In this document: piece after piece, positions 1 to 64,000 of the stretch
How positions within the stretch are numbered: position 1 is the first letter of the stretch
How the letters are laid out: each line of letters begins with the position of its first letter
NCBI RefSeq assembly: GCF_022808325.1
Contig: NZ_JALGCL010000005.1
Span: 1-64,000, forward strand
DNA: 64,000 nucleotides
Reading direction: 5' to 3'
Origin: Cognatiluteimonas sedimenti
GTDB lineage: Bacteria > Pseudomonadota > Gammaproteobacteria > Xanthomonadales > Xanthomonadaceae
Program-made: the position numbers and the translations under genes
Notes under the pieces: model-generated
Seen by the model: only the letters and a program-made list of their open reading frames with translations
Told to the model about the DNA's origin: nothing
Databases searched by the model: none

Positions 1-240
1 GCGCCGGATGCGGATATCCGTCGGGCGCCGGATGCGGACGCCTTTGGGTGCGAATGTCCCCCGGCCTGCGGCCTCCTCCTTGATTTCGCACCCAAAGGCG
101 TCCGCATCCCGCGCTGCGAGTTGCGGAGTGACTCACAAGACAAAGCAGAGCTACGCTCTTCTGCAAGCCTGCGATCCGACGTGCCGGCGTGGCCCATCAG
201 GTCGCGGCGAAGGGCCGGCGGTTGCACCGGGGCCCGTCAA
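1..240. repeat. Dispersed palindromic element, copy A (cut by window edge)
   Basis: This is one of three near-identical copies in the window (others near 9738-10053 and 23273-23571). It contains a perfect 25-bp inverted repeat (30-54 against 85-109) around a loop rich in GGCC and CCTCCT, then a conserved stretch ending near CGGCGTGGC at about 195. Unlike the other two copies, its second hairpin is reduced to arm remnants. Short ORFs across the element are not conserved in frame (copy B has lost one C in the C-run), so it is probably non-coding. The rest of the stretch to 372 shows no gene. Confidence 0.8.
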
Positions 241-372
241 ATCGCAGCGATCGCATGGACAACCCGGTACGAGTCGTCCCCGGCAATCGTTCCCTCGCGC
301 AATCGAGCGGCTCGCGCCTGCGGCCTTCCCCGGCGCGCCTTCGAGCGCCGGGGAATTCAACGGCCGCGATGC

Positions 373-3300
373 CTAGCCCGCCGGTTGCCCAGGCTCTTCA
401 ACGGCCGGCGCGACGTCGAGCTTGTCGCCGAGCATGCGCCGCACCACCACGTAGAACACCGGGATCAGCAGCAGCCCCAGGAAGGTCGCGAACAGCATGC
501 CGCCGATCACGCCGGTGCCGATCGCGTGGCGCGCATTGGCGCCGGCGCCCGAGGAAATCGCCAGCGGGGTGACGCCGAGGATGAAGGCCAGCGAGGTCAT
601 CAGGATCGGCCGGAAGCGCAGCTTGGCCGCCTCGATCACGCCCTCGCGCAGCGTCCTGCCGTGCGCGCGCTCGGCCAGCGCGAACTCGATGATCAGGATC
701 GCGTTCTTCGCCGCCAGGCCGATCACCGTGATCAGGCCGATCTTGAAGAAGATGTCGTTGGGCAGGCCGCGCAGCATGGTGAACACCACCGCGCCGAGCA
801 CGCCCAGCGGCACCACCAGCAGCACCGAGACCGGCACCGACCAGCTTTCGTACAACGCGGCCAGGCACAGGAACACCACCAGGATCGACAGCGCCATCAG
901 CGCCGGCGCCTGGTTGCCGGAGAGGATTTCCTGGAACGACTGCCCGGTCCAGTCGTAGCCGAAGCCTTCCGGCAGGTCGTCCTCGACGATCTGCTGCATC
1001 GCGTCCATCGCCTCGCCCGAGCTGTGCCCCGGCGCCTGCGAACCGACCACTTCCACCGCCGCGTAACCGTTGTAGCGGGTCAGCGACGGCGGCGCGACCA
1101 TCCAGCGCGCGTCCACCAGATTCGACAACGGCACCATCTGCGACGTACCGGTGCGCGCATCGACCGCTGTCGGGCTGGGCGTGTAGAAATGCGCCAGCGA
1201 TTCCGGGCCGTTGCGGAAGCCGGTGTCGGCCTGCATGGTCACGCGCTTGACGCGGCCGGCATCGACGAAGTCGTTGACGTACACCGGCGCCAGCATCAAC
1301 TGGATCGCGCGGTAGATGTCGCCCACCGACAAGCCCATCGCCTGCGCCTGGGTGCGGTCGACCTCGAGCTTGAGCTGCGGCGCGTCGGCCAGCGTGTTCG
1401 GGCGCACCGCGGTCAGCGCCGGGTTCTGCGACGCCTTGCCGAGCAGCTGCCCGAGCGCCTGGTCCAACGCCTCGCGGCCCTTGCCGCCGCGATCCTGCAG
1501 GTACATGTCGAAGCCGCCGAACGCGCCCAGGCCGTTCACCGTGGGCAGGTTGATCACGAAGATCTGCGCGTCGCGGATCCCGTACAGCGCCATGTTCGCG
1601 TTCTGGATGAACTCGGTGGCCGTGACCTTGCGCTCCTCCCAGGGCTTGAGCTTGACGAAGGCCATGCCCACGTTCTCGCCCTGGCCGACGAAGCTGAAGC
1701 CGGCGACCTGCATCATGCCTTCGTAACCGTCCTGCTTCTCCAGCGTGCCGCGCACCTGTTCGAACACCGTCTTGGTGCGCTCCAGCGTGGCGCCGGGCGG
1801 CAGCTGCACGATCGCCAGCGCGTAGCCCTGGTCTTCCTCGGGCAGGAAGCTGCCGGGCAGGCGCGTGAACAGGAATCCGCCCAGCACCGCCAGCAGCGCG
1901 AACGCGATCATCCAACGCGGCGCGTGCGTGACCGCGTGCGCGATGTGGCGCCCGTAATTGCCGCTGACCTTGCCGTAGATGCGGTTGAAGCCGCGGAAGA
2001 TGGCGTTCTCGCGGTGGTGGTCTTCGGTCGGCCTGAGCAGCGTCGCGCACAGCGCCGGGGTGAAGCCGAGCGCGAGGAACGCCGAGAACGCCATCGCCAG
2101 CGCGATCGTGATCGCGAACTGCTTGTAGATCTCGCCGGCGCTGCCGCCCTGGAACGCGCTGGGCACGAACACCGCCGCCAGCACCACCGTGATCGCGACC
2201 ACCGCGCCGCTGATCTGCTTCATCGCCTTGATCGTCGCGTCCTTCGGCGACAGCTTCTCCTCGGTCATGATCCGTTCGACGTTCTCGATCACCACGATCG
2301 CGTCGTCGACCACGATACCGATCGCCAGCACCACGCCGAACAGCGTCAGCTGGTTGATGGTGAAATCGAACAGCCACAGGCCCAGGAACGTGCCCAGCAG
2401 CGCGATCGGGATCACCAGCGTCGGGATCAGCGTCGCGCGGAAGTTCTGCAGGAACAGCAGGATCACCAGGAACACCAGCACGAAGGCCTCGGCCAGCGTC
2501 TTCAGCACCTCGACGATCGAGACCTGCACGAAAGTGGAGCTGTCGTAGGGCGCGAACCAGGTCACGCCCTGCGGGAAGGTCGACTGCAGTTCCTGCATGC
2601 GCCCGCGCACCGCTTCGGCCACGCCGAGTGCGTTGGCGCCTGGCGCCAGCTGCACCGCGAAGCCGGCCGCGGGGGCGCCGCTCCAGCGCAGGTCGAAACC
2701 GTACGCCGACGCGCCCTTCTCCACCCGCGCCACGTCCTTCAGGCGCACCGCGCTGCCGTCCGGATTGGCGCGCAGGATGATGTTGCCGAATTGTTCGGCC
2801 GTGTTGAAGCGGCCTTCCGCGGTCACCGTCGCGGTGAACGCGGTGCCCGCCGGCGACGGTTCGGATCCGACCTTGCCGGCCGCGAACTGCACGTTCTGCC
2901 CGCGCACGGCATTGAGCGCGTCGCTGGCCGACAGCCCGAATGCGCGCAGCTTGTCGGGATTGAGCCAGATGTTCATGGCGTACTCGCCGCCGAACAGCTG
3001 GGTGTTGCCGACGCCGGGCAGGCGCGCGACCTGGTCGAGCACGCGCGCGGCGATCAGGTCCGACAGCGCGTTCTTGTCGTAGGCCGGGTTGTCCGAGCGC
3101 AGCGCCACCACCATCAGGAAGCCGGAGTTGGCCTTGGCCACCACCACGCCCTGCTGGGTGACTTCGCTGGGCAGGCGCGGGGTCGCCAGCGCGACCTTGT
3201 TCTGCACCTGCACCTGGGCAATGTCCGGATCGGTGCCGGGACGGAAGGTCAGGGTGATCGAGGCGCCGCCGCTGGCGCTGGACGAGGAGCTGAAGTACTC

Positions 3301-3525
3301 CAGGTTGTCGATGCCGGTGAGCTGCTGCTCGATCACCTGGGTAACCGCGCCTTCGGTGGTCTCGGCGCTGGCGCCCGGATAACTGGCGCTGACCGTCACC
3401 TGCGGCGGCGCGATGTTGGGATACGACTCCACGCCCAGGCTGCGGATCGCCAGCAGGCCGCTGAGCACGATCAGGATCGCGATCACCCACGCGAACACCG
3501 GGTGGTTGATGAAGAAGCGCGACAT
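373..3525 (-). CDS. RND-family multidrug efflux permease (AcrB/MexB, HAE1 type)
   Basis: Inner-membrane proton-driven pump that expels hydrophobic drugs as part of a tripartite complex. The 1050 residues equal the AcrB length. The N-terminus (MSRFFINHPVFAWV) is the typical first membrane helix of the family. The proton-relay aspartates sit at residues 407-408 in GIVVDDAIVV, the same numbers as in AcrB, and the relay lysine is in GLAAKNAILI near the C-terminus. Two large periplasmic loops follow TM1 and TM7 as expected. It lies 6 bp downstream of the adaptor gene on the same strand. No outer-membrane channel gene is adjacent, so a TolC/OprM-like partner must be encoded elsewhere. The substrate range cannot be told from sequence. 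Confidence 0.95.
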   Translation of the reverse strand: MSRFFINHPVFAWVIAILIVLSGLLAIRSLGVESYPNIAPPQVTVSASYPGASAETTEGAVTQVIEQQLTGIDNLEYFSSSSSASGGASITLTFRPGTDPDIAQVQVQNKVALATPRLPSEVTQQGVVVAKANSGFLMVVALRSDNPAYDKNALSDLIAARVLDQVARLPGVGNTQLFGGEYAMNIWLNPDKLRAFGLSASDALNAVRGQNVQFAAGKVGSEPSPAGTAFTATVTAEGRFNTAEQFGNIILRANPDGSAVRLKDVARVEKGASAYGFDLRWSGAPAAGFAVQLAPGANALGVAEAVRGRMQELQSTFPQGVTWFAPYDSSTFVQVSIVEVLKTLAEAFVLVFLVILLFLQNFRATLIPTLVIPIALLGTFLGLWLFDFTINQLTLFGVVLAIGIVVDDAIVVIENVERIMTEEKLSPKDATIKAMKQISGAVVAITVVLAAVFVPSAFQGGSAGEIYKQFAITIALAMAFSAFLALGFTPALCATLLRPTEDHHRENAIFRGFNRIYGKVSGNYGRHIAHAVTHAPRWMIAFALLAVLGGFLFTRLPGSFLPEEDQGYALAIVQLPPGATLERTKTVFEQVRGTLEKQDGYEGMMQVAGFSFVGQGENVGMAFVKLKPWEERKVTATEFIQNANMALYGIRDAQIFVINLPTVNGLGAFGGFDMYLQDRGGKGREALDQALGQLLGKASQNPALTAVRPNTLADAPQLKLEVDRTQAQAMGLSVGDIYRAIQLMLAPVYVNDFVDAGRVKRVTMQADTGFRNGPESLAHFYTPSPTAVDARTGTSQMVPLSNLVDARWMVAPPSLTRYNGYAAVEVVGSQAPGHSSGEAMDAMQQIVEDDLPEGFGYDWTGQSFQEILSGNQAPALMALSILVVFLCLAALYESWSVPVSVLLVVPLGVLGAVVFTMLRGLPNDIFFKIGLITVIGLAAKNAILIIEFALAERAHGRTLREGVIEAAKLRFRPILMTSLAFILGVTPLAISSGAGANARHAIGTGVIGGMLFATFLGLLLIPVFYVVVRRMLGDKLDVAPAVEEPGQPAG

Positions 3526-3531
3526 GGCCGC

Positions 3532-4704
3532 TCAGCCCTGGGCCGGGACGGGCGCGGCGGCGGCCTGCGGCGGTGCCTGCCCGGGCGCCGGCATCGGCGC
3601 GGCCTTGGCCGGCTGCCCCGGGATCGCGCGCTGCAAGCCGGAAACGATGACCTGGTCGCCCTCTGCAACCCCTTCGTGCAGCACCCAGTCGGCACCCTGT
3701 GCGCGCTCCGTGGCGATGTCCTTGCGCGCGACCTTGCCGTCCTTGCCGACCACCAGCACGTAGGCGCTCTTGGCGTCGCGCTGGACCGCGGCCTGCGGCA
3801 CCAGGAACGCATCGCGCTCCTCGCCCAGCACCGCCTTCAGGGTCACGAAGGTGCCGGGCAGCAGCACGCCGTCGGGGTTGTCGACGCGCGCGCGCAGCGA
3901 CACCGCGCCGGTGGCCGGATCGACCACGTCGCCGGAGAAATCCAGCGTGCCGGGATGCGGGTAAGGCGTGCCGTCGGGCAGCAGCACCTGCACGTTCGCG
4001 TCCGCGCGCGCCGCGCCCAGCGCGCGCACCTGCGCCAGTTCGCCCACGCTCATGGAGAAATCGATGTACATCGGATCGAGCTGGTCGACCGTGGTCAGCA
4101 GGGTCGGCTCGCCCTGCCCGACCAGCGCGCCCTCGGTCACCTGCTGCTTGCCGGCGCGGCCGCTGATCGGCGCGCGCACGGTGGCGTAGCCGAGGTTGAT
4201 GTCGGCCGCCTGCACCGCGGCGCGCGCGGCCTGCACCGCGGCGAGGCTGCTGCGCTCGGCGGCGATGGCGTTGTCGTAGTCGGAGCGGGAAATGAATTTG
4301 CCGTCGATCAGCCCGCGCGCGCGTTCGGCGAAGGCGCGCGCATTGGCGGCGCTGGCCTGGGCCTGCGCCAGCGCGCCGCGGGCCTGCGCCGCGGCGGCCT
4401 GCAAGGGCGCCGGGTCGATCCGGAACAGCACCTGGCCCTTGCGTACGTCGCTGCCTTCCTCGTACAGGCGGCGCTGCAGCACGCCCGGCACGCGGGCGCG
4501 GACGTCGGCGCTGCGGAACGCCGACAGGCGCCCGACCAGGTCCTTGCCGATCGGCACCGTGGCCGGGTGCATCACCACCACGCCGACTTCCGGCGGCGGC
4601 ATCGCCCCGCCCGGGGGGCCACCCGCGGCGGCCTGATCCTTGGAACAGCCGGCGGCCGCGAACAGCGTGGCCGACAGGGCGAGCACTACCAGGGGACGAC
4701 GCAT
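3532..4704 (-). CDS. RND efflux periplasmic adaptor lipoprotein (AcrA/MexA type)
   Basis: Membrane-fusion subunit that links the RND permease to an outer-membrane channel. From the chosen start the protein is about 390 residues, beginning MRRPLVVLALSATLFAAAGC, a lipoprotein signal with a lipobox ending AAGC. Lipoyl/barrel-sandwich halves flank an alanine-rich coiled-coil hairpin, and the C-terminal tail is Pro/Ala-rich. The open frame continues upstream to 4818, but the Shine-Dalgarno-like GAGG lies 7 nt before the ATG at 4704; the in-frame ATG at 4710 is too close to it. A promoter-like element and an inverted repeat lie just upstream, suggesting local repression, although no regulator gene is adjacent. 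Confidence 0.92.
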   Translation of the reverse strand: MRRPLVVLALSATLFAAAGCSKDQAAAGGPPGGAMPPPEVGVVVMHPATVPIGKDLVGRLSAFRSADVRARVPGVLQRRLYEEGSDVRKGQVLFRIDPAPLQAAAAQARGALAQAQASAANARAFAERARGLIDGKFISRSDYDNAIAAERSSLAAVQAARAAVQAADINLGYATVRAPISGRAGKQQVTEGALVGQGEPTLLTTVDQLDPMYIDFSMSVGELAQVRALGAARADANVQVLLPDGTPYPHPGTLDFSGDVVDPATGAVSLRARVDNPDGVLLPGTFVTLKAVLGEERDAFLVPQAAVQRDAKSAYVLVVGKDGKVARKDIATERAQGADWVLHEGVAEGDQVIVSGLQRAIPGQPAKAAPMPAPGQAPPQAAAAPVPAQG

Positions 4705-4739
4705 GCGCATACCTCGAGCGAGGGATTCCTGAACTCCGC

Positions 4740-4776
4740 AGTCTAGCATTGGCCGATTCCGGCAAACGTGCCGGAA
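4740..4776 (-). promoter_or_regulatory. Candidate promoter and operator of the RND efflux operon
   Basis: On the minus strand a TAGACT -10-like hexamer occupies 4745-4740. A 20-bp inverted repeat with perfect 8-bp arms (TTCCGGCA, spacer AACG, TGCCGGAA) spans 4757-4776 and covers the expected -35 position. An arm-spacer-arm palindrome over the promoter of an efflux operon is the usual arrangement for a TetR- or MarR-type repressor. No good -35 match was found and no regulator gene is nearby, so the assignment is tentative. Confidence 0.4.
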
Positions 4777-4810
4777 GTCGTGTTGCGCCGGCGCGCGCGC
4801 CGTGCACCGC

Positions 4811-5509
4811 TCACGCAAGCAGACGCAATCCCGGCGCCAGTGCGGGCACCAGCGCGGCCGGGTCGGGGGCCGCCTGCCACGGCAGCCAGCCCAGGCAGGG
4901 CGCCGCCAGCCGCGCCGACAGCAGTGCGCGGTTTTCGTCGATCCGGTCCATCGCCGGGTCGATGCCGGTGCCGATCCAGCCGGCCAGCCGGCAGCCGTCG
5001 GCCTGGATCGCGCGCGCGCTCAGGTAGGCGTGGTTGAGGCAGCCCAGGCGCAGGCCGACCACCAGCACCACCGGCAGGTCCAACGCCCGCGCCAGGTCGG
5101 CCTGCATCAGGTCGGTGGCCAGCGGCGCCATCCAGCCGCCCACTCCTTCGACGACGACCACGTCGGCCTGCGCCGCCAATCGCGCATGCGCGGCCAGCAA
5201 CGGCGCCAGCGCGACCGTGACCCCGGCACCGCGCGCCGCCAGTTCCGGCGCCAGCGGCAACGGCAACGCGTAGGGATTGACGTCGTCGTAGGCTGGTCGC
5301 GGCGCGCTGGCCGCCTGCAAGGCCAGCGCATCCTCGTTGCGCAGGCCCTCGGGCGTGGCGTCGCTGCCGCTGGCCAGGGGTTTCATGCCCACTGCGCGCA
5401 AACCGCGCGCGCGCAGCGCATGCAACAGCGTGCAACTGGCCAGGGTCTTGCCGACACCGGTGTCGGTGCCGGTGACGAACACGCCGCGCGGGAACGGATG
5501 GGCACTCAT
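4811..5509 (-). CDS. bioD: ATP-dependent dethiobiotin synthetase
   Basis: Closes the ureido ring of dethiobiotin from 7,8-diaminopelargonate, CO2 and ATP, the penultimate step of biotin synthesis in the cytosol. The 232 residues match the family. The P-loop GTDTGVGKT is at residues 14-22, MKPLASGSD follows at about 42-50 and the EGVGGW motif (EGAGGW in E. coli) begins at E121. The start chosen gives MSAHPFPRGVFVTG; the open frame upstream of it is an artefact of high GC. Its start overlaps the stop of the upstream membrane-protein gene by 4 bp (ATGA), so the two are probably translated together. Other bio genes are not in the window. Confidence 0.93.
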   Translation of the reverse strand: MSAHPFPRGVFVTGTDTGVGKTLASCTLLHALRARGLRAVGMKPLASGSDATPEGLRNEDALALQAASAPRPAYDDVNPYALPLPLAPELAARGAGVTVALAPLLAAHARLAAQADVVVVEGVGGWMAPLATDLMQADLARALDLPVVLVVGLRLGCLNHAYLSARAIQADGCRLAGWIGTGIDPAMDRIDENRALLSARLAAPCLGWLPWQAAPDPAALVPALAPGLRLLA

Positions 5510-6228
5510 GCCTCCGCTTCGGCTTCCGCACGGCGCCGCGCGCGGGTCACGGCCAGGCCGGTCAACGCCATCAGGCCGTAGGCAAAGCCGGACATCCCCG
5601 CCAGGAACGGCTTGTCGAGCAACTCGGTGACCGCAATCACCAGCATCGACAGCGCGCCGGTGGCCGGGATCATCCATTGCCCGGCGATCGCGCCACGCAG
5701 GTGCAGCCGCTCCTCGCGACTGAGGCCGAGCGCGTCGCGTTGCCGCCAGGCGTGCCGGTACAGCGCCACCATGACGAAACCCAGCGTGGTCCAGGCGATG
5801 GCGTAGGCCAGGAACAGCAACTGCAGGTCGCGGCCGCCGTGGATGGCAATGCCGGCAGGCAGCCAGCCGCCGCTGATCGCGCCGAAAAAGGAAGTGAAGA
5901 TGATCCGCAACGGGTACACGTACACCAGTACCAGGAACACCAACAGCAGGCTCAGCAACACGCTGCGGCCATCGTCCAGGCCATAGCGCCGGCTCCAGTC
6001 CGCATGCGACCACCACAGCATCGCCAGCAGCGCGAAGCTGGCGGCGAACGCCGGTACGCCCTTGAGCGCTTCGACCAGCGCCTGGGCACTGTCGGGCACG
6101 GTATTGAACGAGATCACCAGCAGGGTAACGGCGAACGCGAAGGCGGCATCGACGAATGCCTCGATGCGCGTGACTTCGCGACCGCGTTCCTTGCCGGTGC
6201 CCGACTGCGGGACGGGGGCAGTGGCCAT
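5506..6228 (-). CDS. TMEM175/DUF1211-like integral membrane protein
   Basis: Predicted six-helix membrane protein of 240 residues. The first helix carries RIEAFVDAAFAFAVTLLV (about residues 21-38), recalling the R-x3-F-S-D signature of the TMEM175 (DUF1211) family, whose characterised members are potassium-selective channels; here the Ser is replaced by Val. Further hydrophobic segments are visible around residues 65-75, 90-108, 135-155 and in the last third. The C-terminus is a charged RARRRAEAEAEA tail. It precedes bioD with a 4-bp ATGA overlap, but there is no obvious functional link to biotin. Channel function is not demonstrated for this member. Confidence 0.75.
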   Translation of the reverse strand: MATAPVPQSGTGKERGREVTRIEAFVDAAFAFAVTLLVISFNTVPDSAQALVEALKGVPAFAASFALLAMLWWSHADWSRRYGLDDGRSVLLSLLLVFLVLVYVYPLRIIFTSFFGAISGGWLPAGIAIHGGRDLQLLFLAYAIAWTTLGFVMVALYRHAWRQRDALGLSREERLHLRGAIAGQWMIPATGALSMLVIAVTELLDKPFLAGMSGFAYGLMALTGLAVTRARRRAEAEAEA

Positions 6229-6280
6229 GGGGGAATGGTAATCCCGCCGCGGCGTCGCCGCTGCGCCGCAGTGGCGGGGC

Positions 6281-6286
6281 TACAAT
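6281..6286 (+). promoter_or_regulatory. -10 element for an apparently leaderless msrC transcript
   Basis: TACAAT lies only 6 nt before the msrC ATG at 6293, so transcription would begin at or next to the A of the start codon. No Shine-Dalgarno sequence is present between it and the ATG. A clear -35 was not found. Confidence 0.5.
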
Positions 6287-6292
6287 CGGCCG

Positions 6293-6781
6293 ATGACCTT
6301 CCATGCCATCGCCCTGTCCGGCAGCAAGCCGGAGCAATACGCGCAACTGCTGGCCCAGGCGCGCGCGCTGATGCACGGCGAACGCGACCGGATCGCAAAT
6401 GCCGCCAACCTGTCGGCGCTGCTGTGGCACGCGCTGCCCGGCCTCAACTGGTGCGGCTTCTACCTGTTCGACGGCACCGAGCTGGTGGTCGGCCCGTTCC
6501 AGGGCCTGCCGGCCTGCATCCGCATCCCGCTGGACAAGGGCGTGTGCGGGGCCGCGGCGAGCACGCGCCAGACGCAGCGGGTCGACGATGTGTCCGCTTT
6601 CCCGGGCCATATCGCCTGCGATTCGGCGTCGCGCTCGGAACTGGTGGTGCCGCTGCATACCGATGACGGCGCCCTGGTCGGGGTGCTCGACCTGGATAGT
6701 CCGGAACCGGGGCGTTTCGACGTTGAAGACCAGCGAGGCCTCGAGGCGATTGCCCGGGCGTTCCTGGATACCCTGGCATGA
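6293..6781 (+). CDS. msrC: Free methionine-(R)-sulfoxide reductase (GAF domain)
   Basis: Reduces free L-methionine-(R)-sulfoxide to methionine in the cytosol, with electrons from thioredoxin. The 162-residue protein is a single GAF domain matching the YebR/fRMsr family along its whole length. The three conserved cysteines are C75 (LPACIRI), C85 (KGVCG) and C109 (GHIACD), corresponding to Cys84, Cys94 and Cys118 of the E. coli enzyme; an extra Cys sits at 54 in NWCGFYL. The start has no ribosome-binding site and a -10 element ends 6 nt upstream, suggesting a leaderless message. The stop overlaps the next gene by 4 bp. Confidence 0.93.
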   Translation: MTFHAIALSGSKPEQYAQLLAQARALMHGERDRIANAANLSALLWHALPGLNWCGFYLFDGTELVVGPFQGLPACIRIPLDKGVCGAAASTRQTQRVDDVSAFPGHIACDSASRSELVVPLHTDDGALVGVLDLDSPEPGRFDVEDQRGLEAIARAFLDTLA

Positions 6782-7149
6782 CCGAACCCAAATTGCGCAA
6801 CATCGGCCCGAAATCCGCGGCATGGCTGCGCCAGGTGGGACTGCGTTCGCGCGAGGAGCTGGCCGCGGCCGGCACCGTCGACGCCTTCATGCGGGTAAAG
6901 CGCGCCGGCTTCAAACCCAGCCTCAACCTGCTGTACGCGCTGGAAGGCGCGCTGCTCGACTGCCACTGGCAGGACGTGCCGGATGCGCGACGCAGCGAAC
7001 TGGTCGCCGCCGCCGAAGCCGCGATCGCGCTGCTGCCACCGCCGCGCGGGCGCCCGGCCGCCGGCCCGGTGACGTTGACGATGATGGCGCACGAGGATCC
7101 GGTCCCGGCACACGCGGACAACGACGAGCCGGATCACGCGCAGAACTGA
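6778..7149 (+). CDS. TfoX C-terminal-domain protein
   Basis: A 123-residue protein whose first 80 or so residues match the TfoX/Sxy C-terminal domain: LRNIGPKSAAWLRQVGL, then the V-AFMRVK and LNLLYALEGAL segments, then CHWQDVP. This is a helix-hairpin-helix-like fold also found as a stand-alone protein in many Proteobacteria. The TfoX N-terminal domain is missing, so a role in competence regulation should not be assumed. The remaining tail is acidic and low-complexity. It overlaps msrC by 4 bp (ATGA) and is probably co-transcribed with it. The btuB promoter begins 7 bp after its stop. Confidence 0.82.
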   Translation: MTEPKLRNIGPKSAAWLRQVGLRSREELAAAGTVDAFMRVKRAGFKPSLNLLYALEGALLDCHWQDVPDARRSELVAAAEAAIALLPPPRGRPAAGPVTLTMMAHEDPVPAHADNDEPDHAQN

Positions 7150-7155
7150 AACGTT

Positions 7156-7184
7156 TTGCGCGTGCCTGCGTGCTGGCATAGACT
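7156..7184 (+). promoter_or_regulatory. Sigma-70 promoter of the btuB riboswitch transcript
   Basis: TTGCGC at 7156-7161 and TAGACT at 7179-7184 are separated by exactly 17 bp, directly upstream of the cobalamin aptamer. Transcription is expected to start near 7190-7192, a few bases before the first aptamer strand. Confidence 0.65.
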
Positions 7185-7189
7185 GCACG

Positions 7190-7510
7190 CGCTTCGAGGT
7201 GACCCGGCGGCGTCCTGCCCACGGGTTGAAACGGGAAGCCGGTGACGACGCAGCGGAAGTTCCGCCCGCGCATCCAGTCCGGCACTGCCCCCGCAACGGT
7301 AAGCGAGACAAGGCCACGGCATCCGCCACTGTGCGACGCGCACGGGAAGGCGCCGCGGCCGGTGGTAAAGGGGTCAGAGTCATTTACGCCCGGTTTGCGC
7401 CATTAGCGGAAATTCCGCTGCGTAAATGACTCTGACCCCTTTACCCCACTCGCCAGTCCGGAGACCGGCCCCGGAGCAGACTGGTTGCGACGCGGAGGGC
7501 GTTGCGGCGG
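7190..7510 (+). ncRNA. Cobalamin (adenosylcobalamin-class) riboswitch upstream of btuB
   Basis: The conserved aptamer blocks appear in order: GGTTGAAACGGGAAGCCGGTG at about 7224-7244, CACTGCCCCCGCAACGGTAA near 7283-7302, CCACTGTG at about 7327-7334, GGGAAGG at 7344-7350, and the closing AGTCCGGAGACCGGCC at about 7455-7470. These match the B12 riboswitch consensus. A GC-rich expression platform with a GGAGG loop follows, then the btuB start at 7624. With cobalamin bound, such elements shut off btuB. The variable stem between GGGAAGG and AGTCCGGAG holds an inserted palindrome of about 80 bp, annotated separately. Confidence 0.92.
7364..7445. repeat. REP-type palindrome inserted in the riboswitch
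   Basis: Arms TAAAGGGGTCAGAGTCATTT (plus ACG) at 7366-7388 and its exact complement at 7421-7443 form a 23-bp perfect inverted repeat, extended by GG/CC to 25 bp. The interior holds a second small palindrome, AGCGGAAATTCCGCT. GGGGTCAGAGTCA-type arms are typical of mobile REP/RAYT-associated palindromes in gammaproteobacteria. It sits in the loop of a peripheral aptamer stem (GGCG...CGCC), so the conserved core is left intact. Confidence 0.8.
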
Positions 7511-7623
7511 CGATGCCGGCGCGCGCGTCCGTTGCCTGCCCGGCCCTCGCTTCCGCCTCTCCCCTGCGCACGCAACTCCCGCCAACTCAGCGCGCGCGGG
7601 TGTGCGCGATGGAGACTTCCTGC

Positions 7624-9501
7624 ATGCAACTGCAATTGCGACAGCTTTCGCTGGCCGTGGCATTGGCCCTCGGCGTTTCAGCCGAGGCATCGGCACAGGC
7701 CGATCACGACCCGACCACCGACCTCGACCAGGTCGTGGTCACCGCCACCCGAACCGCAACCACCGTCGACCAGTCGCTTGCGGCGGTCGAGGTGATCGAC
7801 CGCGAACAGATCCAGCGCAGCCAGGCGCGCTCGCTGCAGGAACTGCTGCGCGGCCGCGCCGGCATCAACCTCGGCAACCAGGGCGGGATCGGCAAGGTGT
7901 CCACGCTGTTCCTGCGCGGCACCGAATCCGACCACACGCTGTTCCTGGTCGACGGCGTGCGCATCGGCTCGGCGACCTCGGGGCTGGCGTCGCTGCAGGA
8001 CCTGCCGCTGGAACTCATCGAACGCGTCGAGATCGTGCGCGGGCCGCGTTCGAGCCTGTACGGCAGCGAGGCGATCGGCGGCGTGGTCCAGGTGTTCACC
8101 CGCGGCGGGCGCGACGGCGTGCATCCGCGCCTGCGCCTGGGCGCCGGCAGCCACGGCCTGCGCGAAGCCGGGGCCGGCGTCGACATCGGCGGCGCGCGCG
8201 GCTGGTTCGGCATCGACTACACGCACCAGTCCAGCGACGGCATCAATGCCTGCCGCGGCATCGGCGCACCGCTCTACGCCGGCTGCGGCATGGACCATCC
8301 CGACCCGGACCGCGACGGTTACGAGAACAACGCGCTCTCGCTGCGCGGCGGCATCCGCTTCAGCAATGCGCTGAGCGCCGACGTGCATGCCTTGCGCGGC
8401 GAAGGCCACAACGCCTACGACGCGGACCCGGCCTGGGGCCTGCCCGACAATTCCGACACCACGCAACAGGTCGTCGGCGGCAAGCTGCGCTACGCGCCCG
8501 GCCAACGCTTCGCACTGCAACTGGTGGCCGGGCGCAACCTCGATGCGTCCGACAACTACTTCGGCCACGCCTTCAGCGACCGCTTCCAGAGCACCCGCGA
8601 CAGCGCCACGCTGCAGGGCGACCTCACCCTGGCCGCCGGCCAGCAGCTGACCCTGGGCGCCGACTGGGCGCGCGACCGCGCCGACGTCGCCGGGCCGTTC
8701 GCGACCTTCGATGCCGCGCGCGGCAACCGCGCCGGTTTCGCGCAATACCAGGGCCGCTTCGGCCGCCACGACCTGCAGCTGGCGCTGCGCCACGACGACA
8801 ACGAACAGTTCGGCGGACACGGCACCGGCAGCCTCGCTTGGGGGATGGACGCCGGCCACGGCCTGCGTGTCACCGCCAGCGTCGGCAGCGCGTTCAAGGC
8901 GCCGACCTTCAACGAGCTGTACTACCCGTTCTTCGGCAATCCCAACCTGCGCCCTGAAACCTCGCGCAGCGCCGAACTGGGCGTCGCCCGACGACGCGAT
9001 GCCTGGCACTGGCAGTTCAACGCATTCCAGACCGCGATCGACGACCTGATCGTGTACGACCCCAAGCGGTTCCAGGCCAACAACATCGACCGTGCCCGCA
9101 TCCGCGGCGCCGAACTCAGCGCGGGCACCACGCTCGCGGGCTGGGAGTTGTCGGCGCAGGCCAGCCTGCTGGATCCGCGCAACCACAGCAACGCCAATGA
9201 CGGCAAGCTGCTGCCGCGACGCGCGCGCCAGGCCGCGCGCCTGGATGCGGACCGGCGCTTCGGCGACTGGCGCGTCGGCGCCAGCTGGATGGCCGAAGGC
9301 GCGCGTTACGACGACGTCGGCAACGCGCTGCGCGTGGGCGGCTACGCCACCATGGACCTGCGCGCGGAACTCGCCTTCGCCCGCGACTGGACGCTGCAGG
9401 CCAGCGTGCACAACGCCTTCGACCGCAACTACGAAACCGCCGCCTACTACAACCAGCCCGGCCGCGAGTTCGGCCTGACCCTGCGCTGGGCGCCGCAATA
9501 A
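7624..9501 (+). CDS. btuB: TonB-dependent vitamin B12 outer-membrane receptor
   Basis: Imports cobalamin across the outer membrane using TonB energy. The chosen start gives 625 residues with a signal peptide (MQLQLRQLSLAVALALG, cleavage near AEASAQA), a TonB box DQVVVTATRT, a plug domain (LQELLRGRAGINL, FLRGTESDHTLFLVDGVRI, VEIVRGPRSSLYG) and a 22-strand barrel ending in aromatic LTLRWAPQ. The open frame runs upstream to 7426, but GGAG at 7611-7614 lies 9 nt before the ATG at 7624; the ATG at 7609 has no such site. The upstream cobalamin riboswitch supports BtuB rather than a siderophore receptor. No BtuCDF genes are adjacent. Confidence 0.93.
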   Translation: MQLQLRQLSLAVALALGVSAEASAQADHDPTTDLDQVVVTATRTATTVDQSLAAVEVIDREQIQRSQARSLQELLRGRAGINLGNQGGIGKVSTLFLRGTESDHTLFLVDGVRIGSATSGLASLQDLPLELIERVEIVRGPRSSLYGSEAIGGVVQVFTRGGRDGVHPRLRLGAGSHGLREAGAGVDIGGARGWFGIDYTHQSSDGINACRGIGAPLYAGCGMDHPDPDRDGYENNALSLRGGIRFSNALSADVHALRGEGHNAYDADPAWGLPDNSDTTQQVVGGKLRYAPGQRFALQLVAGRNLDASDNYFGHAFSDRFQSTRDSATLQGDLTLAAGQQLTLGADWARDRADVAGPFATFDAARGNRAGFAQYQGRFGRHDLQLALRHDDNEQFGGHGTGSLAWGMDAGHGLRVTASVGSAFKAPTFNELYYPFFGNPNLRPETSRSAELGVARRRDAWHWQFNAFQTAIDDLIVYDPKRFQANNIDRARIRGAELSAGTTLAGWELSAQASLLDPRNHSNANDGKLLPRRARQAARLDADRRFGDWRVGASWMAEGARYDDVGNALRVGGYATMDLRAELAFARDWTLQASVHNAFDRNYETAAYYNQPGREFGLTLRWAPQ

Positions 9502-9529
9502 GGTTCCGAAGCAGCAGCGCATGGATGCC

Positions 9530-9557
9530 AAAGGCCCGGCATTGCCGGGCCTTTTTT
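9530..9557 (+). terminator. Rho-independent terminator of btuB
   Basis: An 11-bp perfect stem (AAAGGCCCGGC, loop ATT, GCCGGGCCTTT) is followed by more T residues, 28 bp after the btuB stop. It also has an A-run on the left side, so it could act weakly in the other direction. Confidence 0.9.
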
Positions 9558-9630
9558 ATGGTTCTGCGCCTGATCGAGGGGAAAGCGCTGCGTCCGCGGG
9601 ATCGCCGGGCATCGGGTACGGACAATCGCC

Positions 9631-9737
9631 GGGGCCTGGGGAATGCGAGCATTTGTCGGGACCTGGGGACTGTGAGCATTCGTCGGGACCTGGGGACTGT
9701 GAGCATTCGTCGGGACTTGGGACTGTGAGCATTCGTC
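9631..9737. repeat. 27-bp tandem repeat, four units
   Basis: Units at 9631-9657, 9658-9684, 9685-9711 and 9712-9737. The second and third are identical (consensus GGGACCTGGGG ACTGTGAGCATTCGTC), the first is diverged and the last has lost one base. The array abuts dispersed repeat copy B. No coding function is apparent, and the absence of unique spacers excludes a CRISPR array. Confidence 0.9.
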
Positions 9738-10053
9738 GTGCGCCGGATGCGGACGCCTTTGGGTGCGAATGTCCCCGGCCTGCGGCCTCCTCCTTTATTT
9801 CGCACCCAAAGGCGACCGCATCCCGCGTTGCGAGTTGCGGAGTGACTCACAAGAGACAGCAGAGCAACGCTCTTCTTAAGGCCCGCGATCCGACGTCCCG
9901 GCGTGGCCGCCAGCCCTTCGGGGCGAAATCAAGGAGGAGGCCGCAGGCCGGAGGACATTCGCCCCGAAGGGCCGGCGGCCACGCCGGGGCCCCTCAGATC
10001 GCGCCGAAGGACTGGCGATCACGCCGGGGCCCGTCAGGTCGCGACGGCGCGAT
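9738..10053. repeat. Dispersed palindromic element, copy B
   Basis: A full-length copy between the convergent genes btuB and lptG. Hairpin 1 has arms 9745-9769 and 9799-9823 (25 bp, one mismatch). Hairpin 2 has arms 9898-9927 and 9958-9987 (about 30 bp, imperfect). The hairpin 2 loop (AAGGAGGAGGCCGCAGGCCGG) is the reverse complement of the hairpin 1 loop, so the element is built of two inverted, diverged halves. The stem region of hairpin 2 is partly repeated again around 9988-10045 (CACGCCGGGGCCC). The remaining bases to 10198, up to the lptG stop, show no gene. Confidence 0.88.
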
Positions 10054-10198
10054 CAGAAGAACAAGAAAGTAACCCTGCGCCGAATCGGGCGAACAACTCG
10101 GTTGCGTTCTGCAGACACCGGCTTGACCGGCGCTGTCGCGCCCGGACCAAAAACCCAGGGTGGCTCGCCGACAAACGCGCCCGCAAACGCGCGCCGCC

Positions 10199-11302
10199 TC
10201 ACCCGCTGCGCCGACGGAACAGCACCGCCGAGATTCCCAGCATCAGCACCGGCGGCACCAGGTAGGCGACGCGGAAATCGAACTTGAAGACGCCGGCCAT
10301 GCGTACGAACTGCGTCTGCAGGATCCAGAACCCGAGCGCGAACACGATGCCGATGAACAGGCGCTTGCCGAGGCCGCCGCTGCGCAGGGTGCCGAACGCG
10401 AACGGGATCGCGGCCAGGCACAGCGCCAGCACGTTGAACGGGTAGAACCAGCGGCCCCAGTACGGTTCTTCGTATTCGCTGGCATCCAGGCCGTTGCGCT
10501 GGCGGTACTGGATGCTGCTGCGCAGCGCCGCCGACGTCAGCCCCGACGGCCGCGCCACGCTCGCCGCGAGCGCCGTGTCGTCGAGCCTGGACTCCCAGCG
10601 CTCCTCCATCGCCTCGGTCTGCGTCACCGACTTGGCTTCGAACCAAGTGCGCTTGACGTTGTGCATCAGCCAGCCGCCGGGACGGTGTTCGGCGGTGGCG
10701 GCGCGCGCGATCGATTCCAGCCGTCCGTCGTCGTCGAACTCGTACAGGTGCACGTCCTGCAGCTCAAGCCAGCGCTCGCCGTCCTTGCTGCGCTCCTGTC
10801 CGCCACCGGCGTTGAGGAAGGTATTGCCTTCGCGCGCCCACAACCCGGAATACTTGGCCACGATCATGTCCGGCGACTTGGCCGAGGCCTTGAGCGCGTC
10901 GGCGCGGCGCTGGCCCCAGGGCGCGAGGGTTTCGCCGTTGACCACCATCAGCGCGGTCAGCACCGCCAGGCTCATCGCCACTGCCAGGCCCAGGCGCCGC
11001 CGCGAGAGGCCGAGCGCACGCAGCGCGGTCAGTTCCGATGTTGCCGCCAGCTGCCCCAGCCCCATCAACGAACCGATCACCGCCGCGGTCGGGAACAGGA
11101 AGTAGGCGCGCTTGGGCACCGTGTAGGCGACATAGGCCAGGGCCGTGGAAAAACGGTAGCCGCCCGTGCCGATGTCGTCGATCTCCGACATCAGCCCGCC
11201 GACCAGGCAGTCCAGGCCCACCAGCACCGCCCAGGTCAGCAGCACCGTGCCGAACAGCACGCGGCCGACGTACAGGTCGTGGATCTTGGGGAACGGCTTC
11301 AT
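10199..11302 (-). CDS. lptG: LPS export system permease LptG
   Basis: Half of the LptFG inner-membrane permease that, with LptB ATPase and LptC, extracts lipopolysaccharide from the inner membrane and pushes it along the Lpt bridge. The 367-residue protein has the LptF/LptG architecture: three N-terminal membrane helices (VLFGTVLLTWAVLVGLDCL, FPTAAVIGSLMGLGQLA, RLGLAVAMSLAVLTALMVV), a periplasmic jellyroll region (about 130-270) and three C-terminal helices. The LTALRALGLSRRRL segment is the cytoplasmic coupling helix. Its ATG overlaps the lptF stop by 4 bp. The 3' end faces the repeat-filled gap after btuB. Confidence 0.95.
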   Translation of the reverse strand: MKPFPKIHDLYVGRVLFGTVLLTWAVLVGLDCLVGGLMSEIDDIGTGGYRFSTALAYVAYTVPKRAYFLFPTAAVIGSLMGLGQLAATSELTALRALGLSRRRLGLAVAMSLAVLTALMVVNGETLAPWGQRRADALKASAKSPDMIVAKYSGLWAREGNTFLNAGGGQERSKDGERWLELQDVHLYEFDDDGRLESIARAATAEHRPGGWLMHNVKRTWFEAKSVTQTEAMEERWESRLDDTALAASVARPSGLTSAALRSSIQYRQRNGLDASEYEEPYWGRWFYPFNVLALCLAAIPFAFGTLRSGGLGKRLFIGIVFALGFWILQTQFVRMAGVFKFDFRVAYLVPPVLMLGISAVLFRRRSG

Positions 11303-12381
11303 CGCCACGGCCCGGCGCGGCGCACGCGGCCGTCGTCGAAGTACATCCACGCGGCCAGTGCCAGCAGCGGCAGCACCAGCCACCACAGCCCCGCCGCCAG
11401 CGGCAGCTTGCCGCTGCCCAGCCAGTCGGTGCCGAGCATGGTCAGGTTCATGCCGATGAGGTAGGCGAGGAAGCCGATCAGGATGCGCCCGTAGCGCGCC
11501 TGCCTCGGCGAACTGCGCGCCAGCGGCACCGCAAGCAGCGCGAACGCCAGCGCCAGCAACGGCGGCGCGATCCGGTAATGCAGCTGCGCGGTGGCTTCGC
11601 GCCGCGGATCGCGCAGCAGCGCCGGCGTGGACATCGCCTGCGGATCCTTGCCGTCGGCTTGGCTGCGGCCATTGTCCGGCAGCAGCAGGTCGTTGCTGCC
11701 GTAGCGCATCAGGCGGAAGTCGCGCCCGGTCTCGCGCGGCCCTTCGACCCTGAAACCGTCCTCCAGCCGCAGGTAGCGCTGGCTGCCATCGATGCTCATC
11801 GCGCCGCTGCGGGCGGTGGTCACGTCGAGCCGGTCGCCTGCCTGCTTGTAGACGAAGATCCGGCTCATGTGGGTGCCATCGTTGGACATCGAGCCGACGT
11901 AGACCACGCCGCCGCCGCCCGGCAGTTCGGTGAAGCGCCCCGGTTCCAGCCCGGCGATCAGCAGGCTGCGGTTGCCTTCGGCGATCAGCGCCGCCGAGGT
12001 CGCCTTGGCCCAAGGCCCCAGCCACAGCGAGACCAGCGCGATCACCGCCACCATCGGCAGCACCAGCAGCAGCAGCGGCTTGAGCAGCCGCCGCGGGCCG
12101 ACCCCGATCGAGGCCAGGATCGGCATCTCGGCGTCACGGTACATCCGCCCGACCGCGAGCAGCAGGCCCAGCATCAGCCCCAGCGGCAGGATCAGCGGCA
12201 GGTAGCGGATCGTCTGCAGCCCCAGGTGCGACAGCATCATCCCCGCCGGTACCCGGCCACTGGCGATCTGCCCCAGCACGCTGGCGAACAGGCCGCCGAG
12301 GCTGACCATCATCAGCACCACCAGCGCGGCGAAGGTGGCCTGGGCGAATTCGCGCAGCAGGTAGCGGTCAAGCTGTTGCAT
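11299..12381 (-). CDS. lptF: LPS export system permease LptF
   Basis: Partner permease of LptG in the LPS transporter. It has 360 residues, beginning MQQLDRYLLREFAQATFAAL, a classical LptF N-terminus. N-terminal helices include LVVLMMVSLGGLFASVL and YLPLILPLGLMLGLLLAV, followed by the coupling segment MPILASIGVGPRRLL. A jellyroll domain occupies roughly 130-265 and C-terminal helices follow. It is the first gene of the lptF-lptG operon and is divergent from pepA across a 181-bp gap holding both promoters; this divergent arrangement is common in gammaproteobacteria. Confidence 0.95.
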   Translation of the reverse strand: MQQLDRYLLREFAQATFAALVVLMMVSLGGLFASVLGQIASGRVPAGMMLSHLGLQTIRYLPLILPLGLMLGLLLAVGRMYRDAEMPILASIGVGPRRLLKPLLLLVLPMVAVIALVSLWLGPWAKATSAALIAEGNRSLLIAGLEPGRFTELPGGGGVVYVGSMSNDGTHMSRIFVYKQAGDRLDVTTARSGAMSIDGSQRYLRLEDGFRVEGPRETGRDFRLMRYGSNDLLLPDNGRSQADGKDPQAMSTPALLRDPRREATAQLHYRIAPPLLALAFALLAVPLARSSPRQARYGRILIGFLAYLIGMNLTMLGTDWLGSGKLPLAAGLWWLVLPLLALAAWMYFDDGRVRRAGPWR

Positions 12382-12562
12382 CGGGCTCCGGCTTCGGCAT
12401 CGGCGGGGGTTGCTTTAGACTTCCGGGTTCGTTCCGCGGCCATGACTGCACCACGATGGCCCGGTCGCGCGCCCTGCCTGGCGCTTGCCGCCATGCCCAT
12501 GCGGGCGCGACCGGCGGACGATTGTACGGAAAACCATTCGCCTCACTGCCGGAATCTGTTGC

Positions 12563-14051
<1,489 letters not shown>

Positions 14052-14062
<11 letters not shown>

Positions 14063-14471
14063 CTTCTACCTGATCGCCAAGCCGCGCTTCCGCGAGGAAC
14101 CGCTGCGCCTGGTGTGCGAACTGGCGCGCAAGGCGCACGACAGCGGCCAGCCCACCCTGGTGCTGGCGCGCGACCGCGCGCAGGCCGAGGCGCTGGACGA
14201 CCTGCTGTGGGCCTTCGACGACGATGCCTACGTGCCGCACCAGATCGCCGGCGACGAGGAGGACGAGCTCGCCCCGGTGCTGATCGTGCCGCCGGAGATG
14301 GACGTGCCGCTGCGGCCGCTGCTGATCAACCTGCGCGACGCCGCGGTCGAAGGCGATTTCGAGCGCGTGCTGGAAGTGGTGCCCGCCGACGATGCCGCGC
14401 GCGGCCCGCTGCGCGCGCGCTGGACGCAATACAAGGCGCGCGGCCTCCAGGTCAGCAAGCACGACATGTAA
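14052..14471 (+). CDS. holC: DNA polymerase III chi subunit
   Basis: Clamp-loader accessory subunit that binds SSB and, through psi, the gamma/tau complex. The 139-residue protein begins at a GTG ([13 protein letters not shown]) inside the pepA coding region. The FYLI start, the [30 protein letters not shown] core and FVPHQ-like segment ([12 protein letters not shown]) followed by PVLI are typical of HolC. Its place between pepA and valS is the conserved gammaproteobacterial order. A small gene upstream of rimI at 19479-19727 may encode its partner psi. Confidence 0.93.
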
Positions 14472-14499
14472 TGCCCTCGACCGAGCCCAGAACAACGCA

Positions 14500-17268
14500 A
14501 TGACCAGCACCCTCGCCACCGGCTACGACCCGACCAGCTTCGAATCGCGCCTCTACGCGCAGTGGGAGGCCAGCGGCGTGTTCGCGCCCAGCGGCAAGGG
14601 CGAACCCTATTCGATCCTGCTGCCGCCGCCCAACGTCACCGGCACCCTGCACATGGGCCACGCCTTCCAGCACACGCTGATGGACGCGCTGGTGCGCTAC
14701 CACCGCATGCGCGGCTACGACACGCTGTGGCAGCTGGGCACCGACCATGCCGGCATCGCCACCGAGATGGTGGTCGCGCGCAACCTGGCGCTGGAAGGCA
14801 AGGGCGAAACCCGCGATTCGCTCGGGCGCGACGGCTTCATCGCGCGGGTCTGGGACTGGAAGCAGCATTCGGGCGACACCATCGAACGGCAGATGCGCCG
14901 GCTGGGCACCTCGGGTGACTGGTCGCGCAGCGTGTTCACCATGGATCCGATGGCGGCCAACGCCGTGATCGAGGCCTTCGTGCGCCTGCACGAGGAAGGC
15001 CTCATCTATCGGGGCCAGCGCCTGGTCAACTGGGATCCGGTGCTGAAGACCGCGATCTCCGACCTGGAAGTGCTCAACCAGGAGGAAGACGGCTTCCTGT
15101 GGTCGATCTCGTATCCGCTCAGCGACGGCAGCGGCTCGCTGGTGGTCGCGACCACGCGCCCGGAAACCATGCTTGGCGACAGCGCGGTCATGGTGCATCC
15201 CGACGACGGGCGTTACGCGGCGCTGGTCGGCAAGACCGTGACCCTGCCGTTGACCGGTCGCGAGATCCCGGTGATCGCCGACGCCTATGTCGACCGCGAA
15301 TTCGGCACCGGCGTGGTCAAGGTGACCCCGGCGCATGACTTCAACGACTACGCCGTGGGCCAGCGCCACGGCCTGCCGCTGATCAACATCTTCACCCCCG
15401 AAGCGGCGATCAACGACACCGCGCCCGCGAAGTACCGCGGGCTGGAACGCTACGCCGCGCGCAAGGCGGTGCTCGCCGACCTCGAAGCCGCCGGGCTGCT
15501 GGTGGAAACCAGGCCGCACAAGCTGCAGGTGCCGCGCGGCGACCGCACCGGCCAGGCGATCGAGCCCTACCTGACCGACCAGTGGTTCGTGAAGATGGAC
15601 GGGCTGGCGCAGCGCGGCATGGAACTGGTGGAGCGCGGCGACGTGAAGTTCGTCCCCGCCAACTGGATCAACACCTACCGCCACTGGATGGAGAACATCC
15701 AGGACTGGTGCATCAGCCGCCAGCTGTGGTGGGGCCACCGGATCCCGGCGTGGTACGACGCAGCGGGCAACATCTACGTCGGCCGCGACGAGGCCGAAGT
15801 GCGCGTGAAGCATGCACTCGGCGCCGACGTCGCGCTGTCGCAGGACGCCGACGTGCTCGAGACCTGGTTCAGCGCACAACTCTTTCCCTTCAGCACCATG
15901 GGCTGGCCGGACAAGGCGTTGATGGCCGAACGCGGCTTCGACCGCTTCGTGCCGTCATCGGTCCTGGTGACGGGCTTCGACATCATCTTCTTCTGGGTCG
16001 CGCGCATGATCATGGCGACCGACCACTTCACCGGGCAGGTGCCGTTCAAGGACGTGTACATCACCGGGCTGGTGCGCGACTCGCACGGGCAGAAGATGTC
16101 CAAGTCCAAGGGCAACGTGCTCGATCCGCTGGACCTGATCGACGGCATCAGCGCCGACGCGCTGGTCGCCAAGCGCACCACCGGGCTGATGAAGCCGACC
16201 GATGCGCCCCGGATCGAGAAGGCCACGCGCAAGGAATTCCCGAACGGCATCCCCGCGTTCGGCGCCGACGCGCTGCGCTTCACCATGGCCGCGCTGGCCG
16301 GCCCCGGGCGCGACATCAAGTTCGACCTCGCCCGCGCCGAGGGCTACAAGAACTTCTGCAACAAGCTGTGGAACGCCACCCGTTTCGCGCTGATGAACGT
16401 CGGCGACGCCTCCTTCGAGGGCGTGCCCGCGCCCGTCACCGATGCCGAGAAGTGGATCCTCGCGCAGCTGGACCGCGCCAGCGCCGAGGCCGCCGCGCAC
16501 TTCGCCAGCTATCGCTTCGACCTGCTGGCGCAGGTGCTGTACGAATTCACCTGGAACCAGGTCTGCGACTGGTTCCTGGAGCTGGCCAAGCCCGCGCTCA
16601 ACGGCGACGACCCGGCCGCGGCCGAGTCGACCCGCCATACCCTGCTGCACGTGCTGGAATCGCTGCTGCGGCTGCTGCATCCGCTGATCCCGTTCGTCAC
16701 CGAGGAACTGTGGCAGGCGGTCGCGCCGAAGCTCGGCAAGTCCGGCAGCATCATGCTGCAGCCCTATCCGCAGCCCGGCCAATCGGCTGCCGCCGGCTAC
16801 GCGCGGGCTGATGCCGACATCGAATGGCTGAAGGCGCTGGTCTCGGCCGTGCGCCGGATCCGCAGCGAGCTCGGCGTGTCCCCGGCGAAACAGGTGACGC
16901 TGCTGCTGCGCGGCGGCAGCGCCGACGATGCCGCGCGGGCGGCGCGCTTCGATGCGCAGTTGCGCTTCCTGTGCCGGCTCGAGCGAATCGAGGCGCTTGC
17001 CGGAGAACCGCCGGCGGCCGCGCCGGCGGTGGTCGGTGAGCTGCAGTTGTTCGTGCCGCTGGAGGGCCTGGTGGACCTCGACGCCGAGCGCGTGCGCCTG
17101 GACCGGGAAATCGCGCGGGTCGCGGCCGAGCAGGACAAGAGCGCGGCCAAGCTGGCGAAGTTCGGCGCCAACGTGCCGGCCGCGGTGGTCGAGCAGGAGC
17201 ACGCCCGCCTGGCCGACTGGAGCGGCAAGCTGGATGCGCTGCGGGCGCAGCGCGCGCGCCTGGGCTGA
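14500..17268 (+). CDS. valS: Valyl-tRNA synthetase
   Basis: Charges tRNA-Val and edits mischarged threonine. It is a class I enzyme of 922 residues. The HIGH-type motif HMGH is at residues 51-54 in [12 protein letters not shown], and KMSKS is at 532-536 in [10 protein letters not shown]. The editing CP1 domain lies between them ([13 protein letters not shown]). The C-terminus has the ValS coiled-coil arm ([33 protein letters not shown] in broken form). The ATG at 14500 gives [18 protein letters not shown], the normal family start; more upstream codons in frame overlap holC and look non-native. It follows holC by 28 bp. Confidence 0.97.
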
Positions 17269-17295
17269 CCGTTCCCGGGGCGCGAGTGCGTAAGC

Positions 17296-17316
17296 CTCCC
17301 GTGATGCCCACGGGAG
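17296..17316 (+). promoter_or_regulatory. Hairpin sequestering the ribosome-binding site of the amidohydrolase gene
   Basis: CTCCCGTG at 17296-17303 and CACGGGAG at 17309-17316 form a perfect 8-bp stem with a 5-nt loop. The 3' arm contains GGAG, the only Shine-Dalgarno match for the ATG at 17324 (7 nt away). This would lower translation initiation unless opened. Confidence 0.5.
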
Positions 17317-17323
17317 TCGCGCC

Positions 17324-18952
17324 ATGCGCCGGTTGTTCGCTTCGATCCTGCTGTTCGCCTCCGCGCAGGCGGCAGCCGCCGACCTGGTCCTGCACAACGG
17401 CAAGGTCTGGACCGGTGATCCCGCGCAGCCGGCGGCCAGCGCCATCGCGATCGCGGACGGCCGCATCGTCGCGGTCGGCAGCGACGCGCAGGTCCTCGCG
17501 CTGGCGTCGGCCGACAGCCAGCGCATCGACCTCCAAGGCCGGCGCGTGGTCCCCGGCATCAACGACGCGCATACCCACGTCACCCTGGGCCTGCCGTCGA
17601 TCGACCTGAAGGTGGACCGCGCCGGCGGCAGCGCGGCGGTCCGGGCGGCGCTGGCCGCGCAGCCGCAGGATGGCGAACGCTGGATCACCGCCGACATCGG
17701 CATGGACGTGCTCGCGGACCCGGCGATGCGCCGGCGCCAGCTCGACGCGTTGCAGCCGAATCGCCCGGTGCTGCTGACCGGCTGGACCGGCCACGGCATG
17801 CTGGTCAACAGCGCCGCGCTGCAGGCCCTCGGCCTCTCGCTGCAGCGGGTGCCGGCGGGCGGCTGGCTGGGCCGCGATGCCAGCGGCGATGCCGACGGCC
17901 GCGTTTACGAATACGCGCAGTGGTCGCCGCGCACGCAACTGCCGCCGCGCCCGCGACGCCTGCGCCAGGTGATCGCCGAGGACACGGCCACGTTGCTCAA
18001 GCTCGGCGTCACTAGCATCCAGAACATGGCGATCGGCACCCCGGTGCCGGACTTCATCGCCGCTTGGCGCGACAGTGGCACGCCATTGCGGGTACGCGTG
18101 ATCCACACGCCGCTGGCGACTGCGCCCGGGCAACCACTCGCGGCCGCCGATGTCCCGCGCGCCGACGCCGCGCGCGCCGACGCCGCGCGCGCCGACGCCG
18201 CATACCCGGCAATCACCGTTTCGGGCACCAAGTGGATCCTCGACGGCACCCCGATGGAACAGGGCGCGGCGATGCGCCACGCGTATGCGGACGGCGGCCA
18301 CGGCCGGCTGAACTTCAGCCAGGCGGAAATCGCGGCGTTGCTCGGCGAGGCGTTCGCCCGCCGCGACCAGCCGTTGTTGCATGTCTCCGGCGACGCCACG
18401 CTCGTCGCCGTGCTGGAGGCCATGCAGGCGGTGGCCGCGCCCGCGGCGTGGCAGGCGCTGCGCCCGCGGATCGAGCATGGCGAAGGCCTGGCTCCCGACC
18501 TGCTGCAGCGCGCGCGCGAATTCGGCATCGTGCTGGTGCAGAACCCTTCGCATTTCATGCTGCCGGCGGCCGAAAGCGCGTACATGCAGGCGCACGGGCT
18601 GCAACCGTTGTCCGCGGTCGCGGCCGCCGGCATCCCGCTGGCGCTGGGCAGCGATGGCCCGCCCAGCCCGTGGCTGAACATGCTGTTCGCGATCAGGCCG
18701 GCCTCGCGGCCCGACCAGGCGCTGGACCGCGAACAGGTACTGCGCGCCTATACCGCGGGCAGTGCGTTCGCCGAATTCGAGGAACACCGCAAGGGCAGGC
18801 TCGCGACCGGTTACGCCGCCGACCTGGCGGTGCTGTCGCAGGACGTGCTCGACCCGTCGCTGCCGGCCGAGGCGCTGCCCGCCACGACCAGCCTGTTGAC
18901 CGTGGTTGCAGGCGCCGTGGCCTGGCGCGATCCGGACTGGCAGGCGCACTAG
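17324..18952 (+). CDS. Exported amidohydrolase (metal-dependent hydrolase, amidohydrolase 3-like)
   Basis: Predicted metal-dependent hydrolase of 542 residues with an N-terminal signal peptide (MRRLFASILLFASAQAAAA), so it is probably periplasmic. The composite beta-sandwich/TIM-barrel layout is clear: DLVLHNGKVWTGD with an ADGRIVAVG turn, then VVPGINDAHTH supplying the HxH metal ligands, and LGSDGPPSPW near residue 450 carrying the catalytic Asp region. It resembles YtcJ-type imidase/amidohydrolase 3 proteins, for which substrates are mostly unknown. An unusual run of three RADAA repeats at 279-293 lies in a surface loop. It follows valS by 55 bp and is convergent with rimI. Confidence 0.8.
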   Translation: MRRLFASILLFASAQAAAADLVLHNGKVWTGDPAQPAASAIAIADGRIVAVGSDAQVLALASADSQRIDLQGRRVVPGINDAHTHVTLGLPSIDLKVDRAGGSAAVRAALAAQPQDGERWITADIGMDVLADPAMRRRQLDALQPNRPVLLTGWTGHGMLVNSAALQALGLSLQRVPAGGWLGRDASGDADGRVYEYAQWSPRTQLPPRPRRLRQVIAEDTATLLKLGVTSIQNMAIGTPVPDFIAAWRDSGTPLRVRVIHTPLATAPGQPLAAADVPRADAARADAARADAAYPAITVSGTKWILDGTPMEQGAAMRHAYADGGHGRLNFSQAEIAALLGEAFARRDQPLLHVSGDATLVAVLEAMQAVAAPAAWQALRPRIEHGEGLAPDLLQRAREFGIVLVQNPSHFMLPAAESAYMQAHGLQPLSAVAAAGIPLALGSDGPPSPWLNMLFAIRPASRPDQALDREQVLRAYTAGSAFAEFEEHRKGRLATGYAADLAVLSQDVLDPSLPAEALPATTSLLTVVAGAVAWRDPDWQAH

Positions 18953-18962
18953 CGCCAGCGCG

Positions 18963-19454
18963 TCAGGGCGCGTCCTCGTCGAGAAGTTCCATCGCCATCA
19001 CGATCGCGTCCTCGCGACCGCCGATCGCCGGGTAATAGCGCGGGCGGCGACCGATCTCGTTGAAGCCTTCGGCGTGATACAGCGCGATCGCGGCCGCGTT
19101 CGACGGCCGCACTTCCAGGAACAGGCGTTGCGCGCCGCGCCCGCGCGCGACCTGCAACAGCGCGCGCAGCAGCCGCCGCCCGTGGCCCTCGCCCTGCACT
19201 TCCGGGGCGGCGCAGACGTTGAGCACGTGCGCTTCGTCGGCGGCGATGCTGAGCACGGCGTAGCCGATCAGTTCGCCGTCGCGCTGCAGCACCCAGGCCG
19301 GGTAATCGGCGCGCAGGCAGTCGCGGAAGATGCCGCGGGTCCACGGGAACGGATAGGCGCGCTGCTCGATCGCCAGCACCGCGTCGAGGTCGTCCTCGCG
19401 CATCGGTCGCAGCGTCGCCAGCGCGGGGATCGTGCCGGCCGCGAGCGCGCTCAC
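18963..19454 (-). CDS. rimI: Ribosomal protein S18 alanine N-acetyltransferase
   Basis: GNAT-fold acetyltransferase that acetylates the N-terminal alanine of ribosomal protein S18. The 163-residue protein has the RimI marks: LAIEQRAYPFPWT near the start, the acetyl-CoA loop VQGEGHGRRLL (Q/RxxGxG/A), LEVRPSNAAAIALYHAEGF and RRPRYYP. The adjacent upstream gene on the same strand is a small protein that may be HolD, as holD-rimI is the order in E. coli. It faces the exported amidohydrolase gene, with only 10 bp between stops. Confidence 0.92.
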   Translation of the reverse strand: MSALAAGTIPALATLRPMREDDLDAVLAIEQRAYPFPWTRGIFRDCLRADYPAWVLQRDGELIGYAVLSIAADEAHVLNVCAAPEVQGEGHGRRLLRALLQVARGRGAQRLFLEVRPSNAAAIALYHAEGFNEIGRRPRYYPAIGGREDAIVMAMELLDEDAP

Positions 19455-19478
19455 GGTGCCGCGCTCATGGCAGCGGGC

Positions 19479-19727
19479 TCATGGCGCCGCGCGGCGCAGG
19501 CGCCGCAACCGTGGCCACAGTGCGCGCTTGGCGCCGGCATCGCCGCGCAGCGCAGCAGGCTTGGGCCATGCGCGCGCCAGCTGCACGGCATCGGCGGCGG
19601 CGCGATCGCGGCCCGCGGCGCGCAACAACGCGTCCAGCAACGGATCGTCGGGCAGCGCCGGATCCTGGGCGACGAACGGCGTGTGGCCCATGGCCTCGAG
19701 CATCTCGCGCTGGAATGCATCCCACAT
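19479..19727 (-). CDS. Small protein upstream of rimI, possible HolD (pol III psi)
   Basis: An 82-residue protein beginning MWDAFQREMLEAMGHTPF, followed by DDPLLDALLRAAG and an Arg-rich C-terminus. It is not recognised with certainty. Three things suggest the pol III psi subunit: its place directly before rimI (holD-rimI in E. coli), an N-terminal aromatic-x-LEAMG-like helix resembling the psi segment that binds chi, and DPLLDALLRA, which can be aligned by eye with the DPLVSDVLRAL of E. coli HolD. It starts 5 bp after pssA and ends 24 bp before rimI, so the three genes probably form one operon. It may equally be a lineage-specific protein. Confidence 0.5.
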   Translation of the reverse strand: MWDAFQREMLEAMGHTPFVAQDPALPDDPLLDALLRAAGRDRAAADAVQLARAWPKPAALRGDAGAKRALWPRLRRLRRAAP

Positions 19728-19732
19728 CGCCG

Positions 19733-20506
19733 TCACCCCGCCTTGGAGGTCCGCCGCCGCAGCCACAGCACCGGCCCGGACAACGCGTACAGCACGCCGG
19801 CGGCCAGCAGCACCCGCGGCGGGTCGAGCACCAGCGCGATCAGCACCACTAGCGCGATCACGATCGCGAAGAACGGCACCCGCTCGGCCTTCGGCCCGCT
19901 GCCGCTGCCCTTGAAGCTGGTATAGCGGATGCGGCTGACCATCAGCAGCGCCGCGACCACGGTGACGGCGAGCGCGACGTAGCGCAGGTCGCTGCCACTG
20001 AGCCGCAGGTCGTGGCAGGTCCAGACGAAGCTCGCCATCAGTCCCGCCGCCGCCGGGCTGGCCAGGCCGATGAACCAGCGTTTGTCGACCTGCGCCACCT
20101 GGGCGTTGAAGCGCGCCAGCCGCAGCGCCGCGCAGGCGGCATACAGAAACGCCGCCAGCCAGCCGATCTTGCCTGCGGTGAGGCCGTCGAGCTTGAACGA
20201 GGACAAGGCCCAGTAGTACATCACCAGCGCCGGCGCCATGCCGAAGCTGATCAGGTCGGCGAGCGAGTCGTACTGCACCCCGAATTCGCTCTGGGTGTTG
20301 GTCAGGCGCGCGACACGGCCGTCGACGCCGTCGAGGATCGCGGCGATGAAGATCGCCACGCACGCGGCCTCGAACCGCCCCTGCGAGGCGGCGATGATGG
20401 CGAAGAAGCCGCCGAACAGGCCGCCGGTGGTGAACAGGTTGGGCAGCAGGTAGATGCCGCGGCCGCGGGGGCGCGGCGGGCTGCCACTGGCGATGGGATC
20501 TTCCAT
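19733..20506 (-). CDS. pssA: CDP-diacylglycerol-serine O-phosphatidyltransferase
   Basis: Integral membrane enzyme making phosphatidylserine, the precursor of phosphatidylethanolamine. It has 257 residues and several membrane helices. The CDP-alcohol phosphotransferase signature is complete: D59, D62-G63, A66-R67, then after eight residues G76, D80 and D84. LLPNLFTTGGLFGGFFAI near the start is typical of this subclass. The start MEDPIASGSP was chosen because the much longer upstream open frame runs antisense through the DUF4124 genes and has no family similarity. It is divergent from the DUF4124 pair and upstream of the small putative holD gene. Confidence 0.95.
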   Translation of the reverse strand: MEDPIASGSPPRPRGRGIYLLPNLFTTGGLFGGFFAIIAASQGRFEAACVAIFIAAILDGVDGRVARLTNTQSEFGVQYDSLADLISFGMAPALVMYYWALSSFKLDGLTAGKIGWLAAFLYAACAALRLARFNAQVAQVDKRWFIGLASPAAAGLMASFVWTCHDLRLSGSDLRYVALAVTVVAALLMVSRIRYTSFKGSGSGPKAERVPFFAIVIALVVLIALVLDPPRVLLAAGVLYALSGPVLWLRRRTSKAG

Positions 20507-20582
20507 GGGCGCCAGTTTAGCGGCTTGCGGTGCCCGCCCGGGGGTGCTGGAATCGCACCACCCGCTTCCCCCGGAGTCTGCC

Positions 20583-21002
20583 ATGTCCCCTTCCCGCCTG
20601 CTGCTGGCCGCAGCCATGCTGGCGAGCGCCGCGATGCCGCTTTCCGCCCAGTCCGTGTACCAATGGAAGGACGCCAACGGCGTGACCCAGTACAGCAGCA
20701 CGCCGCCTGCCAGCGGGACTTTCAAGCAACGCAGCATCAATACCCATGGCGCGCCGGAAACCGCCACTGCCGCGGCCAAGCCGGCCGAGGACAAGGCCTG
20801 CGAAACCGCACGCAAGAACATCAACCTGCTCAAGGGCGACGCGGCCTTGCAGGTCGACAGCGATGGCGATGGCAAGCCGGACAAGACCCTGTCGGACGAC
20901 GATCGCACCAACCAGTTGCAACTGGCCCAGGCAACGCTCAACGTGAAATGCCCGGGCACGCATGCATCGGCGAACGCCGAAGCCGCAGCGGACGGGAGAT
21001 AG
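20583..21002 (+). CDS. Secreted DUF4124-domain protein
   Basis: A 139-residue exported protein with a signal peptide (MSPSRLLLAAAMLASAAMPLSAQ) and then the DUF4124 motif VYQWKDANGVTQYSSTPP at about 24-41, a short beta-rich module found in many periplasmic proteins of Xanthomonadaceae and other Proteobacteria. The remainder is Ala/Lys-rich and contains an EF-hand-like acidic loop DSDGDGKPDKTLSDDD (about 93-108), which might bind calcium. The function is unknown. A second DUF4124 gene follows 6 bp later, so they are co-transcribed. Confidence 0.82.
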   Translation: MSPSRLLLAAAMLASAAMPLSAQSVYQWKDANGVTQYSSTPPASGTFKQRSINTHGAPETATAAAKPAEDKACETARKNINLLKGDAALQVDSDGDGKPDKTLSDDDRTNQLQLAQATLNVKCPGTHASANAEAAADGR

Positions 21003-21008
21003 CGGGCG

Positions 21009-21296
21009 GTGCGGTGGCGCTGGGCCATCTTCGCGGGGCTCGTGCTCGGCATCGGGCTGTCCTGGTGGGTATCGCGCGACAGCCCGGAGCAGGCGCAGGC
21101 CAGGCGCCAGCGCGCAGAACAGGCTGCCGCCGCCAATGCCGAGGATGCGCGCCCGGTGCTCTATCGCTGGCGCGACGCCGACGGCATGCTGCAGGTCACC
21201 GCGCAGCCGCCGAGCGGCAAGGATGCGGGCCGCAAGTACGAGCGCATCGACCAGCAACCCCGTGCGGGCATCGAGGTCCACGGCAACCCCGACTGA
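21009..21296 (+). CDS. Membrane-anchored DUF4124-like protein
   Basis: A 95-residue protein starting at GTG with one N-terminal membrane helix (WAIFAGLVLGIGLSWWV), a short Gln/Arg/Ala-rich linker and the DUF4124-like VLYRWRDADGMLQVTAQPP at about 50-68. It probably sits in the inner membrane with the module in the periplasm. It lies 6 bp downstream of a secreted DUF4124 protein, suggesting an anchored/free pair. No function is known. Confidence 0.75.
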   Translation: MRWRWAIFAGLVLGIGLSWWVSRDSPEQAQARRQRAEQAAAANAEDARPVLYRWRDADGMLQVTAQPPSGKDAGRKYERIDQQPRAGIEVHGNPD

Positions 21297-21500
21297 AGCG
21301 GGGCCGAGCGCGCGGGCCAGCCTCGAAGCGACGGCGTCGTCCCGTTGCGGCATGGAATCCGCTTCGGTCCCATGGACGCGGCTCCCGCGCATTGCACGGC
21401 ACCGCGGCATTTGGGTTTTGGTGCCTGCCGCCCGGCCAGCCGCCGTGCACGCGCATGGCAGAATGGCGATCTTCCCGCCGCCTCCCCCGAGCCCTCCCCG

Positions 21501-23204
21501 ATGCGCCTGTCGCAGTTCCACCTTCGAACCGTCAAGGAAACCCCCGCCGACGCCGAGATCGCCAGCCACCAGCTGATGCTCAAGGCCGGCATGCTGCGCA
21601 AGCTCGCCGCCGGGCTCTACACCTGGTCGCCGCTGGGCTTGCGGGTGCTGCGCAAGGTCGAGGCGGTGGTGCGCGAGGAGATGGACCGCAGCGGCGCGAT
21701 CGAACTGCTGATGCCCACCATCCAGCCGCAGGAGCTGTGGGAGGAAACCGGGCGCTGGGAGAAGTTCGGCGGCCAGCTGCTGAAGATCCGGGACCGCAAG
21801 GAAGCCGGCTACTGCTACGGCCCCACCGCCGAGGAAGTGATCACCGACTTCGCGCGCAACGAACTGGCCAGCTACAAGCAGCTGCCGGTCAACTTCTACA
21901 ACATCCAGACCAAGTTCCGCGACGAGATCCGGCCGCGCTTCGGGGTGATGCGCGCGCGCGAGTTCCTGATGAAGGACGCGTACTCCTTCCACCTCGACGA
22001 CGATTCGCTCGCCGCCGAATACCGCAACATGTACGACGCCTACGGCCGCATCTTCACCCGCCTCGGATTGAAGTTCCGCGCGGTGTTCGCCGATACCGGC
22101 GCGATCGGCGGCAGCGCCTCGCACGAGTTTCACGTGCTGGCCGACTCGGGCGAGGACTCCATCGCCTGGTCCGACGGTTCCGACTACGCCGCCAACGTCG
22201 AACTGGCCGAAGCGCTGGCACCGGGCCAGCGCCCCGCCGCTGCCGAAGCGATGCGCAAGGTCGAGACGCCGGTGCAGAAGACCTGCGAGGACGTGGCCGC
22301 CCTGCTCGGGATCCCGCTTGCGCGCACGGTGAAGTCGGTGGCGCTGATGGGCGACGAGGGCACCGGCTTCGTGCTGGCGCTGGTGCGCGGCGACCACGTG
22401 GTCAACGAGATCAAGCTGGCGAAGCTGCAGGGGCTGGCCGGATACCGGCTCGCCACCGAGGACGAAATCCGCGCGCACCTGGGCAGCGAGCCGGGCTTCC
22501 TCGGCCCGGTCGCCCCGAAGCAGGCGATCACCGTCATCGCCGATCGCAGCGTCGCGGCGATGGCCGATTTCGTGGTCGGCGCCAACGCACCGGGCTTCCA
22601 CCTGGCCGGCGTCAACTGGGGGCGCGACCTGCCGGAGCCGGCGCTCGTCGCCGACATCCGCAACGTCGTCGCCGGCGATCCGTCGCCCGACGGCAAGGGC
22701 ACGCTGGCCCTGGCGCGCGGCATCGAAGTCGGCCACGTGTTCGCGCTCGGCGACCGCTATTCCAGGGCGATGGGCTGCACCGTGCTCGACGCCGGCGGCA
22801 AGGCCACGCATCCGCTGATGGGCTGCTACGGCATCGGCGTGTCACGGATCGTCGCCGCCGCGATCGAGCAGAACCATGACGCCAACGGCATCGTCTGGCC
22901 GCAGGCAATGGCGCCGTGGCAGGTCGCGGTGTGCGTGATCAACCCGAAGGGCGACGCGGCGGTCGAAGAGGCGGCCGACACGCTGTACCGCGAACTCGGC
23001 GCGGCCGGCATCGAGGCCGTGCTCGACGACCGCGGCCTGCGCCCCGGCGCCATGTTCGCCGACATCGAGCTGATCGGCATTCCGCACCGGGTGGTGGTCT
23101 CCGGCCGCGGGCTGGAAGCCGGCACCTTCGAATACCGCGCGCGCAGCGCCACCGAGTCCGAGAATCTGGACCGCGCCACGCTGCTGGCGCGGCTGACGCA
23201 GTAA
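21501..23204 (+). CDS. proS: Prolyl-tRNA synthetase
   Basis: Charges tRNA-Pro; class II synthetase of the bacterial type with an inserted editing domain. It has 567 residues, starting [19 protein letters not shown]. Class II motifs are visible: motif 1 around [22 protein letters not shown], motif 2 with [23 protein letters not shown] and motif 3 near [17 protein letters not shown]. The INS editing domain covers roughly 225-400, and the anticodon-binding domain follows motif 3. The upstream in-frame extension to 21345 lies over GC-rich spacer and is not family-like. Confidence 0.96.
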
Positions 23205-23272
23205 ACCGGATCGCTGCCGGCTGCAGTGTCTCGCAGCCTTGGGCGACGCTTTCCGGGGTACCGACAATCATC

Positions 23273-23571
23273 AGCGCCGGATGCGGATATCCGTCGGGCG
23301 CCGGATGCGGACGCCTTTGGGTGCGAATGTCCCCCGGCCTGCGGCCTCCTCCTTTATTTCGCACCCAAAGGCGACCGCATCCCGCGTTGCGAGTTGCGGA
23401 GTGACTCACAAGAGACAGCAGAGCAACGCTCTTCTTAAGACCCGCAATCCGACGTCCCGGCGTGGCTGCCGGCCCTTCGGGGCGAAATCAAGGAGGAGGC
23501 CGCAGGCCGGGGGCGTCGCCCCGAAGGGCTGGCGGCCACGCCGGGGCCCTTCAGCTCGCGACGAAGGCATG
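23273..23571. repeat. Dispersed palindromic element, copy C
   Basis: The third copy, downstream of proS and upstream of the H-NS-like gene. It begins with the same GCGCCGGATGCGGATATCCG block as copy A. Hairpin 1 has arms 23303-23327 and 23358-23382; hairpin 2 has arms about 23458-23487 and 23516-23543, with loops that are reverse complements of each other. Copy C shares long near-identical tracts with copy B between the hairpins (GTGACTCACAAGAGACAGCA). The rest of the gap 23205-23725 has no gene; TAGAAT at 23691-23696 could be a -10 for the downstream gene. Confidence 0.88.
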
Positions 23572-23725
23572 TAATCGGACAACCTCCAACGCAAGCCTCC
23601 GCGATTTGGCGAAAAACCGAACATGTTCGGAGATTCGACCCTTTCGCTGGCGGAAACCCCGTTCTCGCGGGAAATACAGCGCAGTGCCATTAGAATCGAC
23701 GCCAACGAAAGCAACCGGAGTCCCC

Positions 23726-24145
23726 ATGTCCATCGACCTGAGCAAGCTGTCCACCCGCGAACTCGATGCGCTGATCGCCAAGGCGAAGAAGCGCAAGGCA
23801 ACGCTCGGCAAGCGCAAGCCGATCGCGACCGTGCGCGGCAAGCTCACGCAACTGGCCAAGGCCGAGGGCTACACCATTGCCGAACTGTTCGGCACCAGGG
23901 ATGTGGCGGCGACGCCACGCGCGAAGCCCGCCAAGGCCGGCCGCAAGCTCGGCAAGGTCGCGCCCAAGTACCGCAATCCCGACAACGCGGCGCAGACCTG
24001 GTCCGGCCGCGGCATGCAGCCCAAGTGGCTCGCCGAACAGGTGCGACGCGGCAGGTCGCCCGCCGATTTCCTGATCAGCGCAACGCTCACGGCCAAGCCG
24101 ATCAAGCAGGGCAAGCAGGTGGTCAAGGCCGCGCAGGACGCCTGA
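23726..24145 (+). CDS. H-NS-family nucleoid-associated protein
   Basis: Predicted DNA-binding and silencing protein of 139 residues. The N-terminus (MSIDLSKLSTRELDALIAKAKKRK) is a short oligomerisation helix and the middle is Lys/Ala-rich. The C-terminus has the H-NS DNA-binding pattern: KYRNPDNAAQTWSGRGMQPKWL at about 87-108, equivalent to the YRNP...TWTGRGRxPxW motif. The start has GGAG 6 nt upstream, and upstream codons in the frame come from the repeat element. Such proteins silence AT-richer accessory genes and could act on the glycan locus further along; that is inference. Confidence 0.9.
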   Translation: MSIDLSKLSTRELDALIAKAKKRKATLGKRKPIATVRGKLTQLAKAEGYTIAELFGTRDVAATPRAKPAKAGRKLGKVAPKYRNPDNAAQTWSGRGMQPKWLAEQVRRGRSPADFLISATLTAKPIKQGKQVVKAAQDA

Positions 24146-24190
24146 GCTTCGCGCGACGGGCGAACCAACGCACCCGTCCAGCCACCGGTG

Positions 24191-25465
24191 CTACAGGTTC
24201 CGGCGGGTCGGCAGCAGCAGGTTGCCGAACAGCAGGCCGGCGATCAGCGCCAGCAGGATGTTGAGCACGCCCAAGGCGGCGCTCTGCCCGACTGCGGCAT
24301 CCTGCTGCTGCACCAGGGTCATCACCCCGCGCAGGCTGGCGCTGCCGGGTACCAGCATCAGGATCCCCGGCACCCGCACCAGCGCGCCCGGGCGCCGCAC
24401 CCAGCGCGCATAGCCGTTGCCGGCCGCGGTCGACGCCAGCGCCGACAGGAAGATCCCCACCGGGCTGCCCCAGGCCTGGCCGCCCAGGCGCGAGATCAGG
24501 TAGCCGCCGATGGCCGCCAGCATCACCAGCGGATAATCCCGGCGCGCGGTGCGGAACAGCAGGGCGAACGAGAACGCCGCCACCACCAGCGCGCCCCACT
24601 CCACCGCATCGGGTTGCGGTCGCCATGCGCGCACCTGCGGCTCCAGCCCCGCCAGGTGGGCAATGGCCAGGGCGATGGCGGTGCCGACGGTGAGCTTCAT
24701 CACCGTTGCCAGCGCACCGGCGAATCGGGCCACGCCCGAGACCAGGTGCTGGCTGGTGAGCTCGTTGACGGCATTGGTCAGGCTCATGCCGGGCACCAGC
24801 ACGATCAGCGCGGCGATGATCACGGTGTTGAGGTTGAGCGGCGCGATGAAGGTCGCCACCGCGATCGCGACGAAGCCGGCCGCCAGCGCCGACAGCGCTT
24901 CCCCGGCCTCGCGCAGCTGCGGGCGTCCGCGCGTGGCCAGTTCCAGCAGTCCGATCAGCACCCCGGTGGCACCGGCGGTGGCGATGTCCAGCCACGGCAG
25001 CCGCAGCAGCCCCGCGATCGCGGCGGCGGCCAGGCCGAAGCCGAAGACCATCGCCAGGTTGCCGCGCCGGGTCGGTGGCCGTTCCAGCGCGCGCAGCGCG
25101 GCGTGGCCGGCGGCGATGTCCAGGCGCCCGGCCATCACCTCCTCGGCGATGCGATCGGCTTCGCACAGCTTGGCCAGGTCGGTGTCGCCCGGCGGCAGGC
25201 GGATGACGCGGGTGATGTCGCTCAGGCCCAGCGGCCGCAACGGATCGCTGAAGGTGAGGATCAGGCCGGTGGGATTGGACATCGGCTCGCAATCCAGGCG
25301 CAGGGCGGAGGCCACCGCGTTGATCGCGCCTTCCAGCCGTTGCGCGGTGGTGCCGTAGGCGTGCAGGTGTTCGGCCAGCTCGACCACGAAGCCGATCCGC
25401 GCGGCGTAGTCGCCGCTGGCTGCGGGCGAAGGCTCGGTGGTCGTGGGCATCGGCGCTGGCGGCAT
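24191..25465 (-). CDS. ThrE/ThrP-family threonine/serine exporter-like protein
   Basis: Polytopic inner-membrane protein of about 424 residues combining both ThrE halves: an N-terminal DUF1212 domain (FVVELAEHLHAYGTTAQRLEGA, then PGDTDLAKL and a helix-rich ending) and a C-terminal DUF3815-like domain (PLVMLAAIGGYLISRL, then VPGILMLVPGSASLRG). Around ten hydrophobic segments are visible. Known relatives export L-threonine and L-serine. Start choice is uncertain: ATG at 25465 and ATG at 25450 are both plausible and neither has a good ribosome-binding site. It is divergent from the mla operon and convergent with the H-NS-like gene. Confidence 0.82.
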   Translation of the reverse strand: MPPAPMPTTTEPSPAASGDYAARIGFVVELAEHLHAYGTTAQRLEGAINAVASALRLDCEPMSNPTGLILTFSDPLRPLGLSDITRVIRLPPGDTDLAKLCEADRIAEEVMAGRLDIAAGHAALRALERPPTRRGNLAMVFGFGLAAAAIAGLLRLPWLDIATAGATGVLIGLLELATRGRPQLREAGEALSALAAGFVAIAVATFIAPLNLNTVIIAALIVLVPGMSLTNAVNELTSQHLVSGVARFAGALATVMKLTVGTAIALAIAHLAGLEPQVRAWRPQPDAVEWGALVVAAFSFALLFRTARRDYPLVMLAAIGGYLISRLGGQAWGSPVGIFLSALASTAAGNGYARWVRRPGALVRVPGILMLVPGSASLRGVMTLVQQQDAAVGQSAALGVLNILLALIAGLLFGNLLLPTRRNL

Positions 25466-25570
25466 CGCCGAAGCATCGCACGCGGTGCCATCGCCATGCA
25501 GCCCTCGCGACGGCGCCGGCCGGCACGAATCTGTATCCTCGCCCGCAGCACGGACCGGAATGCCATCCGC

Positions 25571-26698
25571 ATGAGCGCCGCCACCCGCACCACGCCGGAC
25601 ATCGCCGTCGAAGACGCCTCCGGCGCCGGCACCGGCGCGCGCCTGCGGCTGCGCGGCAACTGGACGCTGGAGCACGCGACCGCGATCACCGACGCGCTGC
25701 GCGGCGCGCCGGCCGCCGACGGCGTCGACGCCAGCGGGGTCGGGCGCCTGGATTCGGTCGGCGTGCTGCAACTGCTGCGCTTCGCCCGCCGCAAGGGGCT
25801 GGATTTCGGCAGTTTCAAGTTCCGCGGCGACCACCACGCGCTGGTCGCCGCGATCGAGGATGTCGCCGACGAGCGCCCGAAGAGGAAGCGCGAATACGGC
25901 TTCGCCGCGGCGCTCGGCCGCCTGGGCTACGCGATGGCCGACAACGGCCGCGAGATCGTCGCGCTGGTCAGTTTCGGCGGCGAGAACCTGTCCAAGGTGC
26001 TACGCATGGCCCGGCAGCCACGCCGCTTCCGGCTGACCGCGACCGTCGCGCACATGGAGCAGGTCGGCCTGGACGCGGTGCCGCTGGTGGCGCTGCTGTC
26101 CTACCTGGTCGGCGCGGTGATCGCGTTCCTGGGCGCGAACATCCTCGCCGACTTCGGCGCCACCATTTATGTCGTCGAACTGGTCAACGTCGCCTTCCTG
26201 CGCGAGTTCGGCGTGCTGCTGACCTCGATCGTGCTCGCCGGCCGCACCGCCAGCGCGTTCACCGCGCAGATCGGCGCGATGGTCAGCCGCGAGGAAGTCG
26301 ACGCGATGCGCACCCTGGGGCTCGATCCGGTCGATGTCCTGGTGATCCCGCGGCTGCTGGCGTTGGTGGTGACACTGCCGCTGCTGACGTTCATCGCCGA
26401 CCTGGCCGGGCTGCTGGGCGGCATGACGGTCGGCGCGTATGGCCTGGAGATCCCGCCGCAGGCCTATTTCGCGCGGATGCAGGACACGATGCAGCTGCGG
26501 CATTTCCTGGTGGGCATGTCGAAGGCACCATTCTTCGCGGTGGTGATCGCCCTGATCGGCTGCCTGGAGGGCCTGCAGGTCCAGGGCACGGCGCAATCGG
26601 TGGGCGAGCGCACCACCTCCAGCGTCGTGCAGACGATCTCGCTGGTGATCATCCTGGACGCGATCGCCGCGATCTGGTTCATGCAGATGGACTGGTGA
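25571..26698 (+). CDS. STAS-MlaE fusion, ABC-type phospholipid transport permease
   Basis: Inner-membrane permease of an MCE lipid transporter. The 375-residue protein joins an N-terminal STAS-like domain (about 1-100: LRLRGNWTLEHATAITDAL, GVDASGVGRLDSVGVLQLL) to a full MlaE domain (about 135-375) with GATIYVVELVNVAFLREFGVLLTSIVLAGR in broken form and EVDAMRTLGLDPVDVLVIPR, the conserved permease loop. In E. coli the STAS protein MlaB is separate, so here the regulator is fused. It is the first gene of a four-gene operon with the ATPase, MCE protein and lipoprotein. Confidence 0.9.
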   Translation: MSAATRTTPDIAVEDASGAGTGARLRLRGNWTLEHATAITDALRGAPAADGVDASGVGRLDSVGVLQLLRFARRKGLDFGSFKFRGDHHALVAAIEDVADERPKRKREYGFAAALGRLGYAMADNGREIVALVSFGGENLSKVLRMARQPRRFRLTATVAHMEQVGLDAVPLVALLSYLVGAVIAFLGANILADFGATIYVVELVNVAFLREFGVLLTSIVLAGRTASAFTAQIGAMVSREEVDAMRTLGLDPVDVLVIPRLLALVVTLPLLTFIADLAGLLGGMTVGAYGLEIPPQAYFARMQDTMQLRHFLVGMSKAPFFAVVIALIGCLEGLQVQGTAQSVGERTTSSVVQTISLVIILDAIAAIWFMQMDW

Positions 26699-26700
26699 GC

Positions 26701-27555
26701 ATGGCGACGCAACCGATCACGGCGGCCGCGATGCCGGACAACGACCGCGACGAGGCGACGCCGATCATCCGCGTGCGCGGCCTCGCCAACCGCTTCGGCG
26801 CGCAGGTCGTGCACGAGGGCCTCGACCTGGACGTGCGGCCCGGCGAGATCCTCGGCGTGGTCGGCGGCTCGGGCACCGGCAAGTCGGTGCTGATGCGCTC
26901 GATCATCGGCCTGCGCACGCCCGATGCCGGGCAGATCGACCTGCTCGGCGTCGACGCGCGCTCGGAGCAACGGGAAGACCGCCTGCAGATCGAGCGCAAC
27001 ACCGGCGTGCTGTTCCAGGACGGCGCCCTGTTCTCCTCGCTCACGGTCGGCGAGAACGTGCAGGTGCCGTTGAAGGAACACCACCCGGAACTGCCCGATT
27101 CGCTGCGCTACGAACTGGCGCTGCTCAAGGTCAAGCTTGCCGGCCTCCCCGCCGACGCACTCGACAAGCTGCCCTCGCAATTGTCCGGCGGCATGCGCAA
27201 GCGCGCCGGGCTGGCGCGGGCGTTGGCGCTGGATCCGCCGCTGCTGTTCCTGGACGAGCCGACCGCGGGCCTGGATCCGATCGGCGCGGCCGCGTTCGAC
27301 CGCCTGATCCGCACGCTGCAGCAGGCGCTGGGCCTGACCGTGTTCCTCATCACCCACGATCTGGACACCCTGTACGCTATCTGCGACCGGGTGGCGGTGC
27401 TGGCCGACCGCAGGATCCTGGCGGTGGCGCCGGTGGCGGAACTGGAACGGCTGGAGCATCCCTGGGTGCAGGAATACTTCAACGGCCCGCGCGGACGCGC
27501 CGCCCGCGATGCCAAGCGCGATGGCGCGCCGCCCGACGGCCGCGAGGAAAGCTGA
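26701..27555 (+). CDS. MlaF-type ABC transporter ATPase
   Basis: Energises the MCE lipid transporter. It has 284 residues with Walker A GGSGTGKS at 55-62, the signature LSGGM at 161-165, Walker B LLFLDEP at 181-187 and a switch His in LITHDLD. LFQDGALFSSLTVGENV is the Q-loop region typical of MlaF. The ATG at 26701 was preferred to a GTG at 26695. It follows the permease by 2 bp and precedes the MCE gene by 2 bp. The C-terminal tail (about 25 residues, Arg/Asp-rich) is longer than usual. Confidence 0.93.
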   Translation: MATQPITAAAMPDNDRDEATPIIRVRGLANRFGAQVVHEGLDLDVRPGEILGVVGGSGTGKSVLMRSIIGLRTPDAGQIDLLGVDARSEQREDRLQIERNTGVLFQDGALFSSLTVGENVQVPLKEHHPELPDSLRYELALLKVKLAGLPADALDKLPSQLSGGMRKRAGLARALALDPPLLFLDEPTAGLDPIGAAAFDRLIRTLQQALGLTVFLITHDLDTLYAICDRVAVLADRRILAVAPVAELERLEHPWVQEYFNGPRGRAARDAKRDGAPPDGREES

Positions 27556-27557
27556 CG

Positions 27558-28484
27558 ATGGAAACCAAGGCCAACTACGTCCTGATCGGCGCCTTCACCC
27601 TGGCCACGGCGGCATTCCTGCTGCTGTTCGGCCTGTGGGCGGCGAAATACTCCTCCGACCGCGACTGGCAGGAATACCGGGTGGTGTTCACCGAGCCGGT
27701 CACCGGCCTCACCGAGGGCAGCTCGGTGCAGTACAACGGCATCGCCATCGGCACGGTCGAAACGCTGGACCTGGACCCGAAGGATCCGCGGCGCGTGATC
27801 GCCCTGCTCAAGCTCAAGGCCGACACCCCGGTCAAGGTCGACACCCGCGCCAAGCTCTCGATCACCGGCCTCACCGGCGTGCCCTTCATCCAGCTCACCG
27901 GCGGCAGCCCGGGCGCGCAGATGCTGGCCCGCGGCGACCGCGACCGGATCCCGGTGATCCAGACCGAGGCCTCCGCGCTGCAGAACATCGCCGACACGGC
28001 AAACCGCCTGGTTTCGCGCATGGACGAGGTGTTGAGCGAGGAAAACGTCAAGCGCATCAACGACACGCTGGCGCACATCGAAACCCTGACCGGCGCGGTG
28101 GCCGGCCAGCGCGAGGACCTGCGCGCGCTGATCGTCAACGCGCGGCAATCCAGCGAACAGTTGTCCAGGACACTGGCGACCACCAACAAGGCGGTCGAGG
28201 ACATCGATCGCGAACTGGTCGACAAGTTGCCGGGGCTGATCGCGAGGCTCGACAGCACCCTGGGCAAGCTGGACTCGGCCGCCGGCGGCGCCGATGCGAT
28301 CCTCAACGAGAACCGCGCCGCGATCCACAGCTTCGCGACCGACGGCCTGTCGCAGCTCGGGCCGACCCTGGGCGAACTGCGCGCGCTGGTCCGCGACCTG
28401 CGCCGGATCAGCGACCGCCTCCAGGGCAGCCCGGCGCGTTACATCCTCGGCCGCGATGCACCCAAGGAGTTCGAACCCGAATGA
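27558..28484 (+). CDS. MCE (MlaD-like) lipid-binding protein
   Basis: Periplasmic, inner-membrane-anchored substrate protein of the MCE system. The 308-residue protein has one N-terminal membrane helix (YVLIGAFTLATAAFLLLFGLW), an MCE domain at about 38-118 (VTGLTEGSSVQYNGIAIGTVETL, KLSITGLTGVPFIQLTGG in broken form) and a long alpha-helical C-terminal region predicted to form a coiled tube. That longer helical tail resembles the PqiB/LetB-style or Pseudomonas Ttg2C-like proteins more than the 183-residue E. coli MlaD. Its stop overlaps the lipoprotein start by 4 bp. Confidence 0.9.
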   Translation: METKANYVLIGAFTLATAAFLLLFGLWAAKYSSDRDWQEYRVVFTEPVTGLTEGSSVQYNGIAIGTVETLDLDPKDPRRVIALLKLKADTPVKVDTRAKLSITGLTGVPFIQLTGGSPGAQMLARGDRDRIPVIQTEASALQNIADTANRLVSRMDEVLSEENVKRINDTLAHIETLTGAVAGQREDLRALIVNARQSSEQLSRTLATTNKAVEDIDRELVDKLPGLIARLDSTLGKLDSAAGGADAILNENRAAIHSFATDGLSQLGPTLGELRALVRDLRRISDRLQGSPARYILGRDAPKEFEPE

Positions 28485-29161
28485 ACATGCCGCGCATCCC
28501 GAATCGCACATCGGCAACCGGCCCGCTGCGCATGGCCGCGGCATTGCTGGTCGCCGGCACCCTGCTGGGCGGATGCTCGCTGCTGGGCGGCAGCCGCGAG
28601 CCGGTGACGATCTACGCGCCGGATCCGCGGATACCGGCCGATCCGGCGTGGCCGCAGGCGACCTGGCAGCTGTCGATCAGCCGCCCGGACGCCGCGCGCA
28701 TGATCGACAGCGCGCGCATCGTGGTGCGCCCCACGCCGGGCGAGTTGCAGGTCTACAAGGGCGCGGCCTGGGCCAGGACCCCGGGCGAGCAGTTGCAGGA
28801 CATCGTGCTGCGCACCCTCGAGGACTCGCGCCGGATCGGCGCCGTGGCGCGCCAGGGCAGCGGCATCGCCGCCGACTACAAGCTGGAGATGGACCTGCGC
28901 CGCTACGAAGCCGACTACGCCGGCAACGCGGTTCCCGCCGCGACCATCGAGGTCAACGCCAAGCTGCTGCACAACATCGACCAGGACGTGGTCGCCAGCC
29001 GCACCTTCCTGCAGGCGGTGCCGGCCGCCGGCACCGATACCGCGCTGGTGGCGCAGGCCTTCGGCCAGGCGCTGGCGGCGATCGGCCACGACATCGCCGG
29101 CTGGACCCTGGACAGCGGCAATGCGCATGAAGGCAGCGGCGCGCACGCCGGCCGCCACTGA
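28481..29161 (+). CDS. ABC-type transport auxiliary lipoprotein (PqiC-like)
   Basis: A 226-residue lipoprotein with a signal peptide ending in lipobox LLGGC (about residues 28-32). The mature part (VTIYAPDPRIP, WQLSISRPDAARMIDSARIVVRP in broken form, YKGAAWARTPGEQLQDIVLRTLEDSRR) matches the ABC-type transport auxiliary lipoprotein family found at the end of MCE operons, PqiC being the best known member. It probably joins the MCE complex to the outer membrane. It is the last gene of the four-gene lipid-transport operon, translationally coupled through an ATGA overlap. Confidence 0.88.
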   Translation: MNMPRIPNRTSATGPLRMAAALLVAGTLLGGCSLLGGSREPVTIYAPDPRIPADPAWPQATWQLSISRPDAARMIDSARIVVRPTPGELQVYKGAAWARTPGEQLQDIVLRTLEDSRRIGAVARQGSGIAADYKLEMDLRRYEADYAGNAVPAATIEVNAKLLHNIDQDVVASRTFLQAVPAAGTDTALVAQAFGQALAAIGHDIAGWTLDSGNAHEGSGAHAGRH

Positions 29162-29221
29162 AGGCCTGGACGTGTCCGGACGATCGTCCCGGGCGCAGCG
29201 ATGGATCCACGGCGCGGGTCG

Positions 29222-29878
29222 TCAACCAGCAGGTCCCTCGCTGCGCCCCGGATGGGGCGCCCGCGCCCCGCGGGAGCGGTCTGGCTTTGCCTGGGGCTGG
29301 ATGCTGCGGAACGTCAGATTGATGCGCGGCCCGACCGGCTTCGCCGTCCGCGGCAACGCATGCCGATAGCGCTGCTGGGTATCACCGCGCATCAACAGCA
29401 GGCTGCCGGCCGCCAACTCCAGCGCAAGCCTGCCGCCTGCTCCGCGGCGCGGCTTGAGCAGGAAGCGGCGCGTCGCCCCCAGGCTCAACGACGCGATCAC
29501 CGGGCGCGCGCCCAGTTCCGGTTCGTCGTCGCTGTGCCAACCCATGCTGTCGCGGCCATCGCGGTACAGATTCGCCAGCACGCTGTTGAAGTCGATGCCC
29601 AGTTCCTCCCGCAGGCGCGCGCGTAGCGGCAGCAGCGCCGCGGGCCACGGCCGCGGCTGGAAGACGGCGCCCGAATAGGCATAGGCCGCGCCCGGATCGC
29701 CGATCCAGCAGCTCAGCCGCGGCGAAGCCAGTTCCCGCCCGAACAGGCGGATGCGATGCACTTCCCAGGGAATGGCGGTCTGCAGGGTCGCGAACAGCGC
29801 AGCGGCGTCGGCCGGCGGTAGCCAATCCGCTTCCAGCGCAAGCTCCGCCCCCGGCAATGCCAGCGGCAACAGGTTCAT
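29222..29878 (-). CDS. AlkB-family 2-oxoglutarate/Fe(II) dioxygenase
   Basis: Predicted oxidative demethylase that repairs N-alkylated bases such as 1-methyladenine and 3-methylcytosine. It has 218 residues and the fold markers of the ALKBH2/3-like branch: NSVLANLYRDGRDSMGWHSDDEP, with iron ligands H115 and D117, the third ligand H173 in RYRHALP, and 2-oxoglutarate arginines R185 and R191 in PRINLTFR. The Arg/Pro/Gly-rich last 20 residues look like read-through of GC-rich spacer. It stands alone, convergent with the mla operon. Confidence 0.9.
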   Translation of the reverse strand: MNLLPLALPGAELALEADWLPPADAAALFATLQTAIPWEVHRIRLFGRELASPRLSCWIGDPGAAYAYSGAVFQPRPWPAALLPLRARLREELGIDFNSVLANLYRDGRDSMGWHSDDEPELGARPVIASLSLGATRRFLLKPRRGAGGRLALELAAGSLLLMRGDTQQRYRHALPRTAKPVGPRINLTFRSIQPQAKPDRSRGARAPHPGRSEGPAG

Positions 29879-30086
29879 CCATGCAAGCTATCGCATTGCG
29901 GCGCGCACCGGCGACCACGCTGGAGTTGCCCGAGCCTGGGCCCCGGATCGTCGTCCCCGGCAAGGCGGAGATCCATAGCAGACACGGAAATCCAGCGCCC
30001 CCGATCGCGCGGGGCGACGGCGTCGATGGGTTCGGAGCTTCCGCCGCGGATTTGCCGTCCCCGGCATAAACCCCGAAAATCCCTGC

Positions 30087-31781
30087 ATGTCCGAGGAGAC
30101 CGCAATGCAGCAGCCCGACGAGGGCCTCCCAGGGGGCGACGCCGCGGTCGAGATCGAACGCGACGTGATGGAGTACGACGTCGTCACCGTCGGCGCCGGC
30201 CCGGCCGGCCTGGCGTTCGCGATCCGCCTCAAGCAGCTCGCACCGGCGCTCTCGGTCTGCGTGATCGAGAAGGGCGCCACCGTCGGCGCCCACATCCTGT
30301 CCGGCGCGGTGATCGAGCCTGGCCCGCTGGACGCGTTGCTGCCGGGCTGGCGCGACAACCCGCCGCCGGTCTGCGTGCCGGCGACCGAGGACGAATTCTG
30401 GATCCTGGGCAGGACCAGCGGCCGCAAGCTGCCGTTCGTCCCGCCGCAGATGAACAACCACGGCAACTTCATCGTCAGCCTCGGTGCGCTGTGCGCGTGG
30501 CTGGCGCCGCAGGCCGAAGCCCTCGGCGTGGAGATCTATCCCGGCTTCGCCGCTGCTTCCGTGCTGCACGACGCCGACGGTCGCGTCGCCGGCGTGCGCA
30601 TCGGCGACATGGGCGTGGCCAGGGACGGCAGCCACAAGCCCGGGTTCACCGCCGGCATCGACATCCGCGCCAAGGTCACCGTGCTGGCCGAAGGCGCGCG
30701 CGGCAGCCTGACCAAGCAGCTGGTCAAGCGCTTCGGCCTCGATGCCGGTTGCGACCCGCAGGCGTACTCGATCGGCATCAAGGAACTCTGGCAATTGCCC
30801 GCCGGTCGCGGCACGCCCGGCAAGATCGTGCACACGGTCGGCTGGCCTGCCGACAACCACACCTACGGCGGCAGCTTCCTGTACCACCTGGACGGCGATC
30901 GGGTGGCGCTTGGCTACGTGTCGGGCCTGGATTACGCCGATCCCGACTACAAGCCCTGGGAAGCGTTCCAGCAATGGAAGCACCACCCGACCGTGGCGCC
31001 GTTGCTGGAAGGCGGCAGCATCGTCTCCGCCGGCGCCCGCGCGATCGTCACCGGCGGCTGGCAATCGCTGCCCAGGGTCGAGATGCCCGGCGCACTTCTG
31101 GTCGGCGACGGCGCCGGACTGCTCAACGTGCCCAAGATCAAGGGCACCCACCAGGCGATCCGCAGCGCGATGCTCGCGGCCGAGCACCTGGCCGCGCAGG
31201 CCGGCTCGGGCGCGCTCGACAGCGCCGGCTTCGACGCGCGACTGCGCGCCTCCGAGGCCATCAAGGAACTGCGCCAGGTGCGCAACATCAAGCCGGGCTT
31301 CAAGCGCGGATTCTGGTTCGGCATGTTCAATGCCGCCTGGGAGACGGTGACCCGCGGCTTGTCGCCTTGGACGCTGAAGGTGAAGCCCGACTGGTCCGCG
31401 CTCGACACGCTCGGCGATCGCGCGCACCCCGAACGCGACTACGTGAAGCGGACACTCGCCCCGCGCGACCGCCTGCAGGGCGTCTATTTCGCCGCCACTT
31501 CGCACGACGAGGACCAGCCCGTGCACCTGGTGGTACACGACACCAGCATCTGCATCGGCCGCTGCGTGGAGGAGTACGGCAATCCCTGCACGCGCTTCTG
31601 CCCTGCGGGCGTCTACGAAATGGTCGACGAGGTCGCCGATGACGGCAGCGCCGGCCTGCGCCTGCAGGTCAACGCGGCCAACTGCGTGCACTGCAAGACC
31701 TGCGACATCAAGGACCCGTACGAGATCATCACCTGGGTGACCCCCGAGGGTGGCTCGGGGCCGAATTACCAGAACCTCTGA
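30087..31781 (+). CDS. Electron transfer flavoprotein-ubiquinone oxidoreductase
   Basis: Membrane-associated iron-sulfur flavoprotein that passes electrons from ETF to ubiquinone. The 564-residue protein has the FAD-binding VVTVGAGPAGLAFAIRL near residues 31-47, AHILSGAVIEP, the quinone-site region, and a C-terminal 4Fe-4S segment: CIGRC from C489, GNPCTRFCPAGVYE, then NCVHCKTCDIKDPYE and WVTPEGGSGPNY near the end. Length and motifs match the family. It lies 11 kb from etfBA (43128-44922), an unusual separation, and just 12 bp before the WcbI-like gene. Confidence 0.95.
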   Translation: MSEETAMQQPDEGLPGGDAAVEIERDVMEYDVVTVGAGPAGLAFAIRLKQLAPALSVCVIEKGATVGAHILSGAVIEPGPLDALLPGWRDNPPPVCVPATEDEFWILGRTSGRKLPFVPPQMNNHGNFIVSLGALCAWLAPQAEALGVEIYPGFAAASVLHDADGRVAGVRIGDMGVARDGSHKPGFTAGIDIRAKVTVLAEGARGSLTKQLVKRFGLDAGCDPQAYSIGIKELWQLPAGRGTPGKIVHTVGWPADNHTYGGSFLYHLDGDRVALGYVSGLDYADPDYKPWEAFQQWKHHPTVAPLLEGGSIVSAGARAIVTGGWQSLPRVEMPGALLVGDGAGLLNVPKIKGTHQAIRSAMLAAEHLAAQAGSGALDSAGFDARLRASEAIKELRQVRNIKPGFKRGFWFGMFNAAWETVTRGLSPWTLKVKPDWSALDTLGDRAHPERDYVKRTLAPRDRLQGVYFAATSHDEDQPVHLVVHDTSICIGRCVEEYGNPCTRFCPAGVYEMVDEVADDGSAGLRLQVNAANCVHCKTCDIKDPYEIITWVTPEGGSGPNYQNL

Positions 31782-31793
31782 CGCAGGACGAAG

Positions 31794-32687
31794 ATGTCCC
31801 TTCGCAGCACCGGAAAGTCCGGTCGTTACGGCATGCGGCAGCCATGGCTGCTGTTGTACAACTGCCAGGTCATGGGGCTCGCCAATAGCCTGAACCTGTT
31901 GTGCGACGACATCCAAGTCGAGTATTACGATCCCCCAAACTTCCGCAAGCAGGCAAAGTTCATCCTCGGCAGGATGAGGGACTTCGAGCGGGTACTGGTT
32001 GCCCCGCAACTGGAATCCGAACTCGGTGAACAGTGGTCGGGCAACGAGAAGGTCTGGCGCATTCCCACCATCTCGTTCAATGCCTACCATCCGGACATCT
32101 GCTATCTCCTCCACTCCGGGAGTCCTTTGAAGGGGCCCCTCGGGGACTACCACTCCCTGATTGCCTACGCTGCATACACTTGCGGCATGTCCGAGACGCG
32201 CGCCCTTGCCCTGTACTGCGAATCCGTCTACGACAGCCTTGGCTATTTCAACCGCTGGGACCATTCCCGCAAGGCGCTGCTCGACTCCTTCTCCAGCCAC
32301 GGCTTCGACATCGGGGCGAAATTCGTCGAGTGGAGCCGGAACGGCCCCTTCATGTACTCCTTGAACCATCCACGCGTCCATTGCGTGCGGGACGTGGCCA
32401 GCGCAATCCTGGGGCGCGCGGGTTTGGATGCCAGGTATCTCGATGCACTGCCACACGACAACCTCGCCAACGGGCCCATCTTCCCCGTGTACACGGAAAT
32501 CGCCTCGCACCTTGGCGTCGACGGAAGTTATCTGTTCAAACTTGGCGGAAGGTATCAGTTCATCCAACTCGAAGAATTCGTCTCCGAATGCTTCCGTCTC
32601 TACCGCGATACCCCCCGGGTTGGCATCCGCCCCGAGTTCGAGCGCATGCTGGGCAACGCGATGGCCGTCATCAAGGCCCTGCAATGA
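31794..32687 (+). CDS. WcbI-like polysaccharide biosynthesis putative acetyltransferase
   Basis: A 297-residue protein with LLYNCQVMGLANSLNLL near the start (NCQ at 23-25), the pattern of the WcbI family of capsule-biosynthesis proteins, for which an acetyl-CoA/CoA-binding, SGNH-like role has been proposed. The family NCQ motif and a YHPD segment near residue 99 are present. It starts 12 bp after the ETF-QO gene but is functionally unrelated. Its stop overlaps the next, GSCFA-domain, gene by 4 bp, so the two are made together and probably modify the same glycan. Family assignment is by motif only. Confidence 0.65.
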   Translation: MSLRSTGKSGRYGMRQPWLLLYNCQVMGLANSLNLLCDDIQVEYYDPPNFRKQAKFILGRMRDFERVLVAPQLESELGEQWSGNEKVWRIPTISFNAYHPDICYLLHSGSPLKGPLGDYHSLIAYAAYTCGMSETRALALYCESVYDSLGYFNRWDHSRKALLDSFSSHGFDIGAKFVEWSRNGPFMYSLNHPRVHCVRDVASAILGRAGLDARYLDALPHDNLANGPIFPVYTEIASHLGVDGSYLFKLGGRYQFIQLEEFVSECFRLYRDTPRVGIRPEFERMLGNAMAVIKALQ

Positions 32688-33736
32688 CTGACAATCCCTA
32701 CCGCGGCCTCGGCGACCACCAGTTCTGGCGACGCGCCGTCGCCGGGGTCGAGCGCTTCCGTTTCGATCCTGTCCGCGCCACCCGCTTCACCATCCAGCCG
32801 TCGGAACGCGTCGCCACCGCAGGAAGTTGCTTCGCCCAGCACATTTCCAATCGCCTGGCGAGCATCGGCTTCAACTACTTCGTTACCGAAGCGGGCGAGC
32901 ATCTTCCGGACGCACAGCGCAGAGCATTGAACCATGGCGTCTTTTCCGCCCGCTTCGGCAACATCTACACCTCGCGCCAGTTGCTGCAACTGTTCCAGGA
33001 AAGCTTCCAGGGCCGCCCGGTGGCCGATGACGTCTGGCAGCGCGAGGATGGCCGCTACGTCGATGCATTGCGGCCCCAAGTCACCCCAGGAGGCTACGAA
33101 TCCCCCGGCGAAGTGAAGCGCGAGCGCGAACTGCACCTGGCCGCAGTCAGGCGGATGTTCGAGCAATGCGACGTTTTCGTCTTCACCCTGGGCCTGACAG
33201 AGACCTGGCGCTCGAAAGTCGACGACACGGTCTATCCCTTGGCGCCTGGCGTGTCCGGCGGCAGCTTCGATCCGGAGCGGCATGAATTCGTCAACCTGGA
33301 CGTACACGACGTAACGGGCGACATGGAATCCTTCCTCGCGGGCCTTAAATCAGTCAATCCGGGCGTGAAGGTGATCCTGACCGTTTCGCCTGTACCGCTG
33401 ATCGCCACGTACGAAGACCGCAACGTGCTGGTGTCCACCACTTACAGCAAGTCGGTCCTGCGGGTCGTGGCGGACATGCTGTGGCGCAGGTACGAGTGGA
33501 TCGAATACTTCCCGTCCTACGAAATCATCGTCGGCAACTACAACGATTCGCGCTACTTCGAGCGGGACTATCGTGGAATCAACCGCCTCGGCGTCGATCA
33601 CGCCATGCGGTGTTTCCTCGACCATTACACGTCACGCGGCAAGCGCCGAAGCCCGGTTCCGGGAATTGCCACGCCCCCATTGCTGACGAGCGATATCATG
33701 TGCGACGAAGAAGCAATCGACCAGTTGCGGCCTTGA
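32684..33736 (+). CDS. GSCFA-domain protein (SGNH-like)
   Basis: A 350-residue protein carrying the eponymous GSCFA motif at residues 47-51 (ATAGSCFAQHI), followed by FVFTLGLTETW and a C-terminal GINRLGVDHAM segment. GSCFA is an uncharacterised domain related to SGNH/GDSL hydrolases and acyltransferases; in these the Ser of GSC would be the nucleophile. Its 4-bp overlap with the upstream WcbI-like gene points to a joint role, plausibly acyl modification of a surface polysaccharide. The 211 bp after its stop hold no recognisable gene. Confidence 0.75.
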   Translation: MTDNPYRGLGDHQFWRRAVAGVERFRFDPVRATRFTIQPSERVATAGSCFAQHISNRLASIGFNYFVTEAGEHLPDAQRRALNHGVFSARFGNIYTSRQLLQLFQESFQGRPVADDVWQREDGRYVDALRPQVTPGGYESPGEVKRERELHLAAVRRMFEQCDVFVFTLGLTETWRSKVDDTVYPLAPGVSGGSFDPERHEFVNLDVHDVTGDMESFLAGLKSVNPGVKVILTVSPVPLIATYEDRNVLVSTTYSKSVLRVVADMLWRRYEWIEYFPSYEIIVGNYNDSRYFERDYRGINRLGVDHAMRCFLDHYTSRGKRRSPVPGIATPPLLTSDIMCDEEAIDQLRP

Positions 33737-33947
33737 TCCGTGCAATGCTTCACCCGATGGCCGATGCTCGCGCCTACCCGTCGAAGCCGGCCGCCATGGC
33801 TGCGTCCGGAACGTCGCCGCAGTCACGAGTATCAGGCCGCCCGTCGTTGACTCGCCGCGGGCCGCCGTCCGGTGATCCGTGCCGGATCCATTTTTTGCGG
33901 CCTGGCTGCCATATCCTCCCGCGTCGCTCCTGCATGAAGGGCCTGCC

Positions 33948-35615
33948 GTGATCGCATACTCCCCGCTTCAGAGGCGGAACAGCCCCTCCCTTGTGGTTGC
34001 GGTCATCGCACTCGTCGCGATCGCCAGCTTCTGGCTTCGCACGGGCCTGGACATGTATCCCCTGGACGACGGCTGGGTGAGCCTGTCGGTTACCGATATG
34101 AAGTTCGACTTCCTGGATTTCTTCTTCACCAACAGCCGGGAGCTGCGCAACCTTCCCTACATCATTGCCAAGTCGATCGAAGACGATGGTTTCCGCGCAA
34201 TCAACCTGATTCTCATCGGAATCGATGCGCTCACCTTTCTGGGGCTGTTCCGCATCAGCCTCTTCCTGCTACCAGGGCGGACGGTTGCATCCTTCATGGT
34301 GGCCGGCCTGTCGATGTTGTTCCCGAACGACCACACGATGTTCTGGCTCGGCGCGTTCGGCGTCAACCTGTCCTACCTGTTGCTGGTCTGGGGAACAGTC
34401 GTTGCGCTGGCCGCAATCGACCGGCAACGGCCATGGCTGCATGCGCTTGGTCTTGTCCTTTTGTTCTGCGGCATCAGGACCTACCCGGGCTACATCTTCA
34501 TGCCACTGATCGTGGTGAGCGGCTTCCTCTACAAGCGACACGGCGGAGCCGGCTACCTGCGTGGCTTCGCAAGGCACATCCTGCCGCAGTGGCTGACATT
34601 CGCCGTCGCACTCGCCCCTACCGTGCAAGGCATGGTCCAGGGCCGTGGCCGGGAAGGCCGGGTCGCGCACTTCGATGTCCAGGATGTAGTCGCCGGCTAC
34701 CGGGAGATGTTCGCGAACCTGCTTTGGCGCTGGATGGACGACCTTTGGCCGCAGGCATCCTGGCTTATGGCCTACGCGTTTCTCTTCGCATTGCTGTTCA
34801 TCGTGGCCGTCGTTCTGCTGCGACGAGCCCAGCGACGGGGCGATCAGCCTCCCCTGCATGCCTTCCGTCCTTTCGTCCTGGCTGCGATCTGCCTCTCGAT
34901 CGTGCTGCTGTGCTACCTGCCGTACGCGGTCAGTGATATCCGTTTCGACCACGGCCGCGCACTGATTGCCTGCCGCTTCGGATGGGTGCTGCTGGTGGTG
35001 GCGCTGGTGGACCGATGGCAAATGCAATTCGGACGGCCCACCACGGCCCGGGCCCTGTGCGCAGTCGGGGTGGCATTGCTGACGTTGTTCGGCTTGAACA
35101 GGCTGTCCAACTTCGACGCCCGCCATGAGCGCTCGATCTACCAGCGGGTCATGCTGGCCGACCTTGCCGCCGCCCTCCCTTGCCCGCCAGCCGAAACACC
35201 GATCGTGCTCATCGTCCGCCAAGACGAATTCAGCAAGGAAAAGGGCGGCAAGATGCTGGTCAACCGCCCGCAATTCCTGTTGCGGGCGCTGTACGCCAAT
35301 GACAAGGTCAAGGGCTACACGGTAAGCAACTGGATGCTCGGCCGGCACGGACGCATCGATCCGTCAGACGGCACGATCATCTACCGGCGACGCGACCTCG
35401 GGCCCGCGCCCCTGTTGTTGCATTACAGCTTCGACTCAGGAATCAGGCACGCTGCGCAAGCGCGCTTCAGGGTGGGTCGCCCTTACCAATGGACCACGGT
35501 ACACGGCTCACCCCTCCCCGCTTCGCAGTGCCATCCGGCGCCCTTGGTCCGTGAGCTCTCGCGTGAGCGCGACGGGTACCTGGACCATCTCGGCCTGCCG
35601 ACCAGGATGCCTTGA
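33948..35615 (+). CDS. Polytopic membrane protein of unknown function (GT-C-like appearance)
   Basis: About 555 residues with around ten membrane helices in the first 400 residues (VVAVIALVAIASFWL, LTFLGLFRISLFLL, SYLLLVWGTVVALAAI, LVLLFCGIRTYPGYIF and others) and a soluble C-terminal domain of about 150 residues. The GTG at 33948 was chosen because GAAGG precedes it by about 9 nt and the upstream codons look spurious. An acidic pair in MYPLDDGWVSLS after TM1 recalls the first-loop acidic motif of GT-C glycosyltransferases. It may transfer a lipid-linked sugar, but family membership is not recognised. It resembles the protein at 53028-54635 in layout. Confidence 0.6.
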   Translation: MIAYSPLQRRNSPSLVVAVIALVAIASFWLRTGLDMYPLDDGWVSLSVTDMKFDFLDFFFTNSRELRNLPYIIAKSIEDDGFRAINLILIGIDALTFLGLFRISLFLLPGRTVASFMVAGLSMLFPNDHTMFWLGAFGVNLSYLLLVWGTVVALAAIDRQRPWLHALGLVLLFCGIRTYPGYIFMPLIVVSGFLYKRHGGAGYLRGFARHILPQWLTFAVALAPTVQGMVQGRGREGRVAHFDVQDVVAGYREMFANLLWRWMDDLWPQASWLMAYAFLFALLFIVAVVLLRRAQRRGDQPPLHAFRPFVLAAICLSIVLLCYLPYAVSDIRFDHGRALIACRFGWVLLVVALVDRWQMQFGRPTTARALCAVGVALLTLFGLNRLSNFDARHERSIYQRVMLADLAAALPCPPAETPIVLIVRQDEFSKEKGGKMLVNRPQFLLRALYANDKVKGYTVSNWMLGRHGRIDPSDGTIIYRRRDLGPAPLLLHYSFDSGIRHAAQARFRVGRPYQWTTVHGSPLPASQCHPAPLVRELSRERDGYLDHLGLPTRMP

Positions 35616-35841
35616 CCCGGGGCGCCGGGAGCGCGGCTTGCCTGTGCCGGTGCCTCTCCGCAACAAGGCCTCGCAGACCGCGGAGAGCACCAGCTGGAAC
35701 CCGTCAGGATTCGCCTACGGAGTCGAGGTGGGCCGGGCGCCCCTCGGGGCGCCAGCTGGCCTACCGGCGCAGCTTCCGGCGTTGGATCCCTCGTGGCCGC
35801 CAGGAGCGGCCCGCCCGAGAACCCATCGACGAGGAATCACC

Positions 35842-36429
35842 ATGTTTCTGACCCACAAAGCGGTGCCCGCCACCGCGCTTGTCCTGCTGCTTGGCGCCGC
35901 GACGGCCGTGCAGGCCGGCAACAACTACGGCACCAACCGCAAGGTCATGAGCGGGGCCCAGTGCCAGCCCAGCGACGGCGCGCAATGGCCGGATATCGAC
36001 ATCAACCCCGACGGCATCCGCAACATGAGCGACACCTATGCCCGCTACATCTCCTGCACCATCCCGATGGACAGCGACACCACGATCGACCAGTCGGATT
36101 TCGACTCGACGACGACCCAAGGGGCTTTCACGTTCGAAGTCGGGATGGATTACTCCGCCACCCCTTCGGCCGGCCTTGTCAACACGACTTGCACCATGTA
36201 TCGGCGCAGTGGGTCTACCGGAGTGAAGACCAGCGAGGCGTTCACGATTACTTCGGCAAAGACCACGGATCCCGTGACTTACTCGGTGACTCCAGACTTG
36301 ATGGATGGCGCCAGCGCGCTCGTCCCTGATGTCTTCTCCTTCAACTGCAAGCTCAATCCCAAGATCAAGCTGGCCTACATCAAGTGGTATGAGGCCGAGA
36401 ACACCGGCGGTTATTACTACACGCCGTGA
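35842..36429 (+). CDS. Secreted hypothetical protein with four cysteines
   Basis: A 195-residue protein with a clear Sec signal peptide (ATALVLLLGAATAVQA, cleavage before GNNYG). The mature protein is Thr/Ser/Asp-rich and beta-like, with four Cys residues (QCQPS, SCTIP, TCTMY, NCKLN), consistent with two disulfides in the periplasm or outside the cell. No family is recognised. The start is supported by GAGG 8 nt upstream. An inverted repeat and a membrane-anchored protein gene follow within 61 bp, so the two genes are probably co-expressed. The 226 bp upstream hold no gene. Confidence 0.7.
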   Translation: MFLTHKAVPATALVLLLGAATAVQAGNNYGTNRKVMSGAQCQPSDGAQWPDIDINPDGIRNMSDTYARYISCTIPMDSDTTIDQSDFDSTTTQGAFTFEVGMDYSATPSAGLVNTTCTMYRRSGSTGVKTSEAFTITSAKTTDPVTYSVTPDLMDGASALVPDVFSFNCKLNPKIKLAYIKWYEAENTGGYYYTP

Positions 36430-36437
36430 CCGCGAGC

Positions 36438-36462
36438 GCGCCGGCAGCCACGCTGCCGGCGC
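36438..36462 (+). repeat. Intercistronic hairpin
   Basis: GCGCCGGCAG at 36438-36447 and its complement at 36453-36462 form a 10-bp perfect stem with a 5-nt loop, 8 bp after the stop of the secreted protein. It lacks a T-run, so it is more likely an mRNA-stabilising or partial attenuating structure than a full terminator. Confidence 0.55.
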
Positions 36463-36490
36463 TTGCACCAAAGTACAAGAGGATTGATGC

Positions 36491-37144
36491 ATGACCAAAG
36501 GTTCGATCGCAATGGCCGTCGCGGTCGCCATCGTGCTGGGCACGCTCGGCTACCGGCTGGGCGTGGGGCGCGCGCAAGGCGACGAGTTGAAGGCCATCGA
36601 GCAGCGCCTGGCTGCCATGGAAGCGCGGCAGCACAAGCTGGAGGGGGGCTACCTCAACCGGACGTCCAGGGAGGAACTGGCCACGCAACTGGGCTACCAC
36701 GCCTCGCGCGGCACCGGCCCCGCGAACCGGGCACGCGACCTCGAGCCGCGGCCACCGTCACGCACTCCGCAGGCGGCGGCCGCCGACGCCAGGCAACGGC
36801 TCCAGGCTCTCAGGCAGACCTTTGACAAGGACCCGGTGAACGCACGCTGGGCAAGCAACACGCGCATGCAGGTCGAAGACACCATTGCGTCGATCGTCGA
36901 ACAAGGCACCGTGGTTCCACGCGCGGTCCAGACCGACTGCCGCAGCCACAGCTGCATGATCAGCCTGGATCTCCTGGATTCGACGGAATCCGACAGGTTG
37001 AGCGAATCGCTGCTCAGCGACCTAGCCGGGATCCTGCCGACGGCCACGCTGATCGAAGTCCCCAGCGCGGATGGAAAGCGCACCGAACTGCATATCCTGG
37101 CGACTACCCGCAAGAGCCAGTCGCGGCGCACGCCCCGGGGCTGA
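36491..37144 (+). CDS. Membrane-anchored hypothetical periplasmic protein
   Basis: A 217-residue protein with one N-terminal membrane helix (IAMAVAVAIVLGTLGYRL), a helical, charged segment (LKAIEQRLAAMEARQHKLEG, likely coiled coil), a low-complexity linker and a C-terminal domain of about 110 residues with two cysteines (TDCRSHSCMISL), probably a disulfide. No domain name can be given with certainty. It follows the secreted four-Cys protein in the same direction and is convergent with the methyltransferase gene. Confidence 0.65.
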   Translation: MTKGSIAMAVAVAIVLGTLGYRLGVGRAQGDELKAIEQRLAAMEARQHKLEGGYLNRTSREELATQLGYHASRGTGPANRARDLEPRPPSRTPQAAAADARQRLQALRQTFDKDPVNARWASNTRMQVEDTIASIVEQGTVVPRAVQTDCRSHSCMISLDLLDSTESDRLSESLLSDLAGILPTATLIEVPSADGKRTELHILATTRKSQSRRTPRG

Positions 37145-37170
37145 CCCGGCGCCGTGCATCACGCATCCCC

Positions 37171-37207
37171 AACGGGCTCAGGCGTGGGCTTGCGCGCCTG
37201 AGCCGTT
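37171..37207. terminator. Possible bidirectional hairpin between convergent genes
   Basis: GGCTCAGGCG and CGCCTGAGCC form a 10-bp stem, extended by AAC/GTT across a one-base bulge. It covers the last codons of the methyltransferase gene, 27 bp after the stop of the facing gene. There is no T-run, so termination ability is uncertain. Confidence 0.35.
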
Positions 37208-38209
37208 CAACAGGTACCACAGCGATCCGCCGCCCTGCGGATAGCGGCCACGCATCAGCCGCTCCCCTTGCGCCCGCATCTGCGCATTCGTGTACGCGCT
37301 TCCGAACATCACCTGCGCATCCGGGTTGCGCAACAGATAGGCCTGCAGCAGGTACTGCTCGGTCCAGAAGATGTTCCGCTCCAGTGCGAGCTTTGGCGGC
37401 AGCGCATAGGGCAGGTAGATGTCGTGGCTATGGCACATCACCTGCGAGGTAACCTGCGGCATCACCTTCAGGTAGATGTACAGGCAATCGCTGCCGCTCT
37501 TGACCGTGTGCGTCGAATCGATGAACCAGACCTGGCAGGAATTGACCAGCCTTACCAGTTCCGCTTCCGCGATCTCCTGCACCGGCGTCTCGATCAACTT
37601 CGTGACGGTCGGCAGCCTGCGCAGGAACCCCTTCGGGTAGGGCTCGACGATGATCAATTCGCCCTTGCCGTTGCGGCGCAGCGCCTGGTCGGCCACCAGC
37701 GTGGAAAACCCGGAGCCGATCTCGAGCACGCGCTCGGGCTGGATCGTGCGCAACACGCAGTAGTACGCCATCGCGTCCGCATACGAGAACGCCGGGTTCT
37801 TCCAGAAATAGCCTGCGGGATTTTCCGGATCGCCCCCAAGCGGCGGATCGAACTCCTCCGCATGCACCTGGATCCGCTCAAGGAACCCAGCCATTCGGTC
37901 ATGGTCGAAGAGGCCGCCGGCGGCATACGGACCGCCGGCCTCGAGTTGTTCCCGACGGTACTCGAAGGAATGCTCGACATCCCTGATCGACGGGATGCTG
38001 GCGTAGAAATTTGCCGGGCTGACATAGATGCCCGCGGCCTGCAGCTGCTGGTGGACCAACTTGCCGCCCCAAAGCGCCCGCTTCGCGAGCATGACCAGCT
38101 GCCGCAACTCTCGAGTCGTCAATGGCTTCCCCAGCGCCGGAACGGGTGCAGGCGCAACGGAGCTTTCTGTTGCGTTGTTGCCGGGCCTTGGTGCATCGGA
38201 CACGATCAA
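37178..38209 (-). CDS. Class I SAM-dependent methyltransferase coupled to cysNC
   Basis: A 343-residue protein whose AdoMet-binding motif I is [10 protein letters not shown] at 161-170, followed by [15 protein letters not shown] (motif II region) and [20 protein letters not shown]. The N-terminal 150 residues form a separate helical region with no recognised family. A histidine-rich [14 protein letters not shown] is similar to the metal/substrate loop of cephalosporin-hydroxylase- or TylF-like O-methyltransferases; that comparison is by eye. Its start overlaps the cysNC stop by 4 bp, so the genes are translated together, suggesting a modification associated with sulfation or with the glycan locus. 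Confidence 0.8.
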
Positions 38210-40098
38210 ACTCCGGAATTCAGATGCCGGACCAGAGTACTGGCCAGTTCGTCGGGGCGCGATGCAGTGGTATCCAGCACGACCTCGGCGTGTTCCGGTC
38301 GCTCGTATGGCGAATCGATACCGGTGAAATTGCTGATCTCCCCCGCGCGCGCCTTGGCATACAGGCCTTTCACGTCGCGCTCCTCAGCGACTGCGAGCGG
38401 CGTGTCGACGAACACCTCCAGGAACTCTCCGTCGGCGAACATCTCGCGCGCCATCCGCCGCTCGGCGCGGAACGGGGAAATGAAGCTGACCAGCACGATC
38501 AGGCCCGCATCCACCATCAGCTTGGCGACCTCTGCGACGCGGCGAATGTTCTCGACCCGGTCCTCGTCGGTGAAGCCCAGGTCGCGGTTGAGGCCGTGGC
38601 GGACGTTGTCGCCGTCGAGCAGGTAGGTGTGCTGGCCCATCGCCAGCAGCTTCTTCTCGACCAGGTTGGCGATGGTGGACTTGCCTGAGCCCGACAGGCC
38701 GGTGAACCACAGGCAGCGCGGCTGCTGGTGCTTGATGCGCGCGCGCGCAGCCTTGTCGACGTCGACGTGTTGCCAGTGGATGTTGCCGGCGCGACGCAGC
38801 GCGAAGTCCAGCGTGCCGGCGGCGACGGTGGCGTTGCTCTGGCGGTCGATCAGGATGAAGGCACCCAGCGCGCGATTTTCGGCGTAGGCCTCGAACGGCA
38901 CCGGCTGGTCGAGGTAGAGGTTGACCTGGGCGACCTCGTTCAGTTCAAGCGACTTGGCGGCCAGTTCTTCCTGGGTGTTGACATCGACCTTGTGCTTGAT
39001 TTCGGTGATCGTCGCGCCAACGGTACGCGCGCCGATCTTCAGCCAGTACGGGCGCCCCGGCAACAGTTGCTGCTCGCCCAGCCACAGCAGGTGCGCGGCG
39101 AACTGGTCGGCGACCTCGGGCGGGCTGGAAGCGGCGGCGATGACGTCGCCGCGGCTGGCGTCGATCTCGTCGGCCAGCGTCAGCGTGATCGCCTGGCCGA
39201 CGCCTGCGTGCGCCAGGTCGCCGTCGGCAGTGACGATGCGCGCAACCCTGGAGCGCTGCCCCGAGGGCAGCACGGCGATTTCGGCGCCGGGCGCGATGGC
39301 GCCGGCGACGACGGTACCGGAGAAGCCGCGGAAGTCGAGGTCGGGCCGGCAGACCCATTGCACCGGCATGCGGAAGCCCGGGTCGCGGGTATCGCGGTCG
39401 ACCTGCACGTTCTCGAGGTGTTCGAGCAGCGTTTCGCCGCCATACCACGGCGTCGCCGGCGAACGTTCCAGCATGTTGTCGCCCTTGAGCGCCGACAGCG
39501 GGATGCAGGTGACGTGGGGAATGCCCAGCGTCGCCGCAAGTTCGCGATAGCCGGCCACGATGTCGTCGAAAACCGCCCGGTCGTAGCCCACGAGGTCCAT
39601 CTTGTTGACCGCCACCAGCACGTGCCGGATGCCGAGCAGCGAGACGATGTAGCTGTGGCGGCGGGTCTGCGTCAGCAGGCCCTTGCGCGCGTCGACCAGC
39701 ACCACGGCGAGATCGGCGGTGGACGCGCCGGTGGCCATGTTGCGGGTGTACTGCTCGTGCCCCGGGCAGTCGGCGACGATGAACTTGCGCTTGTCGGTGC
39801 CGAAGAAGCGGTAGGCCACGTCGATGGTGATGCCCTGCTCGCGCTCGGCGGCGAGGCCGTCGACCAGCAGCGCGAAGTCGATGTCGCCGCCCTGGGTGCC
39901 ATGGCGACGGCTGTCGGCCTCCAGCGCCGCGACCTGGTCGTCGAGCAGCAGCCGGGTGTCGTGCAGCAGGCGGCCGATCAGCGTGCTCTTGCCGTCGTCC
40001 ACGCTGCCGCAGGTGATGAAGCGCAGCAGGCTCTTGGTCTCGTGCTGCTGCAGGTAGGCCGCGACCTGGGCCTGGGCGTCGCTGTTCATGTCGTTCAT
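38206..40098 (-). CDS. cysNC: Bifunctional sulfate adenylyltransferase subunit 1 / APS kinase
   Basis: Makes APS with CysD and then phosphorylates it to PAPS, the activated sulfate used for reduction and for sulfotransferases. The 630-residue protein has an N-terminal GTPase part: G1 GSVDDGKST at 31-39, [12 protein letters not shown], and NKMDL. Elongation-factor-like barrels follow, and then a C-terminal APS kinase with P-loop GLSGSGKS at 467-474, [15 protein letters not shown], and a [13 protein letters not shown] loop. The start at 40098 is favoured over the upstream frame. It follows cysD by 115 bp and overlaps the methyltransferase start by 4 bp. Confidence 0.96.
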
Positions 40099-40213
40099 CG
40101 GCGCATTCCGGCAGTGCCATCGGGTACGCAGTGGGAGCACGCCCGGCTGCAGGAGGCGGCCGGCGCGGGAAGCAGACCCGCGGCGCCCGGTACAGGAAGG
40201 TTGCGAGCGGTCA

Positions 40214-41125
40214 TCAGAAGTAGCCTTCCTGCTTTTTCTTTTCCATCGAGGCGGAGGGATCGTGGTCGATCACCCGTCCCTGGCGCTCGGAGGTGGTCGC
40301 CACCAGCATCTCGGCGATGATCTTCTCCAGGCTGTCGGCCTGCGATTCGATCGCGCCGGTGAGCGGATAGCACCCCAGGGTGCGGAAGCGGACCGTCTTC
40401 ATCATCGGTGTCTCGCCGTCATGCAGCGGCAGGCGCTCGTCGTCGACCATGATCAAGGCGCCGTCGCGCTCCACCACCGGCCGCTCGCTGGCCAGGTAGA
40501 GCGACGGCACCGGGATGTTTTCGCGATAGATGTACAACCAGACATCGAGCTCGGTCCAGTTGGAAATCGGGAACACGCGCACCGACTCGCCCTTGTGGAT
40601 GCGGGTGTTGTACAGGTCCCACAGTTCCGGGCGCTGGTTCTTGGGATCCCAGCGGTGCGCGGCGCTGCGGAAGGAGAAGATCCGTTCCTTGGCGCGCGAT
40701 TTCTCCTCGTCGCGGCGGGCGCCGCCGATGGCGGCGTCGAAGCCCCATTTGTCCAGCGCCTGCTTCAGCGCCTGGGTCTTCATCACGTCGGTATGGACGG
40801 TGGCGCCATGGGTGATCGGGCCGATGCCCTGGGCGATGCCGTCGGGATTGCTGTAGGTACGCAGCTCCACGCCGGTCTCGCGAGCGCGCTGGTCGCGGAA
40901 GGCGATCATCTCGCGGAACTTCCAGGTGGTGTCGACGTGCAGCAGCGGGATCGGCGGCCTCGCCGGATAGAATGCCTTGACCAGCAGGTGCAGCAGCACC
41001 GAACTGTCCTTGCCCACCGAGTACAGCATCACCGGGTTGCGGAACTCGGACGCGACCTCGCGCAGGATGTGGATGCTTTCGGCTTCGAGGCGATCGAGGT
41101 GGGAAAGCGTCTTGGAGTCTGTCAC
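40214..41125 (-). CDS. cysD: Sulfate adenylyltransferase subunit 2
   Basis: Catalytic adenylyltransferase subunit that makes APS from sulfate and ATP. The 303-residue form starts at GTG 41125 ([20 protein letters not shown]), matching E. coli CysD, and AGGAA lies about 10 nt upstream. ATGs at 41155 and 41182 in the same frame are possible but would add non-family residues. The PP-loop SVGKDS is at 36-41, with [20 protein letters not shown] and [11 protein letters not shown] conserved, ending in KKKQEGYF. It lies in a minus-strand operon after the SLC13 transporter. Confidence 0.95.
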
Positions 41126-41202
41126 TGCGGGGAGTTCCTGTTGCGGAGATCGCATTGGCGCGCGTTCAAGGGATAACGTCATTCTACCGGTGGACCGGCC
41201 GT

Positions 41203-42981
41203 TCAGAACGGCCACAGCCGCGGAATCGCCAACAATACCGAGACGCCCACCACCAGCGACAACGGCAGGCCCACGCGGACATAGTCGCTGAATCGATAGC
41301 CGCCCGGGCCATAGACCATGAGGTTGGTCTGGTAGCCGATCGGGGTAATGAATCCGGCCGAGGCGCCCATCATGATCGCGATCACGAACGGCATCGGCTG
41401 GACCCCGAGCTGGGTCGCCGCCGAGACGGCGATCGGGAACATCAGCACGGCCGCGGCATTGTTGGTGACCAGCTCGGTGAACGCGACCGCGGCCACGTAC
41501 ACCAGCACCAGGGTCCAGAACGGGTCCGACCCGGCCCAGCCCATGAGATGGGCGGCAACGAGCGCAGCCACGCCGCTGCGGTCCAGCGCCGCGCCGAGCG
41601 CGAAGGAGCAGGCGATCACCACGATCAGGCGGAGGTCCAGGCTGCGGCGCAGTTCGGCGACATGGACGCAGCCGGCGAGCAGCACCAGCGCGGCCGCGGC
41701 CACGGCCGACAGCAGGATGTCGACCCCCAGCACGGTATTGGCGACGATCATCGCCGCAACCACCCCCAGCGCGACCAGGGCGCGCGGGCGGTCGACCCGC
41801 GCGGCGCCGTCGATCTCGTTGCTCACCAGGAACTCGGCACGGTTGCCGTAGCGGCGCAGGAACTTCGCATCGGTTTCCATGAGCAGCGTGTCGCCCACCT
41901 GCAGCACGACGTCGCCGAGCTTGCCGTGCAGGCGCGTGCCATGCCGAGCGACCGCGATGACCGCCGCGTTGTAGCGGCTGCGGAAGGTGGCCTCGACCAG
42001 GGTCTTGCCGATCGCCGGCGAATACGCCGACAGCACCACCTCGACCAGCGTGCGACGGCCACCGGCGTCGTCGATCTTGAACAGCTGCTCCGTGGCCGGG
42101 CGCAGGCCCGACAGGCGCCGCAACTCGCGTACCGCATCGGTGGCGCCGACGAACACCAGCCGGTCCCCGCCGCGCAGCGCTTCCTCCGGCGACACCGCCG
42201 CATGCAGTTCGCCATTGCGCACCAGTTCGACCAGATAGGAGCCGGCCAGGCCGCGCAGGCCGGCCTGGCCGATGGTCATGCCGGCCATCGCCCCGGCGTC
42301 CTCGACCAGCATCTCGACGACGTATTCGCGGGTCTCGGTCGCCTGCTGCAGCGCCGAGCGCCGCAACGGCAGCAACCAACGGCCGACGGTGAGCAGGTAG
42401 ATGCCGCCCGCCACCGCCGCGACCGCGCCCACGCCCAGCGGATCGAACATCCGCAGCGCCGGCATCCCGGGCTGCTGGTGCACCAGCCCGGCCACGATCA
42501 GGTTGGTGCTGGTGCCCACCAGGGTGCACATGCCGCCGAGGATGGTGGCGTAGTTCATCGGCAGCAGCAGCTTGGATGGCGCCACGCCGCTGCGCCGGCT
42601 CCAGTGCTCGATCGCCGACGTCAGCATCGCCACGATCGGGGTGTTGTTGACGAAGGCGGACAGCGGCGAGGTGATGGCGACGAGCCGCGCCTGGGCGGCG
42701 AATTCGCCGCGTGGCCGCCCCAGCACCCAGTCGCCGATCCAGCGGATGGCGCCGGTGGACTTGAGCGCGGCAACCAGCACGAACAGGACCGCGACCGTGA
42801 GTACGCCCGGATTCCAGAACCCCGCCAGGGCCTGGCGCACGCCCAGGATGCCGCTGCCGGCCAGCACCACGGTGGCGCCGATCAGCACCTTGTCCGGGCT
42901 GAAGCGCTCCCACAGCAGCAGTGCCAGCGTTGCCAGCACAACGCCGATCGTCAGCCATCCCTGCCAGTCCAATCCTGCCAC
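41203..42981 (-). CDS. SLC13-family anion permease with two RCK-C (TrkA-C) domains, probable sulfate importer
   Basis: A 592-residue polytopic transporter of the DASS/ArsB-like superfamily. Two symmetry-related motifs, [13 protein letters not shown] (108-120) and [15 protein letters not shown] near residue 500, mark the substrate-coordinating hairpins. Two RCK-C regulatory domains lie in the central cytoplasmic loop (about 218-290 and 308-385). This layout matches sodium/sulfate symporters of algae and bacterial SLC13-TrkA-C proteins. Being 77 bp upstream of cysD in the same direction makes sulfate the likely substrate; the substrate itself cannot be read from sequence. It is divergent from etfB. 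Confidence 0.85.
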
Positions 42982-43060
42982 GCCCCCTGAAGACCCCTGC
43001 TCATAAACGCATACGCGTCCGCATACCGGCCGCCGGCAACGCGGCGCAGGGTCGAAACGG

Positions 43061-43066
43061 TAGAAT
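43061..43066 (+). promoter_or_regulatory. Possible -10 element for etfB
   Basis: TAGAAT lies 61 bp upstream of the etfB start in the 146-bp gap shared with the divergent SLC13 gene. No convincing -35 is present. Confidence 0.3.
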
Positions 43067-43127
43067 GCGCAGTCTAGCGGATCGGGTCGTGGGCCCGCCC
43101 TGCGGCTTTCAGAGGAACCCCAGCACG

Positions 43128-43874
43128 ATGAAGATCCTGGTCGGCTACAAGCGCGTGGTGGACTACAACGTCCGTATCCAGGTCAAGCCGGACGGCTCCG
43201 GCGTGGTCACTGACGGCGTCAAGCTTTCCGCCAACCCCTTCGACGAGATCGCCCTGGAAGAAGCCCTGCGGTTGCGCGACCAGGGCATCGCCACCGAGGT
43301 CGTGGTCGCCTCCATCGCCCCCGCCGACGCCCAGGCCCACCTGCGCAACGGCCTGGCGATGGGCGCCAACCGCGCCATCCACGTGGTGGCCGACCAGCCG
43401 CTGCAGCCGCTGACCGCCGCCCGCACCCTGCTCAAGCTGGTGGAACGCGAGCAGCCGGACCTGGTCATCCTGGGCAAGCAGGCGATCGACGACGACGCCA
43501 GCCAGACCGGGCAGATGCTGGCCACGCTCTGGGGCCGGCCGCAGGCGACGTTCGCCAGCAAGCTGGAGGTCGCGGCCGGCAAGGCGACCGTGACGCGGGA
43601 GGTCGATGCCGGCCTGGAGACGCTCGAGGTCGAACTGCCAGCCGTCGTGACCACCGACCTGCGCCTCAACGAGCCCCGCTTCATCAAGCTGCCGGACATC
43701 ATGAAGGCCAAGAGCAAGCCGCTGGAGACGATCGCCTTCGCCGACCTCGGCGTCGACGCCGGCGACACCCTCAAGGCCATCCACTACGCCGCGCCGGGCA
43801 AGCGCAGCCGGGGCGTGATGGTCAAGGACGCGGCCGAACTCGTCGCCGCGCTGAAGGCCAAGGGGCTGCTGTAG
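43128..43874 (+). CDS. etfB: Electron transfer flavoprotein beta subunit
   Basis: Small ETF subunit that binds AMP and, with EtfA, accepts electrons from acyl-CoA and other dehydrogenases. The 248-residue protein starts MKILVGYKRVVDYNVRIQVK and has the family features: NPFDEIALEEALRL, GLAMGANRAIHV, DLVILGKQAIDDDASQTGQML in broken form and PAVVTTDLRLNEPRFIKLPDIMKAKSK in broken form, the last being the ETF-beta signature region. AGAGGAA precedes the start by about 10 nt. It leads the etfBA pair. Confidence 0.96.
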   Translation: MKILVGYKRVVDYNVRIQVKPDGSGVVTDGVKLSANPFDEIALEEALRLRDQGIATEVVVASIAPADAQAHLRNGLAMGANRAIHVVADQPLQPLTAARTLLKLVEREQPDLVILGKQAIDDDASQTGQMLATLWGRPQATFASKLEVAAGKATVTREVDAGLETLEVELPAVVTTDLRLNEPRFIKLPDIMKAKSKPLETIAFADLGVDAGDTLKAIHYAAPGKRSRGVMVKDAAELVAALKAKGLL

Positions 43875-43938
43875 GCGCTCGGCCCACGCTTCGCGGGCCT
43901 CCGGCCGCCTGCATCCGTTCCCGGCCGGAGACACCGGG

Positions 43939-43962
43939 CTCCCGCTTCCGCGGGAATGACGC
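43939..43962. repeat. REP-like hairpin between etfB and etfA
   Basis: CCCGC, loop TTCC, GCGGG (43941-43954) followed by AATGAC is a degenerate member of the common CCCGC...GCGGGAATGAC repeats of proteobacterial intergenic DNA. It lies in the 103-bp gap between two co-transcribed genes. Confidence 0.45.
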
Positions 43963-43977
43963 AACAAGGAATCCAAC

Positions 43978-44922
43978 ATGTCCAAGGTCCTCATCGTCGC
44001 CGAACACCTCGACGGCAAGCTCAATGCCTCGACCGCAAAGTGCGTGTCGGCGGCGCAGGCGCTGAACCCGGAAGCGATCGACGTGGTCGTGCTGGCAGCC
44101 GAGCCCGCTGCCGTCGCCGCCGAAGCCGCGCAGATCGCCGGCGTGGCCAAGGTGCTGGCGGTCGCCAACGCCGCCAACGCCAACGCCGTCGCCCAGGTGC
44201 TGGCGCCGCAGGTGGCGAAGCTCGCGACGGAATACACCCACGTCTTCGGCCCGAGCACGACCTTCGGCAAGGACCTGATGCCCTGCGTGGCGGCGCTGCT
44301 CGGCGTGGCCCAGGTCTCGGACGTGATGGCGGTGGAGGGCAGCCACGTGTTCAAGCGCCCGATCTATGCCGGCAACGCCATCGTGACCGTCGAGGCGCCC
44401 GCCGGGCATGCGGTCGTCGCCACGGTGCGCGCCGCATCCTGGCCGGAAGCGGCGCGCGGCGGCAATGCGGGCATCGAGCCGATCACCGTCGATGCCGCAC
44501 TGCCGGCGCACACCCGATTCGTGGGCCTGGCCGCCGGCAAGTCCGATCGCCCCGACCTGCAGAGCGCGCGCCGCGTGGTCTCCGGCGGCCGCGGTGTCGG
44601 CTCGAAGGAGAACTTCAGGATCATCTACGACCTCGCCGACAAGCTCGGCGCCGCGGTCGGTGCCTCGCGTGCGGCGGTGGACGCCGGTTACGTGCCCAAC
44701 GAACTGCAGGTCGGCCAGACCGGCAAGATCATCGCCCCGGAGCTGTACGTGGCCGTGGGCATCAGCGGCGCGATCCAGCACCTCACCGGGATCAAGGACG
44801 CCGGCACCATCGTTGCGATCAACAAGGACGGCGAGGCGCCGATTTTCGAGGTCGCCGACATCGGGCTGGTCGGCGACCTGTTCAAGTTGCTGCCGGAGCT
44901 GGAAGCGGCGCTGGCCGGCTAG
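43978..44922 (+). CDS. etfA: Electron transfer flavoprotein alpha subunit
   Basis: Large ETF subunit binding the redox-active FAD. The 314-residue protein begins [16 protein letters not shown]. The FAD-binding region is complete: [44 protein letters not shown] in broken form, [23 protein letters not shown] in broken form and [20 protein letters not shown], the ETF-alpha signature. It is in operon with etfB after a 103-bp gap. In Xanthomonas etfA is one conserved border of the variable LPS locus, and the same seems true here. Confidence 0.96.
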
Positions 44923-45026
44923 GGGCTTGATCCGGATGGTGGCGGAGAGCACCAAGCCGCCACGACGGGCAGGCACCAATAGCGCGCCTTCCTCGCAAGG
45001 CCGGCGCCTTCCGAACCCCGCCCGGC

Positions 45027-47447
45027 TTATTGAAGCTGGACGTCCATGAGGTCCATGCCCGCCTGCGGCACGTTGCTGACATAACCGGCGGCGAATGTCG
45101 TCCCCCAACTCAGCAACATCTTGATCCGCCTGGTCGCCGGATCCGAAAAGACCAGGTCGCCGCGGCCGTTCCCGTCGAAATCGCCCTTGCCCACGAGCCG
45201 GTAGCTCGGATCGAGCACTTTGCTGACATAAGTGAATCGGGTGGAGCCGTGCATGTACCAGACCACCATCTTGTTCGCGTCGTTGCGCACCAGCACGATA
45301 TCGGCATCGCCGTCGCCGTTGATGTCCTGTAGGCCGGCCGGCAGGTAACTTGACTGGTAGGTCAACCCCACGAACTCGTCGTCGAATGCAACCCCGGTGC
45401 TGAGACTGGCCAGCACCTGGCGCGACGCATCGATCCACAGCAGATCCTCCTTGCCATCGCCATTCATGTCGCCCGCACCGACGAACGCGTAATTCGTGGC
45501 CCGGGCGTGGCTGTTGTAACTTTTCCGCGTCGCCCCGGACATGTACCAGATGGTTACCTTGCCGGAAGCCTTGTCGCGCAAAACGATATCGGCGCTGCCG
45601 TCACCATTGATGTCCGCCACGGCGAGCGGCGCGAGGCTGGACCCGTAGGCGTTCGCAAGTACCTGGACGGTGTAGTTGGCTCCGGTACTGAGGGCCAGCA
45701 CCAGCTGTCGCGTCGCAGCGTTGTCGAACAGCAGGTCCGACTTGCCGTTGCCATCAAAATCCCCGGCGTCGACCAGGCGCAGGTTGCCATCCATCGTCGT
45801 CGATGAGTAGCTGCGGCGAGCGGCTCCATTCATGAACCATGTGGTGGCCTTGTCGCCTGGATGGTTGAAGAACACCAGGTCCGACGCACCGTCGCCATTG
45901 GCATCGAGCTGTCTGAGCAGCCCTCCGGCCTGGGGGTCCGGCAAGCCGACGACTGTTGCACGGAAACCGGCCACCGTCGGCATCGTCGCGGTGAGCGTGC
46001 GCGCGTTGTCCGCCCCGCTGTTGCCGCAGGCACGACTGCCGCAGAACGTGATCTTGGGATTCGAGAAGACCCGGTAACCCAGTTGTCCGCTGTCGCCATA
46101 CGCCATGACCGTGTAGAAATTGCCGGCCGAGGTGCCGGTCTTGTAGCCGAACGAGTAGGTATAGGCGCCGTAATCCTCCGGGTTGTCGAGCACCCCGTCG
46201 CCACCCTTGGCGGTTTCCTTGTCGTGCGCCGCGCCCATGTTGTGGCCGAGCTCGTGCGCCAAGGTCTCGTCCTGGCAGTAATAAGTGTTGCCGTCGGAGC
46301 CTGCATCCGTGCCATCTCCGACTACCGAGTAGGCAAGATCGTCCCAGCCTTCGCCGGGTTCGATCTTCTGCAAGCCACCGCCCAGCAGCCAGGCAAGTCC
46401 GCAACCGTCCTGCTCGGGATCCCGGAAATCGCGTACCAACGAAACCAGGTCCGCGCCGAACTGCTCGCGCGCCGCGCGCAAGGCGTTGAACGCGGAATTA
46501 GGCGTTACCGGACCCGTTCCGGCCTTGTAACCGCTGAGTTGTTCGAGCGCGGTATCGTTGCTGTTGGTGTCCGTGTAGGTGACTTTCATCGCCTTGACGA
46601 GCCGGACCTGGGCGCTGACCTTGCTGTTGCCATAGGCGGCATTGGCGACATCTACCAGATAGTTGAGCCTGGTCGTGGCGCCGGAGGTGCCGCCATTGGC
46701 ATTGGCGAACCCGCCGGTGTAGCCAATGACCAGGTCAACGGTGGTCGCCGCAGCCGGGGCGGCCGCGGAGGTCGTCGCACGAATGCCGGGCGACGCCGCT
46801 GCGGCGTCGGCGGCCGCGACGATGCCGGCGCCACGGGCTCGGGGGAGTTCGGATTCCGGAACGATGTGGTAATCCGGTCGCCGCGGTCGCGTCGCGGCAT
46901 TGACGATCGCAGCCACCTTTTCAGGATCGGTGTCGACCAGCCAGCTGCCGCCATCGCGCACTGCCAGTCGCAGCGGCGGCTTGCCGGGCTGGGCGATGGA
47001 GCCGAACGCAGCCTGCGCGCCGAACGTCAGGATCGCCTGCTCGTCCTCATGCCCCGGCCGATGGCCGATCCAGGTCCAGTCACCCGAGGCATGTTCGACA
47101 TGGCGGTCGTAGGCGAAGTCCAGGATCTCGCCTTCCGGCGTGGTCACGTGCAGGCGGCCGCCCGCAATGGCGCGCAGCGCATGTTCTTCGCTCAGTTCGG
47201 CGCGGTACCAGGTGTAGGCACCATCCCGGCGCACGATGCGGCCAGGGTAAGCCAACAGTTCGCCGTGGTCGGGGAGCCTGCCGAATCCCCTGGCGGTGCC
47301 GCGCTGCGCCGCAAGACCCATGGTTGCGATTGGCGACGCATCAAGCGCTGTCGCGGCCTTGGCCACCGGGGTGGCCACACGACCGACATCCTGGGTGCAA
47401 CCGCCGGCCAGCAGCAGCGTGGCGAGTAGAACAACACGTTTAAACAT
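45027..47447 (-). CDS. Secreted zinc metalloprotease (reprolysin-like) with C-terminal FG-GAP/VCBS repeats
   Basis: An 806-residue exported protein. A lipoprotein-like signal ends in LLLAGGC (about residues 11-17), suggesting an outer-membrane lipoprotein. After a propeptide-like region, the metzincin motif HELGHNMGAAHD occupies 398-409, with a Met-turn candidate VMAYGD downstream, marking a reprolysin-type (M12B-like) peptidase. The C-terminal half holds six Asp-rich VCBS/FG-GAP repeats (such as DANGDGASDLVF, DFDGNGKSDLLF, DINGDGSADIVL), a probable calcium-binding beta-propeller. The start at 47447 was chosen for the signal peptide; upstream frame is antisense to scoB. It is convergent with etfA. 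Confidence 0.88.
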   Translation of the reverse strand: MFKRVVLLATLLLAGGCTQDVGRVATPVAKAATALDASPIATMGLAAQRGTARGFGRLPDHGELLAYPGRIVRRDGAYTWYRAELSEEHALRAIAGGRLHVTTPEGEILDFAYDRHVEHASGDWTWIGHRPGHEDEQAILTFGAQAAFGSIAQPGKPPLRLAVRDGGSWLVDTDPEKVAAIVNAATRPRRPDYHIVPESELPRARGAGIVAAADAAAASPGIRATTSAAAPAAATTVDLVIGYTGGFANANGGTSGATTRLNYLVDVANAAYGNSKVSAQVRLVKAMKVTYTDTNSNDTALEQLSGYKAGTGPVTPNSAFNALRAAREQFGADLVSLVRDFRDPEQDGCGLAWLLGGGLQKIEPGEGWDDLAYSVVGDGTDAGSDGNTYYCQDETLAHELGHNMGAAHDKETAKGGDGVLDNPEDYGAYTYSFGYKTGTSAGNFYTVMAYGDSGQLGYRVFSNPKITFCGSRACGNSGADNARTLTATMPTVAGFRATVVGLPDPQAGGLLRQLDANGDGASDLVFFNHPGDKATTWFMNGAARRSYSSTTMDGNLRLVDAGDFDGNGKSDLLFDNAATRQLVLALSTGANYTVQVLANAYGSSLAPLAVADINGDGSADIVLRDKASGKVTIWYMSGATRKSYNSHARATNYAFVGAGDMNGDGKEDLLWIDASRQVLASLSTGVAFDDEFVGLTYQSSYLPAGLQDINGDGDADIVLVRNDANKMVVWYMHGSTRFTYVSKVLDPSYRLVGKGDFDGNGRGDLVFSDPATRRIKMLLSWGTTFAAGYVSNVPQAGMDLMDVQLQ

Positions 47448-47547
47448 CTGACTTGAACCCGTCTCTGCGACCCGGACCCGGATCATCGCCGAAATCCGGG
47501 TGCCGATGCATCCTGCCCATGGGGAATGCGGTTGCGGCCGCGCCTGT

Positions 47548-48183
47548 TCAGGCTGGACGGAAGCCGCAACCGGTCTTGGCCCGCAGCTCGTCCTCGCCCA
47601 CGCCCGGCGCCAGTTCGACCAGCACCAGGCCATCGGCCTCCACGTCGAACACCGCCAGGTCGGTGATGATCCGGTTGACCACGCCGACTCCGGTCAGCGG
47701 CAGGGTGCACTCCGGCAGGATCTTGTGGCTGCCGTCCTTCGCCACGTGCTCCATCAGCACCACCACGCGCCGGACCCCGGCCACCAGGTCCATCGCGCCG
47801 CCCATGCCCTTGACCATCTTGCCCGGCACCATCCAGTTGGCCAGGTCGCCGCGGTCGGTGACCTGCATCGCGCCAAGGATGGCCAGGTCGATATGCCCGC
47901 CGCGGATCATGGCAAAGGAATCGTGGCTGCCGAAATAACTGGCGCCCGGGCGCGCGGTCACGGTCTGCTTGCCGGCGTTGATCAGGTCGGCATCGAGCTC
48001 GGCCTCGGTCGGGAAAGGGCCGATGCCGAGCAGGCCGTTCTCGGACTGCAACCACACGTCGACGCCTTCGGGAATGAAGTTGGCCACCAGCGTCGGCAGG
48101 CCGATGCCAAGGTTGACGTAGGCGCCGTCCGTGAGTTCGCGCGCGGCGCGTTGCGCCATCTGGTCGCGGGTCCAGGCCATCAC
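47548..48183 (-). CDS. 3-oxoacid CoA-transferase subunit B
   Basis: Transfers CoA between succinyl-CoA and acetoacetate or a similar 3-oxoacid. It is the beta half (211 residues) of the SCOT-type enzyme. The catalytic glutamate lies in SENGLLG (about residues 48-54), and [24 protein letters not shown] in broken form and [10 protein letters not shown] are conserved. The start is [16 protein letters not shown]; a second ATG at 48180 overlaps the stop of the alpha gene. Together the two genes form a full transferase, ScoB-like; LpsJ-type naming in older genomes refers to this family. Confidence 0.92.
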
Positions 48184-48923
48184 TTCGCCTCCTGGCGGAT
48201 CGTGCGCTGCTCGATGCGCTTCTCGGGGGTGGCGTTGAGCACGATGCGATCGACGTAGATGCCGGGCAGGTGCACCTGGTCAGGATCGATGGCGCCGATC
48301 TCGACGATCTCCTCGACTTCTGCCACGCAGGCCTTGCCGGCCATCGCGCAGGCCGGGTTGAAGTTGCGCGCGGTCTTGCGGAACACCAGGTTGCCGGCCA
48401 CGTCCGCCTTCCACGCCTTGACCAGCGACACGTCGGCGACCAGCGCGGTCTCCATCACGTAGTGGCGGCCGTTGAACTCGCGCGTTTCCTTGCCCTCGGC
48501 GACCACGGTGCCGTAGCCGGTGGCGGTGAAGAACGCCGGGATCCCGGCGCCGCCGGCGCGCAGGCGTTCGGCCAGGGTGCCCTGCGGGTTGAACTCCAGC
48601 TCCAGTTCGCCCGCCAGGAACTGGCGTTCGAACTCCTTGTTCTCGCCGACGTAGGACGAAATCATCTTGCGGATCTGGCGCGTACCCAGCAACTGGCCGA
48701 GGCCGAAACCGTCGACCCCGGCGTTGTTGGAGATCACCGTCAGGTCCTTGGCCCCGGAATCGCGCAACGCGGCGATCAGCGCCTCCGGAATGCCGCACAA
48801 CCCGAATCCGCCGACGGCGAGGGTCTGGCCATCGGCGACCAAGCCCTCCAGCGCCTTTGCAGCATCAGGATAGAGCTTCCGGCCGCCCACCCGGCCCCGT
48901 GACATCGGTGTACTTGCCGCCAT
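48180..48923 (-). CDS. 3-oxoacid CoA-transferase subunit A
   Basis: Alpha half of the CoA-transferase (247 residues). The CoA-binding glycine-rich segment [14 protein letters not shown] is at about 37-50, followed by [15 protein letters not shown], and [16 protein letters not shown] near the middle. [20 protein letters not shown] is typical of the family. It is the first gene of the pair and is divergent from the glycosyltransferase operon across a 165-bp gap. It is a metabolic gene inside the etfA-metB interval and not evidently part of glycan synthesis. Confidence 0.92.
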
Positions 48924-49088
48924 TTCCTGCTCCTCGCGCCAGTATTCCTAGTCTACAACGCACCTGCGCGCGCCCGCAGGGACGGTCCGGCGGACCGGGC
49001 CATGCTGATAAACTTGCTGCTTGCCATCCCCGGGCTCCGCTTGGGAAATAGCGCTTGGCCGGGGCCTGGCCGACGATCCGGACGACCC

Positions 49089-50030
49089 ATGACATCCGCC
49101 AATCCTGAATATTCCGTCGTGATCCCGGTCTTCAACAGCCAGGATATCGTGCTGGACACGCTGCGCCGTACGGCGGCCTTTTTCGAATCCCGTCAGTTGT
49201 CGTACGAGATCATCGCCGTCAACGATGGCAGCAGCGATTGCAGCTGGGAGCAACTGGCGCAAGCGGCCGCCGAGAATCCCCGGATCGTGGCGATCGACCT
49301 GCTGCGCAACAGCGGGCAACACAACGCCAACCTTTGCGGGTTCCGCGCATCCCGCGGGCAATGGCTTGTCACGATGGACGACGACCTGCAAAACCCCCCC
49401 GAGGAAATCGCGCATCTCATCGAGAAGGCGAAGGAGGGATTCGACCTCGTCCTCGGCCGTTTCCACGAAAAACAGCACGCCGGCTACCGAAAGCTCGGAT
49501 CCCGGGCAGTCCGTGCACTCAACCAGCGCATTTTCGGCCAGGAACCTGATCTCGTCCTGAGCAATTTCAGGCTGATGCACCGGGATGTCGTGGACCGGGT
49601 ATGCGCGTATCGCGGCCCGTTCCCCTACATCCCGGGGTTGTGCCTGCGTTTCTCGGGGCGACGCGCGAATGCCATGGTGGAACACCACCCTCGCCGTTCC
49701 GGAAGCAGCAACTACAACTGGAGACGGATACTGACCTTGGTCTCCACGATCCTGTTCAACTATTCCTCTTTCCCCTTGCGCCTGGTTGCCGCACTGGGGA
49801 TATTCACCGCAATCGTCAGCCTCCTGCTTGGCCTCTACTACCTCGCGGAAGGAATCTTCGGGGGTGCGCGGGTACCAGGGTGGACGACCCTGGTAGTGAT
49901 GCTGGCGTTCTTCAACGGCATGACGATGTTGATGCTTGCGATGCTGGGCGAATACGTGGTCAGGATCATCAACCAGCTGACCATCGCGGATCCCTATTTC
50001 GTACGCCGGACCATCCGCGATGGAGCATAG
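49089..50030 (+). CDS. Family 2 glycosyltransferase, ArnC/GtrB/DPM1-like (undecaprenyl-phosphate sugar transferase)
   Basis: Predicted inner-membrane enzyme that puts a nucleotide sugar onto undecaprenyl phosphate. The 313-residue protein has a GT-A domain: YSVVIPVFNSQDIVLDTL in broken form, IIAVNDGSSDCSW, LLRNSGQHNANLCGFRASRG, and the DDDLQNPPEE catalytic metal motif. Two C-terminal membrane helices follow (LRLVAALGIFTAIVSLLLGL, LVVMLAFFNGMTMLMLAMLG). This is the ArnC/GtrB layout. The start at 49089 gives MTSANPEYSVVI; an upstream in-frame ATG at 49002 adds non-family residues. It opens a six-gene operon and overlaps the sulfotransferase by 11 bp. Confidence 0.88.
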   Translation: MTSANPEYSVVIPVFNSQDIVLDTLRRTAAFFESRQLSYEIIAVNDGSSDCSWEQLAQAAAENPRIVAIDLLRNSGQHNANLCGFRASRGQWLVTMDDDLQNPPEEIAHLIEKAKEGFDLVLGRFHEKQHAGYRKLGSRAVRALNQRIFGQEPDLVLSNFRLMHRDVVDRVCAYRGPFPYIPGLCLRFSGRRANAMVEHHPRRSGSSNYNWRRILTLVSTILFNYSSFPLRLVAALGIFTAIVSLLLGLYYLAEGIFGGARVPGWTTLVVMLAFFNGMTMLMLAMLGEYVVRIINQLTIADPYFVRRTIRDGA

Positions 50031-50760
50031 GCATTTCTTCATCGCCGGCGCGCAGCGCTGCGCGACAACGTATCTCTATCGCCTGTTCGACCAGCATCCG
50101 GCGATCACGATGGCCAGCCCAGTCAGGCCTGAACCGAAGTACTTCATCCGATCGGACGCGAAGGATGACGCGGACGCCTACCGCAGGCAGCTGTTCGCCA
50201 GGGCGAGCACGTCATGGCTGGGCGAGAAGAGCACTTCCTATATGGAATATTCGTCGGCCGCCGAGCGGATTGCTCGGGTGTTCCCGGACGCCGAGCTGTT
50301 CTTCGTACTGCGCGACCCAGTGGAAAGGGCCATTTCCAACTATCGTTTCAGCGTGATGAATGGCCTCGAGACCCTGTCCCTCGAAGACGCCTTGGACGCA
50401 GAAGTCGAGCGAATCGGCTGTATTCCCGAGGGACTCTCGGTCTCGCCTTTCGCATATGTGGGCCGGGGCCATTATGCCCGCCAGCTCGATGCCTGGAGCG
50501 CGCGCTTCCCCCCCGAACGCCTGCATATCCTGACCACCGAGCGACTGGTCGGCGATCCCGCAAATACATTGCGGGATGTGTTCGGGATGCTGGGAGTTGA
50601 CGCGGATGTCACATTGGACAGCCTCGACGGCGCCGTTAATGCTTCGAAGCCAACGCAGGGCGTCTCCGCCACGGTGCGGCAGCGTCTGCGTTCGGCTTTC
50701 GAGGCCTCCAACCAGAGACTTTCGGAAGACTTCGGCGTTTCGGTGGAGGATTGGCAATGA
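50020..50760 (+). CDS. Sulfotransferase (PAPS-dependent)
   Basis: Transfers sulfate from PAPS, probably to a sugar hydroxyl. The 246-residue protein has the 5'-phosphosulfate loop GAQRCATTYLYRLF at about 10-23, a P-loop-like pattern, and the 3'-phosphate loop LRDPVERAISNYRF at 97-110. WLGEKSTSYM in between carries the catalytic-loop pattern seen in NDST-like enzymes. It overlaps the glycosyltransferase gene by 11 bp and the following SMR-like gene by 4 bp, so it is an integral part of the operon. The acceptor is unknown; a lipid-linked or polymer sugar is likely. Confidence 0.9.
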   Translation: MEHRHFFIAGAQRCATTYLYRLFDQHPAITMASPVRPEPKYFIRSDAKDDADAYRRQLFARASTSWLGEKSTSYMEYSSAAERIARVFPDAELFFVLRDPVERAISNYRFSVMNGLETLSLEDALDAEVERIGCIPEGLSVSPFAYVGRGHYARQLDAWSARFPPERLHILTTERLVGDPANTLRDVFGMLGVDADVTLDSLDGAVNASKPTQGVSATVRQRLRSAFEASNQRLSEDFGVSVEDWQ

Positions 50761-51131
50761 TTCCGCGGCGCATTCCCCATGGCCGGGGAGTGATGGTCAC
50801 GCTGGTGTTGGCCACGGTGGTGATCCAGATCGTTGTGGCGGTGATGCTGAAGGAGCTGGCGGATGCCCACGGAGGCGATTCTCGCCTGTGGCTGCTTTTC
50901 GTCCTAGCCATCGCCGTGGCGCTCAATGGCCTGCGCTTCCTCGTTTGGGGCTACACGCACAAGCACTACCCCCTCAGTCATTCCTATCCTCTTACCGCGA
51001 TGTTCTTTCCCTGCATCCTGCTGGTCTCGGCCTGGTACGGCGACCCGATAGGGTGGGAAAAGCTCGGCGGTGTGTGCGTCATCGTGCTAGGACTCGTATT
51101 GATGACATGGAACGGCTCGGGAAATGCCTAG
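50757..51131 (+). CDS. Small SMR/EamA-like membrane protein, candidate lipid-linked sugar flippase subunit 1
   Basis: A 124-residue protein with four membrane helices (VTLVLATVVIQIVVAVMLKEL, LWLLFVLAIAVALNGLRFLVW, YPLTAMFFPCILLVSAWY, LGGVCVIVLGLVLMTW). The size and the SHSYPLTA and GVCVIVLGLVLM segments resemble SMR or ArnE/ArnF-type proteins, which move undecaprenyl-phosphate sugars across the membrane as heterodimers. A second such protein is encoded two genes later (51674-51982). It overlaps the sulfotransferase by 4 bp and the LbH acyltransferase by 8 bp. The start is ATG 50757; TTG at 50751 is possible. Confidence 0.72.
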   Translation: MIPRRIPHGRGVMVTLVLATVVIQIVVAVMLKELADAHGGDSRLWLLFVLAIAVALNGLRFLVWGYTHKHYPLSHSYPLTAMFFPCILLVSAWYGDPIGWEKLGGVCVIVLGLVLMTWNGSGNA

Positions 51132-51687
51132 CTTCGTGGAAGCCATCTGGAGACGACCGCGCGCAAAGCGTTGGCTCAACCATGCCTACGTCTATGCGAT
51201 CCAGCTCCTCCACCTGATCTTGGATGCTTCGCCATGGTTCCTTCGCAGTGGCGTCTGGAGACTGCTGCTGAAGGATTGCGGAGCCGGCGTGTTCTTCGAC
51301 CATCGCGTATACGTGAAATTCCCGTGGCTGGTATCGCTCGGCAGCGATATCAGCATCAATCGGGGCGTCGAGTTCTACTGCGGATTGCGTGAGCGCAGCC
51401 GCATCACGATCGGCTCCAACGTGCGGATAGCACCGAATGTTCGCTTCCATGCCGCCGGCCATGAACCGGACCTTCCGGACTTCCCCGATAACGGCGCCGA
51501 CATAGTCGTGGAGGACGATTGCTGGATCGGTGCCGGCGCAGTTGTGCTGCAAGGCGTGAGAATCGGTCGTGGCGCAGTCGTCGCGGCTGGCAGCGTGGTT
51601 ACAGGTGATATCCCTCCCTACTGCATTGCAGGCGGGGTACCGGCGCGCAAGTTGCGCGACAGGCGGGTCGAGCATGCATCCGGTTAG
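51124..51687 (+). CDS. Left-handed beta-helix acyltransferase (WcaF/Maa-like)
   Basis: Predicted O- or N-acyltransferase of 187 residues. The hexapeptide repeats form a left-handed helix: SLGSDISINRGVEFYCG, ITIGSNVRIAPNVRFHAAGH and, after a loop, IVVEDDCWIGAGAVVLQGVRIGRGAVVAAGSVV in broken form, ending PYCIAGGVPARKLRDRR, the classical maltose/galactoside acetyltransferase finish. The conserved catalytic His may be the H in AAGHEPD. Together with the aminotransferase two genes downstream it could acylate a 4-amino sugar. It overlaps its neighbours by 8 and 14 bp. Confidence 0.85.
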   Translation: MPSFVEAIWRRPRAKRWLNHAYVYAIQLLHLILDASPWFLRSGVWRLLLKDCGAGVFFDHRVYVKFPWLVSLGSDISINRGVEFYCGLRERSRITIGSNVRIAPNVRFHAAGHEPDLPDFPDNGADIVVEDDCWIGAGAVVLQGVRIGRGAVVAAGSVVTGDIPPYCIAGGVPARKLRDRRVEHASG

Positions 51688-51982
51688 TTGGCTGGCGCTT
51701 TCGCTGGGCTGCACCGCCCTCGCCCAGATCGCCTTCAAGCTCTACTTCAAGAGCCGCAAGTGGTGGGTGCTTGCAGCAACCATCGGCGTATTCATGCTGG
51801 TGCCTTTCACTACATACAATGCACTCAAAGGCTTGCCGTTGGCGACGGTCTATGTCGCAACTGCCGCCTCCCAACTACTTGTCGTGCTTCTGTCGCTTGC
51901 CTTCATGGGCGAACGTTATTCGACAAGGCAATACTTCGGCTTCGTGCTGGTACTCGCCGGCATCGTTCTTTACAACAGCTAA
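51674..51982 (+). CDS. Small SMR/EamA-like membrane protein, candidate flippase subunit 2
   Basis: A 102-residue protein with four membrane helices (VSWLALSLGCTALAQIAFKLYF, WVLAATIGVFMLVPFTTYN, PLATVYVATAASQLLVVLLSLAFM, FGFVLVLAGIVLYNS). This is the size and pattern of SMR proteins, and LPLATVYVATAASQLLVVL and the GERYS turn resemble the EmrE/ArnF C-terminal half (MGE...). It pairs with the 124-residue protein at 50757. Its ATG lies inside the LbH gene (14-bp overlap) and it precedes the aminotransferase by 12 bp. Confidence 0.78.
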   Translation: MHPVSWLALSLGCTALAQIAFKLYFKSRKWWVLAATIGVFMLVPFTTYNALKGLPLATVYVATAASQLLVVLLSLAFMGERYSTRQYFGFVLVLAGIVLYNS

Positions 51983-51994
51983 CGGGTACGCGCC

Positions 51995-53131
51995 ATGATC
52001 AAGTTCAATCAACCCTACATGACCGGTCGCGAGTTGTGGCTGATCAGCCAGGCGCACGCCAATGGCCACCTCTCCGGGGACGGGTCCTTCACCAGGCTCT
52101 GCCACCAGTGGCTGGAGGCACAGACCGGGTGCCGGAAAGCCCTGTTGACGCACTCGTGCACTGCGGCACTGGAGATGTCCGCGTTGCTCCTGGACCTGAA
52201 GCCAGGCGACGAAGTGATCATGCCGTCGTTCACGTTCGTATCCACCGCGAACGCGTTCGTGTTGCGCGGCGCGGTTCCGGTATTCGTGGACATCCGCCCG
52301 GACACGCTCAACATCGACGAATCACTGATCGAGGCCGCGATCACGCCGCGCACCAAGGCGATATGCGTGGTCCATTACGCCGGCGTCGGATGCGAGATGG
52401 ATTCGATCCTCGCGATTGCCGCACGGCACGGCCTCGCCGTCATCGAGGACGCAGCGCAGGGAATCTTCTCCACCTACAAGGGCCGCCCGCTGGGAAGCAT
52501 CGGGGGGCTTGGCGCGCTCAGCTTCCACGAGACCAAGAACGTCATTTCCGGCGAAGGCGGTGCGCTCCTGGTCAACGATGATGCATATATCGAGCGTGCC
52601 GAGATAATCCGCGAGAAGGGCACCAACCGCAGCAAGTTCTTCCGCGGCCAGGTCGACAAGTACACATGGGTCGATGTCGGCTCTTCCTATCTTCCCGGCG
52701 AAATCATTGCGGCATTCCTGGCTGCACAATTCGAGGAAGCCGAGAAGATCACCCAGCGCCGGCTTGACCTCTGGCAGCGCTACCATGCATGGGCGGAACG
52801 CCTGGAATCCGCAGGCCTGGCGCGCCGCCCGATCATTCCTGCCGACTGCACGCACAACGCGCACATGTACTACCTGCTGCTTCCGTCTCTCGACGCACGC
52901 ACCGGGTTCATCGATGGCCTCCGCCAGCGCCAGGTCGGCGCGGTCTTCCATTACATTCCATTGCACTCGTCCCCTGCGGGGCGCCGCTACGGGCGCGCCT
53001 CGGGGGACCTGCCCGTCACGGACACGGTCAGTGAACGGCTGGTACGGCTGCCTTTATGGGCTGGCCTGGAAGAGCACCTGGACGAAGTGCTGGCCGCGGC
53101 GGATGCGTCCCTGGCGGCGCCAGTCCGCTGA
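51995..53131 (+). CDS. dTDP-4-amino-4,6-dideoxygalactose transaminase-like (RffA/WecE, DegT/DnrJ/EryC1 family)
   Basis: PLP enzyme that aminates C4 of a dTDP-4-keto-6-deoxyhexose. The 378 residues and PLP lysine K181 in SFHETKN match the position and motif of E. coli WecE, and MIKFNQPYMTGREL, HSCTAALEMSALLL, PSFTFVSTANAFVLRG and GEGGALLVND are conserved. Product is probably dTDP-Fuc4N or a similar 4-amino sugar. The adjacent LbH acyltransferase could N-acylate it, and the ArnC-like transferase could use it. The rml genes needed for the keto-sugar are not in the window. Its 3' end overlaps the convergent membrane-protein gene by 104 bp. Confidence 0.9.
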   Translation: MIKFNQPYMTGRELWLISQAHANGHLSGDGSFTRLCHQWLEAQTGCRKALLTHSCTAALEMSALLLDLKPGDEVIMPSFTFVSTANAFVLRGAVPVFVDIRPDTLNIDESLIEAAITPRTKAICVVHYAGVGCEMDSILAIAARHGLAVIEDAAQGIFSTYKGRPLGSIGGLGALSFHETKNVISGEGGALLVNDDAYIERAEIIREKGTNRSKFFRGQVDKYTWVDVGSSYLPGEIIAAFLAAQFEEAEKITQRRLDLWQRYHAWAERLESAGLARRPIIPADCTHNAHMYYLLLPSLDARTGFIDGLRQRQVGAVFHYIPLHSSPAGRRYGRASGDLPVTDTVSERLVRLPLWAGLEEHLDEVLAAADASLAAPVR

Positions 53132-54635
53132 GGGTTCCCATATCCGGATACAGGCGGTTACGTGCCTGGAAGGATGGCGAAAACAGGTTCAGCCGGTGCA
53201 CACGCATGAATTGCAGCAACCGTGCGCGACGTGCCGGTGTATAGCGGCAGATCACGATTTGGGGCATGCATTTTTCGGGGACGAGAGCGGGCTGCGCGGC
53301 CATCGCGCCGATCTGGAACGCCATTCGTTGCTGGTAAGCGCTCATGAACCTCAGGCTGCCCCAGGCGGACACGGCAAATGGAATCTGCAACACCAGCAAA
53401 CCCGCTGCGGCGACGCCCAGGATGGTCGTGCCTGCTTGCACGGTCGCGTTGCGGACCGCCTGGCCCCTCGATGCCTGCACCTGGTCAATGCCCATCAGCA
53501 GCAGTGCGAGCAGGTTCCATTGGTAGATCATCACGTAGCGCGGCTGCCACAGGTAGTCGCTGCCGCCACGCGCGCCTACGCGGGTGAGGATGATTCCCGC
53601 CAGCAACCCGTAGAACACCAGCATCATCGCGACCCCGGTGAAAGACGCCAGGGAAGAACGCGGTGCCGCGAATGCCCGCCACCAGAACCAGGCATGGGCG
53701 AGCGCGACAGCGACCGCCAGCAATATCTGGACTTCATCCGCCCCGGCACCGAACCATGCTTGTGAGTGGCTGCGGTGTGCGACCGACGATGACAAGGGAA
53801 TGACCGCCCATTTCCATGCCTGGGGGACTTGCGCCAGCAACAAGCCAAGCCCGCGGGCGGCCCCGCCCGTCACGACATGCTCCGGCGCCGGTATCAGCAA
53901 TCGGTATCCCAAGGCGTAGACAGCGTAGGCGGCCAAGACGATCGCAACGACCTGCACCGTTCGCTGCCAAGTCCGTTGGCGCCATGCATGGACGGCAGCG
54001 GCGAGGGTCGCGGCGATGGTGGTGACCAGGCCCGTGTCGTCGGTAACCACGTCCATCGCCAGGGCCGCGGCGAATGCGATTGACAGGGGCAGGCGCCCCC
54101 CGGAACTGAGCGCGCGCCAAGCCGCCCACAGGAAAACCAGCATGAATGCATGGCTGGTGTAGTTGAGCGTCAGCAGTGGCCAGGAGAGAACCACCGTCGC
54201 GTTGGGTGACAGATATACCGCCGCGAGCGCCGCAAACCCAAGTTGTGGAACAAGCCCCGGTACGGATTCTGGAACACCTTCAAGTGGACCGAGGTTTGGA
54301 AACGCAAAATGCCAGAGCAATGCCAGGTTGAGGCACGCGAAGAGCAGCCCGATCACGCTCTCGATCGAGAAGTCCAAGTCGAAATAGCGATAGTGGAACA
54401 GCAGGACCAGCTTGCGAAGGGGTTGCGAATGGTCGTTCGCGGCACGCTTCAGGAACAGGTCGCTGGCATGGAATTCGCCGGTTGCCGCTGGCCGCACCAC
54501 CGTATCCACCGCGTTCCAGCCATCGGCGACGACCAGGGGGTTGGCCGACCGGGCGGCGAACAGGAAAGCATTCAGCCCCATCAGCGCCAGCACTGCCAGA
54601 AGCAGGATCCTGCGTACCGCGAAACTGTCGCGCAT
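53028..54635 (-). CDS. Polytopic membrane protein of unknown family (possible GT-C-type glycosyltransferase)
   Basis: A 535-residue protein with about eleven membrane helices (LLLAVLALMGLNAFLF, ESVIGLLFACLNLALLWHF, YTSHAFMLVFLWAAWRAL, VQVVAIVLAAYAVYALGY, ILLAVAVALAHAWFWW and others) and a short soluble C-terminal tail. ATG 54635 follows GGGAG by 8 nt. The first loop has VVADGWNAVD, resembling the acidic loop-1 motif of GT-C enzymes, which use Und-P sugars. It could be the transferase for the sugar made by the operon. It shares its layout with the 555-residue protein at 33948. Family membership is not recognised. Confidence 0.62.
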   Translation of the reverse strand: MRDSFAVRRILLLAVLALMGLNAFLFAARSANPLVVADGWNAVDTVVRPAATGEFHASDLFLKRAANDHSQPLRKLVLLFHYRYFDLDFSIESVIGLLFACLNLALLWHFAFPNLGPLEGVPESVPGLVPQLGFAALAAVYLSPNATVVLSWPLLTLNYTSHAFMLVFLWAAWRALSSGGRLPLSIAFAAALAMDVVTDDTGLVTTIAATLAAAVHAWRQRTWQRTVQVVAIVLAAYAVYALGYRLLIPAPEHVVTGGAARGLGLLLAQVPQAWKWAVIPLSSSVAHRSHSQAWFGAGADEVQILLAVAVALAHAWFWWRAFAAPRSSLASFTGVAMMLVFYGLLAGIILTRVGARGGSDYLWQPRYVMIYQWNLLALLLMGIDQVQASRGQAVRNATVQAGTTILGVAAAGLLVLQIPFAVSAWGSLRFMSAYQQRMAFQIGAMAAQPALVPEKCMPQIVICRYTPARRARLLQFMRVHRLNLFSPSFQARNRLYPDMGTLSGLAPPGTHPPRPALRPGALPGQPIKAAVPAVH

Positions 54636-54766
54636 CAGGGCGCTCCCGGGTGGATTGGATGGCCCCACGAGCCACGGAAAACGACGGCAGGCCGCAATGC
54701 ATGGACACTAGCGGCCAATGATAATATGCCGCCCCCGTCAGAATTCTTGCACCTGGAGCGCTCCAA

Positions 54767-55240
54767 ATGAGGAACAGCCTGTTGATCGGCGCCTGCCTGG
54801 CCGCCGCACTGTGTGCGTGCAGCAAGCAGGATCCCGCCCCCGTCACCGAGGAGGCGCGAGCACCCGTGGCCAGCACTGCATCTGCCGCGGATACCGCGCA
54901 ACAAGCGCCCGCCCGGCAACAGCGCAAGCCAGTCACCGCGCAAGAAATCGACCAGATCAGGGCCAGTGGCCGGTCCGGCTTCTGGTCCGAACCTGACGCC
55001 TTTTGCACCGATGCCACCCGGCAGCAGGCGACCCTGTTCTGGAATATCGAAGGCAACGCGAAGGGCGTGACGGTCGTCCTGCTGGACAAGGCCGGGAAGG
55101 AACGCCGCATCGGCCAGGGAGGTCCGGTCGGGCGCAAGACGACGGGGCGCTGGCTGAAGGCCGGATCGACCTTCCTGCTGCGCGACAAGGACTCGAAGGC
55201 CGAGGTGGGGAAGCTCGCCATTGCCGGAAAGCAGTGCTGA
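54767..55240 (+). CDS. Putative lipoprotein of unknown function
   Basis: A 157-residue lipoprotein with a signal peptide and lipobox ALCAC (MRNSLLIGACLAAALCAC). An Ala/Gln-rich linker (about 25-60) precedes a C-terminal domain of about 90 residues that looks beta-rich (FWNIEGNAKGVTVVLLDKAGKE in broken form, STFLLRDKDSKAEVGKLAI). It has cysteines at about 80 and 157. A GGAG sits 9 nt before the start, inside the palindrome TGGAGCGCTCCA, and a TGATAATAT -10-like sequence lies about 48 bp upstream. It precedes the ABC exporter genes by 73 bp, but no link to export is shown. Confidence 0.75.
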   Translation: MRNSLLIGACLAAALCACSKQDPAPVTEEARAPVASTASAADTAQQAPARQQRKPVTAQEIDQIRASGRSGFWSEPDAFCTDATRQQATLFWNIEGNAKGVTVVLLDKAGKERRIGQGGPVGRKTTGRWLKAGSTFLLRDKDSKAEVGKLAIAGKQC

Positions 55241-55313
55241 AACCGCAACTCATCGCGGTTGCCACGATCGATGCCTGCGTGTCGAAGCGGGCATCGCAGC
55301 GAGTTCGCTTGAA

Positions 55314-56102
55314 ATGGACCTGCTGAGGACCGCGTTCACGGACTGGGCCAAGTCCGTGCGCATGGCTTCGTTGTGGGCAAACCTTGCCCTGGAAGACCTG
55401 CATGACCGCTACCGGCGCACGGCGCTGGGCCTGGTCTGGATCGTGGCTTCGTTTGCGCTCTTCGTCATGGTCAAGGTGCTGATCTTCGGCCAGCTGAGCA
55501 GCGCGTCCACGGCGGAATTCGGGATCTTCGTCACCATAGGCTTCGGTTTGTGGGCCTATGTCAACTCGATGGTCGTGGACGCCTGTACCGCCTACATGCA
55601 TGCACGCCCATGGATACTTGCCACGGCGATCCCGTATCCCGTCTTCCTGCTGCAGGCCGTCCTGCGGAACTGGATGGTTTTTGCGCTCACCATGCTCGTC
55701 ATGGCTGTCGCCCTTTATTGGAAACCCACTGGCTGGAGCATGCGCGCATGGAGCGTGCTTCCCGCACTCCTCTGCTACGTCGTGACTTCGGTGTGGCTGG
55801 CTGCGATCCTCGCGCCAGTCTGCACGCGGTACCGTGACGTTTACCATGCAATCCAGACCGGACTGCGGCTGGTGTTCTTTGCCACGCCGATCCTGTGGAT
55901 GCCGGCCGACAGCGGAAAGCTGGCCATGATTGCGCGACTGAACCCCATATCGCACTACATCGCGATCATTAGGGAGCCGCTGATCTACGATCGGATCCCG
56001 TCCGAAAGCTGGCTCGTGGTGCTCGCGATCAACGTCGTCGGGCTGGTGCTCGCGGTGTTCGTGTATGCCTCGACCCGACGGCGCGTGGCGCACTGGGTCT
56101 GA
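55314..56102 (+). CDS. wzm: ABC-2 type polysaccharide exporter permease (Wzm-like)
   Basis: Inner-membrane subunit that exports O-antigen or capsule. The 262-residue protein has the family layout: amphipathic LALEDLHDRYRRTALGLVWIV (the interface helix typical of Wzm/KpsM), then six membrane helices, with the VCTRYRDVYHAIQTGLRLVFFATPILW region and LNPISHYIAIIREPLI near the end, both typical of polysaccharide ABC-2 permeases. It lies 2 bp before the ATPase gene. The ATG at 55314 gives MDLLRTAFTDW; the frame extends further upstream but without family similarity. Confidence 0.9.
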   Translation: MDLLRTAFTDWAKSVRMASLWANLALEDLHDRYRRTALGLVWIVASFALFVMVKVLIFGQLSSASTAEFGIFVTIGFGLWAYVNSMVVDACTAYMHARPWILATAIPYPVFLLQAVLRNWMVFALTMLVMAVALYWKPTGWSMRAWSVLPALLCYVVTSVWLAAILAPVCTRYRDVYHAIQTGLRLVFFATPILWMPADSGKLAMIARLNPISHYIAIIREPLIYDRIPSESWLVVLAINVVGLVLAVFVYASTRRRVAHWV

Positions 56103-56104
56103 AC

Positions 56105-57130
56105 ATGTATCTTCGAGCCCGCGACATCACGATCGACTTTCCGCTGTCGTCCGGCTCGCACTCGAGCCTGGCCTCCAATTCCGACGACTCACCGCTAGGG
56201 GGCCAGATACACCAGGAACGCGGCAAGTCATTCGTCCGCGCGCTCGCCGATGTCTCACTGCACCTCGGGCACGGCGACAGACTCGCGCTCATCGGCCATA
56301 ACGGGTCCGGCAAGTCCACCTTGTTGCGGGCCCTTGCCGGGATCTACCACCCGACGCATGGCAGGATCGAAAGCGACGGCAAGGTATCCGGAATATTCAA
56401 CATGTCGCTTGGATTGCGCCAGGAAGCGACTGGATACCGCAACCTTGTTCTAAAGGGGCTGATTGCGGGGCGTTCACGGCGCCAGATCGAGGCGGCGCTG
56501 CCCGAAATTGCCGAGTTCACCGGTCTCGGACCGTACCTCGACATGCCCCTCCATACCTATTCCCAGGGCATGGCGATGCGGCTGGCATTCGCCGCGACCA
56601 CGGCTTTCTCGAACGACATCCTGGTCATGGATGAATGGATTGGCGCTGGCGACGCCGGCTTCCAGGAAAAGATCATCGATCGGATGAACGATTTCCTCCA
56701 CGCATCAACCATCATCGTCCTCGCCTCGCACAGCACGACGCTGCTGCGCCGCATCGCGAACAAGGCGCTGTGGCTGGAGCAGGGCCGAATACGCATGACC
56801 GGCGGAATGGAAGTCCTTGATGCGTATGAAACCGAAGTGGCGCGGCGCATGCTGCCACGGGGATTGCGCGAGTTGATCTCGGGCCGGTCCGGGATGTGGG
56901 TGGCGCCGGCTGGTGGTACGGACATGCAGTTGGCCTGGAACCTAGAAACCGCGGCCCAAGCCCTGGAACTGCGCGTGCTGCCGGAGCACGGCCCGATCAA
57001 GGCCATTCGCAACATCTCCGCGCAGGGTGCGTGGCGCCTGCCCGCGTGGGCCCACGCCGGGCTGGTCTTCGACATCTATGACGTCGCGGGGTCGACTTCC
57101 GTCGCCAGCATCACGGTTCCACCGCGTTGA
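56105..57130 (+). CDS. wzt: Polysaccharide exporter ATPase (Wzt-like)
   Basis: ATPase partner of the Wzm-like permease. The 341-residue protein has Walker A GHNGSGKS at 64-71, the family-typical signature YSQGM at 152-156, and Walker B with MDEW at 175-178 (LVMDEWIGAGD, as in Wzt/KpsT). An unusual Ser/Gly-rich insertion (SGSHSSLASNSDD) separates the first two strands. The C-terminal 85 residues after the nucleotide-binding domain are shorter than a complete Wzt carbohydrate-binding domain, so the O-antigen-recognition module is reduced or different. The stop abuts the stop of the convergent giant glycosyltransferase. Confidence 0.88.
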   Translation: MYLRARDITIDFPLSSGSHSSLASNSDDSPLGGQIHQERGKSFVRALADVSLHLGHGDRLALIGHNGSGKSTLLRALAGIYHPTHGRIESDGKVSGIFNMSLGLRQEATGYRNLVLKGLIAGRSRRQIEAALPEIAEFTGLGPYLDMPLHTYSQGMAMRLAFAATTAFSNDILVMDEWIGAGDAGFQEKIIDRMNDFLHASTIIVLASHSTTLLRRIANKALWLEQGRIRMTGGMEVLDAYETEVARRMLPRGLRELISGRSGMWVAPAGGTDMQLAWNLETAAQALELRVLPEHGPIKAIRNISAQGAWRLPAWAHAGLVFDIYDVAGSTSVASITVPPR

Positions 57131-60100
57131 TCAGGCTCCGCGCGGCCGGGGCTCGGACAGCAGCGCGCGCATGCGCTCGTTGGCGCGCTCCCTGGAAGTG
57201 ACATTACGCGCATAGGCCAGGCCAGCCAGGGAAAGGCGCTGCCATAAGCCGTCATCTTCGAGCAGGGCGATCACGTGCGCAGCGAATTCCCCGGCGGCGG
57301 CACCTACAAGCACATCGCTTCCGGGCGTCAGCTGCATGCCTTCCGCCGCGATCGGCGTGCAGACCGTCGGCACGCCGTGAGCGAGGCTGCCAGCCACCTT
57401 GCCCTTGGCACCTGCACCGTAGCGCAACGGTGCGACAGTGATGCGATGGCGACCGAGGAAGGCCTCGAGATCATCCACGAAACCGACGACCTCCACGCCC
57501 TCGCGGCTGGATAGCTCCATGACTTCTGGCGAAACATGGCTCCCGGCGATGTGCAGTCGGGCACTTGGCACGGATGCCAGGACCAGGGGCCATACCGCAT
57601 CGACGAACCAGATGATGCCGTCGGCATTGGGCGGATGACGGAACCCACCGACGAAGCACACGCCATCCCTGCCGTGCAGGCCCGGCGGGGCGTCCAAGGG
57701 ATCCTGGATCAACGGGAACAGGGCAATCTCGGTCCCGGGCAATTCTTTCCGCAGCAATTCGTGTTCGAATGCCGAGTGGACAAGCGCGACGTCCGCCTTG
57801 GAGATGACGCGCAACTCCCTTTCCTTGGTGCGCAGTGCGTTCGCGGTCGCCGCACCGTCACCCGTCAATTCGGCCTCGCGCATTTCGCGGAGATAATGCA
57901 TATCCGCATTGAGGAAGATGATCCTTGCAGCCGGGTACTTCCGCCGCAGCACATCGATGTGCGCATCGCCAACCCCGAACCGGTGCAGGAAAACCGTGTC
58001 GAATTGATCGTTTCGCGCAGCCAGGAAGGCCGCCATTCCCGGGTAGGCGGGATGATAGATCGCCTCGATCCCGATCCGCTGCAAGTTGCGCGTGGCCGCG
58101 CCGACATTCGCGAAGTTGTCTTCGGGGATGAATGTCACCTTGTAGCCCTGCCCGAGGAAGGCCTTCATCACCTCGAACGCCACAAGGGACCCGGCATCCT
58201 CGTCCGGCGTCGGCGTGCAATGGTCCACGAACAGCACCCTGCGGGTTACCGCCCGCTCCTTCTCCAGTTCGGGCCTCTCGGCATTGGGGCGGTGCGTGGC
58301 CAGCACGTGTTTCCATCGCTCGTGCAGCTTGCGCAGGTTCTCCACCTGGTAGGCCTTCGCCCCGGAACCCAGGTCAGTGCCGGAGCTGATGCCTTCGAAA
58401 TGCAGCAGTTGCGACAACGGCTGGACCACGGTCCGCAAGCCCGCCGCACGCACCCGGAACGCGAGGTCCGCGTCCTCGGCGTAGGCGGGAACGAACAACT
58501 CGTCGAAGCCGCCCAGTTCGATCCACGACTCCCGGCGCAGGATGATCGACGCACCGGAAACATAATCGACGTCGCGCAGGTAGCTGTATTCGGGGCGTCG
58601 GGGATCATCCAGACGTCCCAGGTTCCAGGCCGATCCGTCGCGCCAGACGATCGCGCCGCATTCCTGCAGGCGACCATCGGGATAGACCAGCTTCGAGCCG
58701 GCCAAACCGATGCCCGGCTCCGATTCCAGTGTCGCGACCAGTTCGTCCAGCCAGCGCGGCAGCACCAGCGTGTCGTTGTTGAGGAACAGGACGTAGCGTC
58801 CGCGCGCGTGGCGCGCGGTCTCGTTGCAGTTGCGGACGAAGCCGAGGTTGCGGCCATGGCGGACATGGCGCACACCGGGAATCGGCGTGGCCAATGCGGC
58901 CGCGGTGGCATCGGTGGAAGCGTCGTCGCCCACGAGGATCTCGAAACTGAAGCGCGTCTCGTGCGCGAGCAGCGCGTCGATGCAGGCCAGGGTGAACGGC
59001 AACTGGTTGAAGACCGGGATCACGATCGACACGTCCGACCCTGACTCCAGTTGCGGGCGCTGCTTCGCGCGACCGGCGATCTCGCGGGCCCATGCAAGCG
59101 CTTCCTCCTCCGTGCACGTGAAGTCCCTGGCTGCCCGCGCCTGCGTCCCGGGGACCGGCAGGCCGAAGCGCTCGATCCTGAGCACCACGTCGGTGGCATC
59201 GGTTTCGCCGAACTCCGCCACCAGGAAATCGCGGAGGCCTGCGTGGGAGCGGAACGGGGTGCCGGCTGGAGCGGCGGCGGCGAATTCGCCGCCTGCGATG
59301 GCGCCCGCTGCGCCTGCATCCAGGCTTGAAGCGGGCGTGGCCGACAATCGCAACAGGTCGGGATCCCCGGACTGCTGGCCATTCAAGCGCCGCATTGCGG
59401 CTCGCAATGGCCTGGTGACTCTCCAGCTGCGGCTGCGCAGGATGGTCGCCAACGCGCGGCGCAGCTCATCGGACTCGCGATAGGCCGTTGCAAGCGCCCT
59501 TCGCGCCGCGGTGTTTTCCTGGTCCCGCCGCCGGTAATCTGCCTGCGTCCGGCGCAGCTCTGCATCGGCATCCGCCAGCCGTGCTTCGTATGTCAGCCGG
59601 GTTTCGTGCAGCAGGGAGTCTGTCTCCCGGTAAATCCGCAACAGGGCATCGCGCTCCGCCAGGGCCGACTCCCTGGTCTCGCGGAGGCGCCGCACCCTGT
59701 CGCGAAGCAACGGTGCGCCGATATCAGACAGCGAGGCCAAGCCGGATCTCGGCGCGAGCAACTCGGCATCCGCAACCGTGCGGCCAGCAGCCCGGTCCCG
59801 GCACCAGCCCCAGACGGCCTCCATCCAAGCAGCGACCAAGGCAGGCAACCCGGGGGGCTCGACGATGCGCGAGGACGGCTGCAGGTAGGCGTCGATCCGC
59901 GCGCCGGCATCCGCGCCGATTGCGGGCCAGGAGAATCCCTGCTCGACGGCAATCCGCTCCGTGCAGCCACGCCAATCGGCGAGCAACTGCCGGTAGGTCA
60001 CGAAGCAAGCGCCGTGGTCGGCCGCTTCCGCGGCCGCCAGCCCATAGCCGACATACAGCAGGGCCGCGCTGGTGGCGCTGGTGTGGTCGCGGCGCACCAG

Positions 60101-60529
60101 CGAATCGATCACCTCGTCGCCGGGGCGCATCATCACGACCGGACAGGCCCTCGCGCCCAACGACCGCAACACGTCGGTCCAGAACGCGCGCAGCAGGGTA
60201 CAGCGCGGATCCTTGAGCACGAACAGGCGCGAGTCGCCGTATTCGCACTCGATCACCTGCCTTGCTTCGGCGTGGAAGCCGGCGGGGATGGACCCCGGGG
60301 GCGGCAATCGCAACGCCGCGAACGGGTCGTCCCAGGCCAGGTCGAAATAGTCGAGGATGCGGTCGTTCAGCTCGACCACGCCGCGCGGCTCCCAGTAACC
60401 GGATTCGTTGCCCTCGTTCGCCGGCAGCACGTCGCGCGGCAGGTCGGCGCCGCGCAGCGAGCACACGCGCGCCAGCGCGGAGGTGCCGGCGCGATGCATG
60501 CCCAGGATCAGTAGCGCGATGCGGTCCAA
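57131..60529 (-). CDS. 1132-residue fusion: sulfotransferase-like, coiled coil, GT2 and GT4 domains
   Basis: A very large glycan-assembly enzyme. Residues 1-230 look like a sulfotransferase-type fold: LILGMHRAGTSALARV (residues 7-22, phosphosulfate-loop-like), FVLKDPRCTLLRAFW and MRPGDEVIDSLVRRDH. Residues about 275-370 are a charged coiled coil (RLRETRESALAERDALL, ADADAELRRTQADYRRRDQEN in broken form). About 495-730 is a GT2 domain (SIVIPVFNQLPFTLACIDAL, FLNNDTLVLPRWLDEL). About 765-1125 is a GT4/GT1-like domain (FVDHCTPTPDEDAGSLVAF; GAGAKGKVAGSLAHGVPTV near 1040). It is 18 bp downstream of the other sulfotransferase. The domain functions are inferred; such multi-domain GTs occur in O-antigen loci. 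Confidence 0.85.
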   Translation of the reverse strand: MDRIALLILGMHRAGTSALARVCSLRGADLPRDVLPANEGNESGYWEPRGVVELNDRILDYFDLAWDDPFAALRLPPPGSIPAGFHAEARQVIECEYGDSRLFVLKDPRCTLLRAFWTDVLRSLGARACPVVMMRPGDEVIDSLVRRDHTSATSAALLYVGYGLAAAEAADHGACFVTYRQLLADWRGCTERIAVEQGFSWPAIGADAGARIDAYLQPSSRIVEPPGLPALVAAWMEAVWGWCRDRAAGRTVADAELLAPRSGLASLSDIGAPLLRDRVRRLRETRESALAERDALLRIYRETDSLLHETRLTYEARLADADAELRRTQADYRRRDQENTAARRALATAYRESDELRRALATILRSRSWRVTRPLRAAMRRLNGQQSGDPDLLRLSATPASSLDAGAAGAIAGGEFAAAAPAGTPFRSHAGLRDFLVAEFGETDATDVVLRIERFGLPVPGTQARAARDFTCTEEEALAWAREIAGRAKQRPQLESGSDVSIVIPVFNQLPFTLACIDALLAHETRFSFEILVGDDASTDATAAALATPIPGVRHVRHGRNLGFVRNCNETARHARGRYVLFLNNDTLVLPRWLDELVATLESEPGIGLAGSKLVYPDGRLQECGAIVWRDGSAWNLGRLDDPRRPEYSYLRDVDYVSGASIILRRESWIELGGFDELFVPAYAEDADLAFRVRAAGLRTVVQPLSQLLHFEGISSGTDLGSGAKAYQVENLRKLHERWKHVLATHRPNAERPELEKERAVTRRVLFVDHCTPTPDEDAGSLVAFEVMKAFLGQGYKVTFIPEDNFANVGAATRNLQRIGIEAIYHPAYPGMAAFLAARNDQFDTVFLHRFGVGDAHIDVLRRKYPAARIIFLNADMHYLREMREAELTGDGAATANALRTKERELRVISKADVALVHSAFEHELLRKELPGTEIALFPLIQDPLDAPPGLHGRDGVCFVGGFRHPPNADGIIWFVDAVWPLVLASVPSARLHIAGSHVSPEVMELSSREGVEVVGFVDDLEAFLGRHRITVAPLRYGAGAKGKVAGSLAHGVPTVCTPIAAEGMQLTPGSDVLVGAAAGEFAAHVIALLEDDGLWQRLSLAGLAYARNVTSRERANERMRALLSEPRPRGA

Positions 60530-60547
60530 GCGGATCTCCGGGGCGGC

Positions 60548-61471
60548 TCAGATCAGCGCGCGGTCATGGCAATGATCCAGGAACCGCTGTCGCACCACCT
60601 GCAGCGAGAGCTCATCCGCAGCGTCGCTGCCCGGCTGGCGGTCGACGATGTCGTAGACCTCCTGGGCGCGGCGGAACACGACGTTTTCCCGCAGCAGCTC
60701 GAGGTTCTTGCCGCGCTTGTCCTCGACCTGCGACGAGTTCACCTTGTTGCGCAGCGGCAGCAGGCAATCGGGCGAGAACTCCTCGCCCAGGAAGTCACTG
60801 ACCTCGCGGAACAGCTGCTCGGGTTCCTCGGCGATGCGATTGAAGCGCAGCCGGAAAACCCGCCGGCTGCCGAGGCCCCGTTCGGCGTACCACGCGTTCT
60901 CGGTGTGCGCGATCCACGTCTCCAGGCCTTGCTCGAGCGCCTGTGGGGCGGCGCCGACCTTGTCGAAGGATTCCAGCGACGTGGCGACTTCGTGCGGGCG
61001 TCGCAGGTTGTGGATGAAGACTGCCTGCGGAAACATCTCGGCCAGCGCCCAGGTGTAGAAGCTGTTGAGTGGCGTGCCATCGATCCAGCGCTGCTTGGGG
61101 TCGCTCGCGGCGCGCTTGATCTGCATCGGCGCGTCCTGCCGGTTCGCCGGCAGGCGCCAGCCCGGGTTGCGCACCGCATCGCCGTAGAAACGCAGGCACC
61201 GTTCCGCGAACGCATCCTGGACCACCGCGTCGACCGCTTCACCGATCCGCGCCATGAACGACGGCAACGGGAACTCCACGTTCGACAGGTGCGAGAAACG
61301 GCCGCGTTCGGACCCCTTCCCGTGCGACAGGTAGGCGCCGACGGCCATGCTGGCGATCCAGGCGGTCTCGGGCATCGGCTGGATGTTCGGATGCTGGCCC
61401 AGCGCCCAGGTCGTGACCGAGGTGCCCGAACGCGGGGCACCGATGATGAAAATGGGTCGGATGTCTTTCAT
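60548..61471 (-). CDS. Sulfotransferase family protein
   Basis: A 307-residue predicted PAPS-dependent sulfotransferase with the N-terminal phosphosulfate loop FIIGAPRSGTSVTTWAL (GAPRSGTS at 11-18) and a 3'-phosphate loop region HNLRRPHEVATSLESF near residues 184-199, where the usual RDP is replaced by RRPH. ERWIDGTP-like (QRWIDGTPLNSFYTW) fits the acceptor loop. It is read in the same direction as the giant fusion enzyme (18 bp apart) and follows metB by 64 bp, so it opens or joins a minus-strand unit. The acceptor is not known. Confidence 0.85.
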   Translation of the reverse strand: MKDIRPIFIIGAPRSGTSVTTWALGQHPNIQPMPETAWIASMAVGAYLSHGKGSERGRFSHLSNVEFPLPSFMARIGEAVDAVVQDAFAERCLRFYGDAVRNPGWRLPANRQDAPMQIKRAASDPKQRWIDGTPLNSFYTWALAEMFPQAVFIHNLRRPHEVATSLESFDKVGAAPQALEQGLETWIAHTENAWYAERGLGSRRVFRLRFNRIAEEPEQLFREVSDFLGEEFSPDCLLPLRNKVNSSQVEDKRGKNLELLRENVVFRRAQEVYDIVDRQPGSDAADELSLQVVRQRFLDHCHDRALI

Positions 61472-61535
61472 GGCCGTGTCGCCGATCCTGCCATCGAGTC
61501 CGGTCGCGTCGCCGGCGTCCCTTCCGCCGCGGCCA

Positions 61536-62723
61536 TCAACCGGCCAGTGCGGCGTCGAGGTCCGCGCGCAGGTCCTGCAGGGATTCGATGCCGACGCTCA
61601 ACCGCACCAGGTCGTCGCCGATGCCCAGCTCGGCGCGCCGCTGCGGCGGCACCGACGCATGCGTCATCACCGCCGGGTGGTTGACCAGGCTTTCCACGCC
61701 GCCCAGCGATTCGGCCAGGGTGAACAGCTCGGTGCGTTCGCAGAAGCGCTTCGCCGCCTCGAAGCCGCCCTTGAGGCAGATCGAGAGCATGCCGCCGGAA
61801 CCATCCATCTGCCGCTTCGCCAGCGCGTGGTGTGGGTGCGATGCGAGCCCCGGGTAGATCACTTTTGAAATCGCCGGGTGCGTTTCCAGGTATTCGGCCA
61901 GTGCCTGCGCATTGTCGCAGTGCGCCTTCATGCGCAGGTGCAGGGTCTTGGCACCGCGCAGTCCGAGGAAGCTGTCGAACGGGCCCTGCACCGCGCCGAT
62001 CGAGTTCTGCAGGAACGCGAGCTGCTCGGCCAGGTCGGCGTCGTCGCCGACCACGACCATGCCGCCGACCATGTCCGAGTGGCCGTTGAGGTACTTGGTC
62101 GCCGAATGCATCACCAGGTCCGCGCCGTGCTCGAGCGGGCGTTGCAGAGCCGGCGACGCGAACGTGTTGTCGACGACCATGCGCAGGCCGTGCATGCGCG
62201 CGATCGCGGAGATCGCGGCGAGGTCGACGATCTTCAGCAGCGGGTTGGTCGGGGTCTCGACCCAGACCAGCTTCGTCTTCGGCGTGATCGCGGCCTCGAA
62301 CCTGGCCGGATCGGTCAGGTCGACGAAACTGAAGTCGAGGCCGGCGCTGCGTCGGCGCACGCGCTCGAACAGCCGATAGCTGCCGCCGTAGAGGTCGTCC
62401 ATGGCGACGACGTGGTCGCCGCTGTCGAGCAGCTCGAGGATGGTCGAGGTCGCCGCCAACCCGGAAGCGAACGCGTAACCGCGGCTGCCGCCTTCCAGCG
62501 AGGCGACACAGCGCTCCCAGGCGAAGCGGGTCGGGTTGTGGCTGCGCGAATACTCGAAGCCCTGGTGCACGCCCGGGCTGGACTGGGCATAGGTACTCGT
62601 GGCGTAGATCGGCACCATGACCGCGCCGGTGCTCGGGTCCGGCGCCTGGCCGCCGTGGATGGCGCGGGTGCCGAGGCCCCATCGCGCCGCGTCGGTGGAC
62701 GCGCCGCCGTGTTTGTCGTTCAT
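61536..62723 (-). CDS. metB: Cystathionine gamma-synthase / gamma-lyase family PLP enzyme
   Basis: PLP enzyme of methionine or transsulfuration metabolism. The 395-residue protein matches the Cys/Met metabolism family: GTRAIHGGQAPDPSTGAV, YSRSHNPTRFAWERCVASLEGG in broken form, the PLP lysine in SATKYLNGHSDMVGG, and SLGGVESLVNHPAVMTH. The start is MNDKHGGAST; upstream frame is not family-like. An extended -10 lies just upstream. Gamma-synthase and gamma-lyase cannot be told apart by eye; an adjacent CBS gene suggests reverse transsulfuration. In Xanthomonas metB borders the variable LPS locus, as it does here. Confidence 0.93.
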   Translation of the reverse strand: MNDKHGGASTDAARWGLGTRAIHGGQAPDPSTGAVMVPIYATSTYAQSSPGVHQGFEYSRSHNPTRFAWERCVASLEGGSRGYAFASGLAATSTILELLDSGDHVVAMDDLYGGSYRLFERVRRRSAGLDFSFVDLTDPARFEAAITPKTKLVWVETPTNPLLKIVDLAAISAIARMHGLRMVVDNTFASPALQRPLEHGADLVMHSATKYLNGHSDMVGGMVVVGDDADLAEQLAFLQNSIGAVQGPFDSFLGLRGAKTLHLRMKAHCDNAQALAEYLETHPAISKVIYPGLASHPHHALAKRQMDGSGGMLSICLKGGFEAAKRFCERTELFTLAESLGGVESLVNHPAVMTHASVPPQRRAELGIGDDLVRLSVGIESLQDLRADLDAALAG

Positions 62724-62749
62724 GGCTCTACACCTGGATCGAGGCGGGA

Positions 62750-62755
62750 ATTCTA
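62750..62755 (-). promoter_or_regulatory. Extended -10 promoter element for metB
   Basis: On the minus strand TGCTAGAAT (TG-n-TAGAAT) lies 26 bp upstream of the metB start, in the gap after the CBS-domain gene. A -35 is not obvious, which is usual for extended -10 promoters. Confidence 0.45.
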
Positions 62756-62779
62756 GCATCGGGGCCCTGGACCCCCGGC

Positions 62780-64000
62780 CTACTGCACCCGCCGCCGCAG
62801 GTAGTTCAGCAGGTCGATCCGGGTGATCAGGCCGAGGAACCTGCCGGCGTCGGTGACGATGGCGACGTGGCCCCGGTCGAACACCGGCAGCAGCGCCTCG
62901 ATCGGCGACTTTACGTCGAGCCGGTCGAGCTTGCTGACCATCGCGGTGGACACCGGGTCACGGAAGCGCGCCTCGTCGCCGTACACGTGCAGCAGCACGT
63001 CGGACTCGTCGACGATGCCGACCAGCTCCTCGCCGTCCATCACCGGCAGCTGCGAGACGTCGTACAGCTTCATCCGCTGCCAGGCGGTGACCAGCAGATC
63101 CCCGGGACCGACCACGACCGTGTCGCGCTGCGAGAACGGGCGCAGGATCAGGTCGCGCAGGTCGCCGGTCGGCTCGCGCTCGAGGAAGCCGTTGTCCAGC
63201 ATCCAGTAGTCGTTGTACATCTTCGACAGGTACTTGTTGCCGGTATCGCAGACGAACACCAGTACCTTCTTCGGCGTGGTTTGCTCGCGGCAGTACTTCA
63301 GCGCCGCGGCCAGCAGGGTGCCGGTCGAGGAGCCGCCGAGGATCCCTTCCTTCGCCAGCAGTTCCCGGGCGGTGAGGAAGCTCTCCTTGTCGCTGATCGC
63401 GTAGGCCTTGTGCACGCGGCTGAAGTCCGAGATCGGCGGCAGGAAATCCTCGCCGATGCCCTCGACCATCCAGCTCGCGGACTTCTCCACGATCTCGCCG
63501 CGGTTGATGTAGTCCTCCAGGATCGAGCCGACCGGGTCGGCGAGGATCAGCTCGGTGCCCGGCGAGTGCGTGGCGAAGCAGCGCGACAGCCCGGTCATCG
63601 TGCCGGAGCTGCCGCAGCCGAACACGATCGCGTCCAGCCCCCCCTGCATCTGCCGCAGGATCTCCGGGCCGGTGCCGAATTCGTGCGCGGCCGGATTGTC
63701 GGGATTGCCGAACTGGTTGATGAAGTAGGCACCGGGCGTTTCGCGCGCCAGCCGCTCGGCCAGGTCCTGGTAATAGTCGGGGTGGCCCTTGGCGACGTCG
63801 CTGCGGGTCAACACCACCTGGGCGCCCATCGCCTTGAGGTTGAAGATCTTCTCGCGGCTCATCTTGTCGGGCACGACCAGGATCAGCTTGTAACCCTTCT
63901 GCTGCGCGACCAGCGCCAGGCCGATGCCGGTGTTGCCGGCGGTGCCTTCGACCAAGGTGTCGCCCGGCTTGATGTCGCCGCGCTGCTCGGCGGCCTCGAT
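62780..64000 (-). CDS. Cystathionine beta-synthase-like PLP enzyme with CBS domain pair (5' end beyond window)
   Basis: The 406 visible residues lack the N-terminus and its PLP-binding lysine, which lie beyond 64000. The fold-II PLP signature region is clear: EGTAGNTGIGLALVAQQKGY, NQFGNPDNPAAHEFGTGPEI in broken form, FGCGSSGTMTGLSRCF and GGSSTGTLLAAAL. At the C-terminus two CBS motifs follow (DLLVTAWQRMKLYDVSQLPVMDG in broken form and PIEALLPVFDRGHVAIV). This is the layout of bacterial CBS, which condenses serine or O-acetylserine and homocysteine. With metB it makes a transsulfuration pair. Confidence 0.92.
   Translation of the reverse strand: MEAAEQRGDIKPGDTLVEGTAGNTGIGLALVAQQKGYKLILVVPDKMSREKIFNLKAMGAQVVLTRSDVAKGHPDYYQDLAERLARETPGAYFINQFGNPDNPAAHEFGTGPEILRQMQGGLDAIVFGCGSSGTMTGLSRCFATHSPGTELILADPVGSILEDYINRGEIVEKSASWMVEGIGEDFLPPISDFSRVHKAYAISDKESFLTARELLAKEGILGGSSTGTLLAAALKYCREQTTPKKVLVFVCDTGNKYLSKMYNDYWMLDNGFLEREPTGDLRDLILRPFSQRDTVVVGPGDLLVTAWQRMKLYDVSQLPVMDGEELVGIVDESDVLLHVYGDEARFRDPVSTAMVSKLDRLDVKSPIEALLPVFDRGHVAIVTDAGRFLGLITRIDLLNYLRRRVQ

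Follow-up and report, generated by a model that had tools for sequence, protein, structure and literature searches.

The etfA-metB interval of Cognatiluteimonas sedimenti probably encodes a sulfated, ABC-exported surface polysaccharide

The window, a stretch of 64,000 nucleotides of Cognatiluteimonas sedimenti DNA, very probably directs the building of a sulfate-bearing sugar chain on the bacterial surface. On balance we favour an ABC-exported, sulfated surface polysaccharide that would receive its sulfate in two probable and separate steps (routes A and B, below) from PAPS made by CysD-CysNC; the polymer is most likely an O-antigen. Rhizobial LPS is an example of a sulfated bacterial polysaccharide. 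A sulfated surface polysaccharide had been proposed by a first-pass annotation and is now better supported, as a comparison of etfA-metB intervals, an inspection of PAPS sites and a search for cysH and cysI all came out in its favour.

Organization of the locus

The features concerned are the following.

38206-40098, minus strand: CysNC, sulfate adenylyltransferase large subunit fused to APS kinase, for PAPS synthesis (PF01583 235.7 bits, PF00009 136 bits)
40214-41125, minus strand: CysD (PF01507)
41203-42981, minus strand: TrkA_C-domain permease, a candidate importer of sulfate (PF03600, CitMHS, 263 bits; PF00939, Na_sulph_symp, 35 bits)
43128-43874, plus strand: EtfB, left boundary (named from place and sequence)
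43978-44922, plus strand: EtfA, left boundary (Pfam)
45027-47486, minus strand: reprolysin-like metalloprotease with FG-GAP repeats, outside the glycan pathway
47548-48905, minus strand: ScoB/ScoA CoA-transferase (PF01144 in both)
49089-50030, plus strand: GT2, ArnC/GtrB-like polyprenyl-phosphate glycosyltransferase (residues 7-311 match ArnC structures, E 1.6e-48)
50020-50760, plus strand: ST1, putative sulfotransferase (PF13469 71.5 bits, cut-off 27; PF00685 40 bits, cut-off 22)
50793-51131, plus strand: EamA1, small membrane protein resembling ArnE/F, candidate flippase subunit (EamA 22.5 bits, ArnF 28 bits; neither reaches its cut-off)
51124-51687, plus strand: hexapeptide acyltransferase, WcaF-like
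51674-51982, plus strand: EamA2, another small membrane protein resembling ArnE/F (EamA 37.6 bits, over its cut-off; ArnF/ArnE under theirs)
51995-53131, plus strand: WecE, dTDP-4-amino-4,6-dideoxyhexose transaminase (605.5 bits, cut-off 375; 603.1 bits, cut-off 434.85)
53028-54635, minus strand: multi-TM protein, candidate periplasmic GT-C (invariant residues between TM1 and TM2)
54767-55240, plus strand: small lipoprotein (sub-threshold Pfam match only)
55314-56102, plus strand: Wzm (NCBIfam galactan Wzm model 160 bits, below cut-off)
56105-57130, plus strand: Wzt (ABC_tran), ABC exporter with Wzm
57131-60529, minus strand: STL, predicted sulfotransferase domain, coiled coil (about residues 313-366), GT2 and GT1 modules; a terminator-like fusion
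60548-61471, minus strand: ST3, putative sulfotransferase (PF13469 88.9 bits, PF00685 26.3 bits)
61536-62723, minus strand: MetB, cystathionine gamma-synthase/lyase, right boundary (PF01053 507 bits)

The flanks, the Wzm/Wzt pair and the variable content all agree with the first-pass placement at the etfA-metB address of a variable LPS locus, and the ABC exporter, the two sulfotransferases and the third sulfotransferase-like domain fused to glycosyltransferases were all located in the interval. The glycan locus had been drawn as 45027-61471, which holds from 49089 onwards; because 45027-47486 encodes a protease and 47548-48905 ScoB/ScoA, the locus proper is 49089-61471. Two 3-oxoacid CoA transferases, lpsIJ, are named near the Xanthomonas LPS locus (PMC2238763). 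The statement that sulfation enzymes predominate was too strong, a sulfotransferase domain being found in 3 of the 12 glycan-locus proteins. With the Xanthomonas etfA-metB LPS locus, as described in PMC2238763, the window shares its flanks, Wzm/Wzt, highly variable content and horizontal replacement, but it differs in carrying sulfotransferases; the main text of that paper has no word starting with 'sulf'.

Sulfotransferases are not rare at the etfA-metB address. ST or STL is detectable in this DNA in 8 of 9 genomes of the genus (the window counted, G005 and G006 being on broken contigs) and in 11 of 35 other genera, each represented by one genome with etfA and metB on one contig; these counts are lower bounds, the search profiles having been grown from window proteins.

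A predicted sulfotransferase-fold domain in the position of a chain-terminator domain

The N-terminus of the window's STL scores 14.1 bits against PF13469, under the cut-off of 27, and is called a sulfotransferase-fold domain despite this score because structure prediction gives it that fold. Its PAPS-site residues align with those of its relatives, R135 and S143 being invariant in 19 sequences, and four of six relatives scanned lie over a sulfotransferase model (27.5-55.3 bits; the other two gave 15.9 bits and no hit). The window protein thereby combines a predicted modifying domain, a coiled-coil ruler and GT modules. By a heptad score devised for this analysis, a heptad stretch is found in 14 of 18 STL proteins, the window's included, versus 43 of 463 other proteins longer than 300 aa.

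WbdD and ORF6 of Klebsiella pneumoniae O7, as described in PMC11231755, likewise have an N-terminal modifying domain, a coiled coil and two GT modules, the O7 terminator running methyltransferase-coiled coil-two GTs, and they too adjoin wzm-wzt; they differ in that the window's modifying domain has a predicted sulfotransferase fold and its Wzt lacks Wzt_C. It is quite possible, though short of an even chance, that STL is itself a chain terminator, its sulfate cap playing the part that methyl or methyl-phosphate plays in ending the O-antigen of WbdD-type systems. The enrichment of the heptad stretch argues for this, as does the make-up of 12 proteins built on one GT2-GT1 chassis: 6 carry STL and 6 a methyltransferase of one of two families, and well supported branches of the chassis tree require the STL label to have changed at least twice. 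On the other side, that tree leaves six of its nine inner branches unresolved, and its labels cluster no better than after shuffling, 270 of 500 shuffles scoring as low.

The neighbours of Wzt bear on the same question. Among 32 loci with a Wzt of at least 300 aa, 24 encode a modifying enzyme after Wzt on the same strand (methyltransferase in 15, ST or STL in 8, pyruvyltransferase in 1), against none of 9 with a shorter Wzt (p 7e-5, or 9e-5 without locus L047, kinship uncorrected). However, 8 of the 32 show no such enzyme, and STL by itself is associated less sharply, with 16 of 37 long and 0 of 10 short Wzt (p 0.01, kinship uncorrected), or 12 of 32 long when the window-type Wzt is dropped (p 0.04, kinship uncorrected). 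PMC11231755 links every terminated O-antigen to a Wzt_C-type module, whereas the window's Wzt has a tail of about 90-100 aa in which neither PF14524 (Wzt_C) nor a relationship by profile comparison was found. PF14524 is present in the Wzt of L015, L020 and L036, beside STL.

In route B, ST3 and/or the STL domain would add sulfate to the main chain while it is still in the cytoplasm, ahead of its export by Wzm/Wzt, STL lying where a chain-terminator domain lies.

A glycosyltransferase-sulfotransferase pair in an Arn-like cassette

Over nearly its whole length GT2 is homologous to ArnC and GtrB-type structures, and it has C-terminal hydrophobic segments; against the ArnC NCBIfam model it scores 187 bits, under the cut-off of 529. 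EamA1 matches ArnF (E 2e-6, under cut-off), and the match of EamA2 is weaker. In the multi-TM protein, TM1 leads into a conserved acidic loop, and D38, W40, D59, R64, D68 and H69 are invariant between TM1 and TM2 among six homologs; no Pfam match and, by sequence, no PDB match was found for it. RmlB is encoded in the genome (503 bits) and would feed WecE.

With three-component Arn/Gtr glycosylation (GtrA/B/C; ArnC/E/F/T) the window has in common the Und-P glycosyltransferase, small membrane proteins in the flippase position and a multi-TM candidate transferase. It differs in the sulfotransferase and acyltransferase built into the cassette, and its flippase and GT-C members are candidates. The C. 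youngae O1 pentofuranose system has its Arn/Gtr-type set beside an ABC exporter for a surface polysaccharide, as the window has its Arn-like cassette, and three-component Und-P systems are described as acting on ABC-exported O-antigens (PMC11127046).

ST1 overlaps GT2 by 11 bases, and all ten loci found have GT2 immediately upstream of ST1, with the two genes abutting or overlapping. These are the window, G044 and eight distant loci from a scan of genome contigs (one from Chloroflexi, one from Planctomycetota and six from related Melainabacteria/Cyanobacteria MAGs, one cut at a contig end). The order GT2-ST-EamA1-acyltransferase-EamA2-WecE is found with ST1 in the window, G044 and the Chloroflexi locus L085, where two membrane-protein genes and transposase-like ORFs are interposed, and with a different ST type in G008 and G019. 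Because seven of the eight distant loci have no EamA and no acyltransferase in the stretch read, and six no WecE, generality can be claimed for the GT2-ST1 pair alone. In sequence the cassette resembles that of G044, from another genus (77/58/73/80/74/85% identity), more than those of same-genus relatives (about 40/-/41/50/37/81), which suggests that it may move as a unit. Of the eight distant ST1 loci, six come from closely related genomes.

In route A, WecE would yield a dTDP-4-amino-4,6-dideoxyhexose (Fuc4N-like), which the ArnC-like GT2 would place on undecaprenyl phosphate; the lipid-linked sugar would be acylated by the hexapeptide enzyme, sulfated by ST1 at the cytoplasmic face and flipped by the EamA1/EamA2 pair, and the multi-TM protein would use this donor to add the sugar as a periplasmic side branch. 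That ST1 sits beside an enzyme loading single sugars onto a membrane lipid suggests that sulfate is added before the sugar exits the cell, although the ST1 acceptor could be a nucleotide sugar or polymer instead of the Und-P-sugar.

It is unlikely that the sulfotransferases have the main polymer as their direct cytoplasmic substrate, the Arn-like cassette being an independent side-branch system with which ST1 merely shares an operon. Wzm/Wzt polymers are completed in the cytosol, the compartment that contains PAPS; STL-GT2-GT1 and ST3 adjoin Wzm/Wzt; and Cobetia has an ABC-exported sulfated capsule with PAPS genes (PMC11766843); but ST1 follows an Und-P GT2 in every one of the ten loci, and in seven of the eight distant ones no Wzm/Wzt was found by profile within up to 8 kb on each side.

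PAPS sites and PAPS supply

ST1 and ST3 score above the Pfam sulfotransferase cut-offs, and 5'-PSB and 3'-PB residues are seen in ST1, ST3 and STL, the 3'-phosphate site being R-x7-S. PAPS-site and putative catalytic residues are kept in nine aligned ST1 sequences, where G10, R13, T16, T17, R98 and S106 are invariant and E38, K70, R98 and S106 conserved. The nearest solved structures are a bacterial sulfotransferase (6.5e-21) and heparan sulfate 3-O-sulfotransferases (5e-14) for ST1, and OLS/CurM sulfotransferases (E 5.5e-7 and 8e-4) for ST3, in which GAPRSGTS and RRPxEVATS can be read off the sequence.

CysNC, CysD and the CitMHS/TrkA_C/Na_sulph_symp permease were found on the other side of etfBA, as first annotated. 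The attached caveat, that cysDNC also serves cysteine synthesis, is answered by the genome search: no CysH-type reductase was found, the sole PF01507 match being CysD, and the sulfite reductase model PF01077, which detects a match in 11 of 14 controls, had 0 matches. With 9 PF13469 matches in the genome, the glycan locus is not the sole user of PAPS. Among 159 genomes of the family, 146 have a strong PF01507 match, and 135 of these also match PF13469 (E <= 0.001); of the 13 that lack one, 2 do (Fisher 1.7e-9, uncorrected for kinship). The PF13469 counts include other sulfotransferases such as long ones (>=500 aa) elsewhere in the genomes. That the sulfotransferase-like proteins are P-loop relatives doing some other job, cysDNC being kept for something else, is highly improbable: the window's STL is under the Pfam cut-off and the activity of the window proteins is putative, but the conserved R-x7-S site and 5'-PSB, the predicted fold of STL and this co-occurrence argue against it.

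Implications and relation to other sulfated glycans

A broader reading is offered as a tentative conjecture: that in bacteria of several phyla a single sugar is sulfated while bound to undecaprenyl phosphate, flipped, and then used to decorate an ABC-exported O-antigen, that in Xanthomonadaceae a sulfotransferase domain replaces the terminator's methyltransferase, so that sulfate can mark the finished chain, and that PAPS synthesis in the window's lineage is retained for sulfation alone. If true, it would give bacterial glycan assembly two further steps, a lipid-linked monosaccharide donor that is sulfated and sulfate as a signal of the chain end, neither of which was found described in the literature searched. 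The small GT2-ST1 pair, which is conserved across phyla, is open to in vitro work, and PAPS with no visible reductive use makes a clean genetic setting in which sulfation could be examined with cysteine synthesis left intact.

Caution against a sulfated O-antigen comes from Aeromonas salmonicida, where a sulfotransferase-domain gene lies beside wzt, yet the O-antigen structure seemingly has no such residue (PMC4483657). In Halobacterium, Dol-P-linked glycans are sulfated, so that the N-glycan on dolichol phosphate resembles route A in sulfation at the lipid-linked stage; it differs as an archaeal oligosaccharide destined for protein, and no sulfating enzyme is named there (PMC4335974). The synechan xss cluster has sulfotransferases in a polysaccharide locus, as in the window, but is of Wzx/Wzy type (PMC8205485); sulfated polysaccharides of Cobetia include a capsule and O-polysaccharides, and the Cobetia cluster has both sulfotransferases and PAPS genes, as here, but is of kps capsule type (PMC11766843). 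No Und-P GT2-ST pair is mentioned for either cluster in the accessible parts of these two papers. One plasmid record inspected, S. meliloti pSymB, has an ST1 homolog (35%) without the cassette GT2 in a seemingly Wzx/Wzy-type cluster; more distant ST1 homologs occur in other settings, 92 plasmid records being matched.

Composition of the locus between etfA and metB

In the host genome (2.74 Mb, six contigs, 99.97% complete), the glycan genes of the window span 49089-61471 and are arranged as follows.

49089-50030, + strand: GT2, an ArnC-like polyprenyl-phosphate glycosyltransferase
50020-50760, + strand: ST1, a sulfotransferase
next in order, + strand: EamA1 (small ArnE/F-like flippase-subunit candidate), hexapeptide acyltransferase, EamA2 (a second such candidate), WecE
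53028-54635, - strand: multi-TM protein (GT-C candidate)
next in order, + strand: lipoprotein, then Wzm and Wzt (ABC exporter, 55314-57130)
57131-60529, - strand: STL-GT2-GT1, a sulfotransferase-like N-terminal domain (STL) fused to a GT2-GT1 chassis
60548-61471, - strand: ST3, a sulfotransferase

The G+C content is 62.3% over 49089-57130 versus 70.1% for etfBA. The first-pass annotation had placed a glycan locus rich in sulfation enzymes at 45027-61471; the locus is real and its reading as one for a sulfated polysaccharide is supported in silico, but the interval also took in a protease and ScoB/ScoA. The reprolysin/FG-GAP protease (45027-47486) adjoins etfA, and its profile also matches within this interval in several genera; in G022 (L052) the matches form a long tandem array. 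The WecE and multi-TM genes are convergent, with a 104-base overlap at 53028-53131. Genes were called with a custom codon-score script, which missed some (WecE of the window in a first pass) and misplaced some starts.

Searches of 159 family genomes detected EtfA in 152 and MetB in 146. The etfA-metB DNA was compared, as the first-pass annotation had proposed, in eight other members of the genus, one genome from each of 35 other genera (those in G009-G060 where a single contig holds both genes, arranged as usual; G041 was excluded for its different orientation) and 12 further genomes. Detection relied on profiles grown from the window proteins and a motif pattern, with Pfam for ten candidates, so that unrelated sulfotransferases were missed; on this footing a sulfotransferase or STL is present in 8/9 genus members, the window counted (G001 lacks one), and in 11 of the 35 genera outside it, of which profiles picked up ten and Pfam one (G015). 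Intervals are partial for G026, G044, G129, G078, G104 and G067 and amount to 249 bases for G158, while the loci of G005 and G006 lie on broken contigs. The sulfotransferase motifs are named 5'-PSB and 3'-PB; E184 and K215 of 3-OST-3 have catalytic roles, and an R/S spacing is known for SULT. Structures were compared by VIA-align on the chains ranked by Foldseek.

Near metB, the G006 stretch L017 carries a TPR-sulfotransferase, Wzt, a glycosyltransferase, a 283 aa protein that has the sulfotransferase motif but does not reach the Pfam threshold, and then an ST1-like protein; its other genes, judged by eye, are pilus or secretion-like. The order Wzt-glycosyltransferase-ST-like-ST1-like recurs in L055 (G025) and L059 (G033). 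The locus most like that of the window, L063 (G044), has two more proteins with sulfotransferase-like starts, at 4823-5593, which passes PF03567 (28 bits), and at 15165-16289, with zero Pfam matches at E 0.01.

A putative lipid-linked sugar cassette with a sulfotransferase

The window has GT2-sulfotransferase-EamA1-acyltransferase-EamA2-WecE in that order, as do G008, G019 and, from another genus, G044. The sulfotransferase is ST1 in the window and G044 and a different type of 355-359 aa in G008 and G019 (Pfam). In five other loci where our own profiles detect GT2, EamA and WecE (G002, G003, G007, G047 and G078), no sulfotransferase lies between these genes, and in G007 a methyltransferase takes that position. 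Gene by gene, the window cassette is 77, 58, 73, 80, 74 and 85% identical to that of G044, compared with about 40, 41, 50, 37 and 81% to the best same-genus sequence, where ST1 has no value. Because identity is higher to G044 than to relatives of the same genus, the sequences point to transfer of the cassette as a unit.

At E 1e-35, ST1 occurs in 2/398 genomes of the order, its own and G044. A scan of genome contigs found eight distant copies, one in Chloroflexi, one in Planctomycetota and six in related Melainabacteria or Cyanobacteria MAGs. An ArnC-like GT2 lies directly upstream of ST1 in all eight (42-54% identity); WecE is present in two of these loci, and EamA with the acyltransferase in one, Chloroflexi L085. 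That stretch holds the full cassette, with Wzm, Wzt and an unfused STL as well; two genes for membrane proteins and transposase-like ORFs separate cassette genes. Between its acyltransferase and EamA2 (L085:14055-14703), ORFs resemble transposase fragments by eye. More distant homologs of ST1 include matches in 92 plasmid records; one of these, on S. meliloti pSymB (35%), sits in a polysaccharide cluster of another type that also has two more sulfotransferase genes. In one scan of viral contigs, eight stretches matched the ST1 pattern and none was confirmed.

Since GT2 and ST1 are locked together, an Und-P-sugar, or the nucleotide donor of that sugar, would be the likeliest acceptor of ST1. 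PAPS is cytosolic, and sulfation must therefore precede flipping. No support was found for relatedness in sequence of the GT-C candidate to the membrane proteins that neighbour the distant copies of ST1 or are located at 33948-35615. The pairing of an Und-P glycosyltransferase with a sulfotransferase, conserved in several phyla, looks new. Among the matches listed, in a search mostly outside subscription papers, no paper dealt with a sulfate cap or with sulfation of an Und-P monosaccharide. Cobetia is known to have sulfated O-polysaccharides, going by titles that PMC11766843 cites, and a sulfotransferase-domain gene adjoins wzt in A. salmonicida in the matching text of PMC4483657.

A fusion built like a chain terminator

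The GT2-GT1 chassis of 57131-60529 is common to 12 proteins, six with STL and six with a methyltransferase, which comes from either of two families. A heptad-rich stretch occurs in 14/18 STL proteins as against 43/463 others over 300 aa, and in all six methyltransferase-GT2-GT1 fusions. The STL-GT2-GT1 fusions share the build (N-terminal modifying domain, heptad-rich stretch, two glycosyltransferases) of the K. pneumoniae O7 terminator, which the matching passages of PMC11231755 describe as two GT modules preceded by an N-terminal methyltransferase and a coiled coil; by the same account, a module on Wzt recognizes terminated O-antigens. On the chassis tree, in which G002 was labelled STL by hand (its STL part sits on a second stretch), four changes of the STL label are needed, and well supported branches force at least two of them. 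Six of the nine inner branches lack resolution and the label does not cluster above chance, as expected under free domain exchange but also from a tree this small.

Where Wzt is at least 300 aa, the next gene in the same direction codes for a methyltransferase, sulfotransferase or pyruvyltransferase in 24/32 loci, versus 0/9 where Wzt is shorter (Fisher 7e-5; 23/31 and 9e-5 without L047, which has a window-type Wzt). This count leaves out loci with the next gene on the other strand (the window, L014, L018, L063, L031 and L032); the 15 methyltransferases were assigned by Pfam (11) or our own profiles (4), and the nine short-Wzt neighbours by Pfam (4) or our own profiles only. STL itself accompanies 16/37 long Wzt, the window type without Wzt_C included, and 0/10 short ones (p 0.01), or 12/32 long ones with the window type dropped (p 0.04); the Wzt of G007 and of G015 are each split across two stretches, and their lengths (340, and 391, an overestimate, respectively) were set by hand.

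Among ten Wzt tested, Wzt_C (PF14524) is present beside STL in L015, L020 and L036 and absent from the window, G002, G044 and G015. The window tail is not a divergent Wzt_C, having no PF14524 match and being unrelated in profile comparison. A sulfate cap as chain terminator is therefore attractive for the family and weaker for the window. A sulfotransferase set in a chain-terminator frame also looks new.

PAPS supply

That cysDNC serves reductive cysteine synthesis, a caveat of the first-pass annotation, was rejected by the cysH and cysI look-up: the PF01507 search of the genome matches CysD alone, so that no CysH-type PAPS or APS reductase is seen, and PF01077 (sulfite/nitrite reductase), which detects 11/14 control genomes, has zero matches. 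A PAPS pathway with no visible reductive branch looks new; a literature search on lost cysH found nothing useful. PF01507 is present in 8/9 genomes of the genus, G005 (76% complete) having zero matches. A second match with a CysH-like span occurs only in G007; G006 has two of CysD-like span, and G001 a weak partial one besides.

Across the 159 family genomes, the sulfotransferase model PF13469 matches 135/146 with a strong PF01507 match versus 2/13 without (Fisher 1.7e-9, kinship ignored; G010 and G061, with weak matches at 2e-5, counted as negative), and the two exceptions, G054 and G093, are 81-85% complete. In the 30 genomes where PF01507 gives just one strong match, PF13469 always matches at least once, and the single PF01507 match has a CysD span of 681-684 bases in 19/19 among the matches listed. 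The window genome holds nine PF13469 matches, so proteins outside the locus probably draw on the same PAPS.

MetB adjoins CBS (61536-64000) in this genome, where neither CysH nor sulfite reductase was detected, which suggests that cysteine may come from CBS and from MetB acting as a gamma-lyase, i.e. by reverse transsulfuration.

A second island beyond cysNC

On the other side of cysNC lies a second glycan-like island (31833-38092), with a low G+C content of 62.0% over 31833-35615.

within 31833-38092: WcbI (PF18588), GSCFA (PF08885) and a multi-TM protein with no Pfam match
37178-38092: Methyltransf_24 protein

Homologs of WcbI and GSCFA in G007 lie inside the etfA-metB locus (L013:16880-18917).
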